From the NCBI GenBank assembly GCA_905234235.1, contig CAJOHN010000005.1, positions 1 through 64,000 of the forward strand: a DNA stretch of 64,000 bases. Direction: 5' to 3'. The notes under the pieces were generated by a model. It searched no databases. It was given only the letters and a program-made list of their open reading frames with translations, and was not told the origin of the DNA. Source of the stretch: an uncultured Selenomonadaceae bacterium (GTDB taxonomy: Bacteria > Bacillota > Negativicutes > Selenomonadales > Selenomonadaceae). The first letter of the stretch is position 1, and every line of letters begins with the position of its first letter. Positions 1 through 64,000 of this stretch are shown piece by piece. The translations under genes were made by a program, and so were the position numbers.

Positions 1-78
1 AAGTACTTCAAGGGCAAATACATCACCGGTAGCGGAGATGCCGAACGTCTCTTCGGTCGTGTTGAGTTCTTCTTCTAA
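1..78 (+). CDS. C-terminal end of an outer-membrane beta-barrel protein (partial)
   Basis: Frame 1 is open from the window edge to a TAA at 76-78 and gives the last 25 residues of a longer protein. They alternate polar and hydrophobic residues and end in RVEFFF, the C-terminal aromatic signature recognised by the BAM machinery in outer-membrane beta-barrels. In Negativicutes the abundant proteins of this kind are OmpM-type porins carrying an SLH domain, but the SLH part would lie upstream of the window, so the family is inferred. A strong terminator follows at 119-149. Confidence 0.55.
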   Translation, partial: KYFKGKYITGSGDAERLFGRVEFFF

Positions 79-118
79 GCCGATAACTTCAAACCAAAAA
101 TCTCATAACGTAAATAAC

Positions 119-149
119 AGGGGTCTCCGAGAAATCGGAGGCTCCTTTT
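119..149 (+). terminator. Rho-independent terminator of the porin-like gene
   Basis: A 12-bp stem (119-130 with 135-146, two G-U pairs) around a GAAA tetraloop is followed by TTTTGGTTTT. Confidence 0.75.
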
Positions 150-159
150 GGTTTTGTGC

Positions 160-188
160 TTGCAAAATTTTTAGCCGCATGTTACAAT
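160..188 (+). promoter_or_regulatory. Promoter of the putative antitoxin RNA
   Basis: TTGCAA (160-165), a 17-nt spacer and TACAAT (183-188) form a good sigma-70-type promoter. There is no plus-strand coding gene downstream; the transcript would run only about 75 nt to the terminator at 239-269. Confidence 0.5.
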
Positions 189-194
189 GCAGTT

Positions 195-272
195 GTCTAA
201 GCTTGAGCTTAACCGTCGTCAACATGGTACCACAAAAAGAAAACCCCCGAATTGCAGTCGGGGGTTTTCGCT
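195..272 (+). ncRNA. Putative antisense (antitoxin) RNA of a type I toxin-antitoxin unit
   Basis: This region is bounded by the promoter at 160-188 and the symmetric terminator at 239-269, and contains no ORF. Its segment 214-230 (CGTCGTCAACATGGTAC) nearly repeats 376-392 (CGTCGCCAACATGGCAC), which is the plus-strand copy of the toxin translation start. The RNA can therefore pair with the toxin mRNA over 17 consecutive positions (15 Watson-Crick, 2 G-U) across the AUG. Convergent transcripts sharing a terminator plus direct repeats that create trans-pairing are the hallmarks of the par (Fst) toxin-antitoxin family. Expression is inferred. Confidence 0.55.
239..269. terminator. Bidirectional terminator shared by toxin mRNA and antisense RNA
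   Basis: A perfect 12-bp stem (239-250 with 258-269) has A-rich and T-rich flanks on the two sides, so it can end transcripts from either strand. It lies between the convergent toxin (minus) and antisense (plus) units. Confidence 0.75.
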
Positions 273-306
273 CGTTTTGTAGATTAACGATAACCACGGG
301 CTTTTG

Positions 307-387
307 TCACCTGCGGCGGTCAAGCCACTTGCAAATGTAGTAAGCCGCTACATTCGCTGCGACCGCTACTAAGAACGTCGCCAACAT
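307..387 (-). CDS. 26-residue Fst/PepA1-like membrane toxin peptide
   Basis: A very strong ribosome site (AGGAGGAGGTGA) precedes ATG at 387. The 26-residue product is one hydrophobic helix of alanines and valines followed by YYICKWLDRRR. A short transmembrane helix ending in W-L-x-R-R is the layout of Fst, Lpt and SprA1/PepA1 type I toxins, which insert in the cytoplasmic membrane. The gene has its own promoter (436-464), sits between transcription terminators, and faces an antisense RNA. I infer a chromosomal type I toxin; the peptide is too short for homology to be decisive, and a non-toxic small membrane protein is possible. Confidence 0.6.
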   Translation of the reverse strand: MLATFLVAVAANVAAYYICKWLDRRR

Positions 388-435
388 GGCACTCACCTCC
401 TCCTGATACCCGAAGGAGTTCTCGGTAACACGCTA

Positions 436-464
436 ATTTTACACCAAGACGCCGCCTAAATCAA
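436..464 (-). promoter_or_regulatory. Promoter of the small toxin-like gene
   Basis: On the minus strand TTGATT (464-459), a 17-nt spacer and TAAAAT (441-436) precede the small ORF by about 45 nt. The -35 box overlaps the T-tract of the minE terminator, so the unit is tucked directly behind the min operon. Confidence 0.5.
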
Positions 465-493
465 TAAAAAAAAGAGCGGCTCTTTAACCGCTC
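463..493 (-). terminator. Terminator of the minCDE operon
   Basis: The GAGCGG/CCGCTC stem (493-488 with 479-474) on the minus strand is followed by a run of eight T residues, directly after the minE stop codon. Confidence 0.75.
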
Positions 494-501
494 AAAAATT
501 T

Positions 502-768
502 TTATCTCGCGTGGCGCATTGAATTGACAGGAATATTGGCGACGAGCGCGACCGAATCCGAATCGTTCTCCAACGCAATTTCCATATCTGCGCGGTTTAT
601 GTTCATGTACTTAGACAAGACCGTTATAATTTCTTCCTTAATTTTTTCCATAATCTCCGGCGAAATGCTGGCGCGATCGTGAATCAGCACAACTTGCAGG
701 CGTTCCTTAGCGACAGCTCCGGATTTTTTTTCGGACATACCGAATACCCTCTTTAAAACGTCAAGCAT
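502..768 (-). CDS. minE: Cell division topological specificity factor MinE
   Basis: The 88-residue product has the full MinE layout: an N-terminal membrane-targeting helix (MLDVLKRVFG), the central anti-MinCD segment, and a C-terminal dimerisation domain from about residue 32. MinE drives MinD off the membrane so that the MinC inhibitor is confined away from midcell. It starts 12 nt downstream of the minD stop, as the last gene of minCDE, and is followed by a terminator. Presence of MinE rather than only DivIVA implies an oscillating Min system. Confidence 0.95.
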   Translation of the reverse strand: MLDVLKRVFGMSEKKSGAVAKERLQVVLIHDRASISPEIMEKIKEEIITVLSKYMNINRADMEIALENDSDSVALVANIPVNSMRHAR

Positions 769-780
769 GGACAGCCCTCC

Positions 781-1572
781 TTACAGCAAGCCGAAAAGTT
801 TTTTCAGCCGAGCAAAGAAGCCTTCCTTCTGCGGCTTGAGGAACGGGACATTTTCGCCGCAAATTCGGGCGACGATATTTTTATAAGCCTGCCCCGCCGT
901 CGAACCGTTCATTGTGATGACGGGCTCACCTCTGTTCGTCGCGACGACAACATTTTCATCATCGGGGACTTGCCCGATACACGCCACAGATAAAATCTCG
1001 TCAATGTCGCCCATGTCAAGCATGTCGCCTTTCTCGACCATTTGCGGACGAATACGGTTGACGATAAGTTTAACATTTTCCTTATCAGCGCGACCGAGTT
1101 CCCCGATAATTTTATCCGCGTCGCGAACCGCTGAAATTTCGGGCATCGTAACGACAATCGCAGTATCGGCGGCGGCTATCGCAGTTTTAAAGCCCTGTTC
1201 AATGCCGGCGGGACAATCGATAATGATAAAGTCGAATTCCTTCTTCATCTCCGCGCAGAGTGTAACGAGTTGTTCGGGATTGACGGCTGACTTGTCCTTA
1301 ACCTGCGACGTAGGCAACAGATAAAGATTCTCGAACTTTTTATGGCGGACGAGAGCTTTTTTATAGGCGACGCGCCCGCTCGTCACGTCAACCAAATCAT
1401 ACAAGATACGATTCTCCAAGCCGAGTAAAAGGTCAAGATTGCGGAGCCCCGTGTCAGTGTCAATCAGCGCGACTTTGTGCCCGCGCATGGCAAGCCCGAC
1501 GCCGATATTCGCAGTGGTTGTGGTTTTGCCGACGCCGCCTTTGCCCGACGTGATTACTAAAATTTGACTCAT
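781..1572 (-). CDS. minD: Septum site-determining ATPase MinD
   Basis: This 263-residue ParA/MinD-type ATPase has the deviant Walker A motif KGGVGKT at residues 11-17 and the D-x-D-x-G stretch IDTDTGLRNLD near residue 38. The C-terminal amphipathic helix FFARLKKLFGLL is the membrane-targeting sequence. ATP-bound MinD dimerises on the inner membrane, recruits MinC and is released by MinE. It lies between minC and minE with 27- and 12-nt gaps, consistent with one transcript. Confidence 0.97.
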   Translation of the reverse strand: MSQILVITSGKGGVGKTTTTANIGVGLAMRGHKVALIDTDTGLRNLDLLLGLENRILYDLVDVTSGRVAYKKALVRHKKFENLYLLPTSQVKDKSAVNPEQLVTLCAEMKKEFDFIIIDCPAGIEQGFKTAIAAADTAIVVTMPEISAVRDADKIIGELGRADKENVKLIVNRIRPQMVEKGDMLDMGDIDEILSVACIGQVPDDENVVVATNRGEPVITMNGSTAGQAYKNIVARICGENVPFLKPQKEGFFARLKKLFGLL

Positions 1573-1599
1573 ATAATTTTCCCTTCCATAGAAAAAATT

Positions 1600-2241
1600 T
1601 TAACGTGCAACGGGTTCAAAAATAATCATGTTGTTGCGAATCATGGCGCGTTCTGCTTGACTGGCTTTAACATCCTCGTCGGGCGCACGGGCGATTAGGT
1701 CGGCAATGCGAATCTGCGCGGGCATAAGTCTATCAGCCACGACGCAGGCAGTTTTATCGCCAAAAGCTCCCGCGTGTACAAAACCCCTGCACGTCCCGCG
1801 AATATCAATCGAGCCGCCCGCTATGATTTGTGCGCCGGGATTGACATTGCCGCAAATCAACACCGAACAATTAGCCTTAACCTCCTGCCCGCCGCGTATC
1901 GTCCGATTTATCACCATCATTTTTTGAGCGTCTTCGACTTTTGCCTTAGATTTCTGCGCGGGAGTTTTAACCGTATCGCAAGAAGGCGGGGCAAGATTAG
2001 GACGTTTAAGCTCAGTACTGAAAAGCATTCCGTGACGATGGAACATGCGGCGCAATGCCTCGTTCTGGTCTTCGGCGAAGTAACCCTTCGGAACAAAAAC
2101 CGTCGTCCCGCGTATAAAGAAACTGTCGCCCGATTCAAGCTTGTTCAAAAGATTCGCCTGTACGTCGTCGAAACTCGCGCCCTTAGCAAAAGTCAGTTGC
2201 AAGCCGTATTTGAGCCCCTTAATCGTTACTATATCGTTCAT
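1600..2241 (-). CDS. minC: Septum site-determining protein MinC
   Basis: The 213-residue protein has an N-terminal FtsZ-inhibiting domain and a C-terminal right-handed beta-helix (about residues 110-200, with GGSIDIRG and GGDKT-like turns) that binds MinD and dimerises. I start it at ATG 2241 (MNDIVTIKG), preceded by GGCGGTGATT; the frame is open to 2310, but the extra 23 residues have no counterpart in the family. First gene of minCDE, divergent from the carboxyltransferase gene at 2418. Confidence 0.9.
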   Translation of the reverse strand: MNDIVTIKGLKYGLQLTFAKGASFDDVQANLLNKLESGDSFFIRGTTVFVPKGYFAEDQNEALRRMFHRHGMLFSTELKRPNLAPPSCDTVKTPAQKSKAKVEDAQKMMVINRTIRGGQEVKANCSVLICGNVNPGAQIIAGGSIDIRGTCRGFVHAGAFGDKTACVVADRLMPAQIRIADLIARAPDEDVKASQAERAMIRNNMIIFEPVAR

Positions 2242-2356
2242 TTTAATCACCGCCTGTGTTCTAAAAATGTTTCCCGCCTGCATTATACATAATCTGCCGC
2301 CGCTTGCCAATATTCCTTACAGATTTTTTTCAGCGAATGTCTTTTAGCCGCGCAGA

Positions 2357-2385
2357 TTGACTTTGCAAAGCGGAAAATCTATAAT
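2357..2385 (+). promoter_or_regulatory. Promoter of the carboxyltransferase gene
   Basis: TTGACT (2357-2362), 17-nt spacer, TATAAT (2380-2385), about 30 nt before the start at 2418. One copy of the iterated octamer (CCGCGCAG, 2348-2355) abuts the -35 box. Confidence 0.65.
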
Positions 2386-2417
2386 CGTTGCAGAAAAATT
2401 TTTAGGAGGGTGTAATT

Positions 2418-3803
2418 ATGGCGAAACCGCTTCAAATAATGGAGACCGTCCTGCGCGACGGGCATCAATCGTTAATGGCAACGCGGATGCGCTATCGTCA
2501 AATGGAGCCGATGTTGGCGAGCCTCGATAAAATTGGTTACAAAGCTCTGGAGGGTTGGGGCGGCGCGACTTTCGACAGTTGCTTGAGATTTTTAGACGAA
2601 GACCCCTGGGAACGCCTCGACAATCTTAAAGCCAATCTCAAAAACACGCCGATTCAAATGCTCCTGCGCGGACAAAATCTTTTGGGCTACAATCACTATT
2701 CCAACGACGTTGTAGAAAAATTCGTTCAGCACGCTTCGGCGCACGGCGTAGGAGTTTTCCGCATTTTCGACGCTCTTAACGACGTTCGCAATCTCCGTGT
2801 CGCGATTAAAGCCGCGCTTGCCTGCCCCGAAAAGCCCGAAGTTCAAGGCTGCCTCGTCTACACAATCAGCCCCGTCCACAGCAACGAGACTTTTGTTGAG
2901 CTCGCTAGAGAGTTGCAGGAGATGGGTTGCCACAGCGTTTGTATCAAGGACATGTCGGGCTTGCTCGCTCCGTACGCCGCTGACGACCTCGTCCGCAAAC
3001 TTAAAGCCGCGTTGGATATTCCCGTCGAACTCCATACCCATTGCACGTCGGGTTTCGGGCACGCAACTTATCTCAAAGCGATTGAGGCGGGCGTTGACAT
3101 CGTAGACTGCGCGTTAAGCCCGTTTAGTAGCGACACTTCCCAACCTTGCACTGAAACTATCGTCGCAATGCTCAAAGGTCACGAACGCGATACCGGACTC
3201 GACCGCCAAGCTATGGTGCCTATCGCTAAACATTTTCTCGGCGTCAAGCAGGAACTTATTAAAGAGTTTGGGCTTAAGGGCTACTTCGATATTAACGTCA
3301 ATGTCCTCGACTTCCAAATCCCCGGCGGCATGCTCTCCAACCTCGCCAATCAGCTTAAAGAAGCCGGCATGGAAGATAAATATCAAGACCTCCTCGACGA
3401 AATGCCTCGCGTCCGCGCAGATGCCGGTTATCCGCCGCTCGTTACGCCGTCAAGCCAAATCGTCGGCACTATGGCTACCTTTAACGTCATGGCGGGCGAA
3501 CGTTATAAAATGGTTCCAAACGAATTCAAAGACCTCGTGCGCGGCAAATTCGGGCGTACTTCCGTCCCCGTCGACCGCGACTTTATCACTAAGACCCTTA
3601 AAATCCCCGAAGACCAAATCATTGAAGATTGCTCGATTGAAGACGCTAAGGGGCAGACTTTCGCGCAGTTCAAGGACGAACTCATCAATAAAGGCTTCCT
3701 CAATCCGTCTGATGAAGACGTTCTGAGCTATGCCCTCTTCCCGCAAGTCGCCGAAGAATTTTTCAAGAAACATTACAAGCAAATTACCGCTTACAGAAAA
3801 TAA
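2418..3803 (+). CDS. Pyruvate/oxaloacetate carboxyltransferase (oxaloacetate decarboxylase alpha-like, without biotin domain)
   Basis: The 461-residue product begins with the conserved ETVLRDGHQSLMATRMR block of the carboxyltransferase TIM barrel. It has the carbamylated-lysine context CIKDMSG and the metal-binding HTHC near residue 205. OadA and pyruvate carboxylase subunit B normally run to about 590 residues with a C-terminal biotinyl domain (MKM motif). Here the protein stops after the PYC_OADA helical domain, so the biotin carrier must be a separate protein, as is common in Veillonella-type decarboxylase complexes. It transfers carboxyl groups between oxaloacetate/pyruvate and biotin. 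RBS AGGAGGG; monocistronic, with terminator at 3825-3854. Confidence 0.85.
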   Translation: MAKPLQIMETVLRDGHQSLMATRMRYRQMEPMLASLDKIGYKALEGWGGATFDSCLRFLDEDPWERLDNLKANLKNTPIQMLLRGQNLLGYNHYSNDVVEKFVQHASAHGVGVFRIFDALNDVRNLRVAIKAALACPEKPEVQGCLVYTISPVHSNETFVELARELQEMGCHSVCIKDMSGLLAPYAADDLVRKLKAALDIPVELHTHCTSGFGHATYLKAIEAGVDIVDCALSPFSSDTSQPCTETIVAMLKGHERDTGLDRQAMVPIAKHFLGVKQELIKEFGLKGYFDINVNVLDFQIPGGMLSNLANQLKEAGMEDKYQDLLDEMPRVRADAGYPPLVTPSSQIVGTMATFNVMAGERYKMVPNEFKDLVRGKFGRTSVPVDRDFITKTLKIPEDQIIEDCSIEDAKGQTFAQFKDELINKGFLNPSDEDVLSYALFPQVAEEFFKKHYKQITAYRK

Positions 3804-3824
3804 ATTTTGTCCGATAAAAAATTT

Positions 3825-3854
3825 CTCCCGCCGATTATTTGACGGGAGTTTTTT
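3825..3854. terminator. Bidirectional terminator between convergent genes
   Basis: CTCCCG/CGGGAG stem (3825-3830 with 3843-3848) with six T on the plus side and a T-run on the minus side; it separates the carboxyltransferase gene from the convergent gene ending at 3853. Confidence 0.75.
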
Positions 3855-4506
3855 AATTCCTTATGGATTTAAGCTCGGCGATTAAATTTTTCTTTAGCTT
3901 ATCTTCCAAATCCTCCAAAGTCTCGGCGTCGAAAGCGTAGGTGACGTTCGGAGCCCCGTTAATGCGCGTCTCGCCGCTGAATTCGTCGCTGTAAATGTTG
4001 TACGCCAGAACAAAGTCGCTGTTAATCGCGAAGTCAACATAATTGATGACGATAAAAGAGCCGTTGGTAATTTCGACGGGCGCGGCGGGGCTTATAAAAA
4101 GTTCAAAGCCTTCAAGCGTCGCGGGAAGATTTTTTCCGTAATTCCACGTGTCGATTTTTTTCTCGCTTAGGAATCTGTTGAGCGGCTTACTTTTAATCCC
4201 GCGCAGATTTTTTATCACGCCGTTAAGCTCCGCGTCAATCAGCTCTTTGAAACGATTAAAATCCGTCGTAAAAAAATTCGTCAAACAAAATTCCGTCAAG
4301 CCGATTCGCTGGCTAACTTTGAACTCCATCGTTTCCTCGTGAAAGTAAACCGTAACCGCACAATGCGCCGCGTCATCAGCATAAACAAAAAAAATAAATT
4401 TATCATCGTCGACCGCGCAGATTTTTTCCAACGTAAAGCCTTCAATCTCGGCGGGCAAATCTCCAAAGCTCAGTGCCGCGATTTTATTTTTAGTATCGTC
4501 CTTCAA
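3853..4506 (-). CDS. Conserved hypothetical protein
   Basis: I do not recognise this 217-residue protein. It is rich in Phe, Asp and Glu, has no signal peptide or membrane helix, and shows two halves of similar flavour: an LPAEIEGF-type phrase near the start echoed by LPATLEGFELF in the middle, suggesting an internal duplication. The start is TTG at 4506, seven bases after the upstream TGA, with RBS AGGGAG formed by the end of the radical SAM gene. A longer ATG ORF (4596) would overlap that gene by 86 nt and is less likely. Translationally linked to the upstream gene. Confidence 0.6.
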   Translation of the reverse strand: MKDDTKNKIAALSFGDLPAEIEGFTLEKICAVDDDKFIFFVYADDAAHCAVTVYFHEETMEFKVSQRIGLTEFCLTNFFTTDFNRFKELIDAELNGVIKNLRGIKSKPLNRFLSEKKIDTWNYGKNLPATLEGFELFISPAAPVEITNGSFIVINYVDFAINSDFVLAYNIYSDEFSGETRINGAPNVTYAFDAETLEDLEDKLKKNLIAELKSIRN

Positions 4507-4510
4507 GAAA

Positions 4511-6106
4511 TCACTCCCTGCATACCCCACAACGCTTGCACCCGTCAAAACAAGGCGTCGTTGATTGAAGCGCGGCGGCTTTCTTATATTCCGCAATCAA
4601 ATATTCCTTGCCGAAACCTTGATTCAAAAAGTCCCAAGCCAAATTTTCTTCCAAGCCACGCTCGCCAAGATATTTTTCCTTATCGAGATTGAAATTTTTT
4701 ATGAAGTCCTTCTGGCTCTCCGACTGCAAAATTATTTCCGAAAGTTTTCTGTCGCCGCGTGAAAGTATCGCTTGAACTTCCGCCGATTTTATCGACTCCG
4801 AAATTATTTCCACGCCGCGCAGTGTCTTCAAACTCCCGCGCAGAATTTTAAACGCCGCGTCCAAATATTTTTTACCTGCGAACGGTGCCCATTGAAACGG
4901 CGTAAACGGCTTCGGCACAAACGGATTCACGCTCAACGTTAATCGCCCGTCGCAAAATTTTTTTATCCGTGTCGATAACTCCGCTATCGCCTCAACGTCC
5001 GTAAGTTCCTCGAACGGCAGCCCAACCATAAAGTACAGCCGAAAATTTTTGACGCCCGCTTTAAGTCCGAGTTGAATCGCCGTGAATATATTTTCTTCGG
5101 TTATGCCCTTGTTGACGACGCGCCGCATTTTATCCGAACCGACTTCCGGCGCGATTGTTAAAGTTTTCAGCCCGCTCGCCACTAACGATTTGACAAGCTC
5201 CTCCGTCACCGAATCTGCGCGGAAACTCGCTACCGACATTTGAAGACGTTCGCTAATGATAAATCTGCACAGCTCATCAATCTGCGGATAATCGGAAATC
5301 GCCGCGCCCATTAAGCCGATTTTTTTATGGAATTGTTTCGCCGCGAGAATCTCTTGCTTTAAAAAGTCCAACGAACGGTTGCGAGGCTTACGAAAACAAT
5401 AGCCAGCCATGCAAAACCGACAATGCCGCCCGCAACCCCGCGCAGTCTCAATCAAGTACATATTAAACTCGGCGTCGTCAGTCAAAACCGTCGAGTGCGC
5501 CGGATAATCATCAATATTCTTAAGCCACTGCCGCGAAACTTTTTTAGGAAAACGCGGAACGTAAACGCCTACCACTTCCGATAATTTTTCCAAACGTTCA
5601 AGGCGCGGGAGATTTTCGGAGGAAATAAACGCGTCGATAAGTTGCGGCAATATGACTTCGCCCTCGCCGATAATAAACGCGTCAAAAATTTCAGCCAACG
5701 GTTCGGGATTAAACGTCGCGCAAGCCCCGCCCGCAATGATTAACGGATCAAAGGCAGTACGTTCAGAGGCGCGAGGGTTTATTTTGCCAAGCCTAAGCAT
5801 TTTGACGACGTTAAAATAATCCGGCTCGAAACTCACTGCAAAGCCTACGATTTGAAATTTATTCAGCGGAGTTTGATTCTCGATGCTCAGTAAGTCATGG
5901 GATTCGGGCAAAAAAAATCGTTCGCAAGAAATATCCTTGTGCGCGTTCAAAAGTTGGTAGATGATATGAATGCCTAAGTTCGACATGCCGACGCGGTAGC
6001 AATTCGGGTACGCCAGCGCAAATTTGATACGCCCGCCGGAATTTGAAACCAGATTAATTTCGCGAGCGGCTTTTTGCTTCAAGAAATCTTGATTGGAATG
6101 ATTCAT
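4511..6106 (-). CDS. B12-binding-domain radical SAM protein
   Basis: The 531-residue protein has an N-terminal cobalamin-binding-like Rossmann domain (YPNCYRVGMSNLG, then IIAGGACATFNPEP and FIIGEGE), followed by a radical SAM core with the [4Fe-4S] ligands CGRHCRFC near residue 230. It ends in a second Cys cluster, GCKRCGVC, which overlaps the start region of the next gene. It is a paralogue of the larger protein at 14502-17063 (same family as TIGR03960), but without the DUF2344 extension. The reaction is unknown. The start ATG at 6106 is preceded by GGAGGAAGTC. Confidence 0.8.
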   Translation of the reverse strand: MNHSNQDFLKQKAAREINLVSNSGGRIKFALAYPNCYRVGMSNLGIHIIYQLLNAHKDISCERFFLPESHDLLSIENQTPLNKFQIVGFAVSFEPDYFNVVKMLRLGKINPRASERTAFDPLIIAGGACATFNPEPLAEIFDAFIIGEGEVILPQLIDAFISSENLPRLERLEKLSEVVGVYVPRFPKKVSRQWLKNIDDYPAHSTVLTDDAEFNMYLIETARGCGRHCRFCMAGYCFRKPRNRSLDFLKQEILAAKQFHKKIGLMGAAISDYPQIDELCRFIISERLQMSVASFRADSVTEELVKSLVASGLKTLTIAPEVGSDKMRRVVNKGITEENIFTAIQLGLKAGVKNFRLYFMVGLPFEELTDVEAIAELSTRIKKFCDGRLTLSVNPFVPKPFTPFQWAPFAGKKYLDAAFKILRGSLKTLRGVEIISESIKSAEVQAILSRGDRKLSEIILQSESQKDFIKNFNLDKEKYLGERGLEENLAWDFLNQGFGKEYLIAEYKKAAALQSTTPCFDGCKRCGVCRE

Positions 6107-6162
6107 GACTTCCTCCCAAAATTTTTTAGCATTATATCAGAAAAAATCTGCGCGGGCAAAGA

Positions 6163-6191
6163 TTGACATTGCGCAAGGATTTTGTTATTAT
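6163..6191 (+). promoter_or_regulatory. Promoter of the tRNA-Ser gene
   Basis: TTGACA (6163-6168, consensus), 17-nt spacer, TATTAT (6186-6191), with the expected start point just ahead of the tRNA at 6203. An iterated octamer (6148-6155) sits 7 nt upstream. Confidence 0.65.
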
Positions 6192-6202
6192 CGGCGCGAT
6201 TC

Positions 6203-6275
6203 GGAGAGGTGTCCGAGCGGTTTAAGGAGCCGGTCTTGAAAACCGGTGATGCTTCGAATCCCACCCTCTCCGCCA
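6203..6275 (+). tRNA. tRNA-Ser(UGA), internally deleted
   Basis: The acceptor stem (GGAGAGG/CCTCTCC, perfect), serine-type D arm, anticodon stem CCGGT/ACCGG with loop CTTGAAA (anticodon TGA), T loop TTCGAAT, 3' T-strand CCCAC and encoded CCA are all present. The 73-nt gene lacks about 17 nt between GATGC (5' half of the long variable arm) and the T loop. The 3' half of the variable arm and the 5' strand of the T stem are gone: GATGC cannot pair with CCCAC. Class II tRNA-Ser is normally about 90 nt. It keeps a strong promoter and a terminator. Either a decaying gene or a hairpin-related sequence error. Confidence 0.75.
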
Positions 6276-6310
6276 TATGTCGAAAATTTTTAAAGCATAT
6301 AAATATATCT

Positions 6311-6333
6311 TCGCCTTCGGGCGATTATTTTTA
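6311..6333 (+). terminator. Terminator after tRNA-Ser
   Basis: TCGCC-TTCG-GGCGA hairpin (6311-6324) with a UUCG-type loop followed by TTATTTTTA, lying between the tRNA and the RBS of the response regulator. Confidence 0.6.
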
Positions 6334-6349
6334 GGGAGGCGGCGATTTT

Positions 6350-6772
6350 ATGGACGAGCAAGAAAAATTAAGGATACTGATAACCGACGACTCGCGGCTC
6401 CTGCGTAAAAAATTGCGCGAGGAACTCGAACGCCTAAATTGCGAAGTCATCGAGGCAGTCAACGGCAAAGAAGCAATAACTCTCGTCTTGGAACAGGAAC
6501 CCGACGGCGTCATCTTGGATATTGTTATGCCTGTCGTCGGCGGAATTGAGGCACTGGAATTTATCCGCGAAGTTGCCCCCGATGTCCCCGTCGTCATGCT
6601 CAGTTCAATGGGCACGCCGCAAAAATTAATGCAATGCCTCAAAATGGGCGCGATTGACTTCATACATAAACCTTACACCAGAGAACAAATTATCCACACC
6701 GTCGAGAGAATGAAGAAACTTAGGAATAAACGCGTCGATAAAGTTAATGCGGAGAGCTACGACGATTTTTAA
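6350..6772 (+). CDS. Receiver-only response regulator (CheY-like)
   Basis: The 140-residue protein is a single receiver domain with no output domain. It has the acidic pair D13/D14, phospho-acceptor D57 (VILDIVMP), S85 and K107 (HKPYT), all where CheY family members need them. It would act by phosphorylation-dependent protein contact, for example with the flagellar switch or another signalling protein. About 13 extra charged residues follow the last helix. RBS GGGAGGCGG. No kinase gene lies nearby, so the partner cannot be named; flagellar genes elsewhere in the window make a motility role possible. Confidence 0.85.
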   Translation: MDEQEKLRILITDDSRLLRKKLREELERLNCEVIEAVNGKEAITLVLEQEPDGVILDIVMPVVGGIEALEFIREVAPDVPVVMLSSMGTPQKLMQCLKMGAIDFIHKPYTREQIIHTVERMKKLRNKRVDKVNAESYDDF

Positions 6773-6790
6773 AATTTGGGAGGTTTTAGC

Positions 6791-7126
6791 ATGCCGATTA
6801 TTGAGCAGAAAACGGTTACAGCTGAAAAGGGCAAAGGGAAAATTTTTATCACGCACCTGTTGACGCCTGCGGAAATGGCGGGCAAGTGTGCAATGTTCGC
6901 GAGTGTAAAAATCCCCGTCGGCGCGGCTATCAATGTTCATAAGCACGTTGGCACGACCGAGACTTATCACATACTGCAGGGCACGGCGACTTATACCGAT
7001 AACGGCGAGACTTACACGGTTAAGGCGGGCGATACGACTTTCTGCGCGGACGGCGACACTCACGGGATTGAAAACGCGGGCGACGACGATTTAATTTTTA
7101 TCGCGCTGATTATCAATACCAAGTGA
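6791..7126 (+). CDS. Cupin-domain protein
   Basis: The 111-residue single-domain cupin has cupin motif 1 as G-x5-HxH-x-E (GAAINVHKHVGTTETYHILQG), with metal ligands His, His and Glu, and motif 2 with GDTHGIENAG. Small cupins of this kind bind a metal and often act as sugar isomerases, dioxygenases or storage proteins; the substrate cannot be told. Start is the ATG at 6791, behind GGGAGG; an upstream TTG (6776) has no RBS. It follows the response regulator by 18 nt. Confidence 0.8.
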   Translation: MPIIEQKTVTAEKGKGKIFITHLLTPAEMAGKCAMFASVKIPVGAAINVHKHVGTTETYHILQGTATYTDNGETYTVKAGDTTFCADGDTHGIENAGDDDLIFIALIINTK

Positions 7127-7138
7127 TTTACTTATTGC

Positions 7139-7146
7139 GCCGATAA
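7139..7146 (+). promoter_or_regulatory. Sigma-28 (FliA)-like -10 element
   Basis: GCCGATAA matches the sigma-28 -10 consensus exactly. Eleven bases upstream, positions 7120-7127 match only 4 of 8 of the -35 consensus. It lies about 50 nt before a gene of the putative motility protein family, which supports a flagellar-class promoter. Confidence 0.4.
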
Positions 7147-7193
7147 AATTTGTGTGCTAAGATACGTGTAACTAAGGAAAGGAGTTGTTGGCA

Positions 7194-7373
7194 ATGGATA
7201 TGGCAATCGCGGCACTTTCGGTGGATATGAGCATGGCGAAAACTCAGCAGGAGCTCGAAGTTGCGGTATTGAAGAAGGCATTGGAGGCAGATACTTCCGC
7301 CGTCGAGGAAACGTTGGCGATGGTAGGGAGCCTCGACCCCAATCTCGGAGTAAATTTGGACGTGACGGCGTAA
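7194..7373 (+). CDS. YjfB-family putative motility protein
   Basis: The 59-residue protein starts MDMAIAALSVDMSMAK and continues with a helical QQELEVAVLKKALEAD segment, the pattern of the YjfB_motility family (PF14070), small proteins encoded in flagellated Firmicutes whose role is unknown. Start at ATG 7194 with AAAGGAG upstream; a TTG-TTG-GCA extension is open but poorly spaced. The sigma-28-like element ahead of it fits co-expression with late flagellar genes. Confidence 0.7.
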   Translation: MDMAIAALSVDMSMAKTQQELEVAVLKKALEADTSAVEETLAMVGSLDPNLGVNLDVTA

Positions 7374-7380
7374 AAAGTAC

Positions 7381-7409
7381 TTGATTTTTCTAAGACATTC
7401 TGCTAAATT
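7381..7409 (+). promoter_or_regulatory. Promoter of the HU gene
   Basis: TTGATT (7381-7386), 17-nt spacer, TAAATT (7404-7409), about 35 nt before the start codon at 7445. Confidence 0.55.
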
Positions 7410-7444
7410 TCGCACGTAATTTTTTAAAGGAGGAATTCTTTTCT

Positions 7445-7720
7445 ATGACGAGAGCTGAATTGATAATGAACGTTGCCGAGAAAGCGAAAATTGACCGCAA
7501 AACGGCAGAGAAAGCAGTTACGGCGACTTTCGAGGCGATTAAACTTGCTTTAGTCGAAGGCGATAAGGTTCAAGTGTTAGGCTTCGGTACGTTCGAGAAT
7601 CGTACGCGGGCGGCGCGCAAAGGGCGTAATCCTCGCACCGGCGAAGAAATCGAAATTAAAGCATCGAGTTTGCCGTCATTCAAGGCGGGCAAGAGCTTAA
7701 AAGAAGCAGTCAATCCTTGA
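7445..7720 (+). CDS. hup: DNA-binding protein HU
   Basis: The 91-residue protein has the full HU/IHF fold: the N-terminal helices (MTRAELIMNVAEKA), the beta arm phrase GFGTFENRTRAARKGRNPRTGEEI and the closing PSFKAGKSLKEAVN. HU is the nucleoid-compacting protein that bends DNA without strong sequence specificity. RBS AAAGGAGGAA. Single-gene unit with its own promoter. Confidence 0.96.
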   Translation: MTRAELIMNVAEKAKIDRKTAEKAVTATFEAIKLALVEGDKVQVLGFGTFENRTRAARKGRNPRTGEEIEIKASSLPSFKAGKSLKEAVNP

Positions 7721-7776
7721 AAGATTTCGCAGAGTCGAGTTATTCTCGGCTCTGTTTTTGTTAGCAGGAGGAATAA

Positions 7777-8460
7777 ATGTTTGACATAGAAAATTTGCGG
7801 CAAGAACTTTTTAAACTGCAAGACGAACCTTATCGGGAGTTTCAAGCTAAAGTCGTCCCGACCGTCGCCAAAGAAAAATTCATCGGGATTCGGACGCCGG
7901 TACTTAATCGTTTCGCTAAAAAATATTTTAAAGACGCCGACGCAAAAGGATTCTTGAACGACTTGCCGCATAAATATTTTGAAGAAAATTCTATTCACAC
8001 GCTGTTAATCTCCGCGATTAAAGATTTCGACAAATGCTTGAGCGCGACGAAGATTTTCTTGCCTTACGTCGATAACTGGGCAACGTGTGATTCAATCTCG
8101 CCGAAAGTTTTTAAGCGACATCCAATCGAACTCGACGCAGAAATTTCAACTTGGCTGGCTTCCGATAAGCCTTACACTGTCCGTTTTGCGTTGAATATGT
8201 TGCGACTATTTTATCTCGACGAAAATTTTAACGTAAAATATCTTGAGCGGGCGGCGGTTAAATCGGAGGATTATTACGTCCAAATGATGGCGGCGTGGTT
8301 CTTAGCGACGGCTCTCGCCAAACATTACGACGCGACGATTAATTTATTGGAGACGTTCAGATTGTCGCCGCAAATTCAAAATAAAACAATTCAAAAGGCG
8401 TTGGAGAGTAAGCAAATTACAGCTGAACAAAAAATTTATCTGCGCGGACTAAAATTATGA
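7777..8460 (+). CDS. AlkD-like DNA alkylation repair protein
   Basis: The 227-residue all-helical protein belongs to the HEAT-like AlkC/AlkD family: FIGIRTPVLNRFAKKY near residue 33, then VDNWATCDSISPKVF, and the tail of short helical repeats. Family members are glycosylases that remove cationic alkylated bases without flipping them. RBS AGCAGGAGG. It overlaps the next gene by 4 nt (ATGA), forming a three-gene operon with a short-chain dehydrogenase and a glycosyltransferase; the linkage suggests only co-transcription, not shared function. Confidence 0.85.
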   Translation: MFDIENLRQELFKLQDEPYREFQAKVVPTVAKEKFIGIRTPVLNRFAKKYFKDADAKGFLNDLPHKYFEENSIHTLLISAIKDFDKCLSATKIFLPYVDNWATCDSISPKVFKRHPIELDAEISTWLASDKPYTVRFALNMLRLFYLDENFNVKYLERAAVKSEDYYVQMMAAWFLATALAKHYDATINLLETFRLSPQIQNKTIQKALESKQITAEQKIYLRGLKL

Positions 8461-9176
8461 AGACGGCGATAATCACGGGCGGCACGTCGGGTATCGGGCT
8501 CGCGACCGCTAAAATTTTCTTGGCGCACGATTTTAATTGCGTACTTGTCGGCAGAAGTTCCGAGCGGTTCGGTAATATTAAATCTGAACTCAGCGGGCGC
8601 GTTGAATTTATATCGGCGGACGTTCGGCGCGTCGAAGATTGCAACAAAATTATTTCGCGGACGGTTGAAATTTTCGGCGGCGTCGACGTTTTAATAAACA
8701 GCGCGGGCATTTATCACGAAGGCGCAATAACTTCAACCGACGAGAAAACTTTCGACGATATTTTTTCAACCAACGTCAAGGGGACTTTTTTTATTGCGCG
8801 GGCGGCGGTTAATGAATTGATTAAAAGTCGCGGCGCGATTATCAACGTCGCAAGTGACGCGGGGCTTAAGGGAAATTATTTCTGCGCGGCATATTCGGCT
8901 AGCAAGGGGGCTATCGTCGCGTTTACACGCTCTCTCGCGCTTGAATTGGCTAGTTTTTCAATCCGTGTGAATTGCGTTGCCCCCGCCGATATTCTGACGC
9001 CCCTGACGCTCAACCAACTTAAAAATTCCGGCTCGACATTGGAAGACCTTGCGAAAATTTATCCGCTCGGCAGAATCGGGACGGCTGAGGAAGTCGCGGA
9101 GGCTATTTACTTTTTATCAACAGCAAAATTTATCACGGGCACGATTTTAAGCGTCGACGGCGGACTTACAGCGTGA
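8457..9176 (+). CDS. Short-chain dehydrogenase/reductase (3-oxoacyl-ACP reductase-like)
   Basis: The 239-residue classical SDR has the nucleotide-binding TGGTSGIGLA at residues 7-16, NSAGIY for the adenine pocket, and the catalytic Ser plus YSASK (Tyr-x3-Lys). The C-terminal FITGTILSVDGGLT is typical of FabG-like reductases acting with NAD(P)H. Substrate unknown; FabG proper usually sits in a fatty-acid cluster, so this is probably a paralogue. It overlaps both neighbours by 4 nt. Confidence 0.85.
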   Translation: MKTAIITGGTSGIGLATAKIFLAHDFNCVLVGRSSERFGNIKSELSGRVEFISADVRRVEDCNKIISRTVEIFGGVDVLINSAGIYHEGAITSTDEKTFDDIFSTNVKGTFFIARAAVNELIKSRGAIINVASDAGLKGNYFCAAYSASKGAIVAFTRSLALELASFSIRVNCVAPADILTPLTLNQLKNSGSTLEDLAKIYPLGRIGTAEEVAEAIYFLSTAKFITGTILSVDGGLTA

Positions 9177-10240
9177 AGATTCTAATTTTATCGGCGTCAA
9201 TCGGCTCAGGGCATACCAAAGCGGCGCAAGCTCTTCAAAAAATCTTCGGGGAATCCGCGCAGGTTATCGACTTCATGGATAAAAAAATTTCAACGTTGAA
9301 TTGGCTGACGAAAAAAATTTACCTCGCCGCACTACGATTTATCCCCGACCTCTACGACAGAATTTATAAGTTCGCCGACGGACGGAAAATCGGTGTCTCA
9401 GCAAGATTCTTAAGCTCCGCGCTGATGTATTTGCCGTTCACGCGCCTGCTAAATAAATTTCAGCCCGAAGTCGTAATTTGCACTCATCCATTCCCAGAAG
9501 CCGCCGCGTCGTTATGGAAATTTCTCCACGCTAAATCTGCGCGGAATTTTTTATCGGCAACCGTGCTAACCGATTACTCCCTGCACGAAATTTGGATTTT
9601 CGGCGAAGTCGACGCGTACTTTGTCGCTACCAAAGATATGAAACGCGAACTCGCCAGCCATTGCCGCGCAGGTCAGAAAATCTTCGCAACTGGCATTCCC
9701 ATTGATGAAAAATTCGCCGCCGTCAATAAAATTTCTTCCGCAGTCACGACAATTCTAATCATGGGCGGCGGGCTCGGTCTCGGCTCAATCGAAGAAACGC
9801 TCCTTGAACTCAATAAAGTCCCCAAGCCACTTAAAATCATCGTCGTCGCGGGGCAAAATGAAAACCTCCTAGCGCGGCTCAAAAAAATAAAAATCTCGCA
9901 CGCGTCGGAAGTGCTCGGCTACGTTTCAGATGTCGATAGGCTCATGGCGCAGGCTGATTTACTAATCACAAAACCCGGCGCGCTCACTATGTCGGAAGCT
10001 TTCGCGGCAGGCGTCCCTCTAATCCTCCACGCGCCAATACCCGGTCCGGAGGCTCTCAATGCGGCTTACGCTACGGCTCACGGCGCGGCTATCGAGGTCG
10101 GCAATAAAAAAATTTCCAACGTCATTCAAGAGCTCCTCGATAATCCTGCGCGGCTCGAACAAATGAAACTCAACGCAAAAAAAATCTCCCAACCATCAGC
10201 GGCGAGAGAAATTGTTCGTCAGCTCAAAAGTTTTTTATAA
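9173..10240 (+). CDS. Processive diacylglycerol glycosyltransferase-like GT28 protein
   Basis: The 355-residue protein starts with LSASIGSGHTKAAQAL, the N-terminal signature of the MGDG synthase/UgtP family, and has the MurG-like C-terminal donor-binding half (LIMGGGLGLGSIEETL, then DLLITKPGALTMSEAFAAGVPLI and GPEALNA). Such enzymes move UDP-sugars onto diacylglycerol at the cytoplasmic face of the membrane. Start is GTG at 9173, overlapping the SDR stop. It ends against the convergent pssA gene (6-nt overlap). Confidence 0.8.
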   Translation: MKILILSASIGSGHTKAAQALQKIFGESAQVIDFMDKKISTLNWLTKKIYLAALRFIPDLYDRIYKFADGRKIGVSARFLSSALMYLPFTRLLNKFQPEVVICTHPFPEAAASLWKFLHAKSARNFLSATVLTDYSLHEIWIFGEVDAYFVATKDMKRELASHCRAGQKIFATGIPIDEKFAAVNKISSAVTTILIMGGGLGLGSIEETLLELNKVPKPLKIIVVAGQNENLLARLKKIKISHASEVLGYVSDVDRLMAQADLLITKPGALTMSEAFAAGVPLILHAPIPGPEALNAAYATAHGAAIEVGNKKISNVIQELLDNPARLEQMKLNAKKISQPSAAREIVRQLKSFL

Positions 10241-10933
10241 CTTGTCCCGCGTCATCAAGGCTATCAGCGAATTCACTATCCCGAATACCGCATACGTCGC
10301 GAATACCGCCGTCGATAAACCTTCAACCGATTGCGTCAAGTAAATTATCCCCGCGAACATCGCTACAGCAAAACCTATCGCCGCCGGAAATATTTTCTCG
10401 CCACCGCCTTTGAAGTCAGGATAATGCACGTGCGAAACCATTAAATACGCTATGATTATTACCGTTATCGGATACACCAGCCCAAAATTCTCCGGCTGAA
10501 TTCCCATTTCGAGAAATAAAAGCGTCGTCGTCGCGATTATGCAACCGCCCGCCGGTATCGCTAAACCCATAAAAAATCCGTGCACGACGTTTGTATTGAC
10601 GTTGAAACGCGCCAATCGCCACATCCCGCATAATGCAAAAATAATCGCCGCCGCCTTGCCCAACATTCCGTAATTGTGCATACAGAACGAGTACGCTAAA
10701 AATGCAGGCGCAACTCCAAACGACCCTAAATCACATAACGAATCCATTTCCTTGCCGAGCTCCGACGTTGCTTTTAACGCCCGCGCTACTCGCCCGTCCA
10801 TTCCGTCAGCTATCAACGCCAACAATATGAACACCGACGCATAAAAAAAATTGCCTTCGTAAGTTGAAAGTATCGAAAGCATTCCAAAAAATAAATTCGC
10901 CGCCGTGCAAGCGTTGGGCAGTAACCATTTCAT
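10235..10933 (-). CDS. pssA: CDP-diacylglycerol--serine O-phosphatidyltransferase
   Basis: The 232-residue integral membrane protein has the CDP-alcohol phosphotransferase motif D-G-x2-A-R-x8-G-x3-D-x3-D (DGRVARALKATSELGKEMD, then D) in the first third and about six hydrophobic segments. It makes phosphatidylserine from CDP-diacylglycerol and serine. It lies 4 nt downstream of psd, the next enzyme in the pathway to phosphatidylethanolamine, so the two steps are co-transcribed. Confidence 0.92.
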   Translation of the reverse strand: MKWLLPNACTAANLFFGMLSILSTYEGNFFYASVFILLALIADGMDGRVARALKATSELGKEMDSLCDLGSFGVAPAFLAYSFCMHNYGMLGKAAAIIFALCGMWRLARFNVNTNVVHGFFMGLAIPAGGCIIATTTLLFLEMGIQPENFGLVYPITVIIIAYLMVSHVHYPDFKGGGEKIFPAAIGFAVAMFAGIIYLTQSVEGLSTAVFATYAVFGIVNSLIALMTRDKL

Positions 10934-10937
10934 ATCA

Positions 10938-11564
10938 TCACCTCATTTTGCCTATAATACTCTCGCCGCCGCGCACTTTGTCGCCCTTCTTAACTAAAAT
11001 CTCCACGTCGTCGGGCACAACCAACTCCGTACACGAACCAAAACGAATTAAGCCGTAAAGTTCGCCCTTCTCAAGCTTATCATCGAGCGTAACCCAACTT
11101 ACTATCCGCCGCGCTAAAATCCCCGCGACTTGCGTAACCGTCACGCGGATTTTTTTATTTTCAATGCCGATTAAGTGCCGTTCATTCTCAAAGCCAACCG
11201 AATCTTTGTAAGCGGGACGAAACCTGCCGCAGATGTATTTCTGAATTTTAATTTCACCGGCGATTGGACTGCGATTGACATGAACATCAAACACCGATAG
11301 GAAAATTATAACCTTGCGGCATTTGGACTTGATAAAGTCGTCGCTCTCGACTTGCACAACGTCTTGAACCGTACCGTCGGCGGGCGACACGATTAAATTT
11401 TCATCAGCGGGGATAACTCGATTGGGATTACGGAAAAAATAAATGCAGTAGCAGGCGATAACGGCGGGCAAAATCGCGGCGTAGGGATGAATCAACACGC
11501 CTAAAAAAAGCGCGATAAGGAGCGCGACGCCCGCAAAATAGTATCCTTCTTTGATGATATTCAA
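10938..11564 (-). CDS. psd: Phosphatidylserine decarboxylase proenzyme
   Basis: The 208-residue short-form proenzyme has two N-terminal membrane helices, the DVHVNRSP motif and near the C terminus RFGSCTEL, where the chain self-cleaves between Gly and Ser to make the pyruvoyl group. It converts phosphatidylserine to phosphatidylethanolamine at the inner membrane. Cotranscribed with pssA. Upstream lies a palindromic repeat element (11575-11698) separating it from the WecG-like gene. Confidence 0.92.
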   Translation of the reverse strand: MNIIKEGYYFAGVALLIALFLGVLIHPYAAILPAVIACYCIYFFRNPNRVIPADENLIVSPADGTVQDVVQVESDDFIKSKCRKVIIFLSVFDVHVNRSPIAGEIKIQKYICGRFRPAYKDSVGFENERHLIGIENKKIRVTVTQVAGILARRIVSWVTLDDKLEKGELYGLIRFGSCTELVVPDDVEILVKKGDKVRGGESIIGKMR

Positions 11565-11574
11565 GATTTTCCAC

Positions 11575-11698
11575 GCCCTTTTTAAGATTAAAAGATTATA
11601 AGATTATAAGATGAAAAGGGGTCAGGGGTCAGGGTTCAGGGTTCAGGGTTTACTGACCCCTAGCCCCTAACCACTTTTAATCTCTTCATCTTTTAATC
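11575..11698. repeat. Palindromic GGGGTCAGGG-type repeat element, copy 1
   Basis: About 120 bp bounded by inverted ends (AGATTAAAAGA at 11576 and TCTTTTAATCT at its right end). Inside are AGATTATA-type tandem words, then heptamers of the form GGGTCAG/GGTTCAG, a central TTTACTG, and the complementary CCCCTAGCCCCTAACC arm. It can fold into a long hairpin. Copies share words with 14310-14396, 15187-15270 and 52776-52811. Confidence 0.7.
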
Positions 11699-12423
11699 TA
11701 GCTTTTTTGGTTATGGACTTTCCAAACGAATTTCGGCAAGGCTAACAATCTTCCTGCGCGAGAGGGTTGCAACATTGCTCGGAATAACCATTCGAGACGC
11801 GCTTTCTGCATCCACAACGGCGCACGTTTGACAACTCCAGCCATTACGTCAAAAGTCCCGCCCACGCCGATTGATACGGGGATTTGCAGTTCGTCTTTGT
11901 ACTTGAATAGCCATTTCTCCTGCTTCGGTACGCCCAATGCCACAAGTAAAATATCTGCGCGGGAACTTTTTATCTGCGAAATAATTTCTGGCTCATCAGC
12001 AGGCTTAAAGTAGCCGTTGCGCGTCCCAACAATTTCTATGCCGTGATAAAGTTCTTCCGCTTTTAACTTTGCCTTATCAGCGATACCCGGCGCGGCTCCG
12101 AATAAGAAAAATTTCCAAGCCCGCGCAGGCGCAACTTTCATCAGCTCTTGAACTAAATCAAAACCCGCAACACGTTCCGGCATTTGCTTACCGAGATGAC
12201 GCGCCGCCCAAACTGTCCCCGCGCCGTCGGGCACAACTAAATCCGCCGCGTTCAAGATTCTTTTCAACTCCGCGTCGTGCGTGGCGTTCAAAAGCATTTC
12301 CGCGTTGGCTGTCGCTACCATTGACGGTTCTCCCGCGCAGATTAATTCTTCCACACGTTCAACCGCTTGCGTCATCGTCACCGCGTCAACTTTAACGCCT
12401 AAAATTTCTACTCGTTCGATCAT
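11698..12423 (-). CDS. WecG/TagA/CpsF family glycosyltransferase
   Basis: The 241-residue GT26 protein has the family blocks MVATANAEMLLNA, VVPDGAGTVWAAR, FLFGAAPGIADKAK and DILLVALGVPKQEKWL. Members transfer ManNAc or ManNAcA from UDP to a lipid-linked sugar in wall or capsule polymer synthesis. The basic C-terminal tail anchors it to the membrane. It starts one base after the glmS stop, so UDP-amino-sugar supply and use are co-expressed. Its stop codon lies inside repeat copy 1. Confidence 0.9.
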   Translation of the reverse strand: MIERVEILGVKVDAVTMTQAVERVEELICAGEPSMVATANAEMLLNATHDAELKRILNAADLVVPDGAGTVWAARHLGKQMPERVAGFDLVQELMKVAPARAWKFFLFGAAPGIADKAKLKAEELYHGIEIVGTRNGYFKPADEPEIISQIKSSRADILLVALGVPKQEKWLFKYKDELQIPVSIGVGGTFDVMAGVVKRAPLWMQKARLEWLFRAMLQPSRAGRLLALPKFVWKVHNQKS

Positions 12424-12424
12424 A

Positions 12425-14254
12425 TTATTCCACAGTCACCGACTTTGCTAAATTGCGCGGCTTGTCAACGTCGCAACCACGAGTTATCGCCGCATAGTAC
12501 GCCAGCAACTGCAACGGTACAACCGTCAGCAACGGGATTAATAGTTCATCAGTCTCCGGCACAAAGATTACGTGGTCTAGATATTTTTCCAACTCCGTAT
12601 CGCCCGCCGCCGCTATTCCTATTACTACCGCGTCGCGTGCCTTTACTTCCTTGATGTTCGATAAAGTTTTTTCGTAAACAGATTTTTGAGTGGCTAGCGC
12701 GATAACCGGTACGCCTTCAACTATCAACGCCAATGTCCCGTGCTTAAGTTCGCCAGAGGCATATGCCTCCGCGTGTATGTAGGAAATTTCCTTGAGCTTT
12801 AACGCGCCTTCCAATGCCACGTCATAATCCAGCGAACGCCCGATATAAAATACGTCCTCATTGAAACCGTACTGCCGCGCAAAAGTTTTTATCGGCTCTA
12901 CGTCGCTGAGTGTTTCGCTTATCTGCGCGGGAATTTTTTTCAGCAAGATTATCAACTCGCGGATTTTCTCCGTCGGTAACGTCCCGCTTATCTGCGCCAT
13001 GTACAACGCCAGCATAAACATCAAAATTAATTGCGTGGTGTAAGCCTTCGTCGACGCTACGGCTATCTCCGGTCCCGCCCACGTGTGAATCACCTGATGA
13101 GCTTCGCGGGCTATCGACGAGCCAACCACGTTTGTTATCGCTAACGTTTTCGCGCCTAACCGCTTAGATTCTTTCAACGCCGCTAAGGTGTCCGAAGTCT
13201 CGCCCGATTGACTGACTACTATAACCAAAGTCTTATCGTCAACTATCGGGTCGCGGTATCGGTATTCACTCGCCAAATCTACTTCAACCAATTTCCGCGC
13301 CAGTTTCTCAATATAAAACTTCCCGACAAGCCCCGCGTGATAAGCCGTGCCGCATGCTACTATATAAATCTTATCAATATCATCTAGGAAATTCTTATCC
13401 CAGTTCAATTCGTCGAGGATAACCGCGCCGCCGCCTTTGGCTATGCGTTTGCTCATCGTGTCGCGTACGGCTTTCGGTTGCTCGTTTATCTCCTTAAGCA
13501 TAAAATGTTCGTAGCCGCCCTTTTCCGCCGCCTCCGCGTTCCATGTCACGTGGAAAATTTTCTTCTTAACCGCCTCGCCACGCCGATTCAATATCTCCAC
13601 AGAATCTTTCCGAACCAGTGCAAGTTCGCCGTCGTTCAATATGTACGTCTGCCGCGTGTGGTTGATTATCGCGGGGATGTCCGACGCTATAAAATTCTCG
13701 CCCTTACCAAGCCCAACAACCAGCGGATTATCTTGCTTCGCGCAGATTAAAATGTCGGGGTGTTTCTTCGCCATAAACGCCAGCGAATACGAGCCTTCAA
13801 TTTTATTCAAGACCTCGCGGACTGCCCCGATAAAGTCGCCGTGATATGCCTCCTCGACCAAGTGCGCTATAACTTCCGTATCAGTCTCGGATGAAAATTT
13901 GTGCCCGCGTGATAAAAGCTTCTCCTTGAGCGGCAAATAATTCTCGATAATCCCGTTGTGCACGACGACAAAATCTCCGTTGCAATCCGTGTGAGGGTGG
14001 GCATTGCTATCAGACGGTCGCCCATGCGTCGCCCAACGCGTATGTCCAATACCAACCGTGCCGTCGGGCAGTTTGTTCCTAAGTTTATCTTTAAGCGCGT
14101 CAAGCCGCCCTACCGTTTTCTCAATAAAAATATTATCGCCACAATCAATCGCTATGCCCGCTGAATCGTAGCCGCGATATTCTAACTTCGTCAAGCCGTC
14201 CAAAAGTATCGGTGCCGCTTTCTTATCGCCTATGTATCCAACTATTCCGCACAT
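12425..14254 (-). CDS. glmS: Glucosamine-6-phosphate synthase (isomerizing)
   Basis: The 609-residue enzyme starts MCGIVGYIG; Cys2 is the glutaminase nucleophile exposed by removal of Met1, which fixes the start at 14254 although the frame is open to 14272. An N-terminal class II glutamine amidotransferase domain is followed by two SIS isomerase domains (SQSGETSDTL; SYIHAEAYASGELKHGT) and the C-terminal KSVTVE. It makes glucosamine-6-phosphate from fructose-6-phosphate and glutamine. No glmS ribozyme fits between its promoter and start codon. Confidence 0.97.
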   Translation of the reverse strand: MCGIVGYIGDKKAAPILLDGLTKLEYRGYDSAGIAIDCGDNIFIEKTVGRLDALKDKLRNKLPDGTVGIGHTRWATHGRPSDSNAHPHTDCNGDFVVVHNGIIENYLPLKEKLLSRGHKFSSETDTEVIAHLVEEAYHGDFIGAVREVLNKIEGSYSLAFMAKKHPDILICAKQDNPLVVGLGKGENFIASDIPAIINHTRQTYILNDGELALVRKDSVEILNRRGEAVKKKIFHVTWNAEAAEKGGYEHFMLKEINEQPKAVRDTMSKRIAKGGGAVILDELNWDKNFLDDIDKIYIVACGTAYHAGLVGKFYIEKLARKLVEVDLASEYRYRDPIVDDKTLVIVVSQSGETSDTLAALKESKRLGAKTLAITNVVGSSIAREAHQVIHTWAGPEIAVASTKAYTTQLILMFMLALYMAQISGTLPTEKIRELIILLKKIPAQISETLSDVEPIKTFARQYGFNEDVFYIGRSLDYDVALEGALKLKEISYIHAEAYASGELKHGTLALIVEGVPVIALATQKSVYEKTLSNIKEVKARDAVVIGIAAAGDTELEKYLDHVIFVPETDELLIPLLTVVPLQLLAYYAAITRGCDVDKPRNLAKSVTVE

Positions 14255-14298
14255 GCCTCTATCTCCCGTCAATGAAATTTCAATGAATCATCACGGCT

Positions 14299-14327
14299 AT
14301 TATACTAAATTTAGGGGTCAGAGGCAA
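14299..14327 (-). promoter_or_regulatory. Promoter of glmS-wecG
   Basis: On the minus strand TTGCCT (14327-14322), 17-nt spacer, TATAAT (14304-14299). The -35 box lies inside repeat copy 2, so the repeat supplies part of the promoter. Confidence 0.55.
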
Positions 14328-14396
14328 GGGGTTAGGGGGCAGGGGTTACTGCCCCCTGAACCCTGAACCCTGAAACCTTTTCATCTTTTCATCTAG
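14310..14396. repeat. Palindromic GGGGTCAGGG-type repeat element, copy 2
   Basis: GGGGTCAG and GGGGTTAGG words, the central GGGGTTACTGCCCCCT palindrome, then three CCCTGAA heptamers and CTTTTCATCTTTTCATCT. The last 18 bases are the reverse complement of AGATGAAAAGATGAAAAG, found again at 52794-52811 inside a coding sequence. Between about 14397 and 14501 no gene or clear signal is seen. Confidence 0.7.
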
Positions 14397-14501
14397 CACT
14401 TAACAATTCCTTTCAACCTCCAACGAAACGGCGGCTCTGTCACTCCAAGCAAAATAAAATAATCAGCAACTCGTTAAGTCTGCTTATAGATCGGGAAATG
14501 C

Positions 14502-17063
14502 TCATGATGATGTAACGTCTAATAAATTCTTACCACCACTTAACAACCCTACCCGATTTATCCGCGCAGGTTCCATGTCGGCGGGGAAGTCAAATCGTTC
14601 ACGTAATACCCGCAAAACCTCGCTCGGCTTCAAACTCCCGTCGGGGAAAATTCTTATACTTAACTTTGTCAATAGCTCGCCACCCACTAATTCAACCGTC
14701 ACGGGCTCGGCGAGATATTTTTTTACTTCTATCTCCCGCGTCTTCTTCGGCGTCACCCGCGTAAACCATATTTCCGACGTCCCATTAAATTTATCTACGC
14801 TCATCTGCGCGGCGGCATATACTTCAGCGTCGAAGGGTAGCCGCACTTCATACCGCGATAAATCTACCAGCGACATCACAGGGCGGCTCTTGCCACGTAA
14901 CCTTTTTAATCGGCGCAACTCCGCGCCCTTAGGTAACTGTACGCTCAATCGCTTGGCTATGTCAAATTCACTAAGCGGCGTCGTCAGTTCAAAGTCCATG
15001 TATTCACAATCGCTCGTCACTCCTACCGCTAACGCCGTCGCAAAAGATATTTTCATGTGCGGATTAAAGCCCGCGCTCCACGCTATCGGTAACTTCGCCC
15101 GTAACATCGCCCGCATAAATACGTTCATATAGTCCAAGTGGCTTAGGGCAGTCAATTCGGAGCCCTTCCTTATCTGCGCTCGGTACTTTGTAGGGGTCAG
15201 GGGACGGGGTTTAGGGGTTAGGGTTTCGGGATTAGGGGTTAGGGGGCGGGGTTTAGGGGTCAGGGATTTTTCGTTGGCATAATCAATCACTTTTGCGCCT
15301 AAATTCATGCATACTCCACAACCCGTACACCTGCCGCGCCGACAATCACCCGTCAATTCCCCTACTTGCGATTTCTCCCATTCCTTTATTAAAAAACTCT
15401 TGTCCACCCCTGGCGAGATATGCTCCCATGCTAACGCCTCCCAATTGTCGCGCGTTCGTTCGTTATATTCTTCCGGCTTTATCTCACATTCCTTAAACGC
15501 CATAGCCCATACTTCCGCCTTGAAATGTTCGCTCCAACCGTCAAACTTAGCTCCATGCCTCCACGCAACCTCAATCACTTTGGATAATCTTCTGTCGCCG
15601 CGCGCCAAGACCCCTTCCAATGCCGATAACTTAGCGTTGTGATAGTTGTATGTGATATTCTTATTGATAATGATACTCTTTAACAACTGTTGCCGACGTT
15701 CAAATTCCCCTACGCTTATCTGACCGTACCATTGAAACGCCGTCCACGCCTTCGGTACAAAACAACTCACGCTGATTGTCACCTTCACCCCGCGCTTTAA
15801 TCCCGCCACCTTATTTGCCAATGCCGCTATCCCCGCTATGTCCGCGTCCGTCTCCGTCGGTAATCCTATCATGAAATATAACTTCACCGCACGCCAACCC
15901 TTATCGAACGCCGCTCCACACGCCTCTAATAAATTCTCCTCCGTGACATTTTTATTTATCACGTCACGCAGGCGTTGCGTACCCGCCTCAGGCGCAAATG
16001 TCAACCCGCTTTTTCGGACGGTTTGCACTCGTTCCGCTAATCCTATCGAGAAACTGTCTACCCGTAAACTCGGTAGCGATATGCTTACCCGCTCATTCCG
16101 AAAATCTTCCTGTAGGTCGTCTATCAATCGGCTCAGGCACGAATAATCAGCACTGCTTAGCGAAGTCAATGATATTTCGGCCCAGCCGCTACTGTCTATC
16201 AATCGCCGCGCTATCTTACGTAATGTCTCAGCCCTACGCTCACGCACCGGGCGGTATGTCATTCCTGCTTGGCAAAACCGACAACCTCGACTGCAACCCC
16301 TAAATATTTCCAACATCGCCCTATCATGGATTATCTCCATAAACGGCACCACAGGCTTCCCGACCGTCGCCGTCCCGTCAAAGTCCTTTACCACCCGCTT
16401 CATCACCCGCGTAGGCGCATTCTCCGATATTTTTAACCCTAAAAACCGCTCGCCAGAATACTTCGGCTCGTAAAAACGCGGTACGTATATTCCCTTAATT
16501 GTTATTAATCTTTTTAATAAGCCAACTCGCCCACCAACCTTGCCATTAGCACGCCAAGAGATAAATTCGTCGACCACTTCATTAAAGACTTCCTCCGCCT
16601 CCCCGATTATGAAAAAGTCGAAGAAGTCAGCCATCGGCTCCACATTGTACACGCCCGCACCACCGCCTATTATCAACGGCTCATCTTCTGCGCGGTCGAT
16701 AGCTCTTAAACTTATACCCGCCATATCCAACATGCTTAGCACGTTCGTATATATCATTTCGTATTGTAGCGAAAAACCTACCATGTCAAACTGCCGTAAA
16801 GGTCGCTTGCTCTCGAGGGCGTACAGCGGCTTTATCACTTCCTCCGCGTCCGGCCATACTGCGTAGGCTCGTTCACATAACGTATCTGCGCGGCTATTCA
16901 GTATCGAGTACAATATCGCCAAGCCTAAATTCGACATTCCGACTTCGTAGACATCCGGCAACGCTAACGCTATCCGGCACGACATTTTATCAAATTCCTT
17001 TGCTACGCTGTTAAATTCGCCGCCCATGTATCTGGCTGGCTTCATCAATTCGTTTATGTTCAT
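14502..17063 (-). CDS. B12-binding radical SAM protein fused to DUF2344
   Basis: The protein of about 853 residues combines a TIGR03960-type B12-binding/radical SAM module (VYEVGMSNLG early, Fe-S ligands CSRGCRFC near residue 260, terminal CTGCGVC near 595) with a C-terminal DUF2344 domain starting around YRAQIRKGSELTALSHLDY. Between them is a proline-rich repeat of LTPKPRP/LTPNPE units encoded by GGGGTTTAGG-type repeat DNA (15187-15270). The function is unknown; the fused pair is common in Firmicutes. I start at ATG 17063, behind GGTGATGACG; ATGs at 17069 and 17075 are alternatives. It overlaps or abuts the rodA stop. Confidence 0.85.
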   Translation of the reverse strand: MNINELMKPARYMGGEFNSVAKEFDKMSCRIALALPDVYEVGMSNLGLAILYSILNSRADTLCERAYAVWPDAEEVIKPLYALESKRPLRQFDMVGFSLQYEMIYTNVLSMLDMAGISLRAIDRAEDEPLIIGGGAGVYNVEPMADFFDFFIIGEAEEVFNEVVDEFISWRANGKVGGRVGLLKRLITIKGIYVPRFYEPKYSGERFLGLKISENAPTRVMKRVVKDFDGTATVGKPVVPFMEIIHDRAMLEIFRGCSRGCRFCQAGMTYRPVRERRAETLRKIARRLIDSSGWAEISLTSLSSADYSCLSRLIDDLQEDFRNERVSISLPSLRVDSFSIGLAERVQTVRKSGLTFAPEAGTQRLRDVINKNVTEENLLEACGAAFDKGWRAVKLYFMIGLPTETDADIAGIAALANKVAGLKRGVKVTISVSCFVPKAWTAFQWYGQISVGEFERRQQLLKSIIINKNITYNYHNAKLSALEGVLARGDRRLSKVIEVAWRHGAKFDGWSEHFKAEVWAMAFKECEIKPEEYNERTRDNWEALAWEHISPGVDKSFLIKEWEKSQVGELTGDCRRGRCTGCGVCMNLGAKVIDYANEKSLTPKPRPLTPNPETLTPKPRPLTPTKYRAQIRKGSELTALSHLDYMNVFMRAMLRAKLPIAWSAGFNPHMKISFATALAVGVTSDCEYMDFELTTPLSEFDIAKRLSVQLPKGAELRRLKRLRGKSRPVMSLVDLSRYEVRLPFDAEVYAAAQMSVDKFNGTSEIWFTRVTPKKTREIEVKKYLAEPVTVELVGGELLTKLSIRIFPDGSLKPSEVLRVLRERFDFPADMEPARINRVGLLSGGKNLLDVTSS
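15187..15270. repeat. In-frame GGGGTTAGGG repeat inside the radical SAM-DUF2344 gene, copy 3
   Basis: About 84 bp of alternating GGGGTCAGGG, GGGGTTTAGG and GGGGTTAGGG words of the same kind as the intergenic copies. It keeps the reading frame and encodes a TP-rich linker between two domains. Confidence 0.75.
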
Positions 17064-17068
17064 CGTCA

Positions 17069-18241
17069 TCACCATAAAAATTTTTGCCTGTGTAAGTTTA
17101 TGTTTAGTAAAATCGCTATCGCTAGTATGTTCGTCGTCAAAGAGCTTATCCCATAACTCATCAGCGGCAACGGGATTCCAGTAACCGGCATTATCCCCGT
17201 CGTCATCCCGACATTAACCAGCACGTGAAACGCTATCATCGACGTTATACCCACCGCTAACAGCCGCCCGAAGACGTCTGCCGCCTCCCGCGCTATTGTT
17301 ATCCCGCGCCATAACACGATTAAATATAACAGCAACAACCCCACCGCCCCGATAAAGCCTAGTTCCTCACCGACTACCGCAAAGATAAAATCAGTGTGAT
17401 TCTCGGGTAGGAAATTTAATTGGCTCTGCGTACCGCCGAATAACCCCTTGCCATATAAAAGCCCTGAACCTATCGCTATCTTCGATTGGATTATGTGGTA
17501 GCCGCTACCTAACGGGTCAACGTTCGGGTCGAGAAATACCATTATCCTCATCTTTTGATAATCCTTTAAAAATTGCCACAACACCGGCATTAACGCTACC
17601 CCCACGCAGACTATCACCGTAAACAAACGCCACGGCATCCCGCACGCTATCACCATTCCGAAAAATATCGCCATAAATACTAGCGACGTCCCTAAGTCGG
17701 GTTGCTTCAATACCAATATAAACGGCAACCCCACGTACAGCGCGATTGGCAACAGGTCTTGCAACGTGTTCAATCGCCCCATCCGCTCCTCCAATACCGC
17801 CGCCATGCAGATTATCATTATCAATTTCGAGAACTCCGACGGTTGCAGGCTGATAAACCCTATCTGTATCCAACGTTGTGCGCCTAACGCCGCGTGCCCA
17901 AATAACATTACCGCTATTAACATTATTAAATTGAATATGTATAATTTCTTGCAGTGCTGACTTAAGCCCCGATAATCAAAGTTCATGAATATTATCGCGA
18001 TTACACCGTTCACTACCGCGAATATCGCTTGCCGCTGGACAAACCAAAATCGCTCCTCGTGCGGCGTGTTTATGTGCGTCGCGCTCGATATTATCACTAT
18101 CCCGTATATCACTATCGCTATCGCCGCTATCAACAACCAGAAGTCTATGCGCCGTAGTATCCTCTTGCTCTCCGCTGTTAGTATTGCCAATTTCTTCACC
18201 TCTATTAGCCATTTCGCATTCCTCTTAGATTTTCCTGCCAT
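17069..18241 (-). CDS. rodA: Rod-shape SEDS glycosyltransferase RodA
   Basis: The 390-residue SEDS protein has ten or so membrane helices and the family signatures LQPSEFSKL, KQPDLGTSLVF, GKGLFGGTQSQLNFLPENHTDFIFAVVGEE and the closing MSYGISSLTTN. RodA polymerises lipid II into glycan strands of the side wall with a class b PBP. PENHTDFIFAV favours RodA over FtsW. The ATG at 18241 lacks an obvious RBS; a TTG at 18190 behind GAGGTGAAG could be the real start, which would only shorten a basic N-terminal tail. Confidence 0.9.
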   Translation of the reverse strand: MAGKSKRNAKWLIEVKKLAILTAESKRILRRIDFWLLIAAIAIVIYGIVIISSATHINTPHEERFWFVQRQAIFAVVNGVIAIIFMNFDYRGLSQHCKKLYIFNLIMLIAVMLFGHAALGAQRWIQIGFISLQPSEFSKLIMIICMAAVLEERMGRLNTLQDLLPIALYVGLPFILVLKQPDLGTSLVFMAIFFGMVIACGMPWRLFTVIVCVGVALMPVLWQFLKDYQKMRIMVFLDPNVDPLGSGYHIIQSKIAIGSGLLYGKGLFGGTQSQLNFLPENHTDFIFAVVGEELGFIGAVGLLLLYLIVLWRGITIAREAADVFGRLLAVGITSMIAFHVLVNVGMTTGIMPVTGIPLPLMSYGISSLTTNILAIAILLNINLHRQKFLW

Positions 18242-18269
18242 TGATACTCATGATATTTTTTGGTATAAT
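18241..18269 (+). promoter_or_regulatory. Promoter of the tyrS-dnaB operon
   Basis: TTGATA (18241-18246), 17-nt spacer, TATAAT (18264-18269), 24 nt before the tyrS start. There is no space for a T-box leader. Confidence 0.65.
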
Positions 18270-18293
18270 AAATAAAAAAAGGAGGCTTCCACA

Positions 18294-19499
18294 TTGCAAA
18301 ACGTATTCGATACCCTAGCCGAACGCGGCTTCATCGCTCAATGCACCGACCCAGATGAAGTCCGTAACCTACTCGGCTCAACCCAAGTAACTTTCTATAT
18401 CGGCTTCGACCCTACCGCTGATAGCCTACACGCAGGACATTTCATCGCGCTTATGGTTATGGCTCACCTCCAACGCGCGGGGCACCGTCCTATCGCTTTA
18501 GTCGGCGGCGGCACCGGCACTATCGGCGACCCTTCAGGGCGTTCTGACCTTAGAAAAGTCCTCTCCGACGACATCATCATTCATAATTGCGAACAGTTCA
18601 AAAAACAAATCGCACGCTTTATTGATTTTAGTAACGGCAGGGCTCTCATGGTTAATAACGGCGACTGGCTCCGTCAGCTCGGCTATATCGATTTGCTCCG
18701 CGAGGTCGGCTCCCATTTTACTGTTAATCGCATGCTCGCCGCTGAATGTTATAAGCAACGTTGGGATAAGGGCTTAACCTTCCTCGAATTCAATTATATG
18801 CTTATGCAGGCTTACGACTTTTATAAATTGAATAATGATTATAATTGCATACTCCAGTGCGGCGGCGATGACCAGTGGTCTAATATTATCGCGGGCGTCG
18901 AACTCACAAGGCGTAAAACCGGTAGGGCGGCTTTTGGCTTAACCAATAAATTATTATTAAAATCCGACGGCTCTAAAATGGGTAAGACTGCGGGCGGGGC
19001 ACTCTGGTTAGACGCTGATAAAGTCTCCCCTTTCGATTTCTACCAGTATTGGCGCAATGTCGATGACGCCGACGTTAAAACCTGCCTCTCTCTGCTTACT
19101 TTTATCCCGATGGACGAGGTTAATAGGCTCAGTACGTTGGAAGGCGCGGCTATTAACGAGGCTAAGCAAACCCTCGCTTACGAAGTCACTAAGCTGGTTC
19201 ACGGGGAGGACGCCGCTAATCAAGCACACCTCGCCGCTCTCAAAATCTTTTCCCTGCAGGACGTTGATAATATCCCGCCAATTCTTATTGACGCTAATAA
19301 TAAAAAATTAATTGATGTTCTCTTCTATGCTAAGATTATCAGTTCAAAGTCCGAAGGGCGCAGGCTTATATCCCAGAACGGGCTCACCCTTAACGATAAT
19401 AAAATCGCCGACGTCGATTACGTTCTTAATGATAACGACTTCCCCGCCGTCATCAAAATCGGTAAGAAAAAATTCTTCAAGGTGATTGCCGATGTTTAA
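18294..19499 (+). CDS. tyrS: Tyrosyl-tRNA synthetase
   Basis: The 401-residue class I synthetase has the HIGH-type motif HAGH (PTADSLHAGHFIAL), the tyrosine pocket (YMLMQAYDF; QCGGDDQWSNI), the KMSKS-type loop SKMGKT and a C-terminal S4 RNA-binding domain (SEGRRLISQNGLTLND). It charges tRNA-Tyr in the cytoplasm. Start TTG at 18294 after AAAGGAGG. First gene of a tight plus-strand operon; it overlaps the next gene by 8 nt. Confidence 0.96.
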   Translation: MQNVFDTLAERGFIAQCTDPDEVRNLLGSTQVTFYIGFDPTADSLHAGHFIALMVMAHLQRAGHRPIALVGGGTGTIGDPSGRSDLRKVLSDDIIIHNCEQFKKQIARFIDFSNGRALMVNNGDWLRQLGYIDLLREVGSHFTVNRMLAAECYKQRWDKGLTFLEFNYMLMQAYDFYKLNNDYNCILQCGGDDQWSNIIAGVELTRRKTGRAAFGLTNKLLLKSDGSKMGKTAGGALWLDADKVSPFDFYQYWRNVDDADVKTCLSLLTFIPMDEVNRLSTLEGAAINEAKQTLAYEVTKLVHGEDAANQAHLAALKIFSLQDVDNIPPILIDANNKKLIDVLFYAKIISSKSEGRRLISQNGLTLNDNKIADVDYVLNDNDFPAVIKIGKKKFFKVIADV

Positions 19500-20049
19500 A
19501 CAACTGTGTTTGGCTTCTTTATTATTCATGAATTCCGCGCAGGCTCACAATATCGAGGACGCGGTACAATGGGCTATTAATATTGCCAACGACGACTCGC
19601 ACGGCTATTCTCAAGGTGCTCAGAATGCTACCCAGTGGCGGCCTTACACCGGTTCCCGCGAATCCCCTGATTTTGATTGTTCTTCTTTTATTTATCACGC
19701 TCTTCATCATGCGGGCTTCCCTGTCATTGAGAATTGGCATAAGAATCCCGAATATATGCGCCGTTATAATGGTAAGCAGTACTCCGGCGACGCTGATACT
19801 CTCTGGGCGGATTTGGGGCATGGTTGGGTTAAATACGCCTGGGGCGAAGTCGCATTGCAACGCGGTGATATTCTCTGCGCTCCTCAACGCCACGTCGCTT
19901 TTTATATTGGTAATGGTATGACGGTCGAGGCTCGCGGCGTCAATAATCCTAAGGGCGGCTCTTACGACACGGGCGACCAAGCCGGCGAGATTGATTTTTA
20001 TCCCGCTTTCAATCGCGCTTGGACCGAAGTTTACAGATACGGAGGTTAA
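19492..20049 (+). CDS. Secreted NlpC/P60-type peptidase
   Basis: The 185-residue protein has a signal peptide ending NSAQA, and an NlpC/P60-like papain fold with the nucleophile in DFDCSSFIYHALHHAGF, a candidate His in RGDILCAPQRHVAFYIG and a polar residue after it. Such enzymes cut D-Glu-mDAP or related bonds in peptidoglycan. Start ATG 19492 with AAGGTGATT, inside the end of tyrS. The link to tyrS, yebC and ruv genes is positional only. Confidence 0.8.
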   Translation: MFKQLCLASLLFMNSAQAHNIEDAVQWAINIANDDSHGYSQGAQNATQWRPYTGSRESPDFDCSSFIYHALHHAGFPVIENWHKNPEYMRRYNGKQYSGDADTLWADLGHGWVKYAWGEVALQRGDILCAPQRHVAFYIGNGMTVEARGVNNPKGGSYDTGDQAGEIDFYPAFNRAWTEVYRYGG

Positions 20050-20052
20050 ATT

Positions 20053-20772
20053 ATGTCAGGACATTCTAAATGGGCTACTATTAAACGTAAAAAAGGAGCC
20101 AACGACGCCATACGCGGCGCGCTGACTACCAAAATCAGTCGCGAGATAACTATCGCAGTAAAAATGGGCGGCGCAGACCCGACTGGTAATATGCGTCTGA
20201 AACTCGCGCTCAGTAAGGCTAAGGCTAACAACGTCACGAAGGATAACATTAACCGCGCTATCCAAAAGGGCTTGGGCGCGTCCGACACTTCCAATTACGA
20301 GGAAATCACTTACGAAGGCTACGGCGTTGCGGGCGTCGCAATTATGCTCGATATTCTTACCGATAACCGCAATCGTACTGCCGCTAATATCCGCCACATA
20401 TTCAGCAAACACGGCGGCAACTTGGGCGAGAATGGTTGCGTCGCTTGGATGTTCCATAAAAAAGCCGTCTTCACCGTCGATAAGGATAATTTCGATGATG
20501 AGGATATGTTAATGGAATTGGCGATGGACGCGGGCGCGGAGGATTTTGAATCGGAAGATGATTCGTTCGTTATAACCGCAGACCCTGCCGACTTTAACGC
20601 TATCGAACAGGCTCTCGCCGATAAGGGCATTCCCGCTAATGCTGAAATTACTCAAGTCCCAGATACCACCGTCACCCTGAACGACGTTGACGCTGAAAAG
20701 TTACAAAAATTATTAGACGCGTTGGAAGAAGATGATGACGTCCAGAACGTCTACGGTAATTACGAATGTTAG
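20053..20772 (+). CDS. yebC: YebC/PmpR-family protein
   Basis: The 239-residue protein starts MSGHSKWATIKRKKGANDA and carries the three-domain YebC layout (ENGCVAWMFHKKAVF in the middle, acidic C-terminal DVDAEKLQKLLDALEEDDDVQNVYGN). Members have been described as transcription factors and, more recently, as translation factors easing ribosome stalls at proline runs. RBS ACGGAGG. It precedes ruvC, the usual order in many bacteria. Confidence 0.95.
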   Translation: MSGHSKWATIKRKKGANDAIRGALTTKISREITIAVKMGGADPTGNMRLKLALSKAKANNVTKDNINRAIQKGLGASDTSNYEEITYEGYGVAGVAIMLDILTDNRNRTAANIRHIFSKHGGNLGENGCVAWMFHKKAVFTVDKDNFDDEDMLMELAMDAGAEDFESEDDSFVITADPADFNAIEQALADKGIPANAEITQVPDTTVTLNDVDAEKLQKLLDALEEDDDVQNVYGNYEC

Positions 20773-21236
20773 CACTCGGCGTTGACCCGGGACATGCCAT
20801 TTGCGGTTTCGGCTTCGTTAATTCAAAACTCCAGCCCCTCGATTTCGGCGTCATCACCACCAATCCTAAAGCCCGCCTACAAGATAGGTTACTTAAAATC
20901 TTCTCCGAACTCGATAGCCTCATTAAAAAGTACCAGCCCGATGTCTTAGGCGTCGAAAAGTTATTCTTCGGGCGTAATACTACTACCGCCTTAGCCGTCG
21001 CCCACGCCAGAGGTATCATCCTCCTCGCCGCCGCTATTAATAACCTCAACACCTTCGAGATTTCACCTAATGAAGTCAAATGCGCAGTCACCGGTTACGG
21101 GCACGCCAATAAAGCCCAAGTCACTTTCATGGTTACCAATATCTTGAAATTAAAACAGCCGCCACGCCCCGATGACGCCGCGGACGCTTTGGCTGTCGCT
21201 ATCTCTACCCTTAACTCGCGAGGTTCCTATTTATGA
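20766..21236 (+). CDS. ruvC: Holliday junction resolvase RuvC
   Basis: The 156-residue endonuclease has the four acidic active-site residues in LGVDPGHAICGFGF (Asp7), VLGVEKLFF and the C-terminal DDAADALAVAI pair. It cuts Holliday junctions symmetrically in the RuvABC complex. Overlaps yebC by 7 nt and ruvA by 4 nt. Confidence 0.95.
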   Translation: MLALGVDPGHAICGFGFVNSKLQPLDFGVITTNPKARLQDRLLKIFSELDSLIKKYQPDVLGVEKLFFGRNTTTALAVAHARGIILLAAAINNLNTFEISPNEVKCAVTGYGHANKAQVTFMVTNILKLKQPPRPDDAADALAVAISTLNSRGSYL

Positions 21237-21805
21237 TTGCTTATCTACGCGGTACCGTTAAATTCCGCGATAAAGATTTCTGTATTCTCGACGTTAATGG
21301 GGTCGGTTATAAAGTTTTTCTCGATGAACAATCCCGCCAAAGTTTGCAACTTGATTCTCCAACCGAATTATTCATCCATTCAGCAGTTCGCCAGGACGCT
21401 ATTAATTTGTTTGGCTTTAAGGAGCGCACGACTCTTGAGCTCTTTGAATTGCTATTAAACGTTTCCGGTATTGGTACTAAGTCCGCGCTTGCTATCGTCT
21501 CTAAAATTTCAACGGAAGAATTTGCTCGCCTCGTCGCCGCCCAGGACATTAATGCTTTATCCCGCCTACCGGGTATCGGTAAAAAATCCGCCGAGAGAAT
21601 TTGCTTGGAACTTAAAGATAAAATCACAATCCCGATTAATTCTCAGTCCGCGCAGATTCAATCGTCAGTACAAGAAGAAGCGGCACAAGCTTTGGAGGCA
21701 TTGGGATATACGGCGTCGGAAATAACGTTCAAAGGAGCTCCGCCGAATTCCTCAACTGAACAGCTGATAAAATTCGCTCTGAAAAATTTAAATCGTTTTG
21801 CTTAA
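21233..21805 (+). CDS. ruvA: Holliday junction DNA helicase subunit RuvA
   Basis: The 190-residue protein has the OB-fold N-terminal domain, the helix-hairpin-helix pair (LLNVSGIGTKSALAIVS; LSRLPGIGKKSAERICLELKDK) and the C-terminal RuvB-binding domain (ALEALGYTASEI). RuvA tetramers hold the junction for the RuvB motor. ruvB, normally the next gene, is absent here; the following gene is DUF116, so ruvB must lie elsewhere. Confidence 0.95.
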   Translation: MIAYLRGTVKFRDKDFCILDVNGVGYKVFLDEQSRQSLQLDSPTELFIHSAVRQDAINLFGFKERTTLELFELLLNVSGIGTKSALAIVSKISTEEFARLVAAQDINALSRLPGIGKKSAERICLELKDKITIPINSQSAQIQSSVQEEAAQALEALGYTASEITFKGAPPNSSTEQLIKFALKNLNRFA

Positions 21806-21820
21806 GGCAGGTGACAATTT

Positions 21821-22588
21821 TTGTTACAAACATTGGAGGCGTTGCGCCCGAAAAAAAGATTATTTCTCGGCTTGCTGTTAGCGTCGGAGTTTTTTGTTGC
21901 GCTGGCACTTTACGGCATGTGGATAATCTGTTGTCCCGGCCTGGCGAATATTTTTGAATATCTGCCCGCGATAGTCGGCGCGTTGTTAATTTTTATCTCG
22001 ACGTTTTCATTTGGCGCGGTCTGCAATATGGTCTTAGCAATCAAAGGTTTGCCCACGCTGAAATTATTTCATCGATACAGCTTTGCGCTGATAAAATTTT
22101 TATTCCCTGTGGCAGTTCGTATCGGGAAAATTTTCGGCGTACGTCGTCGGCAGATTGAAGGATCTTTCGTAGCCGTCAGCAATTTGATTTTCATGAAGAG
22201 CGGCATTAAAGTCCCCGCCAATAGATTACTAGTGTTGAGCCCGCATTGTCTGCAACTGTCGAGTTGCCCACATAAAATTACTCGCGACCCTAATAATTGC
22301 AAACGTTGCGGCAAGTGCAATATCGCTGACTTGATGAATCTTGCCGACGAACTCGGCTTTACTTTTTTTGTAGCGACGGGCGGCACTTTGGCTCGGCAAG
22401 TCGTCAAAAAAAATCGCCCGCAAGCCGTCTTGGCTATCGCTTGTGAACGTGACTTGATGAGCGGCATTCAAGATGTTTATCCATTGCCGGCGGTCGGTGT
22501 GTTGAATATTCGTCCGAACGGTCCTTGCCATAATACTCGCGTCGATATGGATGAAGTTCGCCGAGTCCTTGCGCAGATTATCAAATAA
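21821..22588 (+). CDS. DUF116 membrane protein with cysteine motif
   Basis: The 255-residue protein has two N-terminal membrane helices, then the DUF116 (PF01976) soluble part with SPHCLQLSSCPHKI and CKRCGKCNIADL, a likely Fe-S or Zn site, followed by FVATGGTLARQV and VLAIACERDLMSGI. Family function is unknown; it is common in Negativicutes and Clostridia near ruv or queuosine genes. TTG start at 21821 with CAGGTGACA. Between ruvA and dnaB, cotranscribed. Confidence 0.85.
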   Translation: MLQTLEALRPKKRLFLGLLLASEFFVALALYGMWIICCPGLANIFEYLPAIVGALLIFISTFSFGAVCNMVLAIKGLPTLKLFHRYSFALIKFLFPVAVRIGKIFGVRRRQIEGSFVAVSNLIFMKSGIKVPANRLLVLSPHCLQLSSCPHKITRDPNNCKRCGKCNIADLMNLADELGFTFFVATGGTLARQVVKKNRPQAVLAIACERDLMSGIQDVYPLPAVGVLNIRPNGPCHNTRVDMDEVRRVLAQIIK

Positions 22589-22608
22589 AGAAGGGAAGCG
22601 GGAAGAAA

Positions 22609-23946
22609 ATGGCGGAGAAAGTAGATCTAGCGGCAATTGCGGCGATAGAGACGGAAAAGCGGCTATTGAGTGCGTTGATGTTGGAAGACGGGAAAGCGAT
22701 AGCCGAAGCGGTGAGCCTAAAATTGCGCCCTGAGGATTTTTATCGTGTGGAACATCGGCTGATATATGATAGCATGATACGGCTGAGCAATGCGGGCGTG
22801 GGGGTAGATGTGCTGACGTTGGAGGAAGAATTACGAAAGCGCGATGAACTAAATAAAGTAACGCGGCTGTACCTGTACTCATTAGTGGAGCGCGAATACA
22901 CGACGTTGCGGGTAAGTCGTTATATAAACGTGGTAAAAGAGAAATCGCAACTGCGGCAGATGATAGAATTAGGGCAAAGGTTAATGTTGGCGGCGACTCA
23001 AGGGCGGAGTAGTGTCGCGGAAATAATGGAGGGCTTGGAACGGCGGTTATTGCAGATAAGACAACGTCGGAATACGGGCGGGCTTGAGGAATTAACGGGT
23101 ATATTAACAGATGCGTTTGACATGATAAGCAACGTAAGCGACAATCGCGGGGAGCTGTACGGTGTCCCTAGTGGACTAATGGACTTAGACAAGGTGTTGA
23201 ATGGTTTTCAGAAATCGGATTTGATATTATTGGCGGCGCGCCCGTCGATGGGCAAGACGGCACTGGCGTTGAATATAGGCTTAAATGCGGCGGGGCGTGG
23301 CAAGGTAGTCGGGATATTTAGTTTAGAGATGAGCAAGTTACAACTGGGCAAGCGAATCCTCTCTAGTACCAGCAAGGTAGAAAGTCAATATTTGAACACG
23401 GGTAATTTGACGGACGCGGATTTTGAATACATATTAGACGCGATAAAGAAGTTAGAAGATTATCGGGTGTACATAGACGACACGGCGGGAATCAGTCTAA
23501 TAGAAATGCGGCAGAAGGCGCGGCGATTGAAGCACGAACGCGGGTTAGACATGGCAATAATCGACTATCTACAACTGATGAGCGGGTCGGAGCGCTTTGA
23601 GAATCGCCAACAAGAAATCTCAGAGATAAGCAGAGGGTTGAAGGCACTTGCCCGCGAGTTAGACATCCCGATAATAGCGCTGAGCCAGTTAAGCCGCAAC
23701 GTTGAACTGCGTGCAGAAAAGAAGCCCCAGCTATCGGATTTACGGGAATCGGGCAGTCTGGAGCAAGACGCGGACGTTGTAATGTTTTTATATCGGGACG
23801 AGTATTATAATCGGGAAGAGGAAGACAATCAGAACTTGGCGGAGCTGATAATAGCGAAGAACCGCAATGGCCCCACTGCCAGCGTGTACCTGCAGTTTGA
23901 CAAGGCTACTATGGCGTTCAGAGATTTAACTAGGGTTGTGCAGTAA
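22609..23946 (+). CDS. dnaB: Replicative DNA helicase DnaB
   Basis: The 445-residue hexameric helicase has an N-terminal primase-binding domain and a RecA-type motor with Walker A ARPSMGKTALALN near residue 205 and Walker B MAIIDYLQLM, plus SQLSRNVE and ESGSLEQDADVV. It unwinds DNA ahead of the fork. The coding strand is strikingly purine-rich (ATA, TTA, CGG and GGG codons), unlike the pyrimidine-rich ruvC and tyrS in the same operon. RBS GGGAAGCGGGAAG. Terminator follows at 23955-23987. Confidence 0.96.
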   Translation: MAEKVDLAAIAAIETEKRLLSALMLEDGKAIAEAVSLKLRPEDFYRVEHRLIYDSMIRLSNAGVGVDVLTLEEELRKRDELNKVTRLYLYSLVEREYTTLRVSRYINVVKEKSQLRQMIELGQRLMLAATQGRSSVAEIMEGLERRLLQIRQRRNTGGLEELTGILTDAFDMISNVSDNRGELYGVPSGLMDLDKVLNGFQKSDLILLAARPSMGKTALALNIGLNAAGRGKVVGIFSLEMSKLQLGKRILSSTSKVESQYLNTGNLTDADFEYILDAIKKLEDYRVYIDDTAGISLIEMRQKARRLKHERGLDMAIIDYLQLMSGSERFENRQQEISEISRGLKALARELDIPIIALSQLSRNVELRAEKKPQLSDLRESGSLEQDADVVMFLYRDEYYNREEEDNQNLAELIIAKNRNGPTASVYLQFDKATMAFRDLTRVVQ

Positions 23947-23954
23947 TAAAAAAA

Positions 23955-23987
23955 GTCCCCCGCAACCTACGCAGGGGACGGTTTTTA
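23955..23987. terminator. Bidirectional terminator between dnaB and flgJ
   Basis: GTCCCC/GGGGAC stem (23955-23960 with 23974-23979) with T-runs on both sides between two convergent operons. Confidence 0.75.
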
Positions 23988-24353
23988 TTTTGTTAATTGT
24001 TTATAAATGAAATCGGCGAGCCCTATCCCGCCAGCCTCAGCGGCTTTCTTAGTAATCTCCTCGTTATACATATCGCGATAAATATCCATAGCGTTGGAAT
24101 TGCCCAACAGTTCATTTTTAGGAACGGTCTTCCACATCTCGTTGAACATGAGTTTAAGGAAAATGCCTTCGAGTTGCACGGACGCCTCTTTAATTTCTTG
24201 GTTACGTTTAGCGACATCCTCCGCCGTCATGATTTTACTGGTCGCCTCGTTAAGTTGTTTTTGGAATGAATTATGTTCATTGATAATCTGAGCCCCTTGC
24301 ACGCCGGAATTAGTCGCGGTCATCTGGGGTATTAATTCGACGCCGTTAATCAT
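23985..24353 (-). CDS. flgJ: FlgJ-like rod-binding protein
   Basis: The 122-residue protein matches the N-terminal rod-binding domain of FlgJ (VQLEGIFLKLMFNEMWKTVP, then MDIYRDMYNEEITKKAAEAGGIGLADFIYKQL). The muramidase domain that FlgJ of Enterobacteria carries is missing, as in most Firmicutes. It acts as a scaffold for rod assembly through the periplasm. Last gene of flgG-flgA-flgH-flgI-flgJ. Confidence 0.85.
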   Translation of the reverse strand: MINGVELIPQMTATNSGVQGAQIINEHNSFQKQLNEATSKIMTAEDVAKRNQEIKEASVQLEGIFLKLMFNEMWKTVPKNELLGNSNAMDIYRDMYNEEITKKAAEAGGIGLADFIYKQLTK

Positions 24354-24362
24354 ATAATCACC

Positions 24363-25463
24363 TCAAATAATCTCTAAAGTAGCGTGAATGGCACCGGCGG
24401 CTTTCATGGCTTGAAGGATAGAAATACAATCACGCGGAGTTGCGCCGACGGCATTAAGAGCCCCGATAACGTCGGATACGGAAGTGGTAGCGGGCAGGAC
24501 GACGGAGCTAGACATCTGTTCTTTAACGTCGGTATCGGTATTGCGGACAATCATAGACGTGCCGTAGGAGAATGGTTCGGGCTGGTAAGCGTTTTCCTCG
24601 CGCTGGATTCTAATGGAAAGTCCGCCTTGAGTGATAGCGCATTCATCGACGGAGACATTGCCGCCCATTACGATAGTACCGGTGCGCTCGTTGACGACGA
24701 CCTTAGCAATGGTATCTGGCGTGACTGGTAGCTCTTCAATGCTTGCTACGAACTGGACGACGTTAGAACGCAAGTAAGGCGGGATATTAATATCGACACG
24801 ACCAGGATTAGCGGCGTGCGCGATATTGCCGTAAGCGGCGTTGATAGAATTGGTGATACGTGCGGCGGTAGTGAAATCTGCATTAGCGAGGCTCAACGAC
24901 AGTTGCCCGTTCCTGCCCAAATCGTCTTCCAACGTGCGTTCGACGATAGCTCCGTTAGGGATATTGCCAGCGGTCGGGAAGTTTTTCTGGGCACGGTTAT
25001 TCCCGCCTTGAACGACGAAACCACCCGTAGACACAGAGCCTTGCGCGACGGCGTAGACATCACCATTAGCGGCACGCAACGGCGTTTGTAATAGGACGCC
25101 CCCTTGAATACTATCAGCGTCGCCCATTGAGCTGACGGTAACATCAATAGTATCGCCCTCGCGGACAAAGGGCGGCAACGTAGCGGTTACCATGACGGCG
25201 GCAACGTTATCGGAATCCAAATCGGCGGCGTTTACGGTTATGCCGAAGTTGCGCAGTAGCGAGACGGTAGACTGAATCATCTGCCAAGTATCGTCTGAAT
25301 CACCGCTACCCGGTAGCCCGACGACTAAGCCATAGCCCATGAGTTGGTTACTCCTGACGCCTTGAATCTTAGCAATGTCCTTGATTCGTGTAGGGGCTGA
25401 TTCGGCGTAGGCGACAGCATTAACCATAAGCAAACACATTAGCAGTACAAGGATTTTTTTCAT
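24363..25463 (-). CDS. flgI: Flagellar P-ring protein FlgI
   Basis: The 366-residue protein has a signal peptide (MKKILVLLMCLLMVNAVAYA) and the FlgI body (RIKDIAKIQGVRSNQLMGYGLVVGL; VVNERTGTIVMGG; DCISILQAMKAAGAIHA). FlgI polymerises as the ring around the rod in the peptidoglycan layer, which is made only in bacteria with an outer membrane. Start ATG 25463, preceded by GAGGTGATAACT. Confidence 0.95.
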   Translation of the reverse strand: MKKILVLLMCLLMVNAVAYAESAPTRIKDIAKIQGVRSNQLMGYGLVVGLPGSGDSDDTWQMIQSTVSLLRNFGITVNAADLDSDNVAAVMVTATLPPFVREGDTIDVTVSSMGDADSIQGGVLLQTPLRAANGDVYAVAQGSVSTGGFVVQGGNNRAQKNFPTAGNIPNGAIVERTLEDDLGRNGQLSLSLANADFTTAARITNSINAAYGNIAHAANPGRVDINIPPYLRSNVVQFVASIEELPVTPDTIAKVVVNERTGTIVMGGNVSVDECAITQGGLSIRIQREENAYQPEPFSYGTSMIVRNTDTDVKEQMSSSVVLPATTSVSDVIGALNAVGATPRDCISILQAMKAAGAIHATLEII

Positions 25464-25477
25464 AGTTATCACCTCGC

Positions 25478-26050
25478 TCAGAACAAGAAATTAAATAGCT
25501 GAGTGATAATGCCCTGCCGTTGCTTAGCATTGAGAGGACCTTTGCCGTCGAACTTGATAGAAGCGTCAGCAACCTTAGTAGAGGGGACGGTGTTATTAAG
25601 GGTGACGTCATCACGGCGGATAATCCCGCGCAGAGTGATTTTATGTTCGTCGCGATTTTGCCAGATAGATTGAACGCCCTCGACGACCATATTATCATTA
25701 GGGAGGACTTCAACGACGGTAACGGTGATTTGTCCGCTGTAACGGCTGGTGTCAGTCGCGGAGCCGTTAGCGTTAAAGGAATCTGAACCGGAGGCAGAGA
25801 AGGCTTTAATGAAGTCGAAAATGCCAGTACCGGTGCCGACGGAGACATTGCCGGACTTGGAATTGCTACGGGACTTGGTAGCGCTCTGGGTAGTTGATTC
25901 ATTAATTACGATAGTAAGAATATCGCCGACGTTGCGGGCTTTTTTATCGGAGTAAAGGCTGGTGTAGCCGTTATCGACCCAGAGGGATTTAGCCTGCGCG
26001 GGAGCTGATAATATAAGCAAAGCAGATAAAGCGGCGATTAAGAATTTCAT
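25478..26050 (-). CDS. flgH: Flagellar L-ring protein FlgH
   Basis: The 190-residue protein has a signal peptide ending SAPAQA and the FlgH core (SLYSDKKARNVGDILTIVINEST; SGQITVTVVEVLPNDNMVVEG; DEHKITLRGIIRRDDV). FlgH forms the outer-membrane ring of the flagellar bearing. Standard FlgH is a lipoprotein with a Cys just after the signal peptide; here the mature protein would begin KSLWVD and has no lipobox Cys, so anchoring must differ. Overlaps flgA by 4 nt. Confidence 0.93.
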   Translation of the reverse strand: MKFLIAALSALLILSAPAQAKSLWVDNGYTSLYSDKKARNVGDILTIVINESTTQSATKSRSNSKSGNVSVGTGTGIFDFIKAFSASGSDSFNANGSATDTSRYSGQITVTVVEVLPNDNMVVEGVQSIWQNRDEHKITLRGIIRRDDVTLNNTVPSTKVADASIKFDGKGPLNAKQRQGIITQLFNFLF

Positions 26051-26757
26051 AAGGACACCTCCACAGTATTAGAGTCGAGGACGCGAGCGGTAAGGATTTT
26101 CTCGGAGGATTCATTTTTGACTTTGACGAGTTCGCCGATACGAGCGCGAGCGAGGACGATACCTTTAGCGGCGATTTTGATACCGTGATGATTAAGGATG
26201 ATATTGACGCGCTGACCGGAGTTGACGGCGACGGGTTGTTGGAAGTAAGCCTTAGTGACGGGAGAGCCTGCGCGGATAAAGCGATGAGGCACGAGCCCGC
26301 TGATGTCGTTAATATCTTTAATGAAGTCGTTGCGCCCGTCGATGACAATTTCGGCAGTATGGAAATCGCTGGCCGATACTGGCACCTCGATTCTCAAGTC
26401 GTGGTTAGCGACAAGTACGGAATCGAAGACTTGGACTTTAGCGGTAAGGCTTATCGTGCGGTAATGGCGTTCGTCGACAAAGACAATTAATCGAACTGGA
26501 GTTAAACTGAGGTAGCTAATCTGCGCGGCGATTTGAGCCTTAACGTCAATGGTACCGTCTGGGACTTTAATATCGCCGATGAACTGGGAGAATATAATCT
26601 CGTGGCGGCGGGTCTCACCGCGCTCGGCAAGTGCGTTTTCTAATGATATAAGCGCGATGTTCTGTAATTCAACGCCGCTGACGGTAAAAGCAAAAGTACG
26701 CGACGGCATACACAAGCAGATAAGCAACGTCGCGATAATAATGGGGAGGCTTTTCAT
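26047..26757 (-). CDS. flgA: Flagellar P-ring assembly chaperone FlgA
   Basis: The 236-residue protein has a signal peptide and the C-terminal SAF-type domain with VPHRFIRAGSPVTKAYFQQP and SGQRVNIILNHHGIKIAAKGIVLARA, as in FlgA. It helps FlgI assemble in the periplasm. Located between flgG and flgH, the usual order in Negativicutes. Confidence 0.9.
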   Translation of the reverse strand: MKSLPIIIATLLICLCMPSRTFAFTVSGVELQNIALISLENALAERGETRRHEIIFSQFIGDIKVPDGTIDVKAQIAAQISYLSLTPVRLIVFVDERHYRTISLTAKVQVFDSVLVANHDLRIEVPVSASDFHTAEIVIDGRNDFIKDINDISGLVPHRFIRAGSPVTKAYFQQPVAVNSGQRVNIILNHHGIKIAAKGIVLARARIGELVKVKNESSEKILTARVLDSNTVEVSL

Positions 26758-26762
26758 ATTAA

Positions 26763-27554
26763 TTAGCGTTTAAGCTGGTTAGCGGTTTCTAACATAGAAT
26801 CAGAGGTGATGACGGCTTTAGAATTGGATTCGTAAGCGCGTTGGGAGACAATCATATTAACCATTTCCTCGACGATTTGGACGCCGGACATTTCTAAGGT
26901 ATTCTGAGCGAGCACGCCTGCGCCGTCCTGTCCAGGTTCAGATTCGATAGGGGCACCGCTTGCGGCAGTTTCGAGGAAGAAGTTTTTCCCGTAAGCGTAA
27001 AGCCCTTCAGGGTTGACGAAGCGCACTAAGGTAATTTGTCCGATTTCGGTTTGTTCGCCGCCCGCAGGGGTATCAGAAACTCTACCGTCGGAGCTGATAA
27101 CTAAGGTACTGATAGGGGCGTTTTCGTCAAGGGTTATGTTAGGGATAAGTAAGAAGCCGTCACTGGTGACTAAGCGTCTGTCGGAGTCGAGTTTAAAGGA
27201 GCCGTCGCGGGTATAAGCGGTAGTGCCGTCGGGCAGTTGTACTTGAAAGAAGCCGTCGCCTTGAATGCCGATGTCGTTAGGGTTATCAGTAGTTTGGAGA
27301 GGACCTTGCGTAAAGATTCTGTGGGTACCGGAGACACGGACGCCTAAGCCGACTTGCAGACCTTGCGGGTATTGGGTACCGTTACCGGAAGTGCCGCCCG
27401 CGTCGCGCAGAGTTTGATAGAGTAAATCCTGGAATTCAGCGCGGACTTTTTTATTGCCGTAAGTATCGACGTTAGCGATATTATGGGCGACAATATCCAT
27501 ATTAGTTTGTTGCGCTTTCATGCCGGACGCCGCCGACCAAAGAGCTCTCATCAT
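26763..27554 (-). CDS. flgG: Flagellar distal rod protein FlgG
   Basis: The 263-residue protein has the rod-protein N terminus MMRALWSAASGMKAQQ with ANVDTYGNKK, the central GIQGDGFFQVQLPDG motif and the C-terminal coiled segment (QIVEEMVNMIVSQRAYESNSK). FlgG forms the distal rod. RBS AAAGGAGA. First gene of the minus-strand flgGAHIJ cluster; a poor sigma-28-like ACCGATAT lies about 45 nt upstream. Confidence 0.95.
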   Translation of the reverse strand: MMRALWSAASGMKAQQTNMDIVAHNIANVDTYGNKKVRAEFQDLLYQTLRDAGGTSGNGTQYPQGLQVGLGVRVSGTHRIFTQGPLQTTDNPNDIGIQGDGFFQVQLPDGTTAYTRDGSFKLDSDRRLVTSDGFLLIPNITLDENAPISTLVISSDGRVSDTPAGGEQTEIGQITLVRFVNPEGLYAYGKNFFLETAASGAPIESEPGQDGAGVLAQNTLEMSGVQIVEEMVNMIVSQRAYESNSKAVITSDSMLETANQLKR

Positions 27555-27676
27555 GATAAATACATCTCCTTTAGATTGGCTACAGGTTATATCGGTAAGA
27601 TTTTATTCTGGATTAAATATTTTTGCAAGCCCCGAAAAAAAATTGAGTTTGCCATAAGAATTTCATTAAGTATTGG

Positions 27677-27682
27677 TATACT
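27677..27682 (+). promoter_or_regulatory. Extended -10 promoter of the 3D-domain gene
   Basis: TGGTATACT (27675-27682 with TATACT at 27677) gives an extended -10 element about 40 nt before the ATG at 27721; no good -35 hexamer is seen. Confidence 0.35.
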
Positions 27683-27720
27683 AAGCAACAATTAAAGAAC
27701 GATTAAAAGGGGTGGCGGAA

Positions 27721-28482
27721 ATGGTGAGACGGCTAATCTGGACGCTGATTCTGATTATTGCCGTGAGTGTTATGAATGCGGGGAATGCGGCGGCGTTGAA
27801 GTATGGCGACAAGGGCGACGGGGTCAAGGAAGTACAGGAGTATTTGATAGCGCAATGCTTATTGGACGCGGAGGCGGACGGGGTCTATGGTTCGTCGACG
27901 GTGCAAGCGATAAAGGATTTCCAGAGCGCGTTAGGCTTAGAGGTTGACGGGGTCTGTGGCGCGCAGACGTACAAGATATTGAGAGCGGCGGCGTATGATG
28001 AAATTGATATTACGACGTTCAAATTGGGCGATTACGTACCTGAGCCGCCCGCACCACCTAAGACGGTTAATAATGCGGTTAATTCGGTGTTGGGGATTGT
28101 GGACAACATCTACACGACGTACGCGGTACCGGAAGAGCCGATAGTTGAAGAAACGCCGTTTGAATTGGCAGATGAATACGAAATAACATCGGAGCCGGAA
28201 TTAGGCAGGGCGATACGGGTTGAGGCGACGGCTTACAGTCGCATGGAACCTGGAATGAGCGACTACACGGCGACGGGGACATTTTGCCAACGCGGTGTGA
28301 TAGCGACAGACCCGAGCGTCATACCATTAGGGACGCGGGTTTACATACCAGGTTACGGATATGCGGTAGCGGAGGATACAGGCGGCGCGATTATCGGGCA
28401 CAAGATAGACGTAGCGTTTGATACGGTCGAGGAGTGCTATGAATTCGGTCGGCAGTTTATAGAAATTTATATCGTCGATTGA
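27721..28482 (+). CDS. Peptidoglycan-binding and 3D-domain cell-wall protein
   Basis: The 253-residue exported protein has a signal peptide, a PG_binding_1 repeat (LKYGDKGDGVKEVQEYL to VDGVCGAQTYKIL, about residues 28-85), a proline/glutamate linker, and a C-terminal 3D domain (VEATAYSRMEPGMSDYTATGT, GVIATDPSVIPLGTRVYI, IDVAFDT). The three conserved Asp of the 3D (MltA-like) catalytic site are visible. It probably cleaves glycan strands lytically. Monocistronic, with terminator at 28491-28520. Confidence 0.85.
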   Translation: MVRRLIWTLILIIAVSVMNAGNAAALKYGDKGDGVKEVQEYLIAQCLLDAEADGVYGSSTVQAIKDFQSALGLEVDGVCGAQTYKILRAAAYDEIDITTFKLGDYVPEPPAPPKTVNNAVNSVLGIVDNIYTTYAVPEEPIVEETPFELADEYEITSEPELGRAIRVEATAYSRMEPGMSDYTATGTFCQRGVIATDPSVIPLGTRVYIPGYGYAVAEDTGGAIIGHKIDVAFDTVEECYEFGRQFIEIYIVD

Positions 28483-28490
28483 GCGATAAA

Positions 28491-28520
28491 AAAACCCTCC
28501 GCGAATTGGAGGGCATTTTT
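28491..28520. terminator. Bidirectional terminator
   Basis: CCCTCC/GGAGGG stem (28495-28500 with 28508-28513) with A7 on the left and T7 on the right, between convergent genes. Confidence 0.8.
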
Positions 28521-28535
28521 TTATTAATGGGAATT

Positions 28536-29021
28536 TCAAGCAATGGGCAGAGACTTAACCCAACTGGCGAGAGCGGCTTTATCGACGCGCCCACGAAATA
28601 CTTTACCTTGAAGCCAGAGGGTAGAATTTGCGGCGGAAGGTTTAAGTTGGCTGAGTGTTTCGCCGAATCCCGAGCCGCCCGACGTTGCGAAGATGACGAT
28701 AGTTTTGCCGCTGAAGTCGTAACTTTCGAGGAAGCTGTTAATTATATGCGGCGCGACGTACCACCAGATAGGGAATCCGAGAAAGATAGTATCGTAATCG
28801 GCAATCTGCGCGGACGTATCAGCGAGTTCGGGGCGTGAATTAATATCAGCCATTTCGACGGATGAGCGGGACTGCTGATTATTCCAGTTCAAATCCTTAC
28901 CGGTGTAGGGTGTAGCGGGTTTAATCTCGTAAGAATCGGCGTGAAGGACTTCAGCCAGATTATTGGCGAGCTTACGTGTCGAGCCGCTTGCGGAAAAGAA
29001 TGCAACCAAAGTTTTACTCAT
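28536..29021 (-). CDS. Flavodoxin-like protein
   Basis: The 161-residue protein has the FMN phosphate loop SASGSTRKLA at residues 10-19, then FLGFPIWWYVAPHIINSFLESYDFSGKTIVIFATSGGSGFG, matching the flavodoxin_4 group. It would carry electrons with FMN in the cytoplasm. The start overlaps the TGA of the 59-residue ORF upstream; it is the last gene of the queD-queE operon. Confidence 0.88.
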   Translation of the reverse strand: MSKTLVAFFSASGSTRKLANNLAEVLHADSYEIKPATPYTGKDLNWNNQQSRSSVEMADINSRPELADTSAQIADYDTIFLGFPIWWYVAPHIINSFLESYDFSGKTIVIFATSGGSGFGETLSQLKPSAANSTLWLQGKVFRGRVDKAALASWVKSLPIA

Positions 29022-29197
29022 AACAATACCTCCATATTCTTAACAAAGTCGAATTTGACATTATTATCAGTGGGAGCCTGCTGAGCCTCGTAACGCACCG
29101 CCAAATCGGAAAGCGGGTTTTCTTTTTTATCGTTATTAGGCTTAGGCTTTTTGAAGACGTAGAGAATATCATCGAGGCGCGGGCTGTCATCAATCAT
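29018..29197 (-). CDS. 59-residue conserved-looking small protein
   Basis: A strong AAGGAGGGG ribosome site precedes ATG 29197. The product starts MIDDSPRLDDILYVFKKPKP, is rich in Asp, Asn and Lys, has no membrane segment, and ends MEVLL. The stop overlaps the flavodoxin ATG (TTATGA), and the upstream queE gene ends 12 nt before the start, so it is a genuine operon member. I do not recognise it; it may be a small partner of the flavodoxin. Confidence 0.65.
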   Translation of the reverse strand: MIDDSPRLDDILYVFKKPKPNNDKKENPLSDLAVRYEAQQAPTDNNVKFDFVKNMEVLL

Positions 29198-29209
29198 AAG
29201 AACCCCTCC

Positions 29210-29938
29210 TTACAGCAAATTGATGAACTTATGTGTTTGCGGGATGACGCGGATGTTTTTAACTAAGTGGCTGGCGGCGGCTTGGAGGCGGAGGATTTTA
29301 GTAGCGGGAGCCGCGCAGATTGAATTAACGGGGGTGACGGGCTGAATGATTAGCGGGATATTTTTATCGACGTCAGCGACGAGTGCGACGGCGGCTAGGA
29401 ATTCTTCAAGCGTGGTATTATCAGCGACGACGATTTTAACGTACAAATCCTTACCAAGAGCGGCGCGGAGAAATTTATCGTGCAGGCTGAGTAGGTTATC
29501 GCCGAGCAATTTAATATCCATGCTGATGATGTCGATAGCGTTCGCGATTTTTTCAAACTCGTTAGGTAGCGTGCCGTTAGTTTCGAGAAATGTTCTCAAT
29601 CCAAAATCTTTAACGGCATGCGCGACTTCCCCGACGAATTGATACCGGATAAGCGGTTCGCCGCCCGTGAAACTTACTGAATGCGTCGGGACTTGGCGGC
29701 TGAACTTTTTGATAACGTCGGCAACCTGCGCGGCGTCTAGCGGGTTTTGTTTATGGGAAAAATTCATAGAGCCTGCGGACGTTTCGACGTTGCAGAAATC
29801 TGCGCGGCTGAAATCGGTATCGCAATAGGGGCAGTTCAAGTTGCAATCGGCGAGGCGTACAAAGATTTGACGGTAACCGATATAAACGCCTTCGCCCTGC
29901 ACCGACGAGAAAATTTCAATGACGTTAGCTTTATTCAT
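29210..29938 (-). CDS. queE: 7-carboxy-7-deazaguanine synthase QueE
   Basis: The 242-residue radical SAM enzyme has FSSVQGEGVYIGYRQIFVRL and the Fe-S ligands CNLNCPYC (C-x3-C-x2-C), plus SFTGGEPL for SAM binding. It contracts 6-carboxy-tetrahydropterin to CDG in preQ0/queuosine synthesis. Overlaps queD by 8 nt; queC is not in the window. Confidence 0.93.
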   Translation of the reverse strand: MNKANVIEIFSSVQGEGVYIGYRQIFVRLADCNLNCPYCDTDFSRADFCNVETSAGSMNFSHKQNPLDAAQVADVIKKFSRQVPTHSVSFTGGEPLIRYQFVGEVAHAVKDFGLRTFLETNGTLPNEFEKIANAIDIISMDIKLLGDNLLSLHDKFLRAALGKDLYVKIVVADNTTLEEFLAAVALVADVDKNIPLIIQPVTPVNSICAAPATKILRLQAAASHLVKNIRVIPQTHKFINLL

Positions 29939-30302
29939 AGTAAGTCACGCAGGAATTGGGCGATTCGTGGACTTTGACGGCGTAAAGTTTAGTTGAGCCG
30001 CTGAATATTCGGGACGTAGCGAGCCGTTCAAAGATAATCCGCGCTAGGTTTTCGGCAGTCGGGTTATCCGTCGCGAAGGTCTCCAAATCGTTCAAAAATC
30101 TATGGTCGAAGTCGTCCAGAACTTTATTTAGCTCCGCCTTAAGAATCTTAAAATCAACCAGCATGCCGAGCGAATCTAATTTATCGCCGCGAACAATCGC
30201 CTCGACCGTCCAATTATGCCCGTGAAGTCTGGCGCACTTACCTTCGTAGCCGCCAATGAAATGCGCCGCCTCGAACGCGGAGCAAACTTTTATCTCGTAC
30301 AA
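29931..30302 (-). CDS. queD: 6-carboxy-tetrahydropterin synthase QueD
   Basis: The 123-residue T-fold enzyme shows FEAAHFIGGYEGKCARLHGHNWTVEA (Zn-binding His residues and catalytic Cys) and DFDHRFLND. It makes 6-carboxy-tetrahydropterin from dihydroneopterin triphosphate, the step before QueE. It starts 22 nt after the purine gene. Confidence 0.93.
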   Translation of the reverse strand: MYEIKVCSAFEAAHFIGGYEGKCARLHGHNWTVEAIVRGDKLDSLGMLVDFKILKAELNKVLDDFDHRFLNDLETFATDNPTAENLARIIFERLATSRIFSGSTKLYAVKVHESPNSCVTYYE

Positions 30303-30323
30303 AATGCCACCGCCTTTTATGGA

Positions 30324-31511
30324 TTAAATTTCGGAAAGATATTTGGTGATAGCGGCGTCGTAATCGGCAGTATGCGCGAAAGCCTCAGCGGCGAGATTTT
30401 TCCGTACTTCCAAAGGTACTTCGCCGGTCTCCGCGATGAGTTTAGCAATTTCGTTGTAACGTTCGGGGTTAGTTACGACGGTAACGAACTTGAAATTTTT
30501 AGCCGCCGCGCGAATCATAGCGGGTCCGCCGATGTCAATATTTTCAATCGCGTCTTCCAGCGTGACGTTCGGCTTGCGGATAGTTTTCTTGAACGGGTAC
30601 AAGTTGACGACAACCAAATCGATAGGCTCAATGCCGTTCTCGTGCATTTGCTTGACGTGTTCGGGGTTATCGCGGACAGCCAGAATGCCGCCGTGAATTT
30701 TTGGGTTGAGGGTTTTAACTCGCCCGTTCATAATTTCCGGAAAGCCGGTTAAGTCGCTGACGTAAGTAACTGGAACGCCCGCCGCCCGAATCGCCTTACC
30801 TGTGCCGCCGGTGCTGATAATTTCGACGCCGCACTTACTGAGTTTCTTCGCCAAGTCTACCACGTCGATTTTGTTCGACACGCTGATTAAAGCCCGTTTG
30901 ATTTTCATTTTACCGCCTCCAATTTCAACTCTACGCCCGACGACTTTAAGTTGTCCGTCGATGAACAATTTTATAGCCAGCGGGTAGATTTTATGTTCCT
31001 GTTCCAAGACGCGTGCCGCTAAAGTTTCTTCGGTATCGTCTTCGCGGACTTCGACTGCGGCTTGCATGATGATTGCTCCGGTGTCCGTGCCCTCGTCGAC
31101 GAAATGAACCGTACAACCCGAAACCTTTGCGCCGTAAGCCAAAACGTCTCTGTGAGCGTGTGCGCCTGCGAATGACGGCAGTAGCGACGGGTGAATATTC
31201 ATAATGCGGTTAGGGAATTGGCGGACGAATTCGGGGCTTAGAATCCGCATGAAGCCCGCCAAAATCACCAAGTCGACGCCGTTAAGGTATTTTAAAAGTT
31301 CCGCCTCGAATTCTGCGCGGCTGGCAAATTTTTTCCTATCGACGCAGATATTTTTAATGCCCGCCGTCTCAGCCCGTTGCAAGGCTCCGACGTTCGGTTT
31401 ATCGGTAAGGACGATTGAAATTTGAGCCTTTAAGAAGCCGTTTTCTATCGCGTCGATGATGGATTGCAAATCTGTACCGCGCCCCGAACAAAGCACGCCT
31501 AACTTAGTCAT
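30324..31511 (-). CDS. purN: Fusion of GAR transformylase (PurN) and IMP cyclohydrolase (PurH N-domain)
   Basis: The 395-residue protein has PurN in residues 1-201 ([44 protein letters not shown]) and then the MGS-like IMP cyclohydrolase half of PurH ([49 protein letters not shown]). The AICAR transformylase half of PurH is missing. At the junction an in-frame ATG (30908) lies behind GGAGGCGGT, so a free cyclohydrolase of 194 residues may also be made. Start ATG 31511, overlapping purM by 8 nt, with AGGTGGTG. Confidence 0.9.
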
Positions 31512-32523
31512 GAAATTCACCACCTAAAATTTCTACGCCGCCGCCTTCGACGACACGCCCGATTTTATGAAAAGTTTTGAACTCATCAGCAATTTCCGCG
31601 TCGACAATCAGAATCATTCCAATGCCGCAGTTGAACGTCCGAAACATTTCATGACGCGGGACGTTGCCCCATTCTTGCAAGCACTTAAAGATTTTAGGAA
31701 TTGTCCAAGCGTCCGCGTCAATCGTTACGCCTAAACCTTCGGGCAGAGCGCGGGGGATATTATCATAGAAGCCGCCGCCGGTTATGTGAATCAGCCCGTG
31801 AATTTTATCGCCGAACTTCCTTATCAACGGCAGGCACACCTTAGGATAAAGGCGCGTTGGCGTCAAGAGTTCTTCGCCTAAAGTTTTATCGTCGGAAAAT
31901 TTCTCGTTACCCGTGAAGCCCATGCGCTCGAAAACAATTTTCCTAACGAGGCTGAAGCCGTTGGAATGCAAGCCGCTCGACGGCAACCCGATTAAAATAT
32001 CTCCGACTTTAACCCGCGCAGGCGTTATCAGCGATTTTTTTTCGACGACGCCGACCGCAAACCCTGCAATGTCATACTCGCCCGCAGGATAAAAGCCGCT
32101 CATCTCAGCAGTCTCGCCGCCGATAAGTGCGCAACCCGATTCCTTACACGCATTAGCGACGCCGCGAACGATTTCGGCAACCTGCGCGGGATTCAACTTA
32201 CCGACCGCCAGATAATCCAAGAAAAATAGCGGCTCGGCTCCTTGAACCAGAATATCATTAACGCACATCGCGACCGCGTCTTGCCCGATTGTGTCATGTT
32301 TATTAAGTTTGAATGCGATTTTTAATTTAGTACCCACGCCGTCCGTGCCCGATACTAAGATTGGTTCGTCGTAATTTTTCAACGCAAATAATCCGCCGAA
32401 CCCGCCAATATCCCCCAGAACTTCGGGGCGGTAAGTCGAGCGGACAAAGTTTTTAATTAATCGGACTGATTCGTTGCCCGCGTCAATATCCACGCCCGAA
32501 TCCTTGTAAGTCATTTGCTCCAT
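31504..32523 (-). CDS. purM: Phosphoribosylformylglycinamidine cyclo-ligase
   Basis: The 339-residue AIR synthetase begins [18 protein letters not shown] and has [36 protein letters not shown] and [16 protein letters not shown]. It closes the imidazole ring in step 5 of purine synthesis. Start ATG 32523 behind AGGGAGA; the frame is open further up but has no RBS. Between purC and purM there is a stable hairpin (32549-32577). Confidence 0.95.
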
Positions 32524-32548
32524 AAAATTTCTCCCTAAAATGTTCAAA

Positions 32549-32577
32549 GGGGACAAGGCACAAATTCCCTCGTCCCC
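32549..32577 (-). other. Strong hairpin in the purC-purM spacer
   Basis: GGGGAC (32549-32554) pairs with GTCCCC (32572-32577), extended by AGG/CCT across a wobble. It is not followed by a T-run, so it may stabilise or process the pur transcript rather than end it. Confidence 0.5.
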
Positions 32578-32586
32578 AGAAGATTT

Positions 32587-33294
32587 TTACATAGTTAAAC
32601 GGTTAAGCATTTCCTTATAAGCCTCTTCGACGCCGCCCAAATCTTGACGGAAACGGTCTTTATCCAGTTTATCGTGCGTGACGGTATCCCAGAAACGGCA
32701 ATTATCGGGGGAAATTTCATCGGCAAGAATAACTTCGCCATAATCGCCGCGCCCGAATTCCAACTTAAAATCAATCAAGTCGACGTTTTTAGCCTTAAGG
32801 AGGTCGCGCAGAATCGTATTCACCGAAAAGGCAATGTGTTCCATTTGATTAAGTTCGTCGATTTTCGCCAAGTCCAACGCCATGATGTGATAGCGATTAA
32901 GCATAGGGTCGCCGAGTTCGTCGCTCTTGTAATAGTATTCGACGACGGGAACAGTAAGCGGCGTACCTTCCTCCAAGCCCAGACGTTTAACCAGACTGCC
33001 CGCTACGATATTGCGCACGACGACTTCCAGCTTAATCATATCGAGCCGCTTAACAATCATCTCGCGTTCGCCCGCCTTCTCGACGAAGTGCGTTTTAATG
33101 CCTCTATCCTTGAGTTGCTTAAAGAAGAACTCGCTGATTTTGTTATTGATGACGCCTTTACCTTCGATAAGCCCGTGCTTTGCGCCGTTACCTGCCGTTG
33201 CGTCGTCCTTGAAATAAACCAAAAGCTCGGCAGGGTTATCGGTCTCGAAAACGGTTTTCGCCTTGCCCTCGTAAAGCATATTGCCCTTAATCAT
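32587..33294 (-). CDS. purC: Phosphoribosylaminoimidazole-succinocarboxamide synthase
   Basis: The 235-residue SAICAR synthetase has [43 protein letters not shown] and IDFKLEFGR...[11 protein letters not shown]. It adds aspartate to CAIR. RBS TAGGAGGTT. Second gene of purB-purC-purM-purN. Confidence 0.96.
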
Positions 33295-33305
33295 CGTGTA
33301 ACCTC

Positions 33306-34598
33306 CTAAAGTTCAAAACGTTTGAAAATCATATCCACATTGCGCAGGAAGAATTTATAATCGAAGCAGTCATCGATTTCCGCCGCGCTGAGATATTTCG
33401 TAATATCGGGGTCGCTTTTGACGTTGGTTTTGAAGTCTTCGCCGTCCAGCCAACGTTTCATGGCGTTACGCTGAACCCATTTATAAGCGTCTTCGCGCAG
33501 GACGCCCTTACCTACAATCTCAAGCATGAGCCGTTGACTATAAATAAGCCCGCCCGTGCGATTCATATTATGCAACATTGCTTCGGGGTAGACAAGCAGT
33601 TTATCAACAATATTTGTGAGCTTACGCGTGCAGTAGTCGACGTTAATAGTTGAATCTGGGAGGATGACGCGTTCAACGGAGCTGTGGCTGATGTCGCGTT
33701 CGTGCCAAAGGGTAATATCTTCCATAGCGGCGATAGCATTTCCTCTGACGAGCCGAGCCATACCCGCGACGCGTTCGCAATTAATCGGGTTACGTTTATG
33801 CGGCATAGCCGACGAGCCTTTTTGACCCGGCGAAAAATATTCTTCAGCCTCGCGGATGTCGGTGCGTTGAAGGTTACGAATTTCAGTAGCGATTTTCTCC
33901 AACGTGCTTGCGACGATAGCTAATGTTGTCATATATTCGGCGTGGCGGTCGCGTTGAATGACTTGCGTAGCCAAGCGGACGGGCGTCAATTCCAATTTCT
34001 TACAGACGATTTCCTCAATGCGCGGGTCGATATTTGAATAGGTACCGACTGCGCCGCTTAACTTCCCGACGCTGACGATTTGTTTAGCGTGTTCGACGCG
34101 TTCAATATCCCGTTCGACTTCCGCGCTCCAAAGCAAAAGTTTAAGTCCGAACGTCATCGGCTCAGCGTGGATACCGTGAGTGCGTCCGATACAAGCAGTA
34201 TGTTTAAATTCGACTGCGCGGCGGCGTAGGACTTCGCGGAACTTCCTAAGGTCGTCGAGGATAATTTCGGCGGAGCGTTTCATCATGAGGCAAATTGCGG
34301 TGTCTTTAACGTCGCTTGAGGTCAAACCCTTATGGATATATTTAGAATTTTCCCCGACGTATTCGCCGACGCACGTTAGGAAGGCTATAATATCGTGGTG
34401 CGTGACTGATTCGATTTCGTGAATGCGTTCGAGATTGAAGTTGGCTTTAGCGCGGATAATCTGCGCAGCTTCGGTAGGAATTTCGCCGAGTTCAGCCATA
34501 GCGTCGCAAGCGGCGAGTTCTACGTCTAGGATAGTCTGCCACTCGTTTTCAATAGACCAGAGTTTACCCATTTCGGGCAAGGTGTAGCGTTCAATCAT
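33306..34598 (-). CDS. purB: Adenylosuccinate lyase
   Basis: The 430-residue fumarase/aspartase-type enzyme shows [25 protein letters not shown] and the flexible signature loop [12 protein letters not shown]. It acts twice in purine synthesis, releasing fumarate from SAICAR and adenylosuccinate. RBS AAGGAGCTG. It opens the purine part of a long minus-strand operon. Confidence 0.96.
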
Positions 34599-34610
34599 AC
34601 AATCAGCTCC

Positions 34611-35480
34611 TTACAAGTCCAAATAGTAATGCGCCGTCAGTTCGACGAGTTCATCTGCTACCAGTGAATGAAACCCTGCGAACGATAAATTTTCAGCCTG
34701 CGCGGAGAAGGTGTAATGTCCGACAGCCCACGCCGCGACCTGTTGCGTTTCGGAAATTTTAGCGATATAAATTGTGGTACCCGTCGTATTATTCACGCGC
34801 CACTTTACGCCTGTTACCCCGCTTATATCTTGGAGTTCTTCGCCGTCAACGCGCTTATGAGTTTTTATCGTCAATGAAACGGTTGGCTCCCATCTGCGCC
34901 CGTAACGAACTTCGGCGACGCCTTGCCCCGCGTATATGCCGGTTATTTCGTAGCCGGATTTTTTAGGCATGTACAACGGGATAAATTTGACTGCGCGGGC
35001 GACTTCGGCAAAGTCGGCGTAGACAGCTTTTTGGTTTGTTAATGTAGTGGTTTCAGCGGGTTGCAACGTCGGTAAAGTTGGTTGTGGCGTTTGAATCGGC
35101 TCGACGACGGGCGGCGGCGGTGTAGGTGTAGGTTCGATTATCGGTTCATTCGGGTTGATTATTATCGGCTCTTCTTTTACGGGCGTTTCCTTTTGATTGG
35201 CAGTCTCTTTAAGTTTTTGTTCGTTCGCCTTTTCTTTCTCTTTACGGGTCTGCCTTAGTTTTTTCTTACGTTCCTTAACTTCTTTATCGGTTTCCTGCGT
35301 CGGCTTAGTTGTTATGCTGTCTTTTAACGCGGGATTTATTTCGCCGAGCTGTTCATCCTCGCCCGAACGGTCTTGTTCCGCCGCTATCAACGAGAGTTCT
35401 TTATCCTCTTCCGCCGCATAGCAAGGAAATTGAATCGCCGCCAACAACATCAGCAAGACGAGTGTTTTTCCAAACTTCAA
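34611..35480 (-). CDS. Exported protein with charged/proline-rich linker and DUF4367-like C-terminal domain
   Basis: The 289-residue protein has a signal peptide (cleavage after CYA), a highly charged segment of KERKKKLRQTRKEKEKAN type, a proline-rich spacer (EPTPTPPPPVVEP), and a C-terminal globular domain from about residue 160. That domain (FIPLYMPKKSGYEITGIYAG; WRVNNTTGTTIYIAKIS) resembles DUF4367-type regulators, but I am not sure. Start TTG at 35480 after AAGGAGGA. It probably spans the periplasm or binds the envelope. Placed between unknown genes and purB. Confidence 0.65.
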   Translation of the reverse strand: MKFGKTLVLLMLLAAIQFPCYAAEEDKELSLIAAEQDRSGEDEQLGEINPALKDSITTKPTQETDKEVKERKKKLRQTRKEKEKANEQKLKETANQKETPVKEEPIIINPNEPIIEPTPTPPPPVVEPIQTPQPTLPTLQPAETTTLTNQKAVYADFAEVARAVKFIPLYMPKKSGYEITGIYAGQGVAEVRYGRRWEPTVSLTIKTHKRVDGEELQDISGVTGVKWRVNNTTGTTIYIAKISETQQVAAWAVGHYTFSAQAENLSFAGFHSLVADELVELTAHYYLDL

Positions 35481-36349
35481 AAATATTCCTCCTTGCAAAT
35501 TTCGTATTGCCGAAACACGCGGCTGAGTGAGCCGTTGCCGAGTTGCAAATCAATCAACGATTCCTTAAACAAATTGAAACTAAATTTAATGTTATCGCTT
35601 TGGAGTTCGGGGAAGATTTCGGCTAGGAGTTTTTCAGCGCGGACGACTTCGGCAATATATTCATCAAGACCACTTTTATTTTTAAACACTTCGGGCAACT
35701 TATCGATGACTTGTTTTATGACGGAGAATTTTTCATTGAACTGCCCTTGCGGCGAACGTCTGTAAATTTCTTGGCGGAATTGCGGAGAGATTTCCGTCTC
35801 GAATAGCGCGAGACTTTTAGTTAGCGGGAAAATTTTTGTTGACGGCTTTAAATTTTCTTCAACGTCCGACGCGGTGGAATAGATTTTCCCGAAGTTTTTT
35901 ACTGCCAATAAAATTTCATCCGGTGGCGACGGCGGATAAATTATTGTATCGAATTTATTTTCGGGCAATGGATAATCGCCGATTTTATTTGTGGTTAGGA
36001 TTTTATTTGCGGGGTTGAACTGCGGTAAAATTTCTGCCAATTCTTCATCGAGTGGTGAGCGTTCGCTGACGTGCAATATCGAATGAATTTGTGCCTTCCT
36101 AAGCAGGCGGGCGACGATTCGCAAATAAATCATGAGTTCAGCCATTGATTCGGGAGTGGCTTTGAAGATTTTCTTAACCGCTTGATGAATTATCATTGCC
36201 AGCGGGTAAGTTGTTGTGCCCTCCGTCGTGAATTTATGGGAATGAATGCGGCTTCTGTTGGCAAGGGGGGTTCGCACGTCCAAAATCATTTCGGATTGGT
36301 CATTATCGAGGAAGAAAAATTGCCCGTTGGTGTAGTTGATTTTGCTCAA
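35477..36349 (-). CDS. Hypothetical protein
   Basis: The 290-residue protein has no signal peptide and is not recognised. A middle segment (KILTTNKIGDYPLPENKFDTIIYPPSPPDEIL) looks like the motif region of a Rossmann-type fold such as a degenerate methyltransferase, followed by a helical C terminus. TTG start at 36349 overlaps the stop of the glycosyltransferase, with GGAGGC upstream. It overlaps the following gene by 4 nt, so it is translationally coupled on both sides. Confidence 0.6.
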   Translation of the reverse strand: MSKINYTNGQFFFLDNDQSEMILDVRTPLANRSRIHSHKFTTEGTTTYPLAMIIHQAVKKIFKATPESMAELMIYLRIVARLLRKAQIHSILHVSERSPLDEELAEILPQFNPANKILTTNKIGDYPLPENKFDTIIYPPSPPDEILLAVKNFGKIYSTASDVEENLKPSTKIFPLTKSLALFETEISPQFRQEIYRRSPQGQFNEKFSVIKQVIDKLPEVFKNKSGLDEYIAEVVRAEKLLAEIFPELQSDNIKFSFNLFKESLIDLQLGNGSLSRVFRQYEICKEEYF

Positions 36350-37464
36350 AGAGCGTCGCCTCCGTACAGCAGATAATTCAGCCGCGCCACGATTTTATTA
36401 GCGTCGAATTGTTCTCGCGCATAAGTAGCGGCGTGCCGTCCCCCGGAGTTGATAAGCCTTTCCTTACTGCAAACTTTAAGCAGAATTTGAGCGAGTGCGT
36501 CGACATCACCAATCGGAAAAATTTTCCCGCACCTGCCGCCGTCAATCATATCATCTGCCGCGTCGACAGCCGAACTTATAATGTAATCGCCGCTGAATAA
36601 AGCTTCCGCCGCCACGTTCGGTGCCCCCTCTAAATTTGAAGTCAGACAAAAAATTTTAGCCCGCTTGTATTCGTCCATCAAAGCAATTTTATCTTCAATC
36701 AACCCCGCAAAAATCACGCGTCCGCGCAGATCCGGTCGAATCGTAAAGAATTTTTCAATGTAAGGTTTGAACTCTTCCTCGACGCCGCCGACAAATCGGA
36801 CATTCCACTCCGGCAAGTCTTCAGCTATCTTCGCGAACGCCGCAAGTAATAAGTGATTCTGTTTTTGTTTAGTGCCGATACGCCCGACCGTTAAGATGAC
36901 ATTTTCCTTAGGCACGTCGTTGAATGTGACTTCAAAAAAATTATACCAGCCGTTTCGAATCAAATCGACGGGGACGCTCCATTTTGCCGACAGATATTTT
37001 TGAGTAGCGCGGCAACTGGCGGCGACCACGTCGCAGGAATGCAGGAATTTTTTATAAGCGGGGACTTCGTGCGGCAATCTGTCAGCCCAAGCAATGTTCA
37101 TATCGGTAGCGAGATAAATTTTCCCGTCGGGGCGAATGTTTTTGTAATGTTCGACGAGCGGGATATAAATGGGATAAGCCCCGTAGAGAATCAGCAAATC
37201 CATATCGTCGGCGTGCGCAGTAACATAATCGAGCCGCGCCTGCAAAGAATCTTCGGGCAAGAAATTCATCTCCAAGCCGCGCAGATACTTTTCGAGATAA
37301 GGATAATTCTCGTCGACCTTGAGCCCGACAAGCACCGAGTGGTAGCCGTGATTTTTATGGAGCAGATAGGGCACAAGCCCGCAATCTTTTAGGAGTTGCT
37401 GATTATTCCAGCCGCCGCCTCTGGTTGGGTTGCCGCTTGAAGCAATCAGATACGCTCCGTGCAT
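36346..37464 (-). CDS. Group 1 (GT4) glycosyltransferase
   Basis: The 372-residue GT-B enzyme has GNPTRGGGWNNQQLLK near the N terminus, the hinge ILTVGRIGTKQKQNHLLLAAF and the donor-binding E-x7-E region (FCLTSNLEGAPNVAAEALFSGDYII). The sugar and acceptor are unknown; a role in surface glycan or protein glycosylation is likely. Start ATG 37464 behind GAGGTGATGACA. First gene of the long minus-strand operon. Confidence 0.85.
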   Translation of the reverse strand: MHGAYLIASSGNPTRGGGWNNQQLLKDCGLVPYLLHKNHGYHSVLVGLKVDENYPYLEKYLRGLEMNFLPEDSLQARLDYVTAHADDMDLLILYGAYPIYIPLVEHYKNIRPDGKIYLATDMNIAWADRLPHEVPAYKKFLHSCDVVAASCRATQKYLSAKWSVPVDLIRNGWYNFFEVTFNDVPKENVILTVGRIGTKQKQNHLLLAAFAKIAEDLPEWNVRFVGGVEEEFKPYIEKFFTIRPDLRGRVIFAGLIEDKIALMDEYKRAKIFCLTSNLEGAPNVAAEALFSGDYIISSAVDAADDMIDGGRCGKIFPIGDVDALAQILLKVCSKERLINSGGRHAATYAREQFDANKIVARLNYLLYGGDAL

Positions 37465-37879
37465 TGTCATCACCTCGCGCAGATTATATCAAGTTACACG
37501 TTAAGCGACAAGGGATTATCGGGAACAAAAAAGGCGGAAGCTTTCGCCTCCGTCTTGGTTCTATGTACAAGTGCTATCTCATTTATTCATATCTCACCTC
37601 CCATTTGCGACGTTTGGTGGACATCGCAAGATATTTGCCGCCGACCAAGCTACGGGGATAGCCTTTCGGCACTGTGGCGTATATGTTGTTTTACTGGGAT
37701 TAACGGGAATTATATTATAAAACGATTAGAAAATTATTAGAACGAGATTAAATTTTTGCTGAAACCAATCCACGTTCCTCCCGCCGCCTAACTGTAGCAG
37801 AAAACAAATTCCATTGCAAGCCACTGATAGAAAAATTTTCTTGGGCACAAAAAAATATTGTATTCAACAGAGCGCGGGC
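37465..37879. other. Gene-free region with a structured RNA unit on the minus strand
   Basis: On the minus strand an AT-rich TATAATATAAT start region (near 37715) is followed by nested helices: GCCGA/TCGGC enclosing AAG-CTA/TAG-CTT (about 37625-37690). Next come TTGCGA/TCGCAA (about 37605-37630), a good RBS (GGGAGGTGAG) and ATG AAT AAA TGA, a three-codon ORF. It ends at a hairpin plus T6 (about 37527-37552). No protein gene is visible; 37740-37870 holds nothing recognisable. Confidence 0.45.
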
Positions 37880-37908
37880 TTGAATTTATTAAGCGGGGCT
37901 AATATAAT
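37880..37908 (+). promoter_or_regulatory. Promoter of the malic enzyme gene
   Basis: TTGAAT (37880-37885), 17-nt spacer, TATAAT (37903-37908), about 43 nt before the GTG start. Confidence 0.65.
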
Positions 37909-37950
37909 GCACGGCAGTTATAAAAGCAAGAGTTGAAAGGATGAATTTAA

Positions 37951-39186
37951 GTGGCAAACGTCGACAAGGAAGCACTGGCTCTGCATAAAACTTTTCGCGG
38001 CAAGTTGGAAGTTAGGAGCAAAGTGCCGCTCAAGACCAACAAAGATTTGACGCTTGCATATACGCCGGGCGTCGCGGCACCGTGTCTTGAGATTAAAGAC
38101 GACTTCGATAAAATTTACGACTACACCAATCGCGGCAACTTAGTAGCAGTCGTCACGAACGGTACGGCAGTTTTAGGGCTTGGCGATATTGGCGCGGGCG
38201 CGGGACTTCCCGTCATGGAAGGCAAGTCGATTCTGTTCAAAGGTTTTGCGGGCGTTGACGCAATTCCCATTTGTCTTAATACCAAGAGCGTCCCCGACAT
38301 TATTAAGACGATTCAGCTTATGGCTCCGAGTTTTGGCGGGATAAATCTTGAAGACATCAAAGCCCCCGAATGTTTCGACATTGAACGCGCGCTGAAAGAT
38401 TCTGTTGATATTCCTGTTTTCCACGACGACCAACACGGCACGGCGATTGTAGTTGCGGCGGCTCTGATTAATGCGCTTAGGCTTGTCGGCAAGAAGTTTG
38501 AGGATATAAAGGTTGTTGTCAACGGCGCGGGTGCGGCGGGTATGGCGATAACATATCTGATTCAGAAAATGGGCGCGAAGAATGTTATGCTGTGCGATTC
38601 GACGGGCGCGATCTATGAAGGGCGCGGCAAGGGCATGAATCCTTACAAAGACCAAATTGCCGCCGTCACGAACTTTGACAAGGAAGCTGGGCAACTCGTC
38701 GATGTTATTCACGGGGCGGACGTTTTTATTGGGGTGTCGAAGGCGAATCTTTTAACGCAGGAAATGGTTAAGATGATGAACAAAGACGCGATAATCCTTG
38801 CGATGGCGAATCCGACGCCCGAAATTATGCCTGACCTTGCGAAGGCGGCGGGGGCGCGAGTAGTAGCGACAGGGCGCAGTGACTTCCCGAATCAAGTTAA
38901 TAATCTGCTTGCATTTCCCGGCATATTCAGAGGAGCTTTGGACGTTCGGGCGACTGATGTTAATGAGGAGATGAAAATTGCGGCGGCCTATGCGATAGCC
39001 TCCCTTGTCAGTGCGGACGAACTTAACGAGGAACATGTTATCACGACGCCCTTTGATGAACGTGTTGCACCGACGGTAGCGGCGGCAGTTGCTAAGGCGG
39101 CTCAAGAGTCGGGAGTTGCTCGCAATATGACAATCACGCCTGAAGCGGTAGCGCAACATACCCGCGACCTTTTGGCTAAATTATAA
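37951..39186 (+). CDS. Malic enzyme, NAD(P)-dependent
   Basis: The 411-residue short-form malic enzyme has [51 protein letters not shown] (metal and substrate binding) and the Rossmann motif [12 protein letters not shown]. It decarboxylates malate to pyruvate. It lacks the phosphotransacetylase extension of MaeB. Start GTG at 37951 with GAAAGGATG. Followed directly by tRNA-Arg. Confidence 0.92.
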
Positions 39187-39190
39187 AATT

Positions 39191-39266
39191 GTGCTCGTAG
39201 TCGAGTGGATAAGACGTCGGTCTCCGACACCGAAGAGCGCGGGTTCAAATCCCGCCGAGCACACCA
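39191..39266 (+). tRNA. tRNA-Arg(CCG)
   Basis: Acceptor GTGCTCG/CGAGCAC, anticodon stem TCGGT/ACCGA with loop CTCCGAC (anticodon CCG), T arm GCGGG-TTCAAAT-CCCGC, and an encoded CCA. All stems pair. Confidence 0.95.
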
Positions 39267-39280
39267 ATTAGAAAAAAATC

Positions 39281-39312
39281 AGCGGTTCCAATCAGTGGAG
39301 CCGCTTTAAATT
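39281..39312. terminator. Terminator after tRNA-Arg
   Basis: AGCGGTTCC (39281-39289) pairs with GGAGCCGCT (39297-39305), followed by TTAAATTT; it also borders the convergent HNH remnant. Confidence 0.6.
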
Positions 39313-39687
39313 TATGTTACGTCTTTATAAGTTTTGCCGTTGATTAAATTGTAAATTGTTGCCCTATTAACGTTGTATTGTTTAGCCAAAGCGCGGCAAC
39401 CAATACATGAACACCAAACAGTTTATCCTTGCCGCCCTTCGACAAACTTACTATAGCGTAGCCGTCAATGTTTATTTGGTACTTAAATATACGGGGCTTG
39501 CGCCCTTGAAGACTTTTAACTCTGCTTAAATTGCTGACTTGATAAAGCCCTTCATAATCGATAACATCGCGCCAAAGTTCATGCGGAAAATCTTCTGTAG
39601 AAAACCAACGTGGGCTGTTCCGTAGCACATCAACCATTTATTAAGCTCTGCCATTAAAAATCTTCGTGATTCTTTCGTCATGTGCAT
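39312..39687 (-). pseudogene. Decayed NUMOD4/HNH-type endonuclease gene next to tRNA-Arg
   Basis: The frame from 39637 gives a NUMOD4 motif (ELWRDVIDYEGLYQVSNLSRVKSL, residues about 20-43) and the start of the HNH_3 region (INIDGYAIVSLSKGG; VHVLVAALW). The HNH core that should follow is missing. In another frame, ending at TAA 39312, comes the C-terminal helix-turn-helix expected in these proteins (ALAKQYNVNRATIYNLI). So a deletion of the His-Asn-His core plus a frameshift has left a remnant. A third frame upstream begins at ATG 39687 behind AAGGAG. Likely a mobile endonuclease relic. Confidence 0.65.
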
Positions 39688-39713
39688 TTTCTCCTTATGG
39701 CATGATTAAATTT

Positions 39714-40664
39714 TTATTTATTGGTCAAGCCGAGTTCGTGCAAAAGTTTCATATCGTCTTGGATGTTATTGCTTGAAGTTGTAAGCATATTGCCTGTGAT
39801 AGAGGCGGAGGCACCGTTAAGGAGAGCGGACGCGCCGTTATCGGGCAGAAATTTTCTTCCTGCGGCGAGGCGGACGTTTGCGGTTGGGTTAATGTAGCGG
39901 AAAATGGCAATGGTACGGAGGACATCATCGGGCGCGAGAGTTTTAAGGTTTTCGAGAGCCGTGCCCTTAATCGCCATTAGAACATTAACGGGAATGGATT
40001 CAATGCGGAGCGCGGCGAGTTCAAACGCTAAATCGATTCTGTCTTGCCAAGTTTCGCCCATGCCGATAATCCCGCCCGAACAAACGCAAAAACCTTCTGC
40101 CTGCGCGGACTTAATAGTTTTAATTCTGTCGTCGTAAGTGTGCGTGGTACAAATGCGCGGGAAAAATCTGCGCGAAGTCTCCAAGTTGTGATGATAACTC
40201 GTTACGCCCGTCGCCCGAAGTCGCTTAAGTTGTTCAGCAGTCAAAATGCCGTGCGAGGCGCATAAATCAATCTTTAAATTACTTTTCAAGACTTTGTAAG
40301 CTTCAATGGCGCGTTCAAAATTGATACCGTCAAGAGTTCTGCCGCTGGTGACGATAGAAAAGCGATTAACGCCCGCCCGTTCATTAGCAAGCGCGACTTC
40401 CAGAATTTTATCGACGGGTAGGAAATCGTATTCAGCAATGCCGGTTTTATGCCGCGCAGATTGAGCGCAATATTTACAATCCTCAGAGCAACGCCCGCTT
40501 TTGCCGTTAATAATCGTGCAGAGGTCGATATGGTTACCGCGAAAATGTTTCTGAATCAAAGCCGCGCCCGCCTGTAGTTCGTCAAGGGGTGTTGTCAATA
40601 AAAATTCCAAATCGTCGGAAGGTTTAAGTCGTTCGCCGTTAATAATTTTCTTAGCAATGTCCAA
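39714..40664 (-). CDS. bioB: Biotin synthase
   Basis: The 316-residue radical SAM enzyme has NGKSGRCSEDCKYCAQSA (C-x3-C-x2-C) near residue 55, then FSIVTSGR, SYHHNLETSRRFFPRICTTHTYDDR and GIIGMGETWQDRIDLAFEL. It inserts sulfur into dethiobiotin. Start TTG 40664, eight bases after the GGGGGAG RBS formed by the bioY end; the open frame to 41228 is the antisense-phase shadow of bioY. With the biotin transporter bioY upstream. Confidence 0.93.
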   Translation of the reverse strand: MDIAKKIINGERLKPSDDLEFLLTTPLDELQAGAALIQKHFRGNHIDLCTIINGKSGRCSEDCKYCAQSARHKTGIAEYDFLPVDKILEVALANERAGVNRFSIVTSGRTLDGINFERAIEAYKVLKSNLKIDLCASHGILTAEQLKRLRATGVTSYHHNLETSRRFFPRICTTHTYDDRIKTIKSAQAEGFCVCSGGIIGMGETWQDRIDLAFELAALRIESIPVNVLMAIKGTALENLKTLAPDDVLRTIAIFRYINPTANVRLAAGRKFLPDNGASALLNGASASITGNMLTTSSNNIQDDMKLLHELGLTNK

Positions 40665-40666
40665 AG

Positions 40667-41191
40667 TTATCGCTCCCCCAAAATTTTTTGTAACTTGACG
40701 CCGAGAATAGCCGCCGCCGTAGCCTTGAGGATGTCGCCGAGTATAAACGGCAAGACCGCTATTGTAAACGCCTCGAAAAAATTCACGCCCATTAAAATCA
40801 TCATCGAGATTAGCCCGCCCGCGTAGGTTATCGGCACTGCGATTAGGACGTTTGCCAGCAAGTACCGTTTGAAATTTGGTTCCGCGCCCTTTGCCGAACT
40901 TAGCAACGGGTAAGCGACGAGCCACGCGAAATAAAATCCTCCGACGGGACTTAATAACCTTGCTAAACCTTGTCCGCTTGCGAATACGGGAACGCCTACT
41001 GCTCCAAGTAAAATGTATATTAAAATTACTGTAAACGTTTGTCGCGGCGATAAAAGGTAAGCCGTTAAACTCATTGCGAAAGTCAAAGCAGTCACGTAAC
41101 CGGGTGTGAACGGCAATGGGAACGCGATATAAGCCGTCACACAACACAGCGCGACGCACAGGGATATTTTCGTTAAGTCTCTCGCTTGCAT
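40667..41191 (-). CDS. bioY: Biotin transporter substrate-binding component BioY
   Basis: The 174-residue membrane protein has about six helices and the BioY signature around RLLSPVGGFYFAWLVAYPL and ILGDILKATAAAILG. It is the S-component of an ECF-type biotin importer or works alone. Start ATG 41191 after GGAGGCGG. Cotranscribed with bioB behind the 41220-41248 promoter. Confidence 0.9.
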   Translation of the reverse strand: MQARDLTKISLCVALCCVTAYIAFPLPFTPGYVTALTFAMSLTAYLLSPRQTFTVILIYILLGAVGVPVFASGQGLARLLSPVGGFYFAWLVAYPLLSSAKGAEPNFKRYLLANVLIAVPITYAGGLISMMILMGVNFFEAFTIAVLPFILGDILKATAAAILGVKLQKILGER

Positions 41192-41219
41192 GAAATTTCC
41201 GCCTCCAATCAACGCGCCG

Positions 41220-41248
41220 ATTATACATTGCGTAATTGTCAACGTCAA
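41220..41248 (-). promoter_or_regulatory. Promoter of bioYB
   Basis: On the minus strand TTGACG (41248-41243), 17-nt spacer, TATAAT (41225-41220), 28 nt before bioY. Confidence 0.6.
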
Positions 41249-41267
41249 ATTTTTAGAATGTTAACCT
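41236..41267. promoter_or_regulatory. Possible BirA operator
   Basis: TTGTCAAC (41236-41243), 16 bases, GTTAACCT (41260-41267) resembles the BirA half-sites TTGTTAAC and GTTAACAA (7 of 8 and 6 of 8) and overlaps the bioYB -35 box. Inferred from similarity only. Confidence 0.35.
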
Positions 41268-41310
41268 GTAAATTTTTTCTGTATGTGCTAAAATTTTTGG
41301 GGTGATGAAA

Positions 41311-42372
41311 ATGTTTGCAAGGAAATTGACGCGCCAAATCAGCGTCGGGAGAATTAAAATTGGCGGCGACGCTCCGATAAGTATTCAATCGATGACGAAC
41401 ACGAAAACGCAAGACGCGGCGGCGACGGTCGAGCAAATTCAAAAGTTAGCGGCGGAAGGTTGCGACATTGTACGCGTAGCCGTGCCCGATATGTCGGCGG
41501 CGAAGGCTTTAGGGAAAATAATTTCAGCAGTTGCCGTGCCGATTATCGCGGACATACACTTTGATTATAAACTCGCGCTTGAATCGATTAATCAAGGTGT
41601 GGCGGCGTTGCGTTTGAATCCGGGTAATATCGGCGGGGCGGCTCACGTTCGGGAAGTTGTACAATCTGCGCGGCTGGCGAACATACCGATAAGAATTGGC
41701 GTCAATGCGGGCTCGTTAAGTCGGAAACTTTTGCAGAAATACGGCGGCGCGACACCTGAGGCTTTAGTTGAATCGGCAATGGAACACGTGGCGATTTTAG
41801 AGGCGGAAGATTTTTTCGACATAAAAATTTCGTTGAAAGCTCACGACGTGCCGTTGACATTGGCGGCTTATCGGTTGATGAGCGCGAAAAAAAATTACCC
41901 GCTACACGTCGGCATAACGGAGGCGGGCACGGTTAATAGCGGCGTCATAAAGTCGGCGGTTGGAATCGGTGCGTTGTTAGCGGAGGGCATTGGCGATACG
42001 ATTAGAGTTTCGTTGACGGGCGACCCTATCATCGAGGTTAAAGTTGCTAAGGAAATTTTAAAGTCGCTTGGACTTCGTGACGGCGGAGTTACGTTTATAG
42101 CCTGTCCGACTTGCGGGCGCACTAAGATTAATCTTCCTGAAATTGCCGCGCAGGTTGAGGATAAAATTTCTTCCGTGAATAAAAAACTGACGGTCGCGGT
42201 AATGGGTTGCGTAGTGAATGGCCCCGGCGAGGCGCGTACTGCTGACGTTGGAATTGCCGGAGCCGACGGCGAGGGGATTATTTTCCGCAAAGGAATTATC
42301 GTCCGCAAAGTCCCCGAAGCTGAACTTGTCGCCGAACTTTTCAAAGAGATTGACGCGATTATCAAAGCATAA
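41311..42372 (+). CDS. ispG: 4-hydroxy-3-methylbut-2-enyl diphosphate synthase
   Basis: The 353-residue IspG/GcpE has the TIM barrel (PISIQSMTNTKTQDAAAT; ADIHFDYKLAL; LRLNPGNIG) and the C-terminal [4Fe-4S] ligands CPTCGRT and MGCVVNGPGEA. It makes HMBPP in the MEP isoprenoid pathway. Start ATG 41311 after GGGGTGATG. Terminator at 42379-42406. Confidence 0.95.
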   Translation: MFARKLTRQISVGRIKIGGDAPISIQSMTNTKTQDAAATVEQIQKLAAEGCDIVRVAVPDMSAAKALGKIISAVAVPIIADIHFDYKLALESINQGVAALRLNPGNIGGAAHVREVVQSARLANIPIRIGVNAGSLSRKLLQKYGGATPEALVESAMEHVAILEAEDFFDIKISLKAHDVPLTLAAYRLMSAKKNYPLHVGITEAGTVNSGVIKSAVGIGALLAEGIGDTIRVSLTGDPIIEVKVAKEILKSLGLRDGGVTFIACPTCGRTKINLPEIAAQVEDKISSVNKKLTVAVMGCVVNGPGEARTADVGIAGADGEGIIFRKGIIVRKVPEAELVAELFKEIDAIIKA

Positions 42373-42378
42373 AAAATT

Positions 42379-42406
42379 ACCCGCCGAAATCCTCGACGGG
42401 TTTTTA
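42379..42406. terminator. Terminator between ispG and the PTS gene
   Basis: ACCCG (42379-42383) pairs with CGGGT (42397-42401), with CGA/TCG inside and T5 after it; works for both convergent genes. Confidence 0.7.
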
Positions 42407-42452
42407 TTTAAGGAAGGATATTATTCACTCGAAACTTTGAAACGTGAACGAC

Positions 42453-44654
42453 TTAGCCGAGAACCTCGAGCAAGTCATCGGAGCCCGCTTTGACGTTGCC
42501 GGTCTTGAGCGGACGAACAGTGCCGTAAGCGGAAGAATTGGTGACGATAAGCGGCGTGACGACAGGATAGCCAGCCTTCTTAATCGCTTTGATGTCGAAC
42601 GTGACGAGGAGGTCGCCGCGTTTGACTTCCTGCCCGTCAGTGACGTGAACCTCGAAGTTCTCGCCGTTGAGTTTGACGGTATCGATACCGATATGCATGA
42701 GCAATTCCGCGCCGTCAGGCGTAACCATACCGACTGCGTGTTTGGTCGGGAAGATAAGCGTAATCGTGCCGTCAGCCGGAGCAACCAACTTACCTTCGGT
42801 CGGGTCGACAGCAACACCGTCGCCCATTGCACGAGAGGAGAATCCGTCATCGGGAACTTCATTCATAAGCAACATCTTACCCGTCAAGTGCGCGCCAAAT
42901 ACGCCGTCTTTCATCTTGGGTTTTTCAGGTTCAGCAGGCGCCGCAGAAGCTCCGCCGCCGCTTGCGCCTTCCAGAATCGAACGGTCAATCTTGCCTGCGC
43001 GGATGTCTTCAACGAATTCCTCAAAGTTCGCCTTAACAATCGTGACGCTCGGTCCGTAAATGACTTGGATAGCGTTGCCTTTGATAACGACGCCGCCCGC
43101 GCCTGTAGATTTAAGAATACCTTCATTAACTTTGGAGCCGTCAACCAACGTCAAGCGGAGACGCGTTGCGCAGCAGTCAATTTCAGTAACGTTATCGACA
43201 CCGCCGACACCGCTAAGAATCGTAGCAGATTTTTGTTGGTCAGGAGTAAGGCTTGAAAGAGCCGCCGAACCTGCGCCGCCACCTGCAACGCCGACGCCGG
43301 TAGCTTTGCGGTATTCGTCTTTGGACATCATCTTTACTTCCTCATCGTCAGCTTCACGACCTGGAGTTTTCAAATCCCATTTCATGATAAAGAACTTAAA
43401 CGTGACGAAGTAAATAACCGCGAACGCCGCGAATAACGGCAACATCATAACCCAGTTAGTTTTATCGTTACCGGGCAAGACGCCGTAGAGGATAAAGTCA
43501 ATTAAACCGTCGGAGAAAGTTGTACCCATTGCAATGCCCATGATATGGCAAGCCGCAAATGAGCAACCCGCAAAGAAAACGTGAATCATGAAGAGTTCCT
43601 TTGCGAGGAAGAGGAACGTAAATTCGATAGGCTCGGTGATACCGGTAAGGAACGAAGTTAAGCCGACCGAGAATAACAGGGAACCAGCCGCCTCTTTCTT
43701 TTCGGGACGAGCGCAAGTGTACATAGCGAACGCCGCCGCCGGAAGACCCGCCATCATGAAGGGGAATTTACCCATTAAGAAACGAGCCGCGTCAACCGAG
43801 AAATGTTCCGTGTTCGGCGAGGCGAGTTCGGCGAAGAAAATATTCTGTGCGCCCATGACGGTTTGACCGTCGATAACAGCCGTGCCGCCGAGACCTGTTT
43901 GCCAGAAAGGCAGATAGAAAATATGATGCAAACCAAAGGGGATAAGAGCACGTTCACAGCAACCAAAGAAGAAGGTACCGAAGTAACCCGCCGCTTGAAC
44001 TATGCCGCCGAGTGCGAAGATACCGCTCTGAACGAACGGCCAAACAAAATACAGAATGACGCCCGTAACCGTACCGAAAATCATACAGACAATCGGGACA
44101 AAACGCGTGCCGCCAAAGAATGAAAACGCGGGCGGAAGTTGCATTTTGTAGAAACGGTTACAAAGTTCAGCCGCAACCAAGCCCGTAATGATACCCGCGA
44201 AAACACCCATCTGCAAAGTGACGATACCAAGCACAGATGTTATCGCGCCTTCTTTAACGCTGGGGTCAATGGAGCCGTCAGCATGAATCGAGCCGTCAAG
44301 CCCCAAGAAAACGTGAATCGTAGTCAAAAGTACAAGATAAAAAATTGCCGCGCCGAGAACTGCGATACCTTTCTCTTTTTTCGCCATACCGAGAGCAACC
44401 GCCAATGCGAATATTAACGGCAAGTTACCGAAAATTGCTCCGCCGACGTTCGAGAGAATAAGCATGAAACTAAACAGCGCACTGCCGGGATGAAGAGCAC
44501 TTTCCAAGCCGTAAGCCGCGATAGTCGTCGGGTTCGAGAACGATGCACCAATACCTAACAACACGCCCGCGAACGGCAACACGGCAATCGGCAGGAACAA
44601 CGACTTACCGATTTGTTGCGCTACGGCAAATGCCGAACTTCCTCCTTCACTCAT
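42453..44654 (-). CDS. ptsG: PTS system glucose-type EIICBA component
   Basis: The 733-residue permease has domain order IIC (about residues 1-415, with GGTRFVPI and ERALIPFGLHH as in the glucose family), IIB (about 460-540, phospho-Cys in DCCATRLRLTLVD) and IIA (about 580-733, phospho-His in LLMHIGIDTVKLNGE). It imports and phosphorylates glucose, or possibly N-acetylglucosamine, taking phosphate from HPr. RBS AAGGAGG. A long leader with a hairpin separates it from its promoter at 44830-44858. Confidence 0.9.
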   Translation of the reverse strand: MSEGGSSAFAVAQQIGKSLFLPIAVLPFAGVLLGIGASFSNPTTIAAYGLESALHPGSALFSFMLILSNVGGAIFGNLPLIFALAVALGMAKKEKGIAVLGAAIFYLVLLTTIHVFLGLDGSIHADGSIDPSVKEGAITSVLGIVTLQMGVFAGIITGLVAAELCNRFYKMQLPPAFSFFGGTRFVPIVCMIFGTVTGVILYFVWPFVQSGIFALGGIVQAAGYFGTFFFGCCERALIPFGLHHIFYLPFWQTGLGGTAVIDGQTVMGAQNIFFAELASPNTEHFSVDAARFLMGKFPFMMAGLPAAAFAMYTCARPEKKEAAGSLLFSVGLTSFLTGITEPIEFTFLFLAKELFMIHVFFAGCSFAACHIMGIAMGTTFSDGLIDFILYGVLPGNDKTNWVMMLPLFAAFAVIYFVTFKFFIMKWDLKTPGREADDEEVKMMSKDEYRKATGVGVAGGGAGSAALSSLTPDQQKSATILSGVGGVDNVTEIDCCATRLRLTLVDGSKVNEGILKSTGAGGVVIKGNAIQVIYGPSVTIVKANFEEFVEDIRAGKIDRSILEGASGGGASAAPAEPEKPKMKDGVFGAHLTGKMLLMNEVPDDGFSSRAMGDGVAVDPTEGKLVAPADGTITLIFPTKHAVGMVTPDGAELLMHIGIDTVKLNGENFEVHVTDGQEVKRGDLLVTFDIKAIKKAGYPVVTPLIVTNSSAYGTVRPLKTGNVKAGSDDLLEVLG

Positions 44655-44829
44655 CTTAAAACCTCCTTACCATAAAACCCAAAACAATATCCGTTATACG
44701 AGTGAATCAATATCCTCCTTCCCCACTTATTTTTATTTTTTATTTGGAGCCACCACCCACTCGCGCTCCGCTCGCAAAAGGAGGACGACCCTTAACGAGC
44801 CTCCTCCTCTTGCAAAATATTTTCATGCA
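44655..44829 (-). other. Long 5' leader of the PTS gene with an attenuator-like hairpin
   Basis: The minus-strand transcript would carry about 170 nt before the ATG. It contains a small TTGCA/TGCAA helix, then GGAGGA/TCCTCC (44807-44802 with 44785-44780) followed by TTTT. Glucose-type PTS genes in Firmicutes are often controlled by antitermination (GlcT/LicT), which needs such a leader; the protein-binding RAT sequence was not recognised. Confidence 0.35.
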
Positions 44830-44858
44830 ATTATACACATAGCCCCGCCGTTTGTCTA
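44830..44858 (-). promoter_or_regulatory. Promoter of the PTS gene
   Basis: On the minus strand TAGACA (44858-44853), 17-nt spacer, TATAAT (44835-44830). Confidence 0.65.
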
Positions 44859-44879
44859 GCGATTATTTTTGTTTAAGCC

Positions 44880-45155
44880 TCAGTAGCAATCGAAAGCCCG
44901 AATCGCGCCGAATTGAATGTACTTACTTGCCGCGACGGGGTCGCCCTCAGTTATCTCCATTTCAACAGTATTGAGGTCGTCTGTTGCGATTTGCACACGT
45001 TCCGCGCCGTATTCTTCCTTAACTCTCTTCCAAAGATTTTTCCGCGAAGTTTTTGTATCCTTGAAAACTTCTCGGTTGTAAAAAATATTCATGGAGGCTT
45101 GGCTTTTATCGGCGTCGCAGTTGAAAAAAATAAAGGCTTTGCCGGGTTTTGGCAT
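44880..45155 (-). CDS. Small conserved hypothetical protein
   Basis: The 91-residue soluble protein (starting MPKPGKAFIFFNCDADKSQASMN) shows a beta-rich start and a charged helix (SRKNLWKRVKEEYGAERV). It is not recognised. RBS AAGGGAG and a good promoter (45193-45221) make it a one-gene unit. Confidence 0.7.
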   Translation of the reverse strand: MPKPGKAFIFFNCDADKSQASMNIFYNREVFKDTKTSRKNLWKRVKEEYGAERVQIATDDLNTVEMEITEGDPVAASKYIQFGAIRAFDCY

Positions 45156-45192
45156 TAATAAAAACTCCCTTCAGAAATTTTGATACGCGGCG

Positions 45193-45221
45193 ATTATACC
45201 CAATTCCGCTCTCCCACGCAA
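45193..45221 (-). promoter_or_regulatory. Promoter of the 91-residue gene
   Basis: On the minus strand TTGCGT (45221-45216), 17-nt spacer, TATAAT (45198-45193). Confidence 0.6.
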
Positions 45222-45227
45222 GACACG

Positions 45228-45252
45228 AAAAAAGCCCGCCGCGCAGGCGAGC
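45228..45252 (-). terminator. Terminator containing the iterated octamer
   Basis: On the minus strand GCTCGCC/GGCGGGC (45252-45246 with 45240-45234, one mismatch) is followed by T6. The loop and stem contain CTGCGCGG (45246-45239), so one copy of the iterated word sits in a terminator. Confidence 0.65.
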
Positions 45253-45258
45253 TTGTGA

Positions 45259-45621
45259 TTAATTATCGAAAAGCTTTTCTTTATCTTGCCAAATTCCTCT
45301 ATACGGCACTGATTTAAATTGCACAAAATCCTTCAGCGGAGTATAGCCGTTTTTGATGAGCAACTCACGTATTTCCGTGTAGTTATCATTGTCAGCTATG
45401 ACGATATAACATTTGTCGCTTTTAAAAGTGCACTGTTTGAAGTCAAGTACATCGAGTTCAAGATTTTTAATCTCACTAGTTTTAACTTCGTCAGGCTTAT
45501 GGTAAATGCACGCCGAAACTTTCACGCCGCCCAAAAGCAAGTCATAGTAGGCGACCATAAGCTCAGAAGGTTTCTTCCCGAATATGCAAACCTCGCGCCC
45601 ATTAAGTACTTTATGCAACAT
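45259..45621 (-). CDS. Hypothetical protein, possibly the detached C-terminal domain of the FkbH-like gene
   Basis: The 120-residue product resembles one half of a small Rossmann-type domain (GREVCIFGKKPSELMVAYYDLLL, then KSDKCYIVIADNDNYTEIRELLIKNGY), as in sugar-nucleotide acyltransferase N-domains. The ATG overlaps the upstream stop and has no clear RBS. Loss of one base from the C9 tract upstream would join it in-frame to the FkbH-like protein, so it may not be an independent gene. Confidence 0.55.
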   Translation of the reverse strand: MLHKVLNGREVCIFGKKPSELMVAYYDLLLGGVKVSACIYHKPDEVKTSEIKNLELDVLDFKQCTFKSDKCYIVIADNDNYTEIRELLIKNGYTPLKDFVQFKSVPYRGIWQDKEKLFDN

Positions 45622-47371
45622 GCAAGGCTTTGGAGAATGGTACGGGGGGGGGATTATTTTTCTTTATAGCATCTGCAATTTCTATGAACAAATTAAATGC
45701 CGTCTGAGCTTTTAGATGAAAAACATAATCTGTTACATCGTCACGCGAGCGAATCACTTTATTAATGTCAACGAAAATAAATTTCTCTCTATGCGCATTG
45801 CAAACACGAGCGATAACTTCATTCAAGGTGAGAATTTGTTTTCGGGCTTCTGGGCAATGCGGTAAATAACTACGGAAAAAATCTAAAACCGGACCGTTTA
45901 TCAAAATGATTTTGGTTTTCTTAGGCACCTGCGCGGCAATCCACAATAAATTTTCCTCAAATCTCTCGGGCGTAATGTAATGCCCTTCGTCAAAATTATC
46001 CTTCAGCCAAGCGCGTTGTTGTTCATAACTTGCAGGTTTTCCGTCTGAAATGTTTATCACGCTTGTGGAGCCAAACTTTCTATCCGGACTTAAAACGACC
46101 CTTAAGTTGGGATTTTTCTTGTTTTTGTAGACTTGGTAAATCATATCGTCGTGAAAAGAAATAATGGCATAATCCCATATATCATCAAAAATATTCGATT
46201 TAAAGACATTAGACCTTGTATAGTTGTAAAAATGGCGGCGGCAAAAATTTTTTTCGTCAACCGTCATATCGTACTGCGATCTTATGTATTCCGTGCCGAC
46301 ATTAACGCCGCGTTCATTACCAACAAAAACGTTACATTCGTATAGAAAATAATTATTCGGCAAAGAAAAATGAGCAATCGGATTATACAAATCACAAGCT
46401 CCCAAAGCAAAAATATTAACCTGTGATTCGTCCGTCAGAATTTTCTCAATAGATTCTTCTGCAAATTCGTGCATAGAGCCGTTTACAACTTTTATGTAAT
46501 CGATTCTCGTATCCTGTGAAAGTTGTGACGCTGTAATACCTTCGACTTTTACTTTCGGATAACCCAGATACTGATAAACAAAATGTTCTACGCCCATATT
46601 TATGATTCGGCAGGAGAAAACAAAATGAATCAAGTTCCTTTGATAAAGCGAATAAAATCCTATCAGCCCGTAATCGCCGAAATTATCTGTGGCTCGAATT
46701 AGCCGAGTTTCAATGTTTGGATCCTTTAAAAGGGTAAGCAATTCATCGGGCGACATTCTATTTTTGGTAAAGTTAAGCTGATTTGTTCTCTCTGTCAGTT
46801 CACACAATCTGTCGAACAAAGCTCGATTTGTGACGGGTAAAAATTCCAAACGAATGTCGCTGTTACGTAAAAAATCTTCATTAGATGAGAAAGTTTTCTT
46901 AGCTTCTGTCTTTTCTTCAAGTTGCTTGTACTGTTCCAAACGTGAGTGTCCGCCTTCAATGCTACTTATTAGACAGTTGAAAAATAGTTCGCAATTACTT
47001 TCGCGAAGAACATTCAGTTCTGGGTTGTAGTACAGAGCCTCGCGCAGATTTGCTATTTGGTCATCAATAAAAATGGTATTTACGACACGCAAGTGCATTT
47101 CGTCTAAGATGGATTGAATCATCTGTCCTTTAGGGGCGAAATCAATCTTTGGAAAAACAAAAAAATCCCATAAGCCCATTTCGACCAAAACCTTTTTAGC
47201 TTGCTCGAAATTATTTTTGGAACAAATGGAATTTACAATGCCGCGAGCAGTCAAGTCCTTGATAATTTTTGCGCGTTCAAGAATCAAAGCGGGAGTATCT
47301 CCCTCAGCTAAAGTCCCGCGCCATAAGGTATTGTCCAAATCCCAGACGACGAGTTTTATTTTTAGAGCCAA
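45611..47371 (-). CDS. FkbH-like HAD-IIIC protein with C-terminal SGNH-like region
   Basis: The 586-residue protein starts with a HAD phosphatase motif (VVWDLDNTLWRGTL) and the FkbH-type body (IFIDDQIANLREAL; LNFTKNRMSPDELL; SCRIINMGVEHFVYQ). The second half (IFALGACDLYNPIAHF; ILINGPVLDFFRSYLP) looks like an SGNH/GSCFA-type domain. Related proteins load or transfer acyl units in surface glycan or polyketide pathways. TTG start 47371 after AGGAGGA. Near the 3' end a C9 tract (45644-45652) encodes Pro-Pro-Pro, a likely frame-slippage site. Confidence 0.75.
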   Translation of the reverse strand: MALKIKLVVWDLDNTLWRGTLAEGDTPALILERAKIIKDLTARGIVNSICSKNNFEQAKKVLVEMGLWDFFVFPKIDFAPKGQMIQSILDEMHLRVVNTIFIDDQIANLREALYYNPELNVLRESNCELFFNCLISSIEGGHSRLEQYKQLEEKTEAKKTFSSNEDFLRNSDIRLEFLPVTNRALFDRLCELTERTNQLNFTKNRMSPDELLTLLKDPNIETRLIRATDNFGDYGLIGFYSLYQRNLIHFVFSCRIINMGVEHFVYQYLGYPKVKVEGITASQLSQDTRIDYIKVVNGSMHEFAEESIEKILTDESQVNIFALGACDLYNPIAHFSLPNNYFLYECNVFVGNERGVNVGTEYIRSQYDMTVDEKNFCRRHFYNYTRSNVFKSNIFDDIWDYAIISFHDDMIYQVYKNKKNPNLRVVLSPDRKFGSTSVINISDGKPASYEQQRAWLKDNFDEGHYITPERFEENLLWIAAQVPKKTKIILINGPVLDFFRSYLPHCPEARKQILTLNEVIARVCNAHREKFIFVDINKVIRSRDDVTDYVFHLKAQTAFNLFIEIADAIKKNNPPPVPFSKALHVA

Positions 47372-47402
47372 GACACTTCCTCCTCAGTTTCAGGAAACAA
47401 AA

Positions 47403-47479
47403 TGGCGACCCGGATCGGACTTGAACCGACGACCTCCGCCGTGACAGGGCGGCATTCTAACCAACTAAACTACCGGGCC
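47403..47479 (-). tRNA. tRNA-Asp(GTC)
   Basis: Acceptor GGCCCGG/CCGGGTC, anticodon loop CTGTCAC (GTC), and encoded CCA; third gene of the Lys-Glu-Asp tRNA operon. Confidence 0.95.
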
Positions 47480-47485
47480 GCTATA

Positions 47486-47560
47486 TGGTGACGCCAGCGG
47501 GATTCGAACCCACGAACCCGCCGTGAAAGGGCGGTGTCTTAACCTCTTGACGATGGCGCC
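47486..47560 (-). tRNA. tRNA-Glu(TTC)
   Basis: Acceptor GGCGCCA/TGGCGTC, anticodon loop CTTTCAC (TTC), T loop TTCGAAT and encoded CCA; middle gene of the tRNA operon. Confidence 0.95.
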
Positions 47561-47564
47561 GCTT

Positions 47565-47640
47565 TGGTGATCCGCCCGGAACTCGAATCCGGGACACCCT
47601 GATTAAAAGTCAGGTGCTCTACCGACTGAGCTAGCGAATC
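47565..47640 (-). tRNA. tRNA-Lys(TTT)
   Basis: Acceptor GATTCGC/GCGGATC, anticodon loop CTTTTAA (TTT), T loop TTCGAGT and encoded CCA; first gene of the tRNA operon. Confidence 0.95.
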
Positions 47641-47657
47641 ACGAATCAACGGAGCGC

Positions 47658-47686
47658 AATATACCACACCTTTGGGATTTTGGCAA
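47658..47686 (-). promoter_or_regulatory. Promoter of the tRNA Lys-Glu-Asp operon
   Basis: On the minus strand TTGCCA (47686-47681), 17-nt spacer, TATATT (47663-47658). Confidence 0.6.
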
Positions 47687-47732
47687 GTACTTTTTGAAAA
47701 AATTTTTTCTGCCGCCTCAAAAACTTTCCACA

Positions 47733-47761
47733 TTGTCATTTGCCGCGCTAAAAGTTATAAT
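47733..47761 (+). promoter_or_regulatory. Promoter of serA
   Basis: TTGTCA (47733-47738), 17-nt spacer, TATAAT (47756-47761), 33 nt before the ATG. Confidence 0.65.
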
Positions 47762-47794
47762 CAGCCGACAACAATTAAAGGAGATTGATTCACA

Positions 47795-49363
47795 ATGTAT
47801 CATATTTTAGCCGCCGACGGCATTGCCAACGAGGGTATCGACTTGCTCAGAAAAAATTTCGACGTTGAAGTCCGCGATAAAATTTCTCACGAAGAACTTT
47901 TGGAGGTTATTCCGAAGTTCGACGCGCTGATTGTACGTTCCGCTTCCAAAGTTACTGCTGATATTTTGGAGCGCGGCAAAAATCTTAAAATTATCGGGCG
48001 TGCCGGCGTCGGAGTTGATAATATCGACGTGCAAGCCGCCACTGAACGCGGAATTATCGTTATCAACTCGCCCGACGGCAATACTATCGCTGCTACTGAA
48101 CATACTTTCGCCATGATGCTTGCCGTAAGCCGCAATATTCCCCAAGCTAATCAAGTTATGCACAGCGGCGGCTGGGATAGGAAAAAATTCGTCGGCGTCG
48201 AGCTTAGAAATAAAACTTTGGCGATTATCGGGCTTGGAAAAATCGGCGCGGGCGTCGCTAAACGCGCTCAATCCTTTGATATGAACGTTATCGCTTACGA
48301 CCCGTTTGTCAGCGAGGAACGCGCTAAAAATCTCGGCGTCAAACTCGTTGAACTTGACGAATTATTTAAAACTGCCGATTTTATTACCGTCCACATGCCG
48401 CTGACTGCTAAAACTCGCGATATGATTGCCTTGCCACAGATGAAAATAATGAAGCCAACCGTCCGACTGATAAACTGCGCTCGCGGCGGCATTATAAACG
48501 AATCCGATTTGGTAACCGCGTTGACGGAAAAAATTATTGCGGGCGCGGCTATTGATGTTTACGAAAATGAACCGCTCGCTGAAGATTCGCCGCTGAGAAC
48601 TTTGTCGAATATAATTTTAACCCCGCACTTGGGAGCCTCGACCGTTGAAGCGCAAATCGGCGTCTCTGTTGACGTTGCTAAGGGAATTTTCGACGCGCTG
48701 AACAATCGTCCCGTCGCTACCGCAGTAAACTTGCCGCACATTCCAAGCCATATCCTTGAGAAACTCGCGCCTTACCTTGATTTGGGTGAACGTCTCGGCA
48801 GAACTGTTACGGGCATGAGCAAGGAGCCGATTTCCAGCGTTCAAGTCAAAGTCAACGGCAAAATCGCTGATATGAATTCCAGTTTAATCTCGACGGCAGT
48901 TTTAAAGGGCATGCTGAGTGCCGCGCTTGAACATGTCAACCTCGTAAACGCGAACATTTTGGCGGCGGAAAGAGGCATTCATCTCTCCGAAATTAAATCC
49001 GGCATTGCCCGCGACTTTTCTAATCTTGTAACCGTCTCTGCGAACGGAAATATCGTTACGGGCACGCTTTTTGGCAACGAGGGGCGCATTGTCTCGATAA
49101 ATAATTTCCGCGTCGACGTTGACCCGCACGCCAGAATTTTAATTTGCCCGCATATTAACTGCCCCGGCGTCATCGGCGCGGTCGGAACGCTTCTTGCTAA
49201 GCACAACATAAATATTTCAAGTATGCAAGTTGGCAAAGCGGAGATTGAGGGCAGAAATTTAATGGTCTTGACTGTCGACAATCCGATTCCGCAGTTTGTC
49301 CTCGACGAGATGAAAAATCTTGAGCCGATTTTCGACGTTACGCCCGTCGCTTACGATGTTTAA
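47795..49363 (+). CDS. serA: D-3-phosphoglycerate dehydrogenase
   Basis: The 522-residue long-form enzyme has the NAD-binding IIGLGKIGAGVAKRA, the catalytic Arg-Glu-His set (LINCARGGIINE; ENEPLAEDSP; LTPHLGAST), an allosteric substrate-binding domain and a C-terminal ACT domain (HINCPGVIGAVGTLLAKHNINISSM) for serine feedback. It starts serine synthesis. RBS AAAGGAGAT. Overlaps comEA by 8 nt. Confidence 0.96.
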   Translation: MYHILAADGIANEGIDLLRKNFDVEVRDKISHEELLEVIPKFDALIVRSASKVTADILERGKNLKIIGRAGVGVDNIDVQAATERGIIVINSPDGNTIAATEHTFAMMLAVSRNIPQANQVMHSGGWDRKKFVGVELRNKTLAIIGLGKIGAGVAKRAQSFDMNVIAYDPFVSEERAKNLGVKLVELDELFKTADFITVHMPLTAKTRDMIALPQMKIMKPTVRLINCARGGIINESDLVTALTEKIIAGAAIDVYENEPLAEDSPLRTLSNIILTPHLGASTVEAQIGVSVDVAKGIFDALNNRPVATAVNLPHIPSHILEKLAPYLDLGERLGRTVTGMSKEPISSVQVKVNGKIADMNSSLISTAVLKGMLSAALEHVNLVNANILAAERGIHLSEIKSGIARDFSNLVTVSANGNIVTGTLFGNEGRIVSINNFRVDVDPHARILICPHINCPGVIGAVGTLLAKHNINISSMQVGKAEIEGRNLMVLTVDNPIPQFVLDEMKNLEPIFDVTPVAYDV

Positions 49364-49898
49364 TAAAAAGTTCCTAATCGTCTTCGGAGTAACTTCTTTA
49401 GTCGCGCTGGCTGTTTTATTTTTAATCGGTCTTAGCGAAGATGATACGCCTGCATTGCCGCCGCCGTCGCCCGTAAAAAAAATCAGCGTCTACGTTTCGG
49501 GGCAAGTCAAAAATATTTCTGTTGTCGAACTCGAAGACACAGGCGATTTAAGATTTGTCGACGCCGTGAATAAAGCGGGAGGTTTAACCGAATTTGCCGA
49601 CACCGAAGCCGTTAATTTGGCTGAAACGCTCTCCGACGGGCAACATATTCACATTCCGACCAAAGAAATTTTTCTACAACAAAATATCGCCGCGCAGAGT
49701 TCAAGCGATCTCGTCAACATAAACACTGCCGACGCCGAACGCCTCGCCACGCTTAAAGGTATAGGTTTGGCATTGGCGCAGAGGATTATCGATTATCGCG
49801 AGCAAAACGGCGCGTTTAAGTCGATTGACGAGATTAAAAATGTTCGCGGCATCGGCGAGAAAAAATTTGCCGCCTTCAAAGATAAAATCACGATTTAA
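49356..49898 (+). CDS. comEA: ComEA-type DNA-binding competence protein
   Basis: The 180-residue protein has one N-terminal membrane anchor, a proline spacer, an SLBB domain (KISVYVSGQVKNISVVEL; FVDAVNKAGGL; GQHIHIPTK), and a C-terminal double helix-hairpin-helix (LVNINTADAERLATLKGIG; KSIDEIKNVRGIGEKKF). ComEA binds incoming double-stranded DNA on the outer face of the cytoplasmic membrane during transformation. The gene starts inside the serA stop (ATGTTTAA). The pairing with serA is odd; ComEC proper is not in the window. Confidence 0.9.
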   Translation: MFNKKFLIVFGVTSLVALAVLFLIGLSEDDTPALPPPSPVKKISVYVSGQVKNISVVELEDTGDLRFVDAVNKAGGLTEFADTEAVNLAETLSDGQHIHIPTKEIFLQQNIAAQSSSDLVNINTADAERLATLKGIGLALAQRIIDYREQNGAFKSIDEIKNVRGIGEKKFAAFKDKITI

Positions 49899-49910
49899 AT
49901 CAACGAAAAA

Positions 49911-49943
49911 CCCTCCGACACTTTGCCGAAGGGCTTTTTTTTT
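49911..49943. terminator. Bidirectional terminator between comEA and budA
   Basis: CCCTCCG/CGAAGGG hairpin (one mismatch) with A5 before and T9 after. Confidence 0.65.
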
Positions 49944-49955
49944 TGGCTTATGTTG

Positions 49956-50768
49956 TTAATTTTTCTTGACGCTGTCTTGTTCAGCCTTGCGAATGTCTTC
50001 CTTCAAGTCTTGGTTAAAGTTCAGCGTGTGGAAATTATTTTTCTTGGGAACATTCATGTTAAAAGCGTCGGTTTTATCGAATTGCGCCTCGCCGTTCGCC
50101 AAATTCAAGCCGAGAACGTGCCCGCCGAGTTTTTTATCCGCCGTTATGAAATGGAAATGCCAGCCTGTAGAATTAAGCGAACTCATAAAATCGGGGCAAT
50201 ACAAGCCGACAATCGTTCCGTCAACATTTTCAAGCGTAAGTTCTTTTTGCGTCTTCAAAGCCTCGACCAAAGTCGGATAAGGTTCTTTCGCGCCCGCCTC
50301 ACTGCGGACTAAAATCTCTTTAAACGTGCCGCTAAGCTTAATCATATAAAAACTGTTGCGCCCGTGCTTGTCGACTTGCTCGCTAAAAATTTTTTCAAGT
50401 GATTCCTTATCAGCGACGTTGGTGAGTTTGACGGAAAAATCTTTATCAAAAAAAGTGACGTTCGAGAAAGGGACGGTATCCTTGTCGCGCATGATATTTA
50501 TCTTGCAATCTTGATTTGCCTGATAAACAACGCCGTCAAGAACAATCATCTCGCCGTTAAGCCCCTCGAAAGTTCCAATTCCGGTGTCGCCGTGCGTTTT
50601 CAAGTCTTTTACGGTAACGGAGCCGTCAAAATAGCCCATAGTAAGCGATTGAAGCAACGCGACTTGGTAAATCGTCTCCTTATCCTGCGCGGGAGCCGCA
50701 TTTGTAGCTGTAAAAGGCGCGGAAGCGATTAATCCTGCCGCGATAGCCGCCAAAAATTTTTTCTTCAT
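49956..50768 (-). CDS. budA: Exported alpha-acetolactate decarboxylase
   Basis: The 270-residue protein has a signal peptide (cleavage near TNAAPA) and the acetolactate decarboxylase body: YQVALLQSLTMGYFDG, DTGIGTFEGLNGEMIVLDGVVYQA and the Zn-binding GWHFHFITADKKLGGHVLG. It turns acetolactate into acetoin. An exported form is known in some Firmicutes; here it would act in the periplasm. Start ATG 50768 with AGGAGG. Confidence 0.9.
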   Translation of the reverse strand: MKKKFLAAIAAGLIASAPFTATNAAPAQDKETIYQVALLQSLTMGYFDGSVTVKDLKTHGDTGIGTFEGLNGEMIVLDGVVYQANQDCKINIMRDKDTVPFSNVTFFDKDFSVKLTNVADKESLEKIFSEQVDKHGRNSFYMIKLSGTFKEILVRSEAGAKEPYPTLVEALKTQKELTLENVDGTIVGLYCPDFMSSLNSTGWHFHFITADKKLGGHVLGLNLANGEAQFDKTDAFNMNVPKKNNFHTLNFNQDLKEDIRKAEQDSVKKN

Positions 50769-50806
50769 GTAAATCCTCCTGTAATTCCAAAACATATTTG
50801 GCGGAT

Positions 50807-50836
50807 ATTATATTCGTGAAGGCAACGGGCTGTCAA
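50807..50836 (-). promoter_or_regulatory. Promoter of budA
   Basis: On the minus strand TTGACA (50836-50831), 18-nt spacer, TATAAT (50812-50807). Confidence 0.6.
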
Positions 50837-50908
50837 TATTTCTTTGAAATGTTTTCGGCAGGAAATTTTAATCTCGCGGCTAATTTTCATGTTCGGAAGG
50901 TGATTTTT

Positions 50909-51745
50909 ATGCAAAACTCTGCTCTGAATTGGTTTCCAGGACATATGAAGAAAGCTCAACGCCTCATCGAAGAAAATTTACCGCTCGTCGACCTCGTAAT
51001 TGAACTTTTGGACGCAAGAATCCCTATCAGCAGTCAAAATCCTATGCTCCGCGAACTTTTAGGTGATAAATCGCGCTTAATCGTCCTAAATAAGGCTGAC
51101 CTCGCCGCGAACGTCGATTTTTGGCTCAAAAAGTTCCGCGATGATAATTTTCAAGCCGTCGCCGTCGATTCTGTCAAAGGTTCGGGCATTAAACAGCTTA
51201 TCGCGCTCGCTAAATCAATTTCGGCGTCCAAAACCAATAAATTTGCCAAATTCGGCGCAAAACCTCGTTCCGCTCGCGCTATGATTGTCGGTATTCCAAA
51301 TGTCGGCAAATCTTCGCTCATAAATCGGCTTGCGGGGATGAATCACGCCAAAATTGAGAATAAACCCGGCGTCACTCGCGCCAAACAGTGGATTAAAATC
51401 GCTGACGGCTTAGATTTACTCGATATGCCGGGAATTTTATATCCGAAGTTCGATAATCCCGAAGTCGCGCTAAAATTATCGTGGATTTATGCTATCAGCG
51501 ACGAAATTCACGACTTGGAGCAGATTGTTTGCAAACTTTTGGAAGTTTTAGCCGAAAAATTTCCTAATAGTCTCGTTAAACGCTATAAAATCGAAATTTC
51601 AGGCGACGGGCACGAATTGCTAAATAAAATCGCTTTGAAACGCGGTTGCATAAAAAAAGGCGGCATCATCGACACCGACAAAGCTTTGCGTATGATTCTA
51701 TCTGAATTTCGCGCAGGTAAACTCGGTAAAGTCAATTTGGATTAA
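50909..51745 (+). CDS. rbgA: Ribosome biogenesis GTPase RbgA/YlqF
   Basis: The 278-residue circularly permuted GTPase starts NWFPGHMKKAQRLI, has G4 VLNKADL before G1 GIPNVGKSSLINRL and G3 LLDMPG, plus a C-terminal RNA-binding helical part (KRGCIKKGGIIDTDKA). It matures the 50S subunit. Start ATG 50909 after GGAAGGTGAT; the open frame further up is not needed. Confidence 0.94.
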   Translation: MQNSALNWFPGHMKKAQRLIEENLPLVDLVIELLDARIPISSQNPMLRELLGDKSRLIVLNKADLAANVDFWLKKFRDDNFQAVAVDSVKGSGIKQLIALAKSISASKTNKFAKFGAKPRSARAMIVGIPNVGKSSLINRLAGMNHAKIENKPGVTRAKQWIKIADGLDLLDMPGILYPKFDNPEVALKLSWIYAISDEIHDLEQIVCKLLEVLAEKFPNSLVKRYKIEISGDGHELLNKIALKRGCIKKGGIIDTDKALRMILSEFRAGKLGKVNLD

Positions 51746-51889
51746 AAAAAATTTCCGAAATTAATCGGAGAAAGTTCTTATGAGCGAGGTTTGGACGTGC
51801 CAGATACTTTTAATCGAAAAAATCCTGCCGCTTACGTTCAAGACGAGATTTTTCCGCCATACAGTTGGTAAAACTGGAATATTGGCGGA
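51744..51889 (-). ncRNA. Orphan structured small RNA of about 145 nt
   Basis: A consensus promoter (51893-51920) faces away from the ABC gene, and a terminator (TCCGA/TCGGA, 51769-51754, then eight T) lies against the rbgA stop. Between them there is no ORF on this strand. The RNA can form a perfect TCCGCCA/TGGCGGA helix (51889-51883 with 51859-51853) with an inner CAGTT/AACTG loop. A pseudoknot is also possible: 51841-51834 with 51798-51791, and 51832-51824 with 51789-51783. I cannot assign it to 6S, SRP, tmRNA or a known riboswitch. Confidence 0.55.
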
Positions 51890-51892
51890 GAC

Positions 51893-51920
51893 ATTATAAA
51901 AAAAAAAAACGGACTGTCAA
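51893..51920 (-). promoter_or_regulatory. Promoter of the orphan sRNA
   Basis: On the minus strand TTGACA (51920-51915), 16-nt spacer containing a T12 run, TATAAT (51898-51893); both hexamers are consensus. Confidence 0.65.
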
Positions 51921-51971
51921 GCGTTCAAAATAAAAAATTTTTGAGTTGAAAGTTTGCTCTGAGGTGATTTC

Positions 51972-53417
51972 ATGAGCCTGAAAAGACTTTTACCAGCGAT
52001 TTTAGCCAATATCTCCGCCGCATTGAGCGAAATTTTATTAATGGCGTCGTCAGCATGGCTAATCGCGTCCGCCGCACTGCATCCGCCGCTTTCTTCGCTG
52101 TCAATCGCCATAACTTTAGTCCGAACCGCAGGAATTTCGCGCGCAATTTTGCGTTACGCCGACCGATTCATTTCGCACAAAATAATTTTCAAACTTTTGG
52201 ACGAACTGCGCGGCAAATTATATTTTCAAGCCGCAAAAATCTTGCCGCTCAAGTCTGGACGCACTCACGAAGGAGAGCTTTTACATTCTTTAACCGTCTC
52301 CGCCGACCTTTTGAAAGATTTCTTTCCGCGAGTAGTCTTGCCGCTGTCAACAGCCGCATTGGTTACGATTTTATTAACATATTTCTTGCGCGAACCGATT
52401 TTTCCGCTGATTTTTATCTTGAACATAATTTTAGCCGCGCAGATTGACATAAAACCTGCAGATGATTCGGATTATCGAGAAAAAATCTTAGATTTCAATG
52501 ACGGGCGCGACGAATTAAAGATTTTCGGCACTGAACCTGCGATAAAGTCACTTGACAAGGCGGCAAAAAGTTTTGGAGAGGAAAATTTACGACTAACGAC
52601 GCGGCAAATCAATTTAGACACGGCTTTTAAGGTTTTTAATGCGGCGGGATTTTTTTTTATTCTGTTAAAAGTATCAGAGGTAGCAGATACAATCGGATTA
52701 ATTGTTTGGAGTTTAATTTTCTTAGCGACGTTGGAAATTTTTGCTCAAATACCGCCTGCGATAAGGGCTTGGAAGAAGATTACAAGATTAAAAGATGAAA
52801 AGATGAAAAGTTTGGCTCCCGCGCAGATTTTGACTACAGATAAAGCGATTGAGATTAAAAATTTAAGTTTTGGCTATGGCGGCGAGAAAATTTTTGATGA
52901 TTTTAATTTGACGATTGAGCGCGGCGAGAAAATAGCGATAGTAGGAGAAAGTGGTGCTGGTAAAACGACGCTTTTATATCTTTTGATGAAACTTTTTGCG
53001 CCTGACGGCGGCACAATAGCGATTAACGGGAAAATATCTGCCTCTACGTTCACGAATTACATTTTTTCGAGTTCAATACGCACTAACTTTGAAATGCTAA
53101 ATGAAAATATTTCCGACGAAGAAATTTTAGCGGCGTTAAGAGTTGTCGGGATTGAAAATTTTGACATAGACGCTACAATCGGCGAGGACGGCGCGAATTT
53201 ATCTGGCGGCGAGCGAAATCGTTTACAAATCGCGTTGGCACTGGCTAAAGACGCAGAAATTTTGATATTGGACGAGCCGACGGCAGGAATTGACAAAGCC
53301 CGCGCAGAAAAATTAATTGCGAATCTGATAGCGTCAACAAAAAATCGCACGCTGATAATCATCACGCACGACTCGAATTATTTTTCGGAAATGGGGAGGC
53401 TTGAACTTGTACACTAA
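51972..53417 (+). CDS. CydC-like ABC exporter subunit
   Basis: The 481-residue half-transporter has five or six membrane helices (MLLASSAWLIASAAL-type CydC start) and an ATPase domain with Walker A GESGAGKTTLL, signature LSGGERNRL and Walker B ILILDEPTAG. CydDC exports cysteine and glutathione and is needed for cytochrome bd. No CydD partner is adjacent, and the protein is about 70 residues shorter than usual CydC. A repeat-like stretch (52776-52811) encodes ITRLKDEKMK between the two domains. RBS GAGGTGATTT. Confidence 0.75.
   Translation: MSLKRLLPAILANISAALSEILLMASSAWLIASAALHPPLSSLSIAITLVRTAGISRAILRYADRFISHKIIFKLLDELRGKLYFQAAKILPLKSGRTHEGELLHSLTVSADLLKDFFPRVVLPLSTAALVTILLTYFLREPIFPLIFILNIILAAQIDIKPADDSDYREKILDFNDGRDELKIFGTEPAIKSLDKAAKSFGEENLRLTTRQINLDTAFKVFNAAGFFFILLKVSEVADTIGLIVWSLIFLATLEIFAQIPPAIRAWKKITRLKDEKMKSLAPAQILTTDKAIEIKNLSFGYGGEKIFDDFNLTIERGEKIAIVGESGAGKTTLLYLLMKLFAPDGGTIAINGKISASTFTNYIFSSSIRTNFEMLNENISDEEILAALRVVGIENFDIDATIGEDGANLSGGERNRLQIALALAKDAEILILDEPTAGIDKARAEKLIANLIASTKNRTLIIITHDSNYFSEMGRLELVH
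52776..52811. repeat. In-frame AGATGAAAAG repeat inside the ABC gene
   Basis: AAGATTAAAAGATG followed by AAAAGATGAAAAG. The 18-mer AGATGAAAAGATGAAAAG is the reverse complement of the end of repeat copy 2 (14379-14396), and AAGATTAAAAGAT also occurs in copy 1. Confidence 0.55.
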
Positions 53418-53937
53418 AAAAATTTATTTCAGCGGCGGCAACGTTCGTGAACTGCAGGAGATTTTTAGAGACTTGCCGGGCGTTGTGAGCGTTTTAATCG
53501 GGAAATTATCTGCGCGGAATGTTCACAGCTACATAAATCCCGAAATGCAGACGATTGAAGAAGTTCCGAGCGTCGAAATCGAATTCAATCCAAAGAAAAT
53601 GGATTTGTCGATGCTAATGGACGTGCTTTTTAATGTTTTGAATCCCTACGCCGACAAAACTTTGGGCGTTTACTATAATTCGGGTGAAGATGAGCCGCAA
53701 GTCGAATTGCACTTGAATTTTATCGCCAATCGAGGACGCGAGCCTGTTGTTTCAAAAGCTTGCCTGACGATCAACGACCCGAACATTGATAAGGTTGTGC
53801 GGAAATGTTTTGTAAGCGTTGGACGGCTGATAAATTTTACCGTCGCGCCGGAAGCCGAGCAAAATTTCCTGCGCAAGCACCCCGAAATAAAAACGGAGAT
53901 TGACTTGACAAAGCTAAAAACTTCCCTTAAATTTTGA
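53407..53937 (+). CDS. MsrA homologue lacking the catalytic cysteine
   Basis: The 176-residue protein aligns along most of its length with methionine sulfoxide reductase A: KIYFSGGNVRELQEIFRDLPGVVSV corresponds to the MsrA block around GGCFWGVE, and SVEIEFNPKKMDLSMLMDVLFNVLNPY to the following strand-helix. The invariant GCFW is replaced by GNVR, so the nucleophilic Cys is gone, and no other GCFW occurs. It cannot be a normal reductase; it may bind methionine sulfoxide or a partner. TTG start 53407, overlapping the ABC gene, RBS GGGGAGG. Confidence 0.65.
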   Translation: MYTKKIYFSGGNVRELQEIFRDLPGVVSVLIGKLSARNVHSYINPEMQTIEEVPSVEIEFNPKKMDLSMLMDVLFNVLNPYADKTLGVYYNSGEDEPQVELHLNFIANRGREPVVSKACLTINDPNIDKVVRKCFVSVGRLINFTVAPEAEQNFLRKHPEIKTEIDLTKLKTSLKF

Positions 53938-53956
53938 TTGAGGGGAGGTGATAAAA

Positions 53957-55042
53957 ATGCGCGAACGATTGGAGGAAAGGCGGCGGGAGTTCACAAGCAA
54001 AATGCGCAATCGGAAATTATTTTGGTCATTCATAATTTGTTTATTCATAATCACGGGTTCGCTAGCTCACATGGGATTCAATTCGGACTTCACGCGGCTC
54101 AAAGACGATTTGTCGTCGAACTTTAAATCTGAAGCAGTTTTGCCGACCTTCCAAAAGCCGACAACGATAATGTTAATGGGCATAGACGAACGCAAAGACG
54201 ACGTGGGACGCTCCGATACGCTGATGGTTTTGAATCTATCAAAGGATAAGGCGTCGCTGTTGACGATTCCGCGTGATACAATGGTTTATATCAACCGTCA
54301 CGGTTACCAAAAAATCAATGCGGCGTATGCATACGGCGGCGCGAAATTGGCGCGTGAAACCGTCGAGGAATTTCTCGGCATTGAAGTTGATTATTACGTC
54401 GCGATTAATAAGGCGCGTTTCGCTGAAGTTATTGACGCAATGGGCGGCGTAGATGTTTACATTGAGCGCGATATGTATTACGAAGACCCCTGGGACGATG
54501 ATGGGCTTGTTATTGATTTAAAGCAAGGGCGTCGGCACCTCAATGGCGATACAGCGATTCAATTCGTGCGTTTCCGTGACGCTGAGGGCGATGTCGGGCG
54601 TGTGCGTCGTCAACAAGCTTTTATGAGAGCCTGCGCGGACAGATTAAGCGAGCCGTCAATGTTGATTAAAATTCCTGAGCTGTTGAGTGTGGCGGTTAAG
54701 GCGATTGATACGGATTTAACTTCGGGCGAAATGTTAGCGGCGGCTGGTTCTCTTAAAAACGCGGAGACAAAAGACAATATTAAAACGGGCGTCGTGCCCG
54801 GCTGGTTGCAGTATATCAACGATGTCAGCTATCTGATTCCCAACGCCGAACGCTTAGGCGATGTCATGCGCGATAATCTTGGCTTTAAAGTTAATAAAAA
54901 ACACTTTGAGCAGTTGGCTTACGATTACGCTGAGGGCAATGACGCCGATTATTACGACGTGAATTTTAATCACAAAGGCGATTTGCGCTTGATGAATTAT
55001 TTAGACCGTCATAAGTTTGACTTGTCGGATAATGAACTTTGA
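53957..55042 (+). CDS. LytR-CpsA-Psr family wall-polymer ligase
   Basis: The 361-residue protein has one N-terminal membrane anchor and the LCP domain: IMLMGIDERKDDVGRSDTLMVLNL, TIPRDTMVYI, GYQKINAAYAYGG, VRFRDAEGDVGRVRRQQAFM (the Arg/Asp pyrophosphate site). LCP enzymes attach lipid-linked glycopolymers to peptidoglycan. Start ATG 53957 behind GGGGAGGTG. Terminator at 55053-55081. Confidence 0.92.
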   Translation: MRERLEERRREFTSKMRNRKLFWSFIICLFIITGSLAHMGFNSDFTRLKDDLSSNFKSEAVLPTFQKPTTIMLMGIDERKDDVGRSDTLMVLNLSKDKASLLTIPRDTMVYINRHGYQKINAAYAYGGAKLARETVEEFLGIEVDYYVAINKARFAEVIDAMGGVDVYIERDMYYEDPWDDDGLVIDLKQGRRHLNGDTAIQFVRFRDAEGDVGRVRRQQAFMRACADRLSEPSMLIKIPELLSVAVKAIDTDLTSGEMLAAAGSLKNAETKDNIKTGVVPGWLQYINDVSYLIPNAERLGDVMRDNLGFKVNKKHFEQLAYDYAEGNDADYYDVNFNHKGDLRLMNYLDRHKFDLSDNEL

Positions 55043-55052
55043 AAATAAAAAG

Positions 55053-55081
55053 CTCCCGTCGAAATTAGCGGGAGTTTTTTT
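55053..55081. terminator. Bidirectional terminator between LCP gene and rpsI
   Basis: CTCCCG/CGGGAG stem (55053-55058 with 55069-55074) followed by T7, with an A-run on the left. Confidence 0.8.
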
Positions 55082-55096
55082 ATGTAAAACTTTTGA

Positions 55097-55489
55097 TTAA
55101 CGTTTCGAGAATTGGGAAGCTTTGCGAGCCTTTTTGAGCCCGTATTTGCGACGTTCCTTTTCACGCGGGTCGCGAGTGACGAAGCCGGCTTTTTTAAGTG
55201 CGGGGCGAAGGTCAGCATCGAGTTCCATAAGTGCGCGGGTAATTCCGTGACGAATTGCGCCTGCTTGACCGGTGGTGCCGCCGCCTTTGACGTTGGCTAT
55301 CACGTCGTATTTATCATTCATCTCGGTTAAGACGAGCGGCTGACGAACTATCAGCTCCAAAGTCTTCAAGCCGAAATATTCTTCCATAGCGCGATTGTTA
55401 ATCGTAACTTTGCCGTCGCCCGGAACTAAGCGGACGCGAGCAACCGAACTTTTGCGGCGACCGGTGCCATAGTAACTTACTTGTGCCAT
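55097..55489 (-). CDS. rpsI: 30S ribosomal protein S9
   Basis: The 130-residue protein has [31 protein letters not shown] and the C-terminal [15 protein letters not shown] whose final Arg contacts P-site tRNA. It lies 12 nt after rplM in the conserved L13-S9 operon. Confidence 0.98.
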
Positions 55490-55501
55490 AATATTCTCTC
55501 C

Positions 55502-55942
55502 TTAGCGCGTTTCAATTTTAAGTTCTTCGGGCTTCTGCGCGGCGTAGGGGTGCTTGCCGTCCGCGAAGACGTGAAGTTTTCTAAACAAATCCGCGCCGAG
55601 TTTATTTTTCGGCAACATGCCCTTAACCGCGTGCTCAATAACACGTTCGGGGAATTTTTGCATCCATTCGCCCGCAGTCGCGTACTTGCCGCCGCCGAGA
55701 TAGCCGGTGTGATGGAAGTAAACTTTTTTGCGGAGCTTCTTGCCGGTGAAGACAGCCTTAGCCGCATTGATAATAACAACGAAATCTCCCGTGTCGACGT
55801 GAGGAGTAAATACAGGTTTATTTTTGCCGCGCAGAACTTTAGCGACTTCGGCGGCGAGGCGTCCGACGGTTTTGCCTTCGGCGTCAACGAGATACCATTT
55901 ACGCTCGACGCTGCCCGCCTTTGCCATGAACGTATCCTTCAT
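55502..55942 (-). CDS. rplM: 50S ribosomal protein L13
   Basis: The 146-residue protein has [39 protein letters not shown] and [12 protein letters not shown]. Start ATG 55942 ([11 protein letters not shown]) behind TGGAGGAA; the longer open frame has no RBS. First gene of rplM-rpsI, with a promoter at 56026-56054. Confidence 0.98.
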
Positions 55943-55987
55943 GAAAATTCCTCCAAAAATATTTTTGTGGTGGGTGCATATGTCCGG

Positions 55988-56022
55988 GGCTAATGGAAAC
56001 ACAGGCAAGCCGCCATATAGCC
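55988..56022 (-). promoter_or_regulatory. L13 leader-like hairpin
   Basis: In the rplM 5' leader GGCTA/TAGCC and ATGG/CCAT (56022-56013 with 55996-55988, one bulge) form a long hairpin between promoter and RBS. Firmicutes rplM operons are known to carry an L13-binding autoregulatory leader; assignment here is by position and shape. Confidence 0.4.
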
Positions 56023-56025
56023 GCG

Positions 56026-56054
56026 ATTGTAATAAAAACTTTTTACCCTGTCAA
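56026..56054 (-). promoter_or_regulatory. Promoter of rplM-rpsI
   Basis: On the minus strand TTGACA (56054-56049), 17-nt spacer, TACAAT (56031-56026). It overlaps the last codons of the BofA-like gene. Confidence 0.65.
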
Positions 56055-56056
56055 GT

Positions 56057-56296
56057 TCATTTGATAAAGTTCAGATAAATCGCAAGCAAGATTAATCCCG
56101 GTACGCCGAAGACGCCGACAATCAGCGCGTGAATAAAAGTTATTTTTATCATGAGAAGCCCCGTAAAGTTCACGAGGTAAAGAATCGCCGCGCCGATTAT
56201 ACTGTTCCAAATTATTTTGAACGGCAACTCGATAAAAAATTTCAGCGCGAGAATTATCAAAATGCCTGCGCCCAATCCGATAGCAACTTCAATCAT
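56057..56296 (-). CDS. BofA-family membrane protein
   Basis: The 79-residue protein has two or three hydrophobic helices and the BofA pattern WNSIIGAAILYLVNFTG and HALIVGVFGVPGLILL. In sporeformers BofA holds SpoIVFB inactive until sigma-K processing; in non-sporulating Negativicutes it is a relic or has another role. RBS GGAGGAA. Confidence 0.8.
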   Translation of the reverse strand: MIEVAIGLGAGILIILALKFFIELPFKIIWNSIIGAAILYLVNFTGLLMIKITFIHALIVGVFGVPGLILLAIYLNFIK

Positions 56297-56311
56297 GCAA
56301 ATTCCTCCAAA

Positions 56312-57403
56312 TCATCTTACGTAAATTGTAAGTGTATTATAAGCCAGCGATTGCAACGTTAAATTAGCAGTCGTCGCGGCTTGAAGTTCATTAAAAAGCG
56401 TTTGCGGAGAGCCGCCGTAATTTGCATTGAAAACAGCGCGCCCGCCTTCGTAACTGGAAAGATTTAAATTTTTGACGCGGGGATTTTTAACGAGCGCACT
56501 CTGCACGAGATTAATCTTAGAAAAGTCCGCGCCGTAAACAATAATCTCGACGCCTTGCCGCGAAGTGTACACGCCCGTTATCTGTTCGACGAAATAATTT
56601 CCGACTTGTTCGCCCGCCGAGCTCAATGCCTTTTTAGCGGCGATTGCCTGCGAATTGTCGTAAGCCGAGCCGTATTGCCCGTCTGCCGCGATAATCTGCC
56701 CCGTCTTGACGATAAACATTTTTGCTTCGACGCGAGCCCGACAAGCTTGCATATTCGTACGCTGATTGCCCGGCAAATAATTCCCCATATCGCCGACGCC
56801 CTCGCTGAAACTTTCGCCGACAATCATAATATCCGCGCCGAATTTTTCAGCCGCCGACTTCATCTGCGCGGCATTCATCGCCATAGGATTTTGATAACTG
56901 AGCCCCGTGCCGACTTCGATAACGTTAGAAAAGCCCGCGTTGAGGAGCGTCTTGACAATCGCAACTTCGCCGCCCGAACCATTAACATTGTAATTCAAAT
57001 GCTGTTCGGGGACGTAGACGGCAATTTTCGGGTTGCGGAGCCGGACGTTGATAATCCCAAGCCGCGTCAGTTCATTCATGAGTTTTGAATTTGGTTGGTC
57101 GTCGACGGTAGCATTAATCGTTACGCGCCAACCGCCCGCAAATTGTTCGCGACTTATAACGCTGTACTCATTGACGAAGCCGCGAGACTGCGTATAAATT
57201 TCGTCACTGATTAACATGCTGTTTTGAACCAAAGTTTCCGCGTCAACTAAAATTCCGACAGTATCCTCGACAGCAACGCGAAGCGCATCATTCTCCGCGT
57301 CGACAGGCGTTAATCCCGTGCCCGTTACTGTAACATTTTTTGCCAACGCCGTCGCACTAAAAATCATCAGCAACGCCAGCAATGTTAATAAAAATTTTTT
57401 CAT
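56312..57403 (-). CDS. FlgT N-domain-like exported protein
   Basis: The 363-residue protein has a signal peptide (MKKFLLTLLALLMIFSATALA) and a first domain (about residues 22-115) of the FlgT-N type: VTGTGLTPVDAENDALRVAVEDTVG, then GFVNEYSVISRE and WRVTINATVDD. The rest is a TolB/CsgG-like region (NPKIAVYVPEQ; IMIVGESFSEG) and an unrecognised C terminus. FlgT is a flagellar outer-ring protein; role here is inferred. RBS AAAGGAG; translated just after the CsgG-like gene. Confidence 0.6.
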   Translation of the reverse strand: MKKFLLTLLALLMIFSATALAKNVTVTGTGLTPVDAENDALRVAVEDTVGILVDAETLVQNSMLISDEIYTQSRGFVNEYSVISREQFAGGWRVTINATVDDQPNSKLMNELTRLGIINVRLRNPKIAVYVPEQHLNYNVNGSGGEVAIVKTLLNAGFSNVIEVGTGLSYQNPMAMNAAQMKSAAEKFGADIMIVGESFSEGVGDMGNYLPGNQRTNMQACRARVEAKMFIVKTGQIIAADGQYGSAYDNSQAIAAKKALSSAGEQVGNYFVEQITGVYTSRQGVEIIVYGADFSKINLVQSALVKNPRVKNLNLSSYEGGRAVFNANYGGSPQTLFNELQAATTANLTLQSLAYNTLTIYVR

Positions 57404-57407
57404 GTCC

Positions 57408-58268
57408 TCAACTCCTTTTAACCACGTCGCCTTTCTTGATGTCGTTCAAAAGCCCTTCTTCCCGACAAACAGCGTAATCTTGATGAACTTCGACGACTTT
57501 AACCTTGCCGACGTTGTTTTGTTTCATGTCGACAATTTTGCCGTTCACGATTATCGGGTCGGTCTCGCGGGCAACAATAAAAATTTCTCCGAGCCGAACG
57601 CCCGCCTCCGCGCCGCAATCAATGTAAATATCAGAGCCGTAAATCTCGGCGATTCGAGCGCGCAATGGATTAAGGCTGTCGAGTTCGCTAAGAAAATTAT
57701 CCGCCGCCGCCTTGCAAGCATTATTGAAAGCGGCATTCACGCTTGAGCCGCTCTTAATTCCTTCAACCGTCTTAGCGATAATAATCTCGCCCGTCGTGTT
57801 ATCGACAAATCGGAACTCTAGCGCGATTTTGCCTTTGAATTTGTGAACGTAACTTCCCGCCATGTCCCCGATGCCTTCAAGCCCCAAAATACTCGTGAGT
57901 TGCGACACCGCACTTGACGTAGGATTTTTTTCGATAACCGCCATTGTAACTTTGCCAAGCATTGAATAATCCGCGCCGCTTAACTTGCCCAATTCGACGG
58001 CTTTATCGGAACTGACGGCGATATTCTGAAGCCCTTGCTCCTTTAGCACCGCGCCGAGTTGCGCACGTTCGACGACTGTATAAATTCCGCTTGAATGAAT
58101 CGCTACGATTAATTGCTCCGTCATAATTTCGGCGACTTTTTCCTCGTCGTAGCCCGAAATATTTTCCAGCGGCATTACCGCAACTATTTTTTTCGACGCC
58201 TCACAAAAATTCATCGAACAAATAATTAACGTCGCTATCATCGCGGCTAAAATTTTTTTCATAAACAT
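57408..58268 (-). CDS. CsgG/FlgT-M-like exported protein
   Basis: The 286-residue protein has a signal peptide and a CsgG/HfaB-type core: IVAVMPLENISGYDEEKVAEIMTEQL, VVERAQLGAVLKEQGLQ, LGKLSGADYSMLGKVT, FRFVDNTTGEII. A C-terminal FlgT-C-like barrel follows (CGAEAGVRLGEIFIVAR; VGKVKVVEVHQDYAVC). No lipobox Cys is placed for lipid anchoring as in CsgG. With the gene downstream it covers all three FlgT domains in two proteins. RBS GGGAGGGG. Confidence 0.7.
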   Translation of the reverse strand: MFMKKILAAMIATLIICSMNFCEASKKIVAVMPLENISGYDEEKVAEIMTEQLIVAIHSSGIYTVVERAQLGAVLKEQGLQNIAVSSDKAVELGKLSGADYSMLGKVTMAVIEKNPTSSAVSQLTSILGLEGIGDMAGSYVHKFKGKIALEFRFVDNTTGEIIIAKTVEGIKSGSSVNAAFNNACKAAADNFLSELDSLNPLRARIAEIYGSDIYIDCGAEAGVRLGEIFIVARETDPIIVNGKIVDMKQNNVGKVKVVEVHQDYAVCREEGLLNDIKKGDVVKRS

Positions 58269-58295
58269 GGCGAACCCCTCCCAACTTTTTTCTAG

Positions 58296-58324
58296 AATAT
58301 ATCAGCTGGAAATTAAAATCTCAA
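58296..58324 (-). promoter_or_regulatory. Promoter of the CsgG/FlgT-like pair
   Basis: On the minus strand TTGAGA (58324-58319), 17-nt spacer ending TGA, TATATT (58301-58296). Confidence 0.55.
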
Positions 58325-58365
58325 TAAAAATTTTCCAAGCCCTACTATCAAACCTGAAATAAACA

Positions 58366-58374
58366 TGATATAAT
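58366..58374 (+). promoter_or_regulatory. Extended -10 promoter of the 63-residue gene
   Basis: TGATATAAT (58366-58374), an extended -10 with consensus TATAAT; the -35 region is poor. Confidence 0.45.
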
Positions 58375-58401
58375 CTGCGTAAAAAAGGAGACGTGGACAT
58401 C

Positions 58402-58593
58402 ATGAACATTTTAAAGAAGGCGTTTGACAAAGTCGACGGATTAATTATCTTGGCGGCAGTATTTCTTTTCAGCAATTTTGATTATAATAACCTGTCGTTG
58501 CTCGATAAGATTTACAGCGCGTCGTTCACCTTGTGGGCGATTATGAAACTGATTAGGCTTTACATTGTCTATAAAAACGAGCGGAGAGGATGA
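58402..58593 (+). CDS. Small two-helix membrane protein
   Basis: The 63-residue protein has two hydrophobic segments (LIILAAVFLFS; FTLWAIMKLIRLYIVY) joined by a polar loop and ends KNERRG. It is not recognised. ATG 58402 follows AAGGAGA; the nearer GTG 58393 is too close to the RBS. It precedes the ComEC-like lipoprotein by 4 nt. Confidence 0.6.
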   Translation: MNILKKAFDKVDGLIILAAVFLFSNFDYNNLSLLDKIYSASFTLWAIMKLIRLYIVYKNERRG

Positions 58594-58597
58594 TTCA

Positions 58598-59641
58598 ATG
58601 AAGAAAATTTTTTTAGCAGTACTGTTGCTGGCGACGTTCCTAATCGGAGGTTGCGGCGGACAATCTAAGGAGGAGCCACAAGCCGAAGTCAAGGAAGAAA
58701 CTCAAGCGGAAGCGGCTCCCGCGCAGGACGTTAAAGGCAATTTAAAAATTTCCATGCTGAATGTCGGGCAGGGCGACGCGATTTTAATTCAAACCGGCAA
58801 GCAAACAATTCTTATCGACACCTCTGATACCGACGAACGCGACCTTTTAGTCAAGGAACTGGAAAAACTTTCCGTCACGAAGATTGACAAACTTATTTTG
58901 ACGCACCCCCACGCAGATCATATCGGTAGCGCGAAGGCTTTAATCAACCCCAGTAAAAAGGAACTCGGCGCGAATCCTTACCTTGAAAAAATTTCTGTCG
59001 CCGAAGTTTACGACAACGGCATTGCGTCAAATTCCCCGCTGTATAAAAGTTATCTGAAGGCTATCGACGCTAAAAAAATTACTCATCAAAGCTTGAAGGC
59101 GGGCGATACTCTTGACTTCGGCGGCGGCGTTAAATTCAATGTCCTCTACCCGACAACTGAACTCGTCGAAGCTGTCAATAACGGCGGCTGGAAGTCCGAC
59201 CCCAATAACGAATCCGTCGTCGGCAAACTCACTTACAAAAAATTTTCCATGATGTTCACCGGCGACGCGGAAAAAGATGTCGAGGCGTCCCTCTTAACAA
59301 ATAATAAGACTAAAGCTCTAAAATGCGACGTGTTGAAGAGCGGGCATCACGGCAGTTACACGGCGTCTACAAAAGATTTTATCGCGGCGGTTAATCCCAG
59401 TGTCGTCCTAATCAGCGCAGGTCCCGTCGAGGAACGTCGCAATACTTACGGGCACCCGCACCTTGAACCGCTTGAAAATTATTTGGCGGCGGGCATTGAC
59501 AAGAAAAATATTTACTGCACGCGTTGGAACGGCACAATCACGATAATCAGCGACGGCAAAGATTTTTCCGTTCAGCCTGAGCAAAAGGAGGATTGGTTAG
59601 ACAAATGGATAACGAAGAAGCACAAAGACAAAAAGAAATAA
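58598..59641 (+). CDS. ComEC-like metallo-beta-lactamase-fold lipoprotein
   Basis: The 347-residue protein has a lipoprotein signal (LIGGC), a charged spacer and the MBL fold seen at the C terminus of ComEC: ISMLNVGQGDAILIQTGKQTILIDT, the Zn motif HPHADHIG, MMFTGDAEKDVE and KSGHHGSYTAST. It lacks the ComEC membrane channel, so it is a free periplasmic or surface hydrolase. It is followed by DUF3006 (36-nt overlap), a frequent partner. Start ATG 58598 behind GAGGATG. Confidence 0.85.
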   Translation: MKKIFLAVLLLATFLIGGCGGQSKEEPQAEVKEETQAEAAPAQDVKGNLKISMLNVGQGDAILIQTGKQTILIDTSDTDERDLLVKELEKLSVTKIDKLILTHPHADHIGSAKALINPSKKELGANPYLEKISVAEVYDNGIASNSPLYKSYLKAIDAKKITHQSLKAGDTLDFGGGVKFNVLYPTTELVEAVNNGGWKSDPNNESVVGKLTYKKFSMMFTGDAEKDVEASLLTNNKTKALKCDVLKSGHHGSYTASTKDFIAAVNPSVVLISAGPVEERRNTYGHPHLEPLENYLAAGIDKKNIYCTRWNGTITIISDGKDFSVQPEQKEDWLDKWITKKHKDKKK

Positions 59642-59817
59642 CAGCTTACCTTGACAGAATCGAGGAATTGGAAGACGGCTCGGCGACGGCGGTTTTCTTA
59701 TTCGAGGAGGAAGAAGACGAGTTCCGCGAATTCGTTTTGCCCGCTGATTTCCTACCCGAAGACGCTAACGAGGGCGACTACCTTACGATTAAAATTGAAA
59801 TCAGAAACGAGGAATGA
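59605..59817 (+). CDS. DUF3006 small protein
   Basis: The 70-residue acidic protein shows the DUF3006 (PF11213) pattern: ITAYLDRIEELEDGSATAVFLFEEEE, FVLPADFLPEDANEGDYLTIKIE. The family is usually encoded beside ComEC-like MBL lipoproteins, as here; function unknown. ATG 59605 after AAGGAGG. Confidence 0.85.
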   Translation: MDNEEAQRQKEITAYLDRIEELEDGSATAVFLFEEEEDEFREFVLPADFLPEDANEGDYLTIKIEIRNEE

Positions 59818-59826
59818 GGAATTAAG

Positions 59827-60876
59827 TTGCTGAAAAAATTTTTAACGTGTTTCAGTCTGTTGCTTATTCTAATCTGCGCGGAGACGGCTCAAGCTAAATC
59901 TGTCGAACTCACGGAGATAACTGCCTTCGACCTCGATAACGAAACCGTGCGGATTGAAATTTCCTACAAAGGCGGGCAACTCTACGTTGACGACGTTTCA
60001 ACCGAATTACGCGACAGGCTCCTTTACATCAACATTGAAAATACTTCGGCGGGCAGAATAAGCCGCATTTCCGGCACGCAAATTCAACCCGACGCAAAAG
60101 ATTTAATCGAAAAAATTATCGCCAACGAAACTAAGATAAACCACACGCGAGTTCAAATCCATTTGCGTTCGGCGATTGATGACGGCGTTAAAGTTTATCT
60201 GGAGCCCGCCAATCGTTCCGAAAAAAAAGACGCCCGCATTGTCATCGACGTGAAAAAAATTTTCATTCAAGAGAATGTTTGGACGCAGGAAATTTATGAC
60301 GTTGGCGGGAAGATTATCGTGCTAGACCCCGGACACGGCGGTTCAGATACGGGCGCAGTCGGTCCGACGGGCGTCACGGAGAAAGCTGTTTCGCTGGCAG
60401 TTTCACTGAAAGCGCAGAGACTTTTGACGGATTCGGGCTACCAAGTTGTTATGACGCGCACGACCGATATTGACGTTGCCGCGCCGGGCGTCCCCGATTC
60501 TACAGAACTTCAAGCGCGTGTCGATAAGGCTCCGTCGAACGCCGCCCTGTTTATCAGCGTCCATTGCAACGCCTTCAACGCCTCTGCAAACGGCATGGAA
60601 ACTTTCCACGCACCAACCGCCGTCAAAGGCGCACGCCTCGCCCGTCTCCTTAACGAAGAACTCGCCAGACTCGGCGGCTTGAATAATCGCGGCGTCAAGG
60701 CGGCAAGATTTTACGTCATGACCCATTCGCAATGCCCCGCGTCGCTTATCGAACTCGGCTTTATCACCAACCCTCGCGAAGAAAAATTATTGGCAAGCAA
60801 TGACTATCAGCAGAAGCTTGCGCAAGCAATCACAAACGCCGTTAATCGCTATTTCAATCAAGGAGGATCTGATTAA
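59827..60876 (+). CDS. N-acetylmuramoyl-L-alanine amidase (AMIN + Amidase_3)
   Basis: The 349-residue exported protein has a signal peptide ending TAQA, an AMIN domain (about residues 25-140) and an Amidase_3 catalytic domain with VLDPGHGGSDTGAVG, the Zn ligands His/Glu/His (SLAVSLKAQ context; SVHCNAF) and the closing LIELGFITNPREEKLL. It cleaves the amide between MurNAc and L-Ala during cell separation. TTG start 59827. Confidence 0.92.
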   Translation: MLKKFLTCFSLLLILICAETAQAKSVELTEITAFDLDNETVRIEISYKGGQLYVDDVSTELRDRLLYINIENTSAGRISRISGTQIQPDAKDLIEKIIANETKINHTRVQIHLRSAIDDGVKVYLEPANRSEKKDARIVIDVKKIFIQENVWTQEIYDVGGKIIVLDPGHGGSDTGAVGPTGVTEKAVSLAVSLKAQRLLTDSGYQVVMTRTTDIDVAAPGVPDSTELQARVDKAPSNAALFISVHCNAFNASANGMETFHAPTAVKGARLARLLNEELARLGGLNNRGVKAARFYVMTHSQCPASLIELGFITNPREEKLLASNDYQQKLAQAITNAVNRYFNQGGSD

Positions 60877-60878
60877 TC

Positions 60879-61523
60879 GTGAAGAAAATTTTAGTGCCGG
60901 CAATGCTCGCGCTGCTTTTGTTTACTGCGGGTTGCGATAAAACGCCGCCGGAAGAACTACCCGCCCCGCCGCCAACTAAACCCGTTCAAAAAACTCCGGA
61001 AGTTAAACCCGATAATCCGCCCGAAGTCAAACCGGAGGCTCCCGCGTCTACGCCCGAACCTTCAACTAAACCAGCCGAGAAAAAACCTGTCGCTAACGAA
61101 AAAAAGGAACAGTCTATGAACGTCAAAGTTTACTATCCCGACGATTCGGGAATGCGGCTCGTTGAAGTTGAACGCGAGATTATCGTTGACGAATCTACAG
61201 ATAAATATACCGCCGCCCTCGAAACTCTCATGGACGACCCCGACGAAGAAAACTTGACGAAAATTTTCCCGAAGAATGCTGAAATCAGAGGCGTCACAGT
61301 AAAAGACGGATTGGCGACGGTTGATTTTGACGGTAATATTTCCAAAGGATTTGTCGGCGGCTCGACGGGCGAGGAATTTTTAATCGGCTCAATTGTCGAT
61401 ACGCTTACCAATTTCCCAGAAGTTAAGCGCGTGAAATTTTTAGTCGACGGCAAAGAGATTGAAACTCTCTCCGGTCACATGGACTTAAGCACGCCGCTTG
61501 AACGTATGAACTTAACTGAATAA
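60879..61523 (+). CDS. GerMN-domain lipoprotein
   Basis: The 214-residue lipoprotein has a lipobox (LFTAGC), a long proline/lysine-rich spacer to about residue 75, and a GerMN domain (VKVYYPDDSGMRLVEVER; IFPKNAEIRGVTVKDGLATVDFD; EEFLIGSIVDTLTNFPEVKRVKFLVDG). GerMN proteins occur with wall amidases in Firmicutes. GTG start 60879 with AAGGAGG, two bases after the amidase stop. Confidence 0.88.
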   Translation: MKKILVPAMLALLLFTAGCDKTPPEELPAPPPTKPVQKTPEVKPDNPPEVKPEAPASTPEPSTKPAEKKPVANEKKEQSMNVKVYYPDDSGMRLVEVEREIIVDESTDKYTAALETLMDDPDEENLTKIFPKNAEIRGVTVKDGLATVDFDGNISKGFVGGSTGEEFLIGSIVDTLTNFPEVKRVKFLVDGKEIETLSGHMDLSTPLERMNLTE

Positions 61524-61532
61524 AATTTTAAA

Positions 61533-61559
61533 GGGCTCGCTGCGGCGGGTCTTTTTTTA
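61533..61559. terminator. Terminator between convergent genes
   Basis: GGCTCGC (61534-61540) pairs with GCGGGTC (61545-61551, two G-U) and is followed by T7. Confidence 0.65.
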
Positions 61560-62681
61560 TCTGCCGAACGTCGCCGCAACTTTAACGAGTTCCGCAGGAA
61601 TTTTAATGTGTTGCGGACAGACTTTGACGCACGCGCCGCATTTTACGCACTTGCCGGCAGATTGTTTGCCGTGCATTTCGACGAGCCACTTATATTGATT
61701 TTCGGCAAAGGATTTGTTTTTGTAGAGCGTAAAAACATTGTGCGCGGTGAACGAGCCGGAAATCCCGATATTCTGCGGACAAACTTTCGCGCAGTAATTA
61801 CAAGTGGTGCAGGGGATAATCGGAATGCCCGCCAAAACTTTTCTAGCCTCTTCAACCGTCGCCCGTTCGGATTTATCAAGCCGTTTGAAATTTTCCATGT
61901 AGGCGACGTTGTCTTGCATTTGTTCAAGCGTCGACATGCCCGATAAAACCGTTATAACTCCGTCGAGGCTCGCGGCAAATCTAATCGCCCACGACGCCAG
62001 CGACACGTCAGAATTTGCGGCTTTGAAGACGGCGGCAACTTCGTCGGGCGGATTCGCTAACATACCGCCCTTAATCGGCTCCATGATGACAATCGGCTTG
62101 CCATGCTTGCGAGCGACTTCATAACAACCGCGCGATTGAATGGCAGGATTTTCCCAGTCAGCGTAATTTATTTGGAGCTGAACAAATTCTGCTTCAGGGT
62201 GCGCCGTTAAAATTTCGTCGAGTTCAGCGGGCGTCGAGTGGAATGAAAAGCCTACGTGTTTAATTTTGCCCTCGCGTTTTTTCTCCGCGACGAAGTCCCA
62301 CATCTTAAAGCGTTCAAAAAATTCCGTACGCGTTTCGCCGAGATTGTGCAGGAGATAAAAATCAAAGTAGCCCGCGCCCGTTTGACGTAACGACGTTTCA
62401 AATTGTGCGATTGCGTCTTCGCGAGTCTTGCAATTAATCCACGCCGCATTTTTTGTTGCCAACTGAAATTTTTCACGCGGATAACGCTCGACTAACGCCT
62501 GCCGGATTGCGTCCTCACTGCCGGGATATGCCCACGCCGTGTCAAAATACGTGAAGCCCTTCGACAGGAATAAATCGACCATCTGTTTGACTTGCTCAAG
62601 GTCAATGGTCTCGTCGTTGAGTCGCGGCAACCTCATCAGCCCGAAGCCCAACTTTTTAATTTCTTCGCCGAGATAAGCCAT
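61557..62681 (-). CDS. Aldo/keto reductase with C-terminal 2x[4Fe-4S] domain
   Basis: The 374-residue protein has an AKR TIM barrel (KKLGFGLMRLP; YFDTAWAYPGSEDAIRQAL; LHNLGETRTEFFERF) and a ferredoxin-like tail with CTTCNYCAKVCP and CVKCGACVKVCP. Such enzymes of anaerobes couple Fe-S clusters to reduction of unknown carbonyls. Start ATG 62681 after GGGAGAT. Confidence 0.9.
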   Translation of the reverse strand: MAYLGEEIKKLGFGLMRLPRLNDETIDLEQVKQMVDLFLSKGFTYFDTAWAYPGSEDAIRQALVERYPREKFQLATKNAAWINCKTREDAIAQFETSLRQTGAGYFDFYLLHNLGETRTEFFERFKMWDFVAEKKREGKIKHVGFSFHSTPAELDEILTAHPEAEFVQLQINYADWENPAIQSRGCYEVARKHGKPIVIMEPIKGGMLANPPDEVAAVFKAANSDVSLASWAIRFAASLDGVITVLSGMSTLEQMQDNVAYMENFKRLDKSERATVEEARKVLAGIPIIPCTTCNYCAKVCPQNIGISGSFTAHNVFTLYKNKSFAENQYKWLVEMHGKQSAGKCVKCGACVKVCPQHIKIPAELVKVAATFGR

Positions 62682-62735
62682 GTTAAAATCTCCCAAAAAA
62701 AATTTTACACACACGCTGATTTTATCATTTGAAGT

Positions 62736-63104
62736 TTACTTTTGGTCAAGGTCGGGACGCAAATTTTTCGCGCCGCCCAAGTACACGTGATGAATTTTAT
62801 TTTGCTCCTTATCGGTTTCCGCCAAGACTAAAACGCGAACGCAACGCGCCAAAGAATCCTCAACTGCAGGCTCTCGCGTGTCGAACAGCGGCACTAATCT
62901 CAAGGCGGGCAGTTGTCTTATGGCGGAGCTCGGAAAGGCGGCTGTTAAATCTTCCGTCGTCGAAAAGATTATCGCGCCGATATTTTCTGCTCTCAATTCG
63001 TTCAGCGATAAAATTTTAGTGACGAGATGCCGCGCAGATTGCCAAATTTTTTCCTTTGAATTTTCGTCGACCGTAACCGCGCCCCGAATCCCGCGCATTG
63101 CCAT
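62736..63104 (-). CDS. aroH: Chorismate mutase AroH
   Basis: The 122-residue AroH-type enzyme has MRGIRGAVTVDENSKEKIWQSARHLV and the C-terminal RCVRVLVLAETDKEQNKIHHVYLGGAKNLRPDL, the Firmicutes trimeric fold. It rearranges chorismate to prephenate. Start ATG 63104; AAGGAG lies 8 nt upstream. Confidence 0.93.
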   Translation of the reverse strand: MAMRGIRGAVTVDENSKEKIWQSARHLVTKILSLNELRAENIGAIIFSTTEDLTAAFPSSAIRQLPALRLVPLFDTREPAVEDSLARCVRVLVLAETDKEQNKIHHVYLGGAKNLRPDLDQK

Positions 63105-63116
63105 TGAAACCACTCC

Positions 63117-64000
63117 TTAAATCTTGTACTTCTCTTTTATCTGCAACTTGACAGTCTCATTCGCCAAAAAGTCGTCGTAGCTCGAAATTCTATCAACCGT
63201 ACCTTGCGGCGTGATGTCGATTATTCGATTGGCGATGGCGCGGATAAATTCTCTGTCCTCGTCGACAAAAATAATCGTGCCGGGAAATTCAGCCAAACTT
63301 TTCTCCAAAGCCTCAATCGTCGGCAAGTCGAGGTTGGCAGTCGGATTGTCAAGCAATAAAAAATTCGCCGTGCCGTCCGCTAACTTTTCAAACTCAGCCT
63401 TAGCCGCCGCGCCCGTGTATACTCTCGGCAAGTAAAAAATTTTCGCGCCGTCAGAAAATTCTAACCGCCCGCGTTGACAACCGCCCGTCGTGTCGTGATT
63501 CTGATAAGCCGTCGCCAAAGCCTTAAGCAATTTCGATTTGCTACGCTCGTTGCGCCCGACGAACGCTACCTTTTGCCCCTGCCGTATCGTGAAACTTACA
63601 TCTTTGAATAAAGGCTCGCCGTCGCGGTGTTTAAGTAAACTGTTCGCCTCAAGGACAGCCGGAACTGCGCCCGATGGCGTCGGCGGTAAAAGCTCCGCGC
63701 AATTAATTTTTATCGGCTCAATTTGTTCGTCGCCCAACTTAATCAATCGCGAACAAGTTTCCTTCAAAAAATATCTGTCGCTGCTGACGATGACGCTCGT
63801 TAAAGCTTCGTGTTCGTTTAGGAATTTTATCAGCCAATCGACGCCATCCGCGTCAAGATTTTTAGTCGGTTCGTCGAGGAGTAAAATTATATCGTTATCG
63901 CTGAGTCCGCGCAGTGCCCGCTTAAGTTTTTCAATCGCCGACATCTCCGCCATGCGCACTTCCGAAAAATCGGCGTAGACATTCCCGTTGACCGAATGAA
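63117..64000 (-). CDS. Degenerate ABC-F-type protein (partial, 5' end beyond window)
   Basis: The frame is open to the window edge. The first ATPase half keeps Walker B as IILLLDEPTKNLD but the preceding signature reads EVRMAEMSAIEKLKRAL, not LSGGE. The second half has a worn P-loop (GRNERSKSKLLKAL, lacking the usual G-x-G-K-S/T) and a Walker B of FLLLDNPTANLD with Asn replacing Glu. ABC-F proteins act on ribosomes; this one is unlikely to hydrolyse ATP at the second site. It lies 3 nt before aroH. Confidence 0.7.
   Translation of the reverse strand, partial: HSVNGNVYADFSEVRMAEMSAIEKLKRALRGLSDNDIILLLDEPTKNLDADGVDWLIKFLNEHEALTSVIVSSDRYFLKETCSRLIKLGDEQIEPIKINCAELLPPTPSGAVPAVLEANSLLKHRDGEPLFKDVSFTIRQGQKVAFVGRNERSKSKLLKALATAYQNHDTTGGCQRGRLEFSDGAKIFYLPRVYTGAAAKAEFEKLADGTANFLLLDNPTANLDLPTIEALEKSLAEFPGTIIFVDEDREFIRAIANRIIDITPQGTVDRISSYDDFLANETVKLQIKEKYKI

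Follow-up and report, generated by a model that had tools for sequence, protein, structure and literature searches.

The closest described counterparts of the word reported here are the DUS of Neisseriaceae, which is read by ComP, the USS of Pasteurellaceae, and the HIP1 word of cyanobacteria. Terminator use marks many Neisseria and Haemophilus words. Known uptake words are described as often forming terminators (PMC13020248; PMC1852404), the USS being reported in up to 22% of terminators in some species (PMC13020248), and genes are reported to favor one orientation of DUS/USS-type words (van Passel 2008, PMC2346458). As described in PMC12616744, the USS carries two downstream A/T-rich regions. 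Cyanobacterial HIP1 (GCGATCGC) also occurs about once per kilobase, gives way to alternate HIPs in certain species, and is reported to track methyltransferases (PMC4390886). For the negativicute Veillonella parvula, deletion of a type IV pilin-like locus is reported to yield no transformants, and the uptake-word screen described in the same source gave no sequence of at least 10 bases with at least 100 copies, leaving shorter words open (PMC5397411).

The octamer CTGCGCGG resembles the DUS in its density of about one copy per kilobase, its presence on both strands and both inside and outside genes, its dialects, which differ by one or a few bases and follow phylogeny, and its association with type IV pilus and ComEC machinery. 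It differs in having an 8-base core of unrelated sequence in a distant lineage, where the DUS has 10-12 bases, in lacking inverted-pair terminators, in having no known receptor, and in having two palindromic dialects; the cited DUS and USS motifs are not perfect palindromes. With the USS it shares a short core, an A/T-rich flank, and many copies per genome, and the two USS types, divided by subclade, are comparable to the dialects here. However, the strongest flank lies upstream in this case, and terminators are not used. The likeness to HIP1 and its alternates lies in GC richness, density, replacement in some species, and palindromy in three genomes, whereas the main word here is asymmetric and no C5 methyltransferase is common to the word-rich genomes. 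The Veillonella parvula competence locus is similar in its type IV pilin-like uptake genes and belongs to a diderm relative.

An octamer at about one copy per kilobase

The window, the whole 64,000-nucleotide stretch analyzed here, contains exactly 69 copies of CTGCGCGG, 38 on the forward and 31 on the reverse strand, against a second-order Markov expectation of 3.5 for both strands summed. The preliminary description had recognized this iteration with a slightly lower count (at least 67; 37 and 30) and a chance level, one or two copies, that proved too low; its span of 1714..63914 is correct at the end, where the last copy starts at 63907, but begins too late. Forward-strand copies lie at 588-595, 1714-1721, 1954-1961, 2664-2671, 5215-5222, 6148-6155, 7042-7049, 8440-8447, 8882-8889, 9537-9544, 10146-10153, 11955-11962, 12923-12930, 14805-14812, 16688-16695, 16886-16893, 25994-26001, 26268-26275, 26521-26528, 28806-28813, 29726-29733, 29800-29807, 31313-31320, 32182-32189, 34214-34221, 34698-34705, 34991-34998, 40101-40108, 41666-41673, 42995-43002, 45929-45936, 50685-50692, 52206-52213, 53510-53517, 54631-54638, 55535-55542, 56864-56871, and 59874-59881. 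Those on the reverse strand lie at 1251-1258, 2348-2355, 3413-3420, 4199-4206, 4413-4420, 4815-4822, 4836-4843, 5438-5445, 9255-9262, 9664-9671, 12121-12128, 12333-12340, 14562-14569, 19535-19542, 21648-21655, 25626-25633, 29311-29318, 32014-32021, 36722-36729, 37277-37284, 40452-40459, 42146-42153, 45239-45246, 49690-49697 (inside a comEA-like gene), 52435-52442, 52819-52826, 53300-53307, 55827-55834, 58719-58726, 63030-63037, and 63907-63914. The copies at 2348 and 6148 are both placed between genes, as first described.

Counts beyond the window bear out the excess and the balance of strands, two checks that the preliminary description had proposed. In the 2.15-Mb genome, CTGCGCGG occurs 1022 times on one strand and 985 times on the other (2007 copies, about 1/kb), compared with 145 + 133 = 278 for its reversed-letter control, and it ranks first among 8-mers under Markov orders 2-4 (451 kb). 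Most of its one-mismatch neighbors do not exceed expectation, the main exceptions being CTGCGCGA (62 vs 29 expected) and CGGCGCGG (177 vs 71). Copies avoid one another at distances under about 200 bases: 22 neighbors within 100 bases were seen against 52.5 expected, and the closest pair in a 587-kb genome sample holding 589 copies is separated by 21 bases (4815 and 4836). Such avoidance is as expected if a single tag per fragment suffices, and we count it in favor of uptake.

The AT-rich 5' flank noted earlier is real. A occupies positions -2 and -1 in 54-56% of cases each, T directly precedes the word in 57-59%, and G does so in only 2/461 and 2/589 copies, and in 0/69 in the window. The flanks are one-sided, the form AATCTGCGCGG accounts for 19 of the 69 window copies, and the extended form is approximately AAYCTGCGCGGV. 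The intergenic copy at 45239-45246 does lie within a terminator-like hairpin on the reverse strand (45254-45232), which encloses this single copy and not an inverted pair; the hairpin stretch folds no better than its own shuffles (z -0.09). The terminator habit of uptake words, which had been suggested on the basis of this copy, did not extend to the 587-kb sample, where 4/589 copies fall in terminator-like hairpins compared with 2/749 for six control 8-mers. Nor is there an inverted-pair arrangement, as 3 of 8 neighboring pairs within 60 bases are inverted.

The sparse stretch at about 17-25.6 kb was also confirmed, with 2 copies against 9.4 expected, but an equally sparse stretch appears in 12% of random placements. 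It carries the housekeeping genes TyrS, YebC, RuvC, RuvA, and DnaB. The closest named record to this DnaB is from an uncultured member of the Selenomonadales (64% identity).

Dialects and conservation of sites

Within the genus, the word comes in several dialects, and these follow phylogeny. Classified by dominant word, 27 of 60 genomes use CTGCGCGG, 7 use CTGCGCGA, 2 use the palindrome CCGCGCGG, 1 uses the palindrome CTGCGCAG, and 23 have none. CCGCGCGG occurs at 1451 sites in G053 and 934 in G037 (next highest genome, 232), and CTGCGCAG at 477 sites in G049 (next highest, 98). All four dialects are GC-rich and have a central GCGC in common; palindromy is limited to those of G053, G037, and G049, as neither CTGCGCGG nor CTGCGCGA is a palindrome. 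A pil-protein tree places the seven CTGCGCGA genomes in one clade and the two CCGCGCGG genomes in another, each with support of 1.0; G023 retains CTGCGCGG inside a clade of CTGCGCGA users (support 0.992, although the inner branch has only 0.134). Two genomes, G026 and G052, are reminiscent of a single Neisseriaceae species described with two dialects.

Conservation among relatives, another proposed check, was found at the level of individual sites. Nine same-dialect relatives keep 65 of 151 aligned words exactly, compared with 0/871 shifted controls. Where the encoded residues are identical, eight of these relatives keep 49/63 words against 1348/3043 GC-matched 8-mers, and the ninth, the distant G023, keeps 5/7 against 52/314. 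CTGCGCGA species, in contrast, keep 3/123 words compared with 627/4593 matched 8-mers (p 4e-5), and at 13 of these 123 sites CTGCGCGA stands in place of CTGCGCGG (control 1/702). The loss is not significant when identical residues alone are considered (3/24 vs 581/2048, p 0.11), and no excess loss was seen in CCGCGCGG, CTGCGCAG, or word-less relatives (3/55, 1/18, and 0/55 kept; p 0.27, 0.71, and 0.26 vs matched 8-mers). The word is maintained at the DNA level, and some sites have changed in place between dialects.

Competing explanations

That the word simply reflects base composition, codon pairs, or peptide preferences is scarcely credible. Its codons and dinucleotides are available in a 47% GC genome, but 50 synonymous shuffles leave a mean of 31.6 (maximum 45) of the 426 genic copies, which refutes an origin in protein sequence or codon usage; the preliminary description had named codon-pair or peptide bias as a possible sole cause. 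All six codon phases are occupied (126, 85, 80, 68, 49, and 15 copies), which codon-pair preference alone would not yield, and 38 further copies lie between genes. Density is at least as high in intergenic as in genic DNA (1.24 vs 1.01/kb), and same-dialect relatives keep sites beyond GC-matched 8-mers. CTGCGCGG is therefore a genuine genome-wide, two-stranded, DNA-level word. A word of this kind could be read inside the cell, as a Chi-type recombination or repair tag or another chromosome-wide protein-binding site, and a GC-rich 8-base sequence at high density, conserved at the DNA level, would be consistent with that role. Chi and KOPS, however, are polar sites, and CTGCGCGG shows no replication-strand polarity (281 copies on the G-rich vs 297 on the C-rich strand; correlation with GC skew of -0.04 over 115 bins of 5 kb) and occurs on both strands of every contig read, ruling out a polar site of this type. 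It is also denser, at 1/kb, than Chi in Escherichia coli. We regard an intracellular tag as improbable. The genic orientation bias of DUS/USS-type words is likewise absent (198 vs 228, p 0.16), and position within genes, by quintiles, gave p 0.06 and 0.31.

A HIP1-like word, favored by a DNA methyltransferase together with mismatch repair or by another DNA-maintenance protein, would give uptake no part, and changed methyltransferase specificity would drive the dialects. What keeps this alternative as the main rival is that palindromes make up two of the four dialects; in G053 and G037, 61 of the 88 CCGCGCGG sites read are part of a longer palindrome of 10 bases, TCCGCGCGGA. The shared GCGC center, the precedent of alternate HIPs, and the spacing of copies are also compatible with it. 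Nonetheless, it appears unlikely, as the dominant word is non-palindromic with one-sided flanks. In addition, 11 of the 27 CTGCGCGG genomes, for example G010 (2103 copies) and G043 (94% complete, 1354 copies), have no C5 methyltransferase match, nor does G019 among the seven CTGCGCGA genomes; this search covered the C5 family, and several match-less genomes are incomplete. The genome containing the window has one partial C5 match.

Uptake machinery and a possible self-recognition word

The ComEA noted earlier is encoded at 49320-49898 on the forward strand by a comEA-like gene (SLBB and helix-hairpin-helix), presumably part of the DNA-uptake machinery. The same genome has a secretin, pilB, and a pilT-pilC-minor-pilin cluster, in which pilC and an ftsE-like gene are followed by a GspH-like gene and three other prepilin-like genes with a putative receptor role. 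Across the genus, ComEC is present in 62/66 genomes, a PilQ-type secretin in 65/66, and PilC in 60/66. In the five CTGCGCGA genomes examined, pilC had no visible minor-pilin cluster next to it, and no receptor for the word was identified. The word-poor G013 (3 copies) and G058 (8 copies) retain ComEC, secretin, and PilC, so that possession of the machinery is no guide to the presence of the word.

We favor, with a probability of roughly 0.55, the explanation that CTGCGCGG serves in self-recognition during DNA uptake and is read by the type IV pilus/ComEA/ComEC machinery encoded in the genus. A surface receptor on the pilus, probably a minor pilin, would bind the tag on free DNA, and tagged DNA of the same kind would be pulled in preferentially, after which PilQ, ComEA, and ComEC would pass it along for recombination. 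Such a bias in uptake, together with recombination, could then spread and keep copies at about 1/kb in all places that the protein code permits, and different dialects would become established in different lineages. We infer each of the three links, that a pilin reads the word, that the word biases uptake, and that uptake maintains the word. The preliminary description had suggested an uptake or HIP1-like word; terminator use is absent. In our judgment the dialects, the conservation of sites, and the competence genes suit an uptake word better than any rival. Counted against it are the lack of inverted-pair terminators, the palindromic dialects, the word-poor species with machinery, the receptor not found, the 23 of 60 genomes given no dialect, the one-mismatch neighbors that mostly do not exceed expectation, and the absence of excess loss in CCGCGCGG, CTGCGCAG, and word-less relatives.

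Such labeling of a genome may be likened to that of the few bacteria known to recognize DNA of their own kind. At somewhat less than even odds, these uncultured diderm Bacillota, a large genus, have evolved a DNA-uptake language independently of Neisseriaceae and Pasteurellaceae, the third of its kind and the first beyond those two families. It would have at least four GCGC-centered dialects, two of them palindromic, so that its receptor may read two half-sites and switch dialect by a one-half swap (CTGC, CCGC, or TCGC). Were this so, comparison across dozens of related species of a distant lineage, in which dialects switch at several depths, could test how uptake words originate, persist, and change, and would no longer be confined to two families. 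A HIP1-like word would instead be an asymmetric form outside cyanobacteria, bearing on a word of still-debated function. Either reading suggests both a marker of self-DNA and a rule, open to testing, by which these uncultured bacteria might be transformed.

The octamer at the level of DNA

The asymmetric octamer CTGCGCGG occurs 69 times in the window (38 copies on the plus strand and 31 on the minus strand) against 3.5 expected from a second-order Markov model, which bears out the iterated, two-stranded word of the preliminary description. The genome from which the window comes (2,148,753 bases in 46 contigs, 85.7% complete) contains 2007 copies, compared with 278 of the same letters reversed. 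The count against Markov models that had been proposed, made on 451 kb of this genome, ranks CTGCGCGG first for over-representation among all 8-mers at orders 2, 3, and 4, with 461 copies versus 25, 25, and 51 expected. Most of its one-mismatch neighbors there do not exceed expectation; CTGCGCGA (62 versus 29 expected) and CGGCGCGG (177 versus 71 expected) clearly do.

Relative to predicted genes, copies are found in every codon phase on either strand (126, 85, 80, 68, 49, and 15 in the six classes), and the 38 intergenic copies correspond to 1.24 per kb versus 1.01 per kb within genes. Across 50 rounds of synonymous-codon shuffling, the 426 genic copies fell to a mean of 31.6 and a maximum of 45, which argues against codon or peptide bias as the sole cause. 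The word is a property of the DNA and not of the encoded proteins.

CTGCGCGG shows no preference for either gene strand (198 versus 228, p = 0.16) or for the G-rich strand (281 versus 297), and it is found on both strands in every contig read. On contig C1 of the same genome, an apparent plus-only run from roughly 69 to 146 kb was rejected, as C1 carries 68 forward and 73 reverse copies. The strongest local imbalance observed lies at 40–50 kb of contig C4, where one strand bears ten words and the opposite strand a single one. The low copy density of a stretch of the window previously described as sparse is not significant.

The flanks of the word are one-sided, with A at −2 and −1 and T or C just 5′ of the word; G occupies the immediately 5′ position at 2 of 461 sites, in line with the A/T-rich 5′ flank noted earlier, and T on the 3′ side is mildly avoided. 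Flank tables for palindromic words are necessarily symmetric and were given no weight as evidence. Spacing was analyzed for 589 copies in 587 kb of the same genome. Neighbors less than 100 bases apart number 22 versus 52.5 expected, and those within 50 bases 7 versus 24.9; from approximately 500 bases upward, the spacing returns to the random expectation. There is no inverted-pair habit (3 of 8 neighboring pairs within 60 bases are inverted) and no enrichment at terminators, with 4 of 589 copies in terminator-like hairpins versus 2 of 749 for six control 8-mers. The copy at 45239 does sit inside a terminator-like hairpin, as had been reported, but as a lone copy and not as part of an inverted pair.

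A second over-represented word, AAAATTTT/AAAAATTTTT, was seen in the window, in its genome, and in the top k-mer lists of many relatives. AAAATTTT gave 876 counts on both strands of the 451 kb versus 175 to 583 expected, depending on model order; since it is a palindrome, these counts represent 438 places. Within genes, it was counted 718 times versus 310 after synonymous shuffling. The same 451 kb are strongly depleted in several GC palindromes (for example, 8-mers containing CCGCGG, GGCGCC, CGCGCG, or GACGTC) and in TTCGAA, which suggests present or past restriction systems. The outlying genome G003 (locus L031) shows repeats such as GGATCTGA, which occurs 39 times in one 20-kb stretch with only 2 more copies in the next 27 kb; given this clustering, it perhaps derives from repetitive genes rather than from a word.

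Dialects across the genus

The genus set comprises 66 genomes including that of the window. CTGCGCGG was counted in 60 of these, G099–G104 lacking a count and being omitted from the 60-genome dialect table, and the other forms (CTGCGCGA, CCGCGCGG, and CTGCGCAG), first spotted by k-mer counts in stretches of relatives, were counted in all 66, with a reversed-pattern control for each word. Under thresholds picked after the counts were known (for the asymmetric words, a ratio to the reversed control of 2.5 or higher together with a density of 250 or more copies per Mb), 27 of 60 genomes are rich in CTGCGCGG, with a maximum of 2103 copies in G010, and 7 of 60 are rich in the second asymmetric word CTGCGCGA, with 1242 to 2335 copies each. 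Two palindromic dialects were assigned by hand: CCGCGCGG in G053 (1451 sites) and G037 (934; next genome 232), and CTGCGCAG in G049 (477 sites; next genome 98). The remaining 23 of 60 are rich in none of the four by these thresholds, a class that includes intermediates such as G040 (816 versus 377) and G031 (519 versus 199). At most 50 copies of CTGCGCGG were found in six of the 60 (G013, 3; G008, 5; G058, 8; G048, 31; G028, 41; G003, 50). In 39 genomes from other families of the same class, in which CTGCGCGG was the one word counted, it reaches no more than 102 per Mb versus 934 in the window's genome. The word has clade-specific dialects.

Sparse but raised counts were rejected as dialects for CTGCGCAG in G058 (80 sites in 2.9 Mb versus 12 in the control, 5 of them within one 6.4-kb contig) and for CCGCGCGG in G057 (113 versus 7) and G030 (161 versus 26). 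Both asymmetric words exceed their controls in G026 and G052 (CTGCGCGG, 1058 and 1244; CTGCGCGA, 625 and 772), which are perhaps two-dialect species or species in transition.

A tree of PilB, PilQ, PilT, and PilC from 43 genomes, with missing data allowed and the root placed on G003 by choice, unites all seven CTGCGCGA genomes in one clade and both CCGCGCGG genomes in another, each with support of 1.0. G049 is the first branch of the clade holding most CTGCGCGG users, at a node printed without a support value. The CTGCGCGG user G023 falls inside the clade of CTGCGCGA users with support of 0.992, the inner branch having only 0.134. The position of G023 and the monophyly of CTGCGCGA in this one tree of functionally linked genes suggest that CTGCGCGG probably predates the split of the main CTGCGCGG and CTGCGCGA clades and that CTGCGCGA originated once.

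Retention and replacement of sites

Orthologous genes aligned by protein allowed individual sites to be compared. In nine relatives with the same dialect, CTGCGCGG sites of the window's genome are exactly kept in 65 of 151 cases, versus 0 of 871 shifted control positions. Where the encoded residues are identical, eight same-dialect relatives keep 49 of 63 words versus 1348 of 3043 GC-matched 8-mers; the distant G023 keeps 5 of 7 versus 52 of 314.

The CTGCGCGA genomes keep 3 of 123 words versus 627 of 4593 matched 8-mers (p = 4e-5), or 3 of 24 versus 581 of 2048 at identical residues (p = 0.11, alone not significant). All of these conservation counts, those from same-dialect relatives included, pool relatives of common ancestry that are not independent, and the Fisher p values therefore overstate significance. 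In the same genomes, 13 of 123 sites bear CTGCGCGA in place (control, 1 of 702). The partner's own word likewise stands at 3 of 55 sites in the CCGCGCGG genomes (control, 0 of 309) and at 2 of 18 in the CTGCGCAG genome (control, 0 of 101). Loss of CTGCGCGG in CCGCGCGG, CTGCGCAG, and word-less relatives is no greater than that of matched 8-mers. Most simply, these counts would mean that some factor recognizes the word and retains it where it is the right one, and that some sites switch in place when the dialect changes.

Presumed uptake machinery and competing explanations

The window encodes a ComEA-like protein, as first described, and the same genome carries ComEC, a PilQ-type secretin, and a PilB-type ATPase outside the window. 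The gene upstream of the secretin is a putative pilP by its sequence, with no Pfam match. A further cluster reads pilT, pilC, an ftsE-like gene, and four prepilin-like genes, the putative minor pilins of L195:13032-14950, several of these labels being by eye. The first pilin after the ftsE-like gene has weak NCBIfam matches (GspH in 11 and ComGD in 9 of 16 members, best 2e-6) and PDB pilin matches limited to the N-terminal helix; on these matches and a C-terminal pattern, it is perhaps GspH-like. Compared with its counterparts in 15 relatives, this pilin of the window's genome is 37 to 65% identical; for PilC, identity is 73 to 84% in 14 of the 15 and drops to 55% in G023. N_methyl (PF07963) found pilins in only 2 of 18 genomes. 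Similarity searches detected minor pilins chiefly among CTGCGCGG-clade relatives, plus G049 and G023, and none was seen next to pilC in the five CTGCGCGA genomes examined. At L195:12305-13027, as in several CTGCGCGG-clade genomes, pilC is separated from the minor pilins by a gene labeled ftsE-like by eye; the five CTGCGCGA genomes have an ftsE-like and apparently an ftsX-like gene near pilC, with no pilins there. Judged by eye, L196, L197, and L198 carry Tad/Flp pilus genes in two or three sets, in addition to the type IV pilus genes.

Machinery was rejected as a predictor of the word, being near-universal and found in word-poor genomes as well: ComEC was detected in 62, the secretin in 65 (none above the curated cutoff), and PilC in 60 of 66 genus genomes, and all three are present in word-poor G013 and G058. 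A PilC match is lacking in six genomes, among them word-poor G008 and word-rich G012, G041, and G056, so presence of the machinery does not separate rich from poor. G028 gave no full-length PilB-type match.

The word is real, genome-wide, and DNA-level, and its best-supported account is a DNA-uptake word. It resembles DUS and USS on most computable features but differs in terminators and gene orientation, and we do not assign it to either family. Earlier papers describe uptake-word dialects that follow phylogeny in Neisseriaceae (PMC3630211), name Neisseriaceae and Pasteurellaceae in 2025 as the only families known to recognize such motifs (PMC12616744), and report that Veillonella parvula yielded no transformants once a type IV pilin-like locus had been deleted and that a screen there found no word of at least 10 bases with at least 100 copies (PMC5397411). 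The best open-access matches included no earlier report of CTGCGCGG itself or of an uptake word in Negativicutes, Veillonella, Selenomonas, or Firmicutes/Bacillota.

Three features count against an uptake word: terminators formed by inverted pairs are missing, two of the dialects are palindromes, and no gene was found that separates species rich in the word from those poor in it. The leading alternative is a word like HIP1, tied to methylation and repair (PMC4390886). The palindromes CCGCGCGG and CTGCGCAG would suit such a word. The asymmetry of the main word speaks against it, as does the lack of a C5 methyltransferase match in 11 of the 27 CTGCGCGG genomes, in a search of the C5 family alone across genomes many of which are incomplete.

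For an uptake word, a pilus receptor would bind DNA tagged, for example, with AATCTGCGCGG, and uptake and recombination would favor tagged alleles. Copies would build up to approximately one per kb, crowding giving no gain, and a shift in receptor preference could lead a clade to adopt a new dialect. In the pil-protein tree, the genome of the window falls together with G033, G031, and G055 (support 0.965), which carry only about 148 to 247 CTGCGCGG per Mb versus its 934. Their low density suggests that the word has decayed recently in them, and these three genomes could reveal how word sites disappear.
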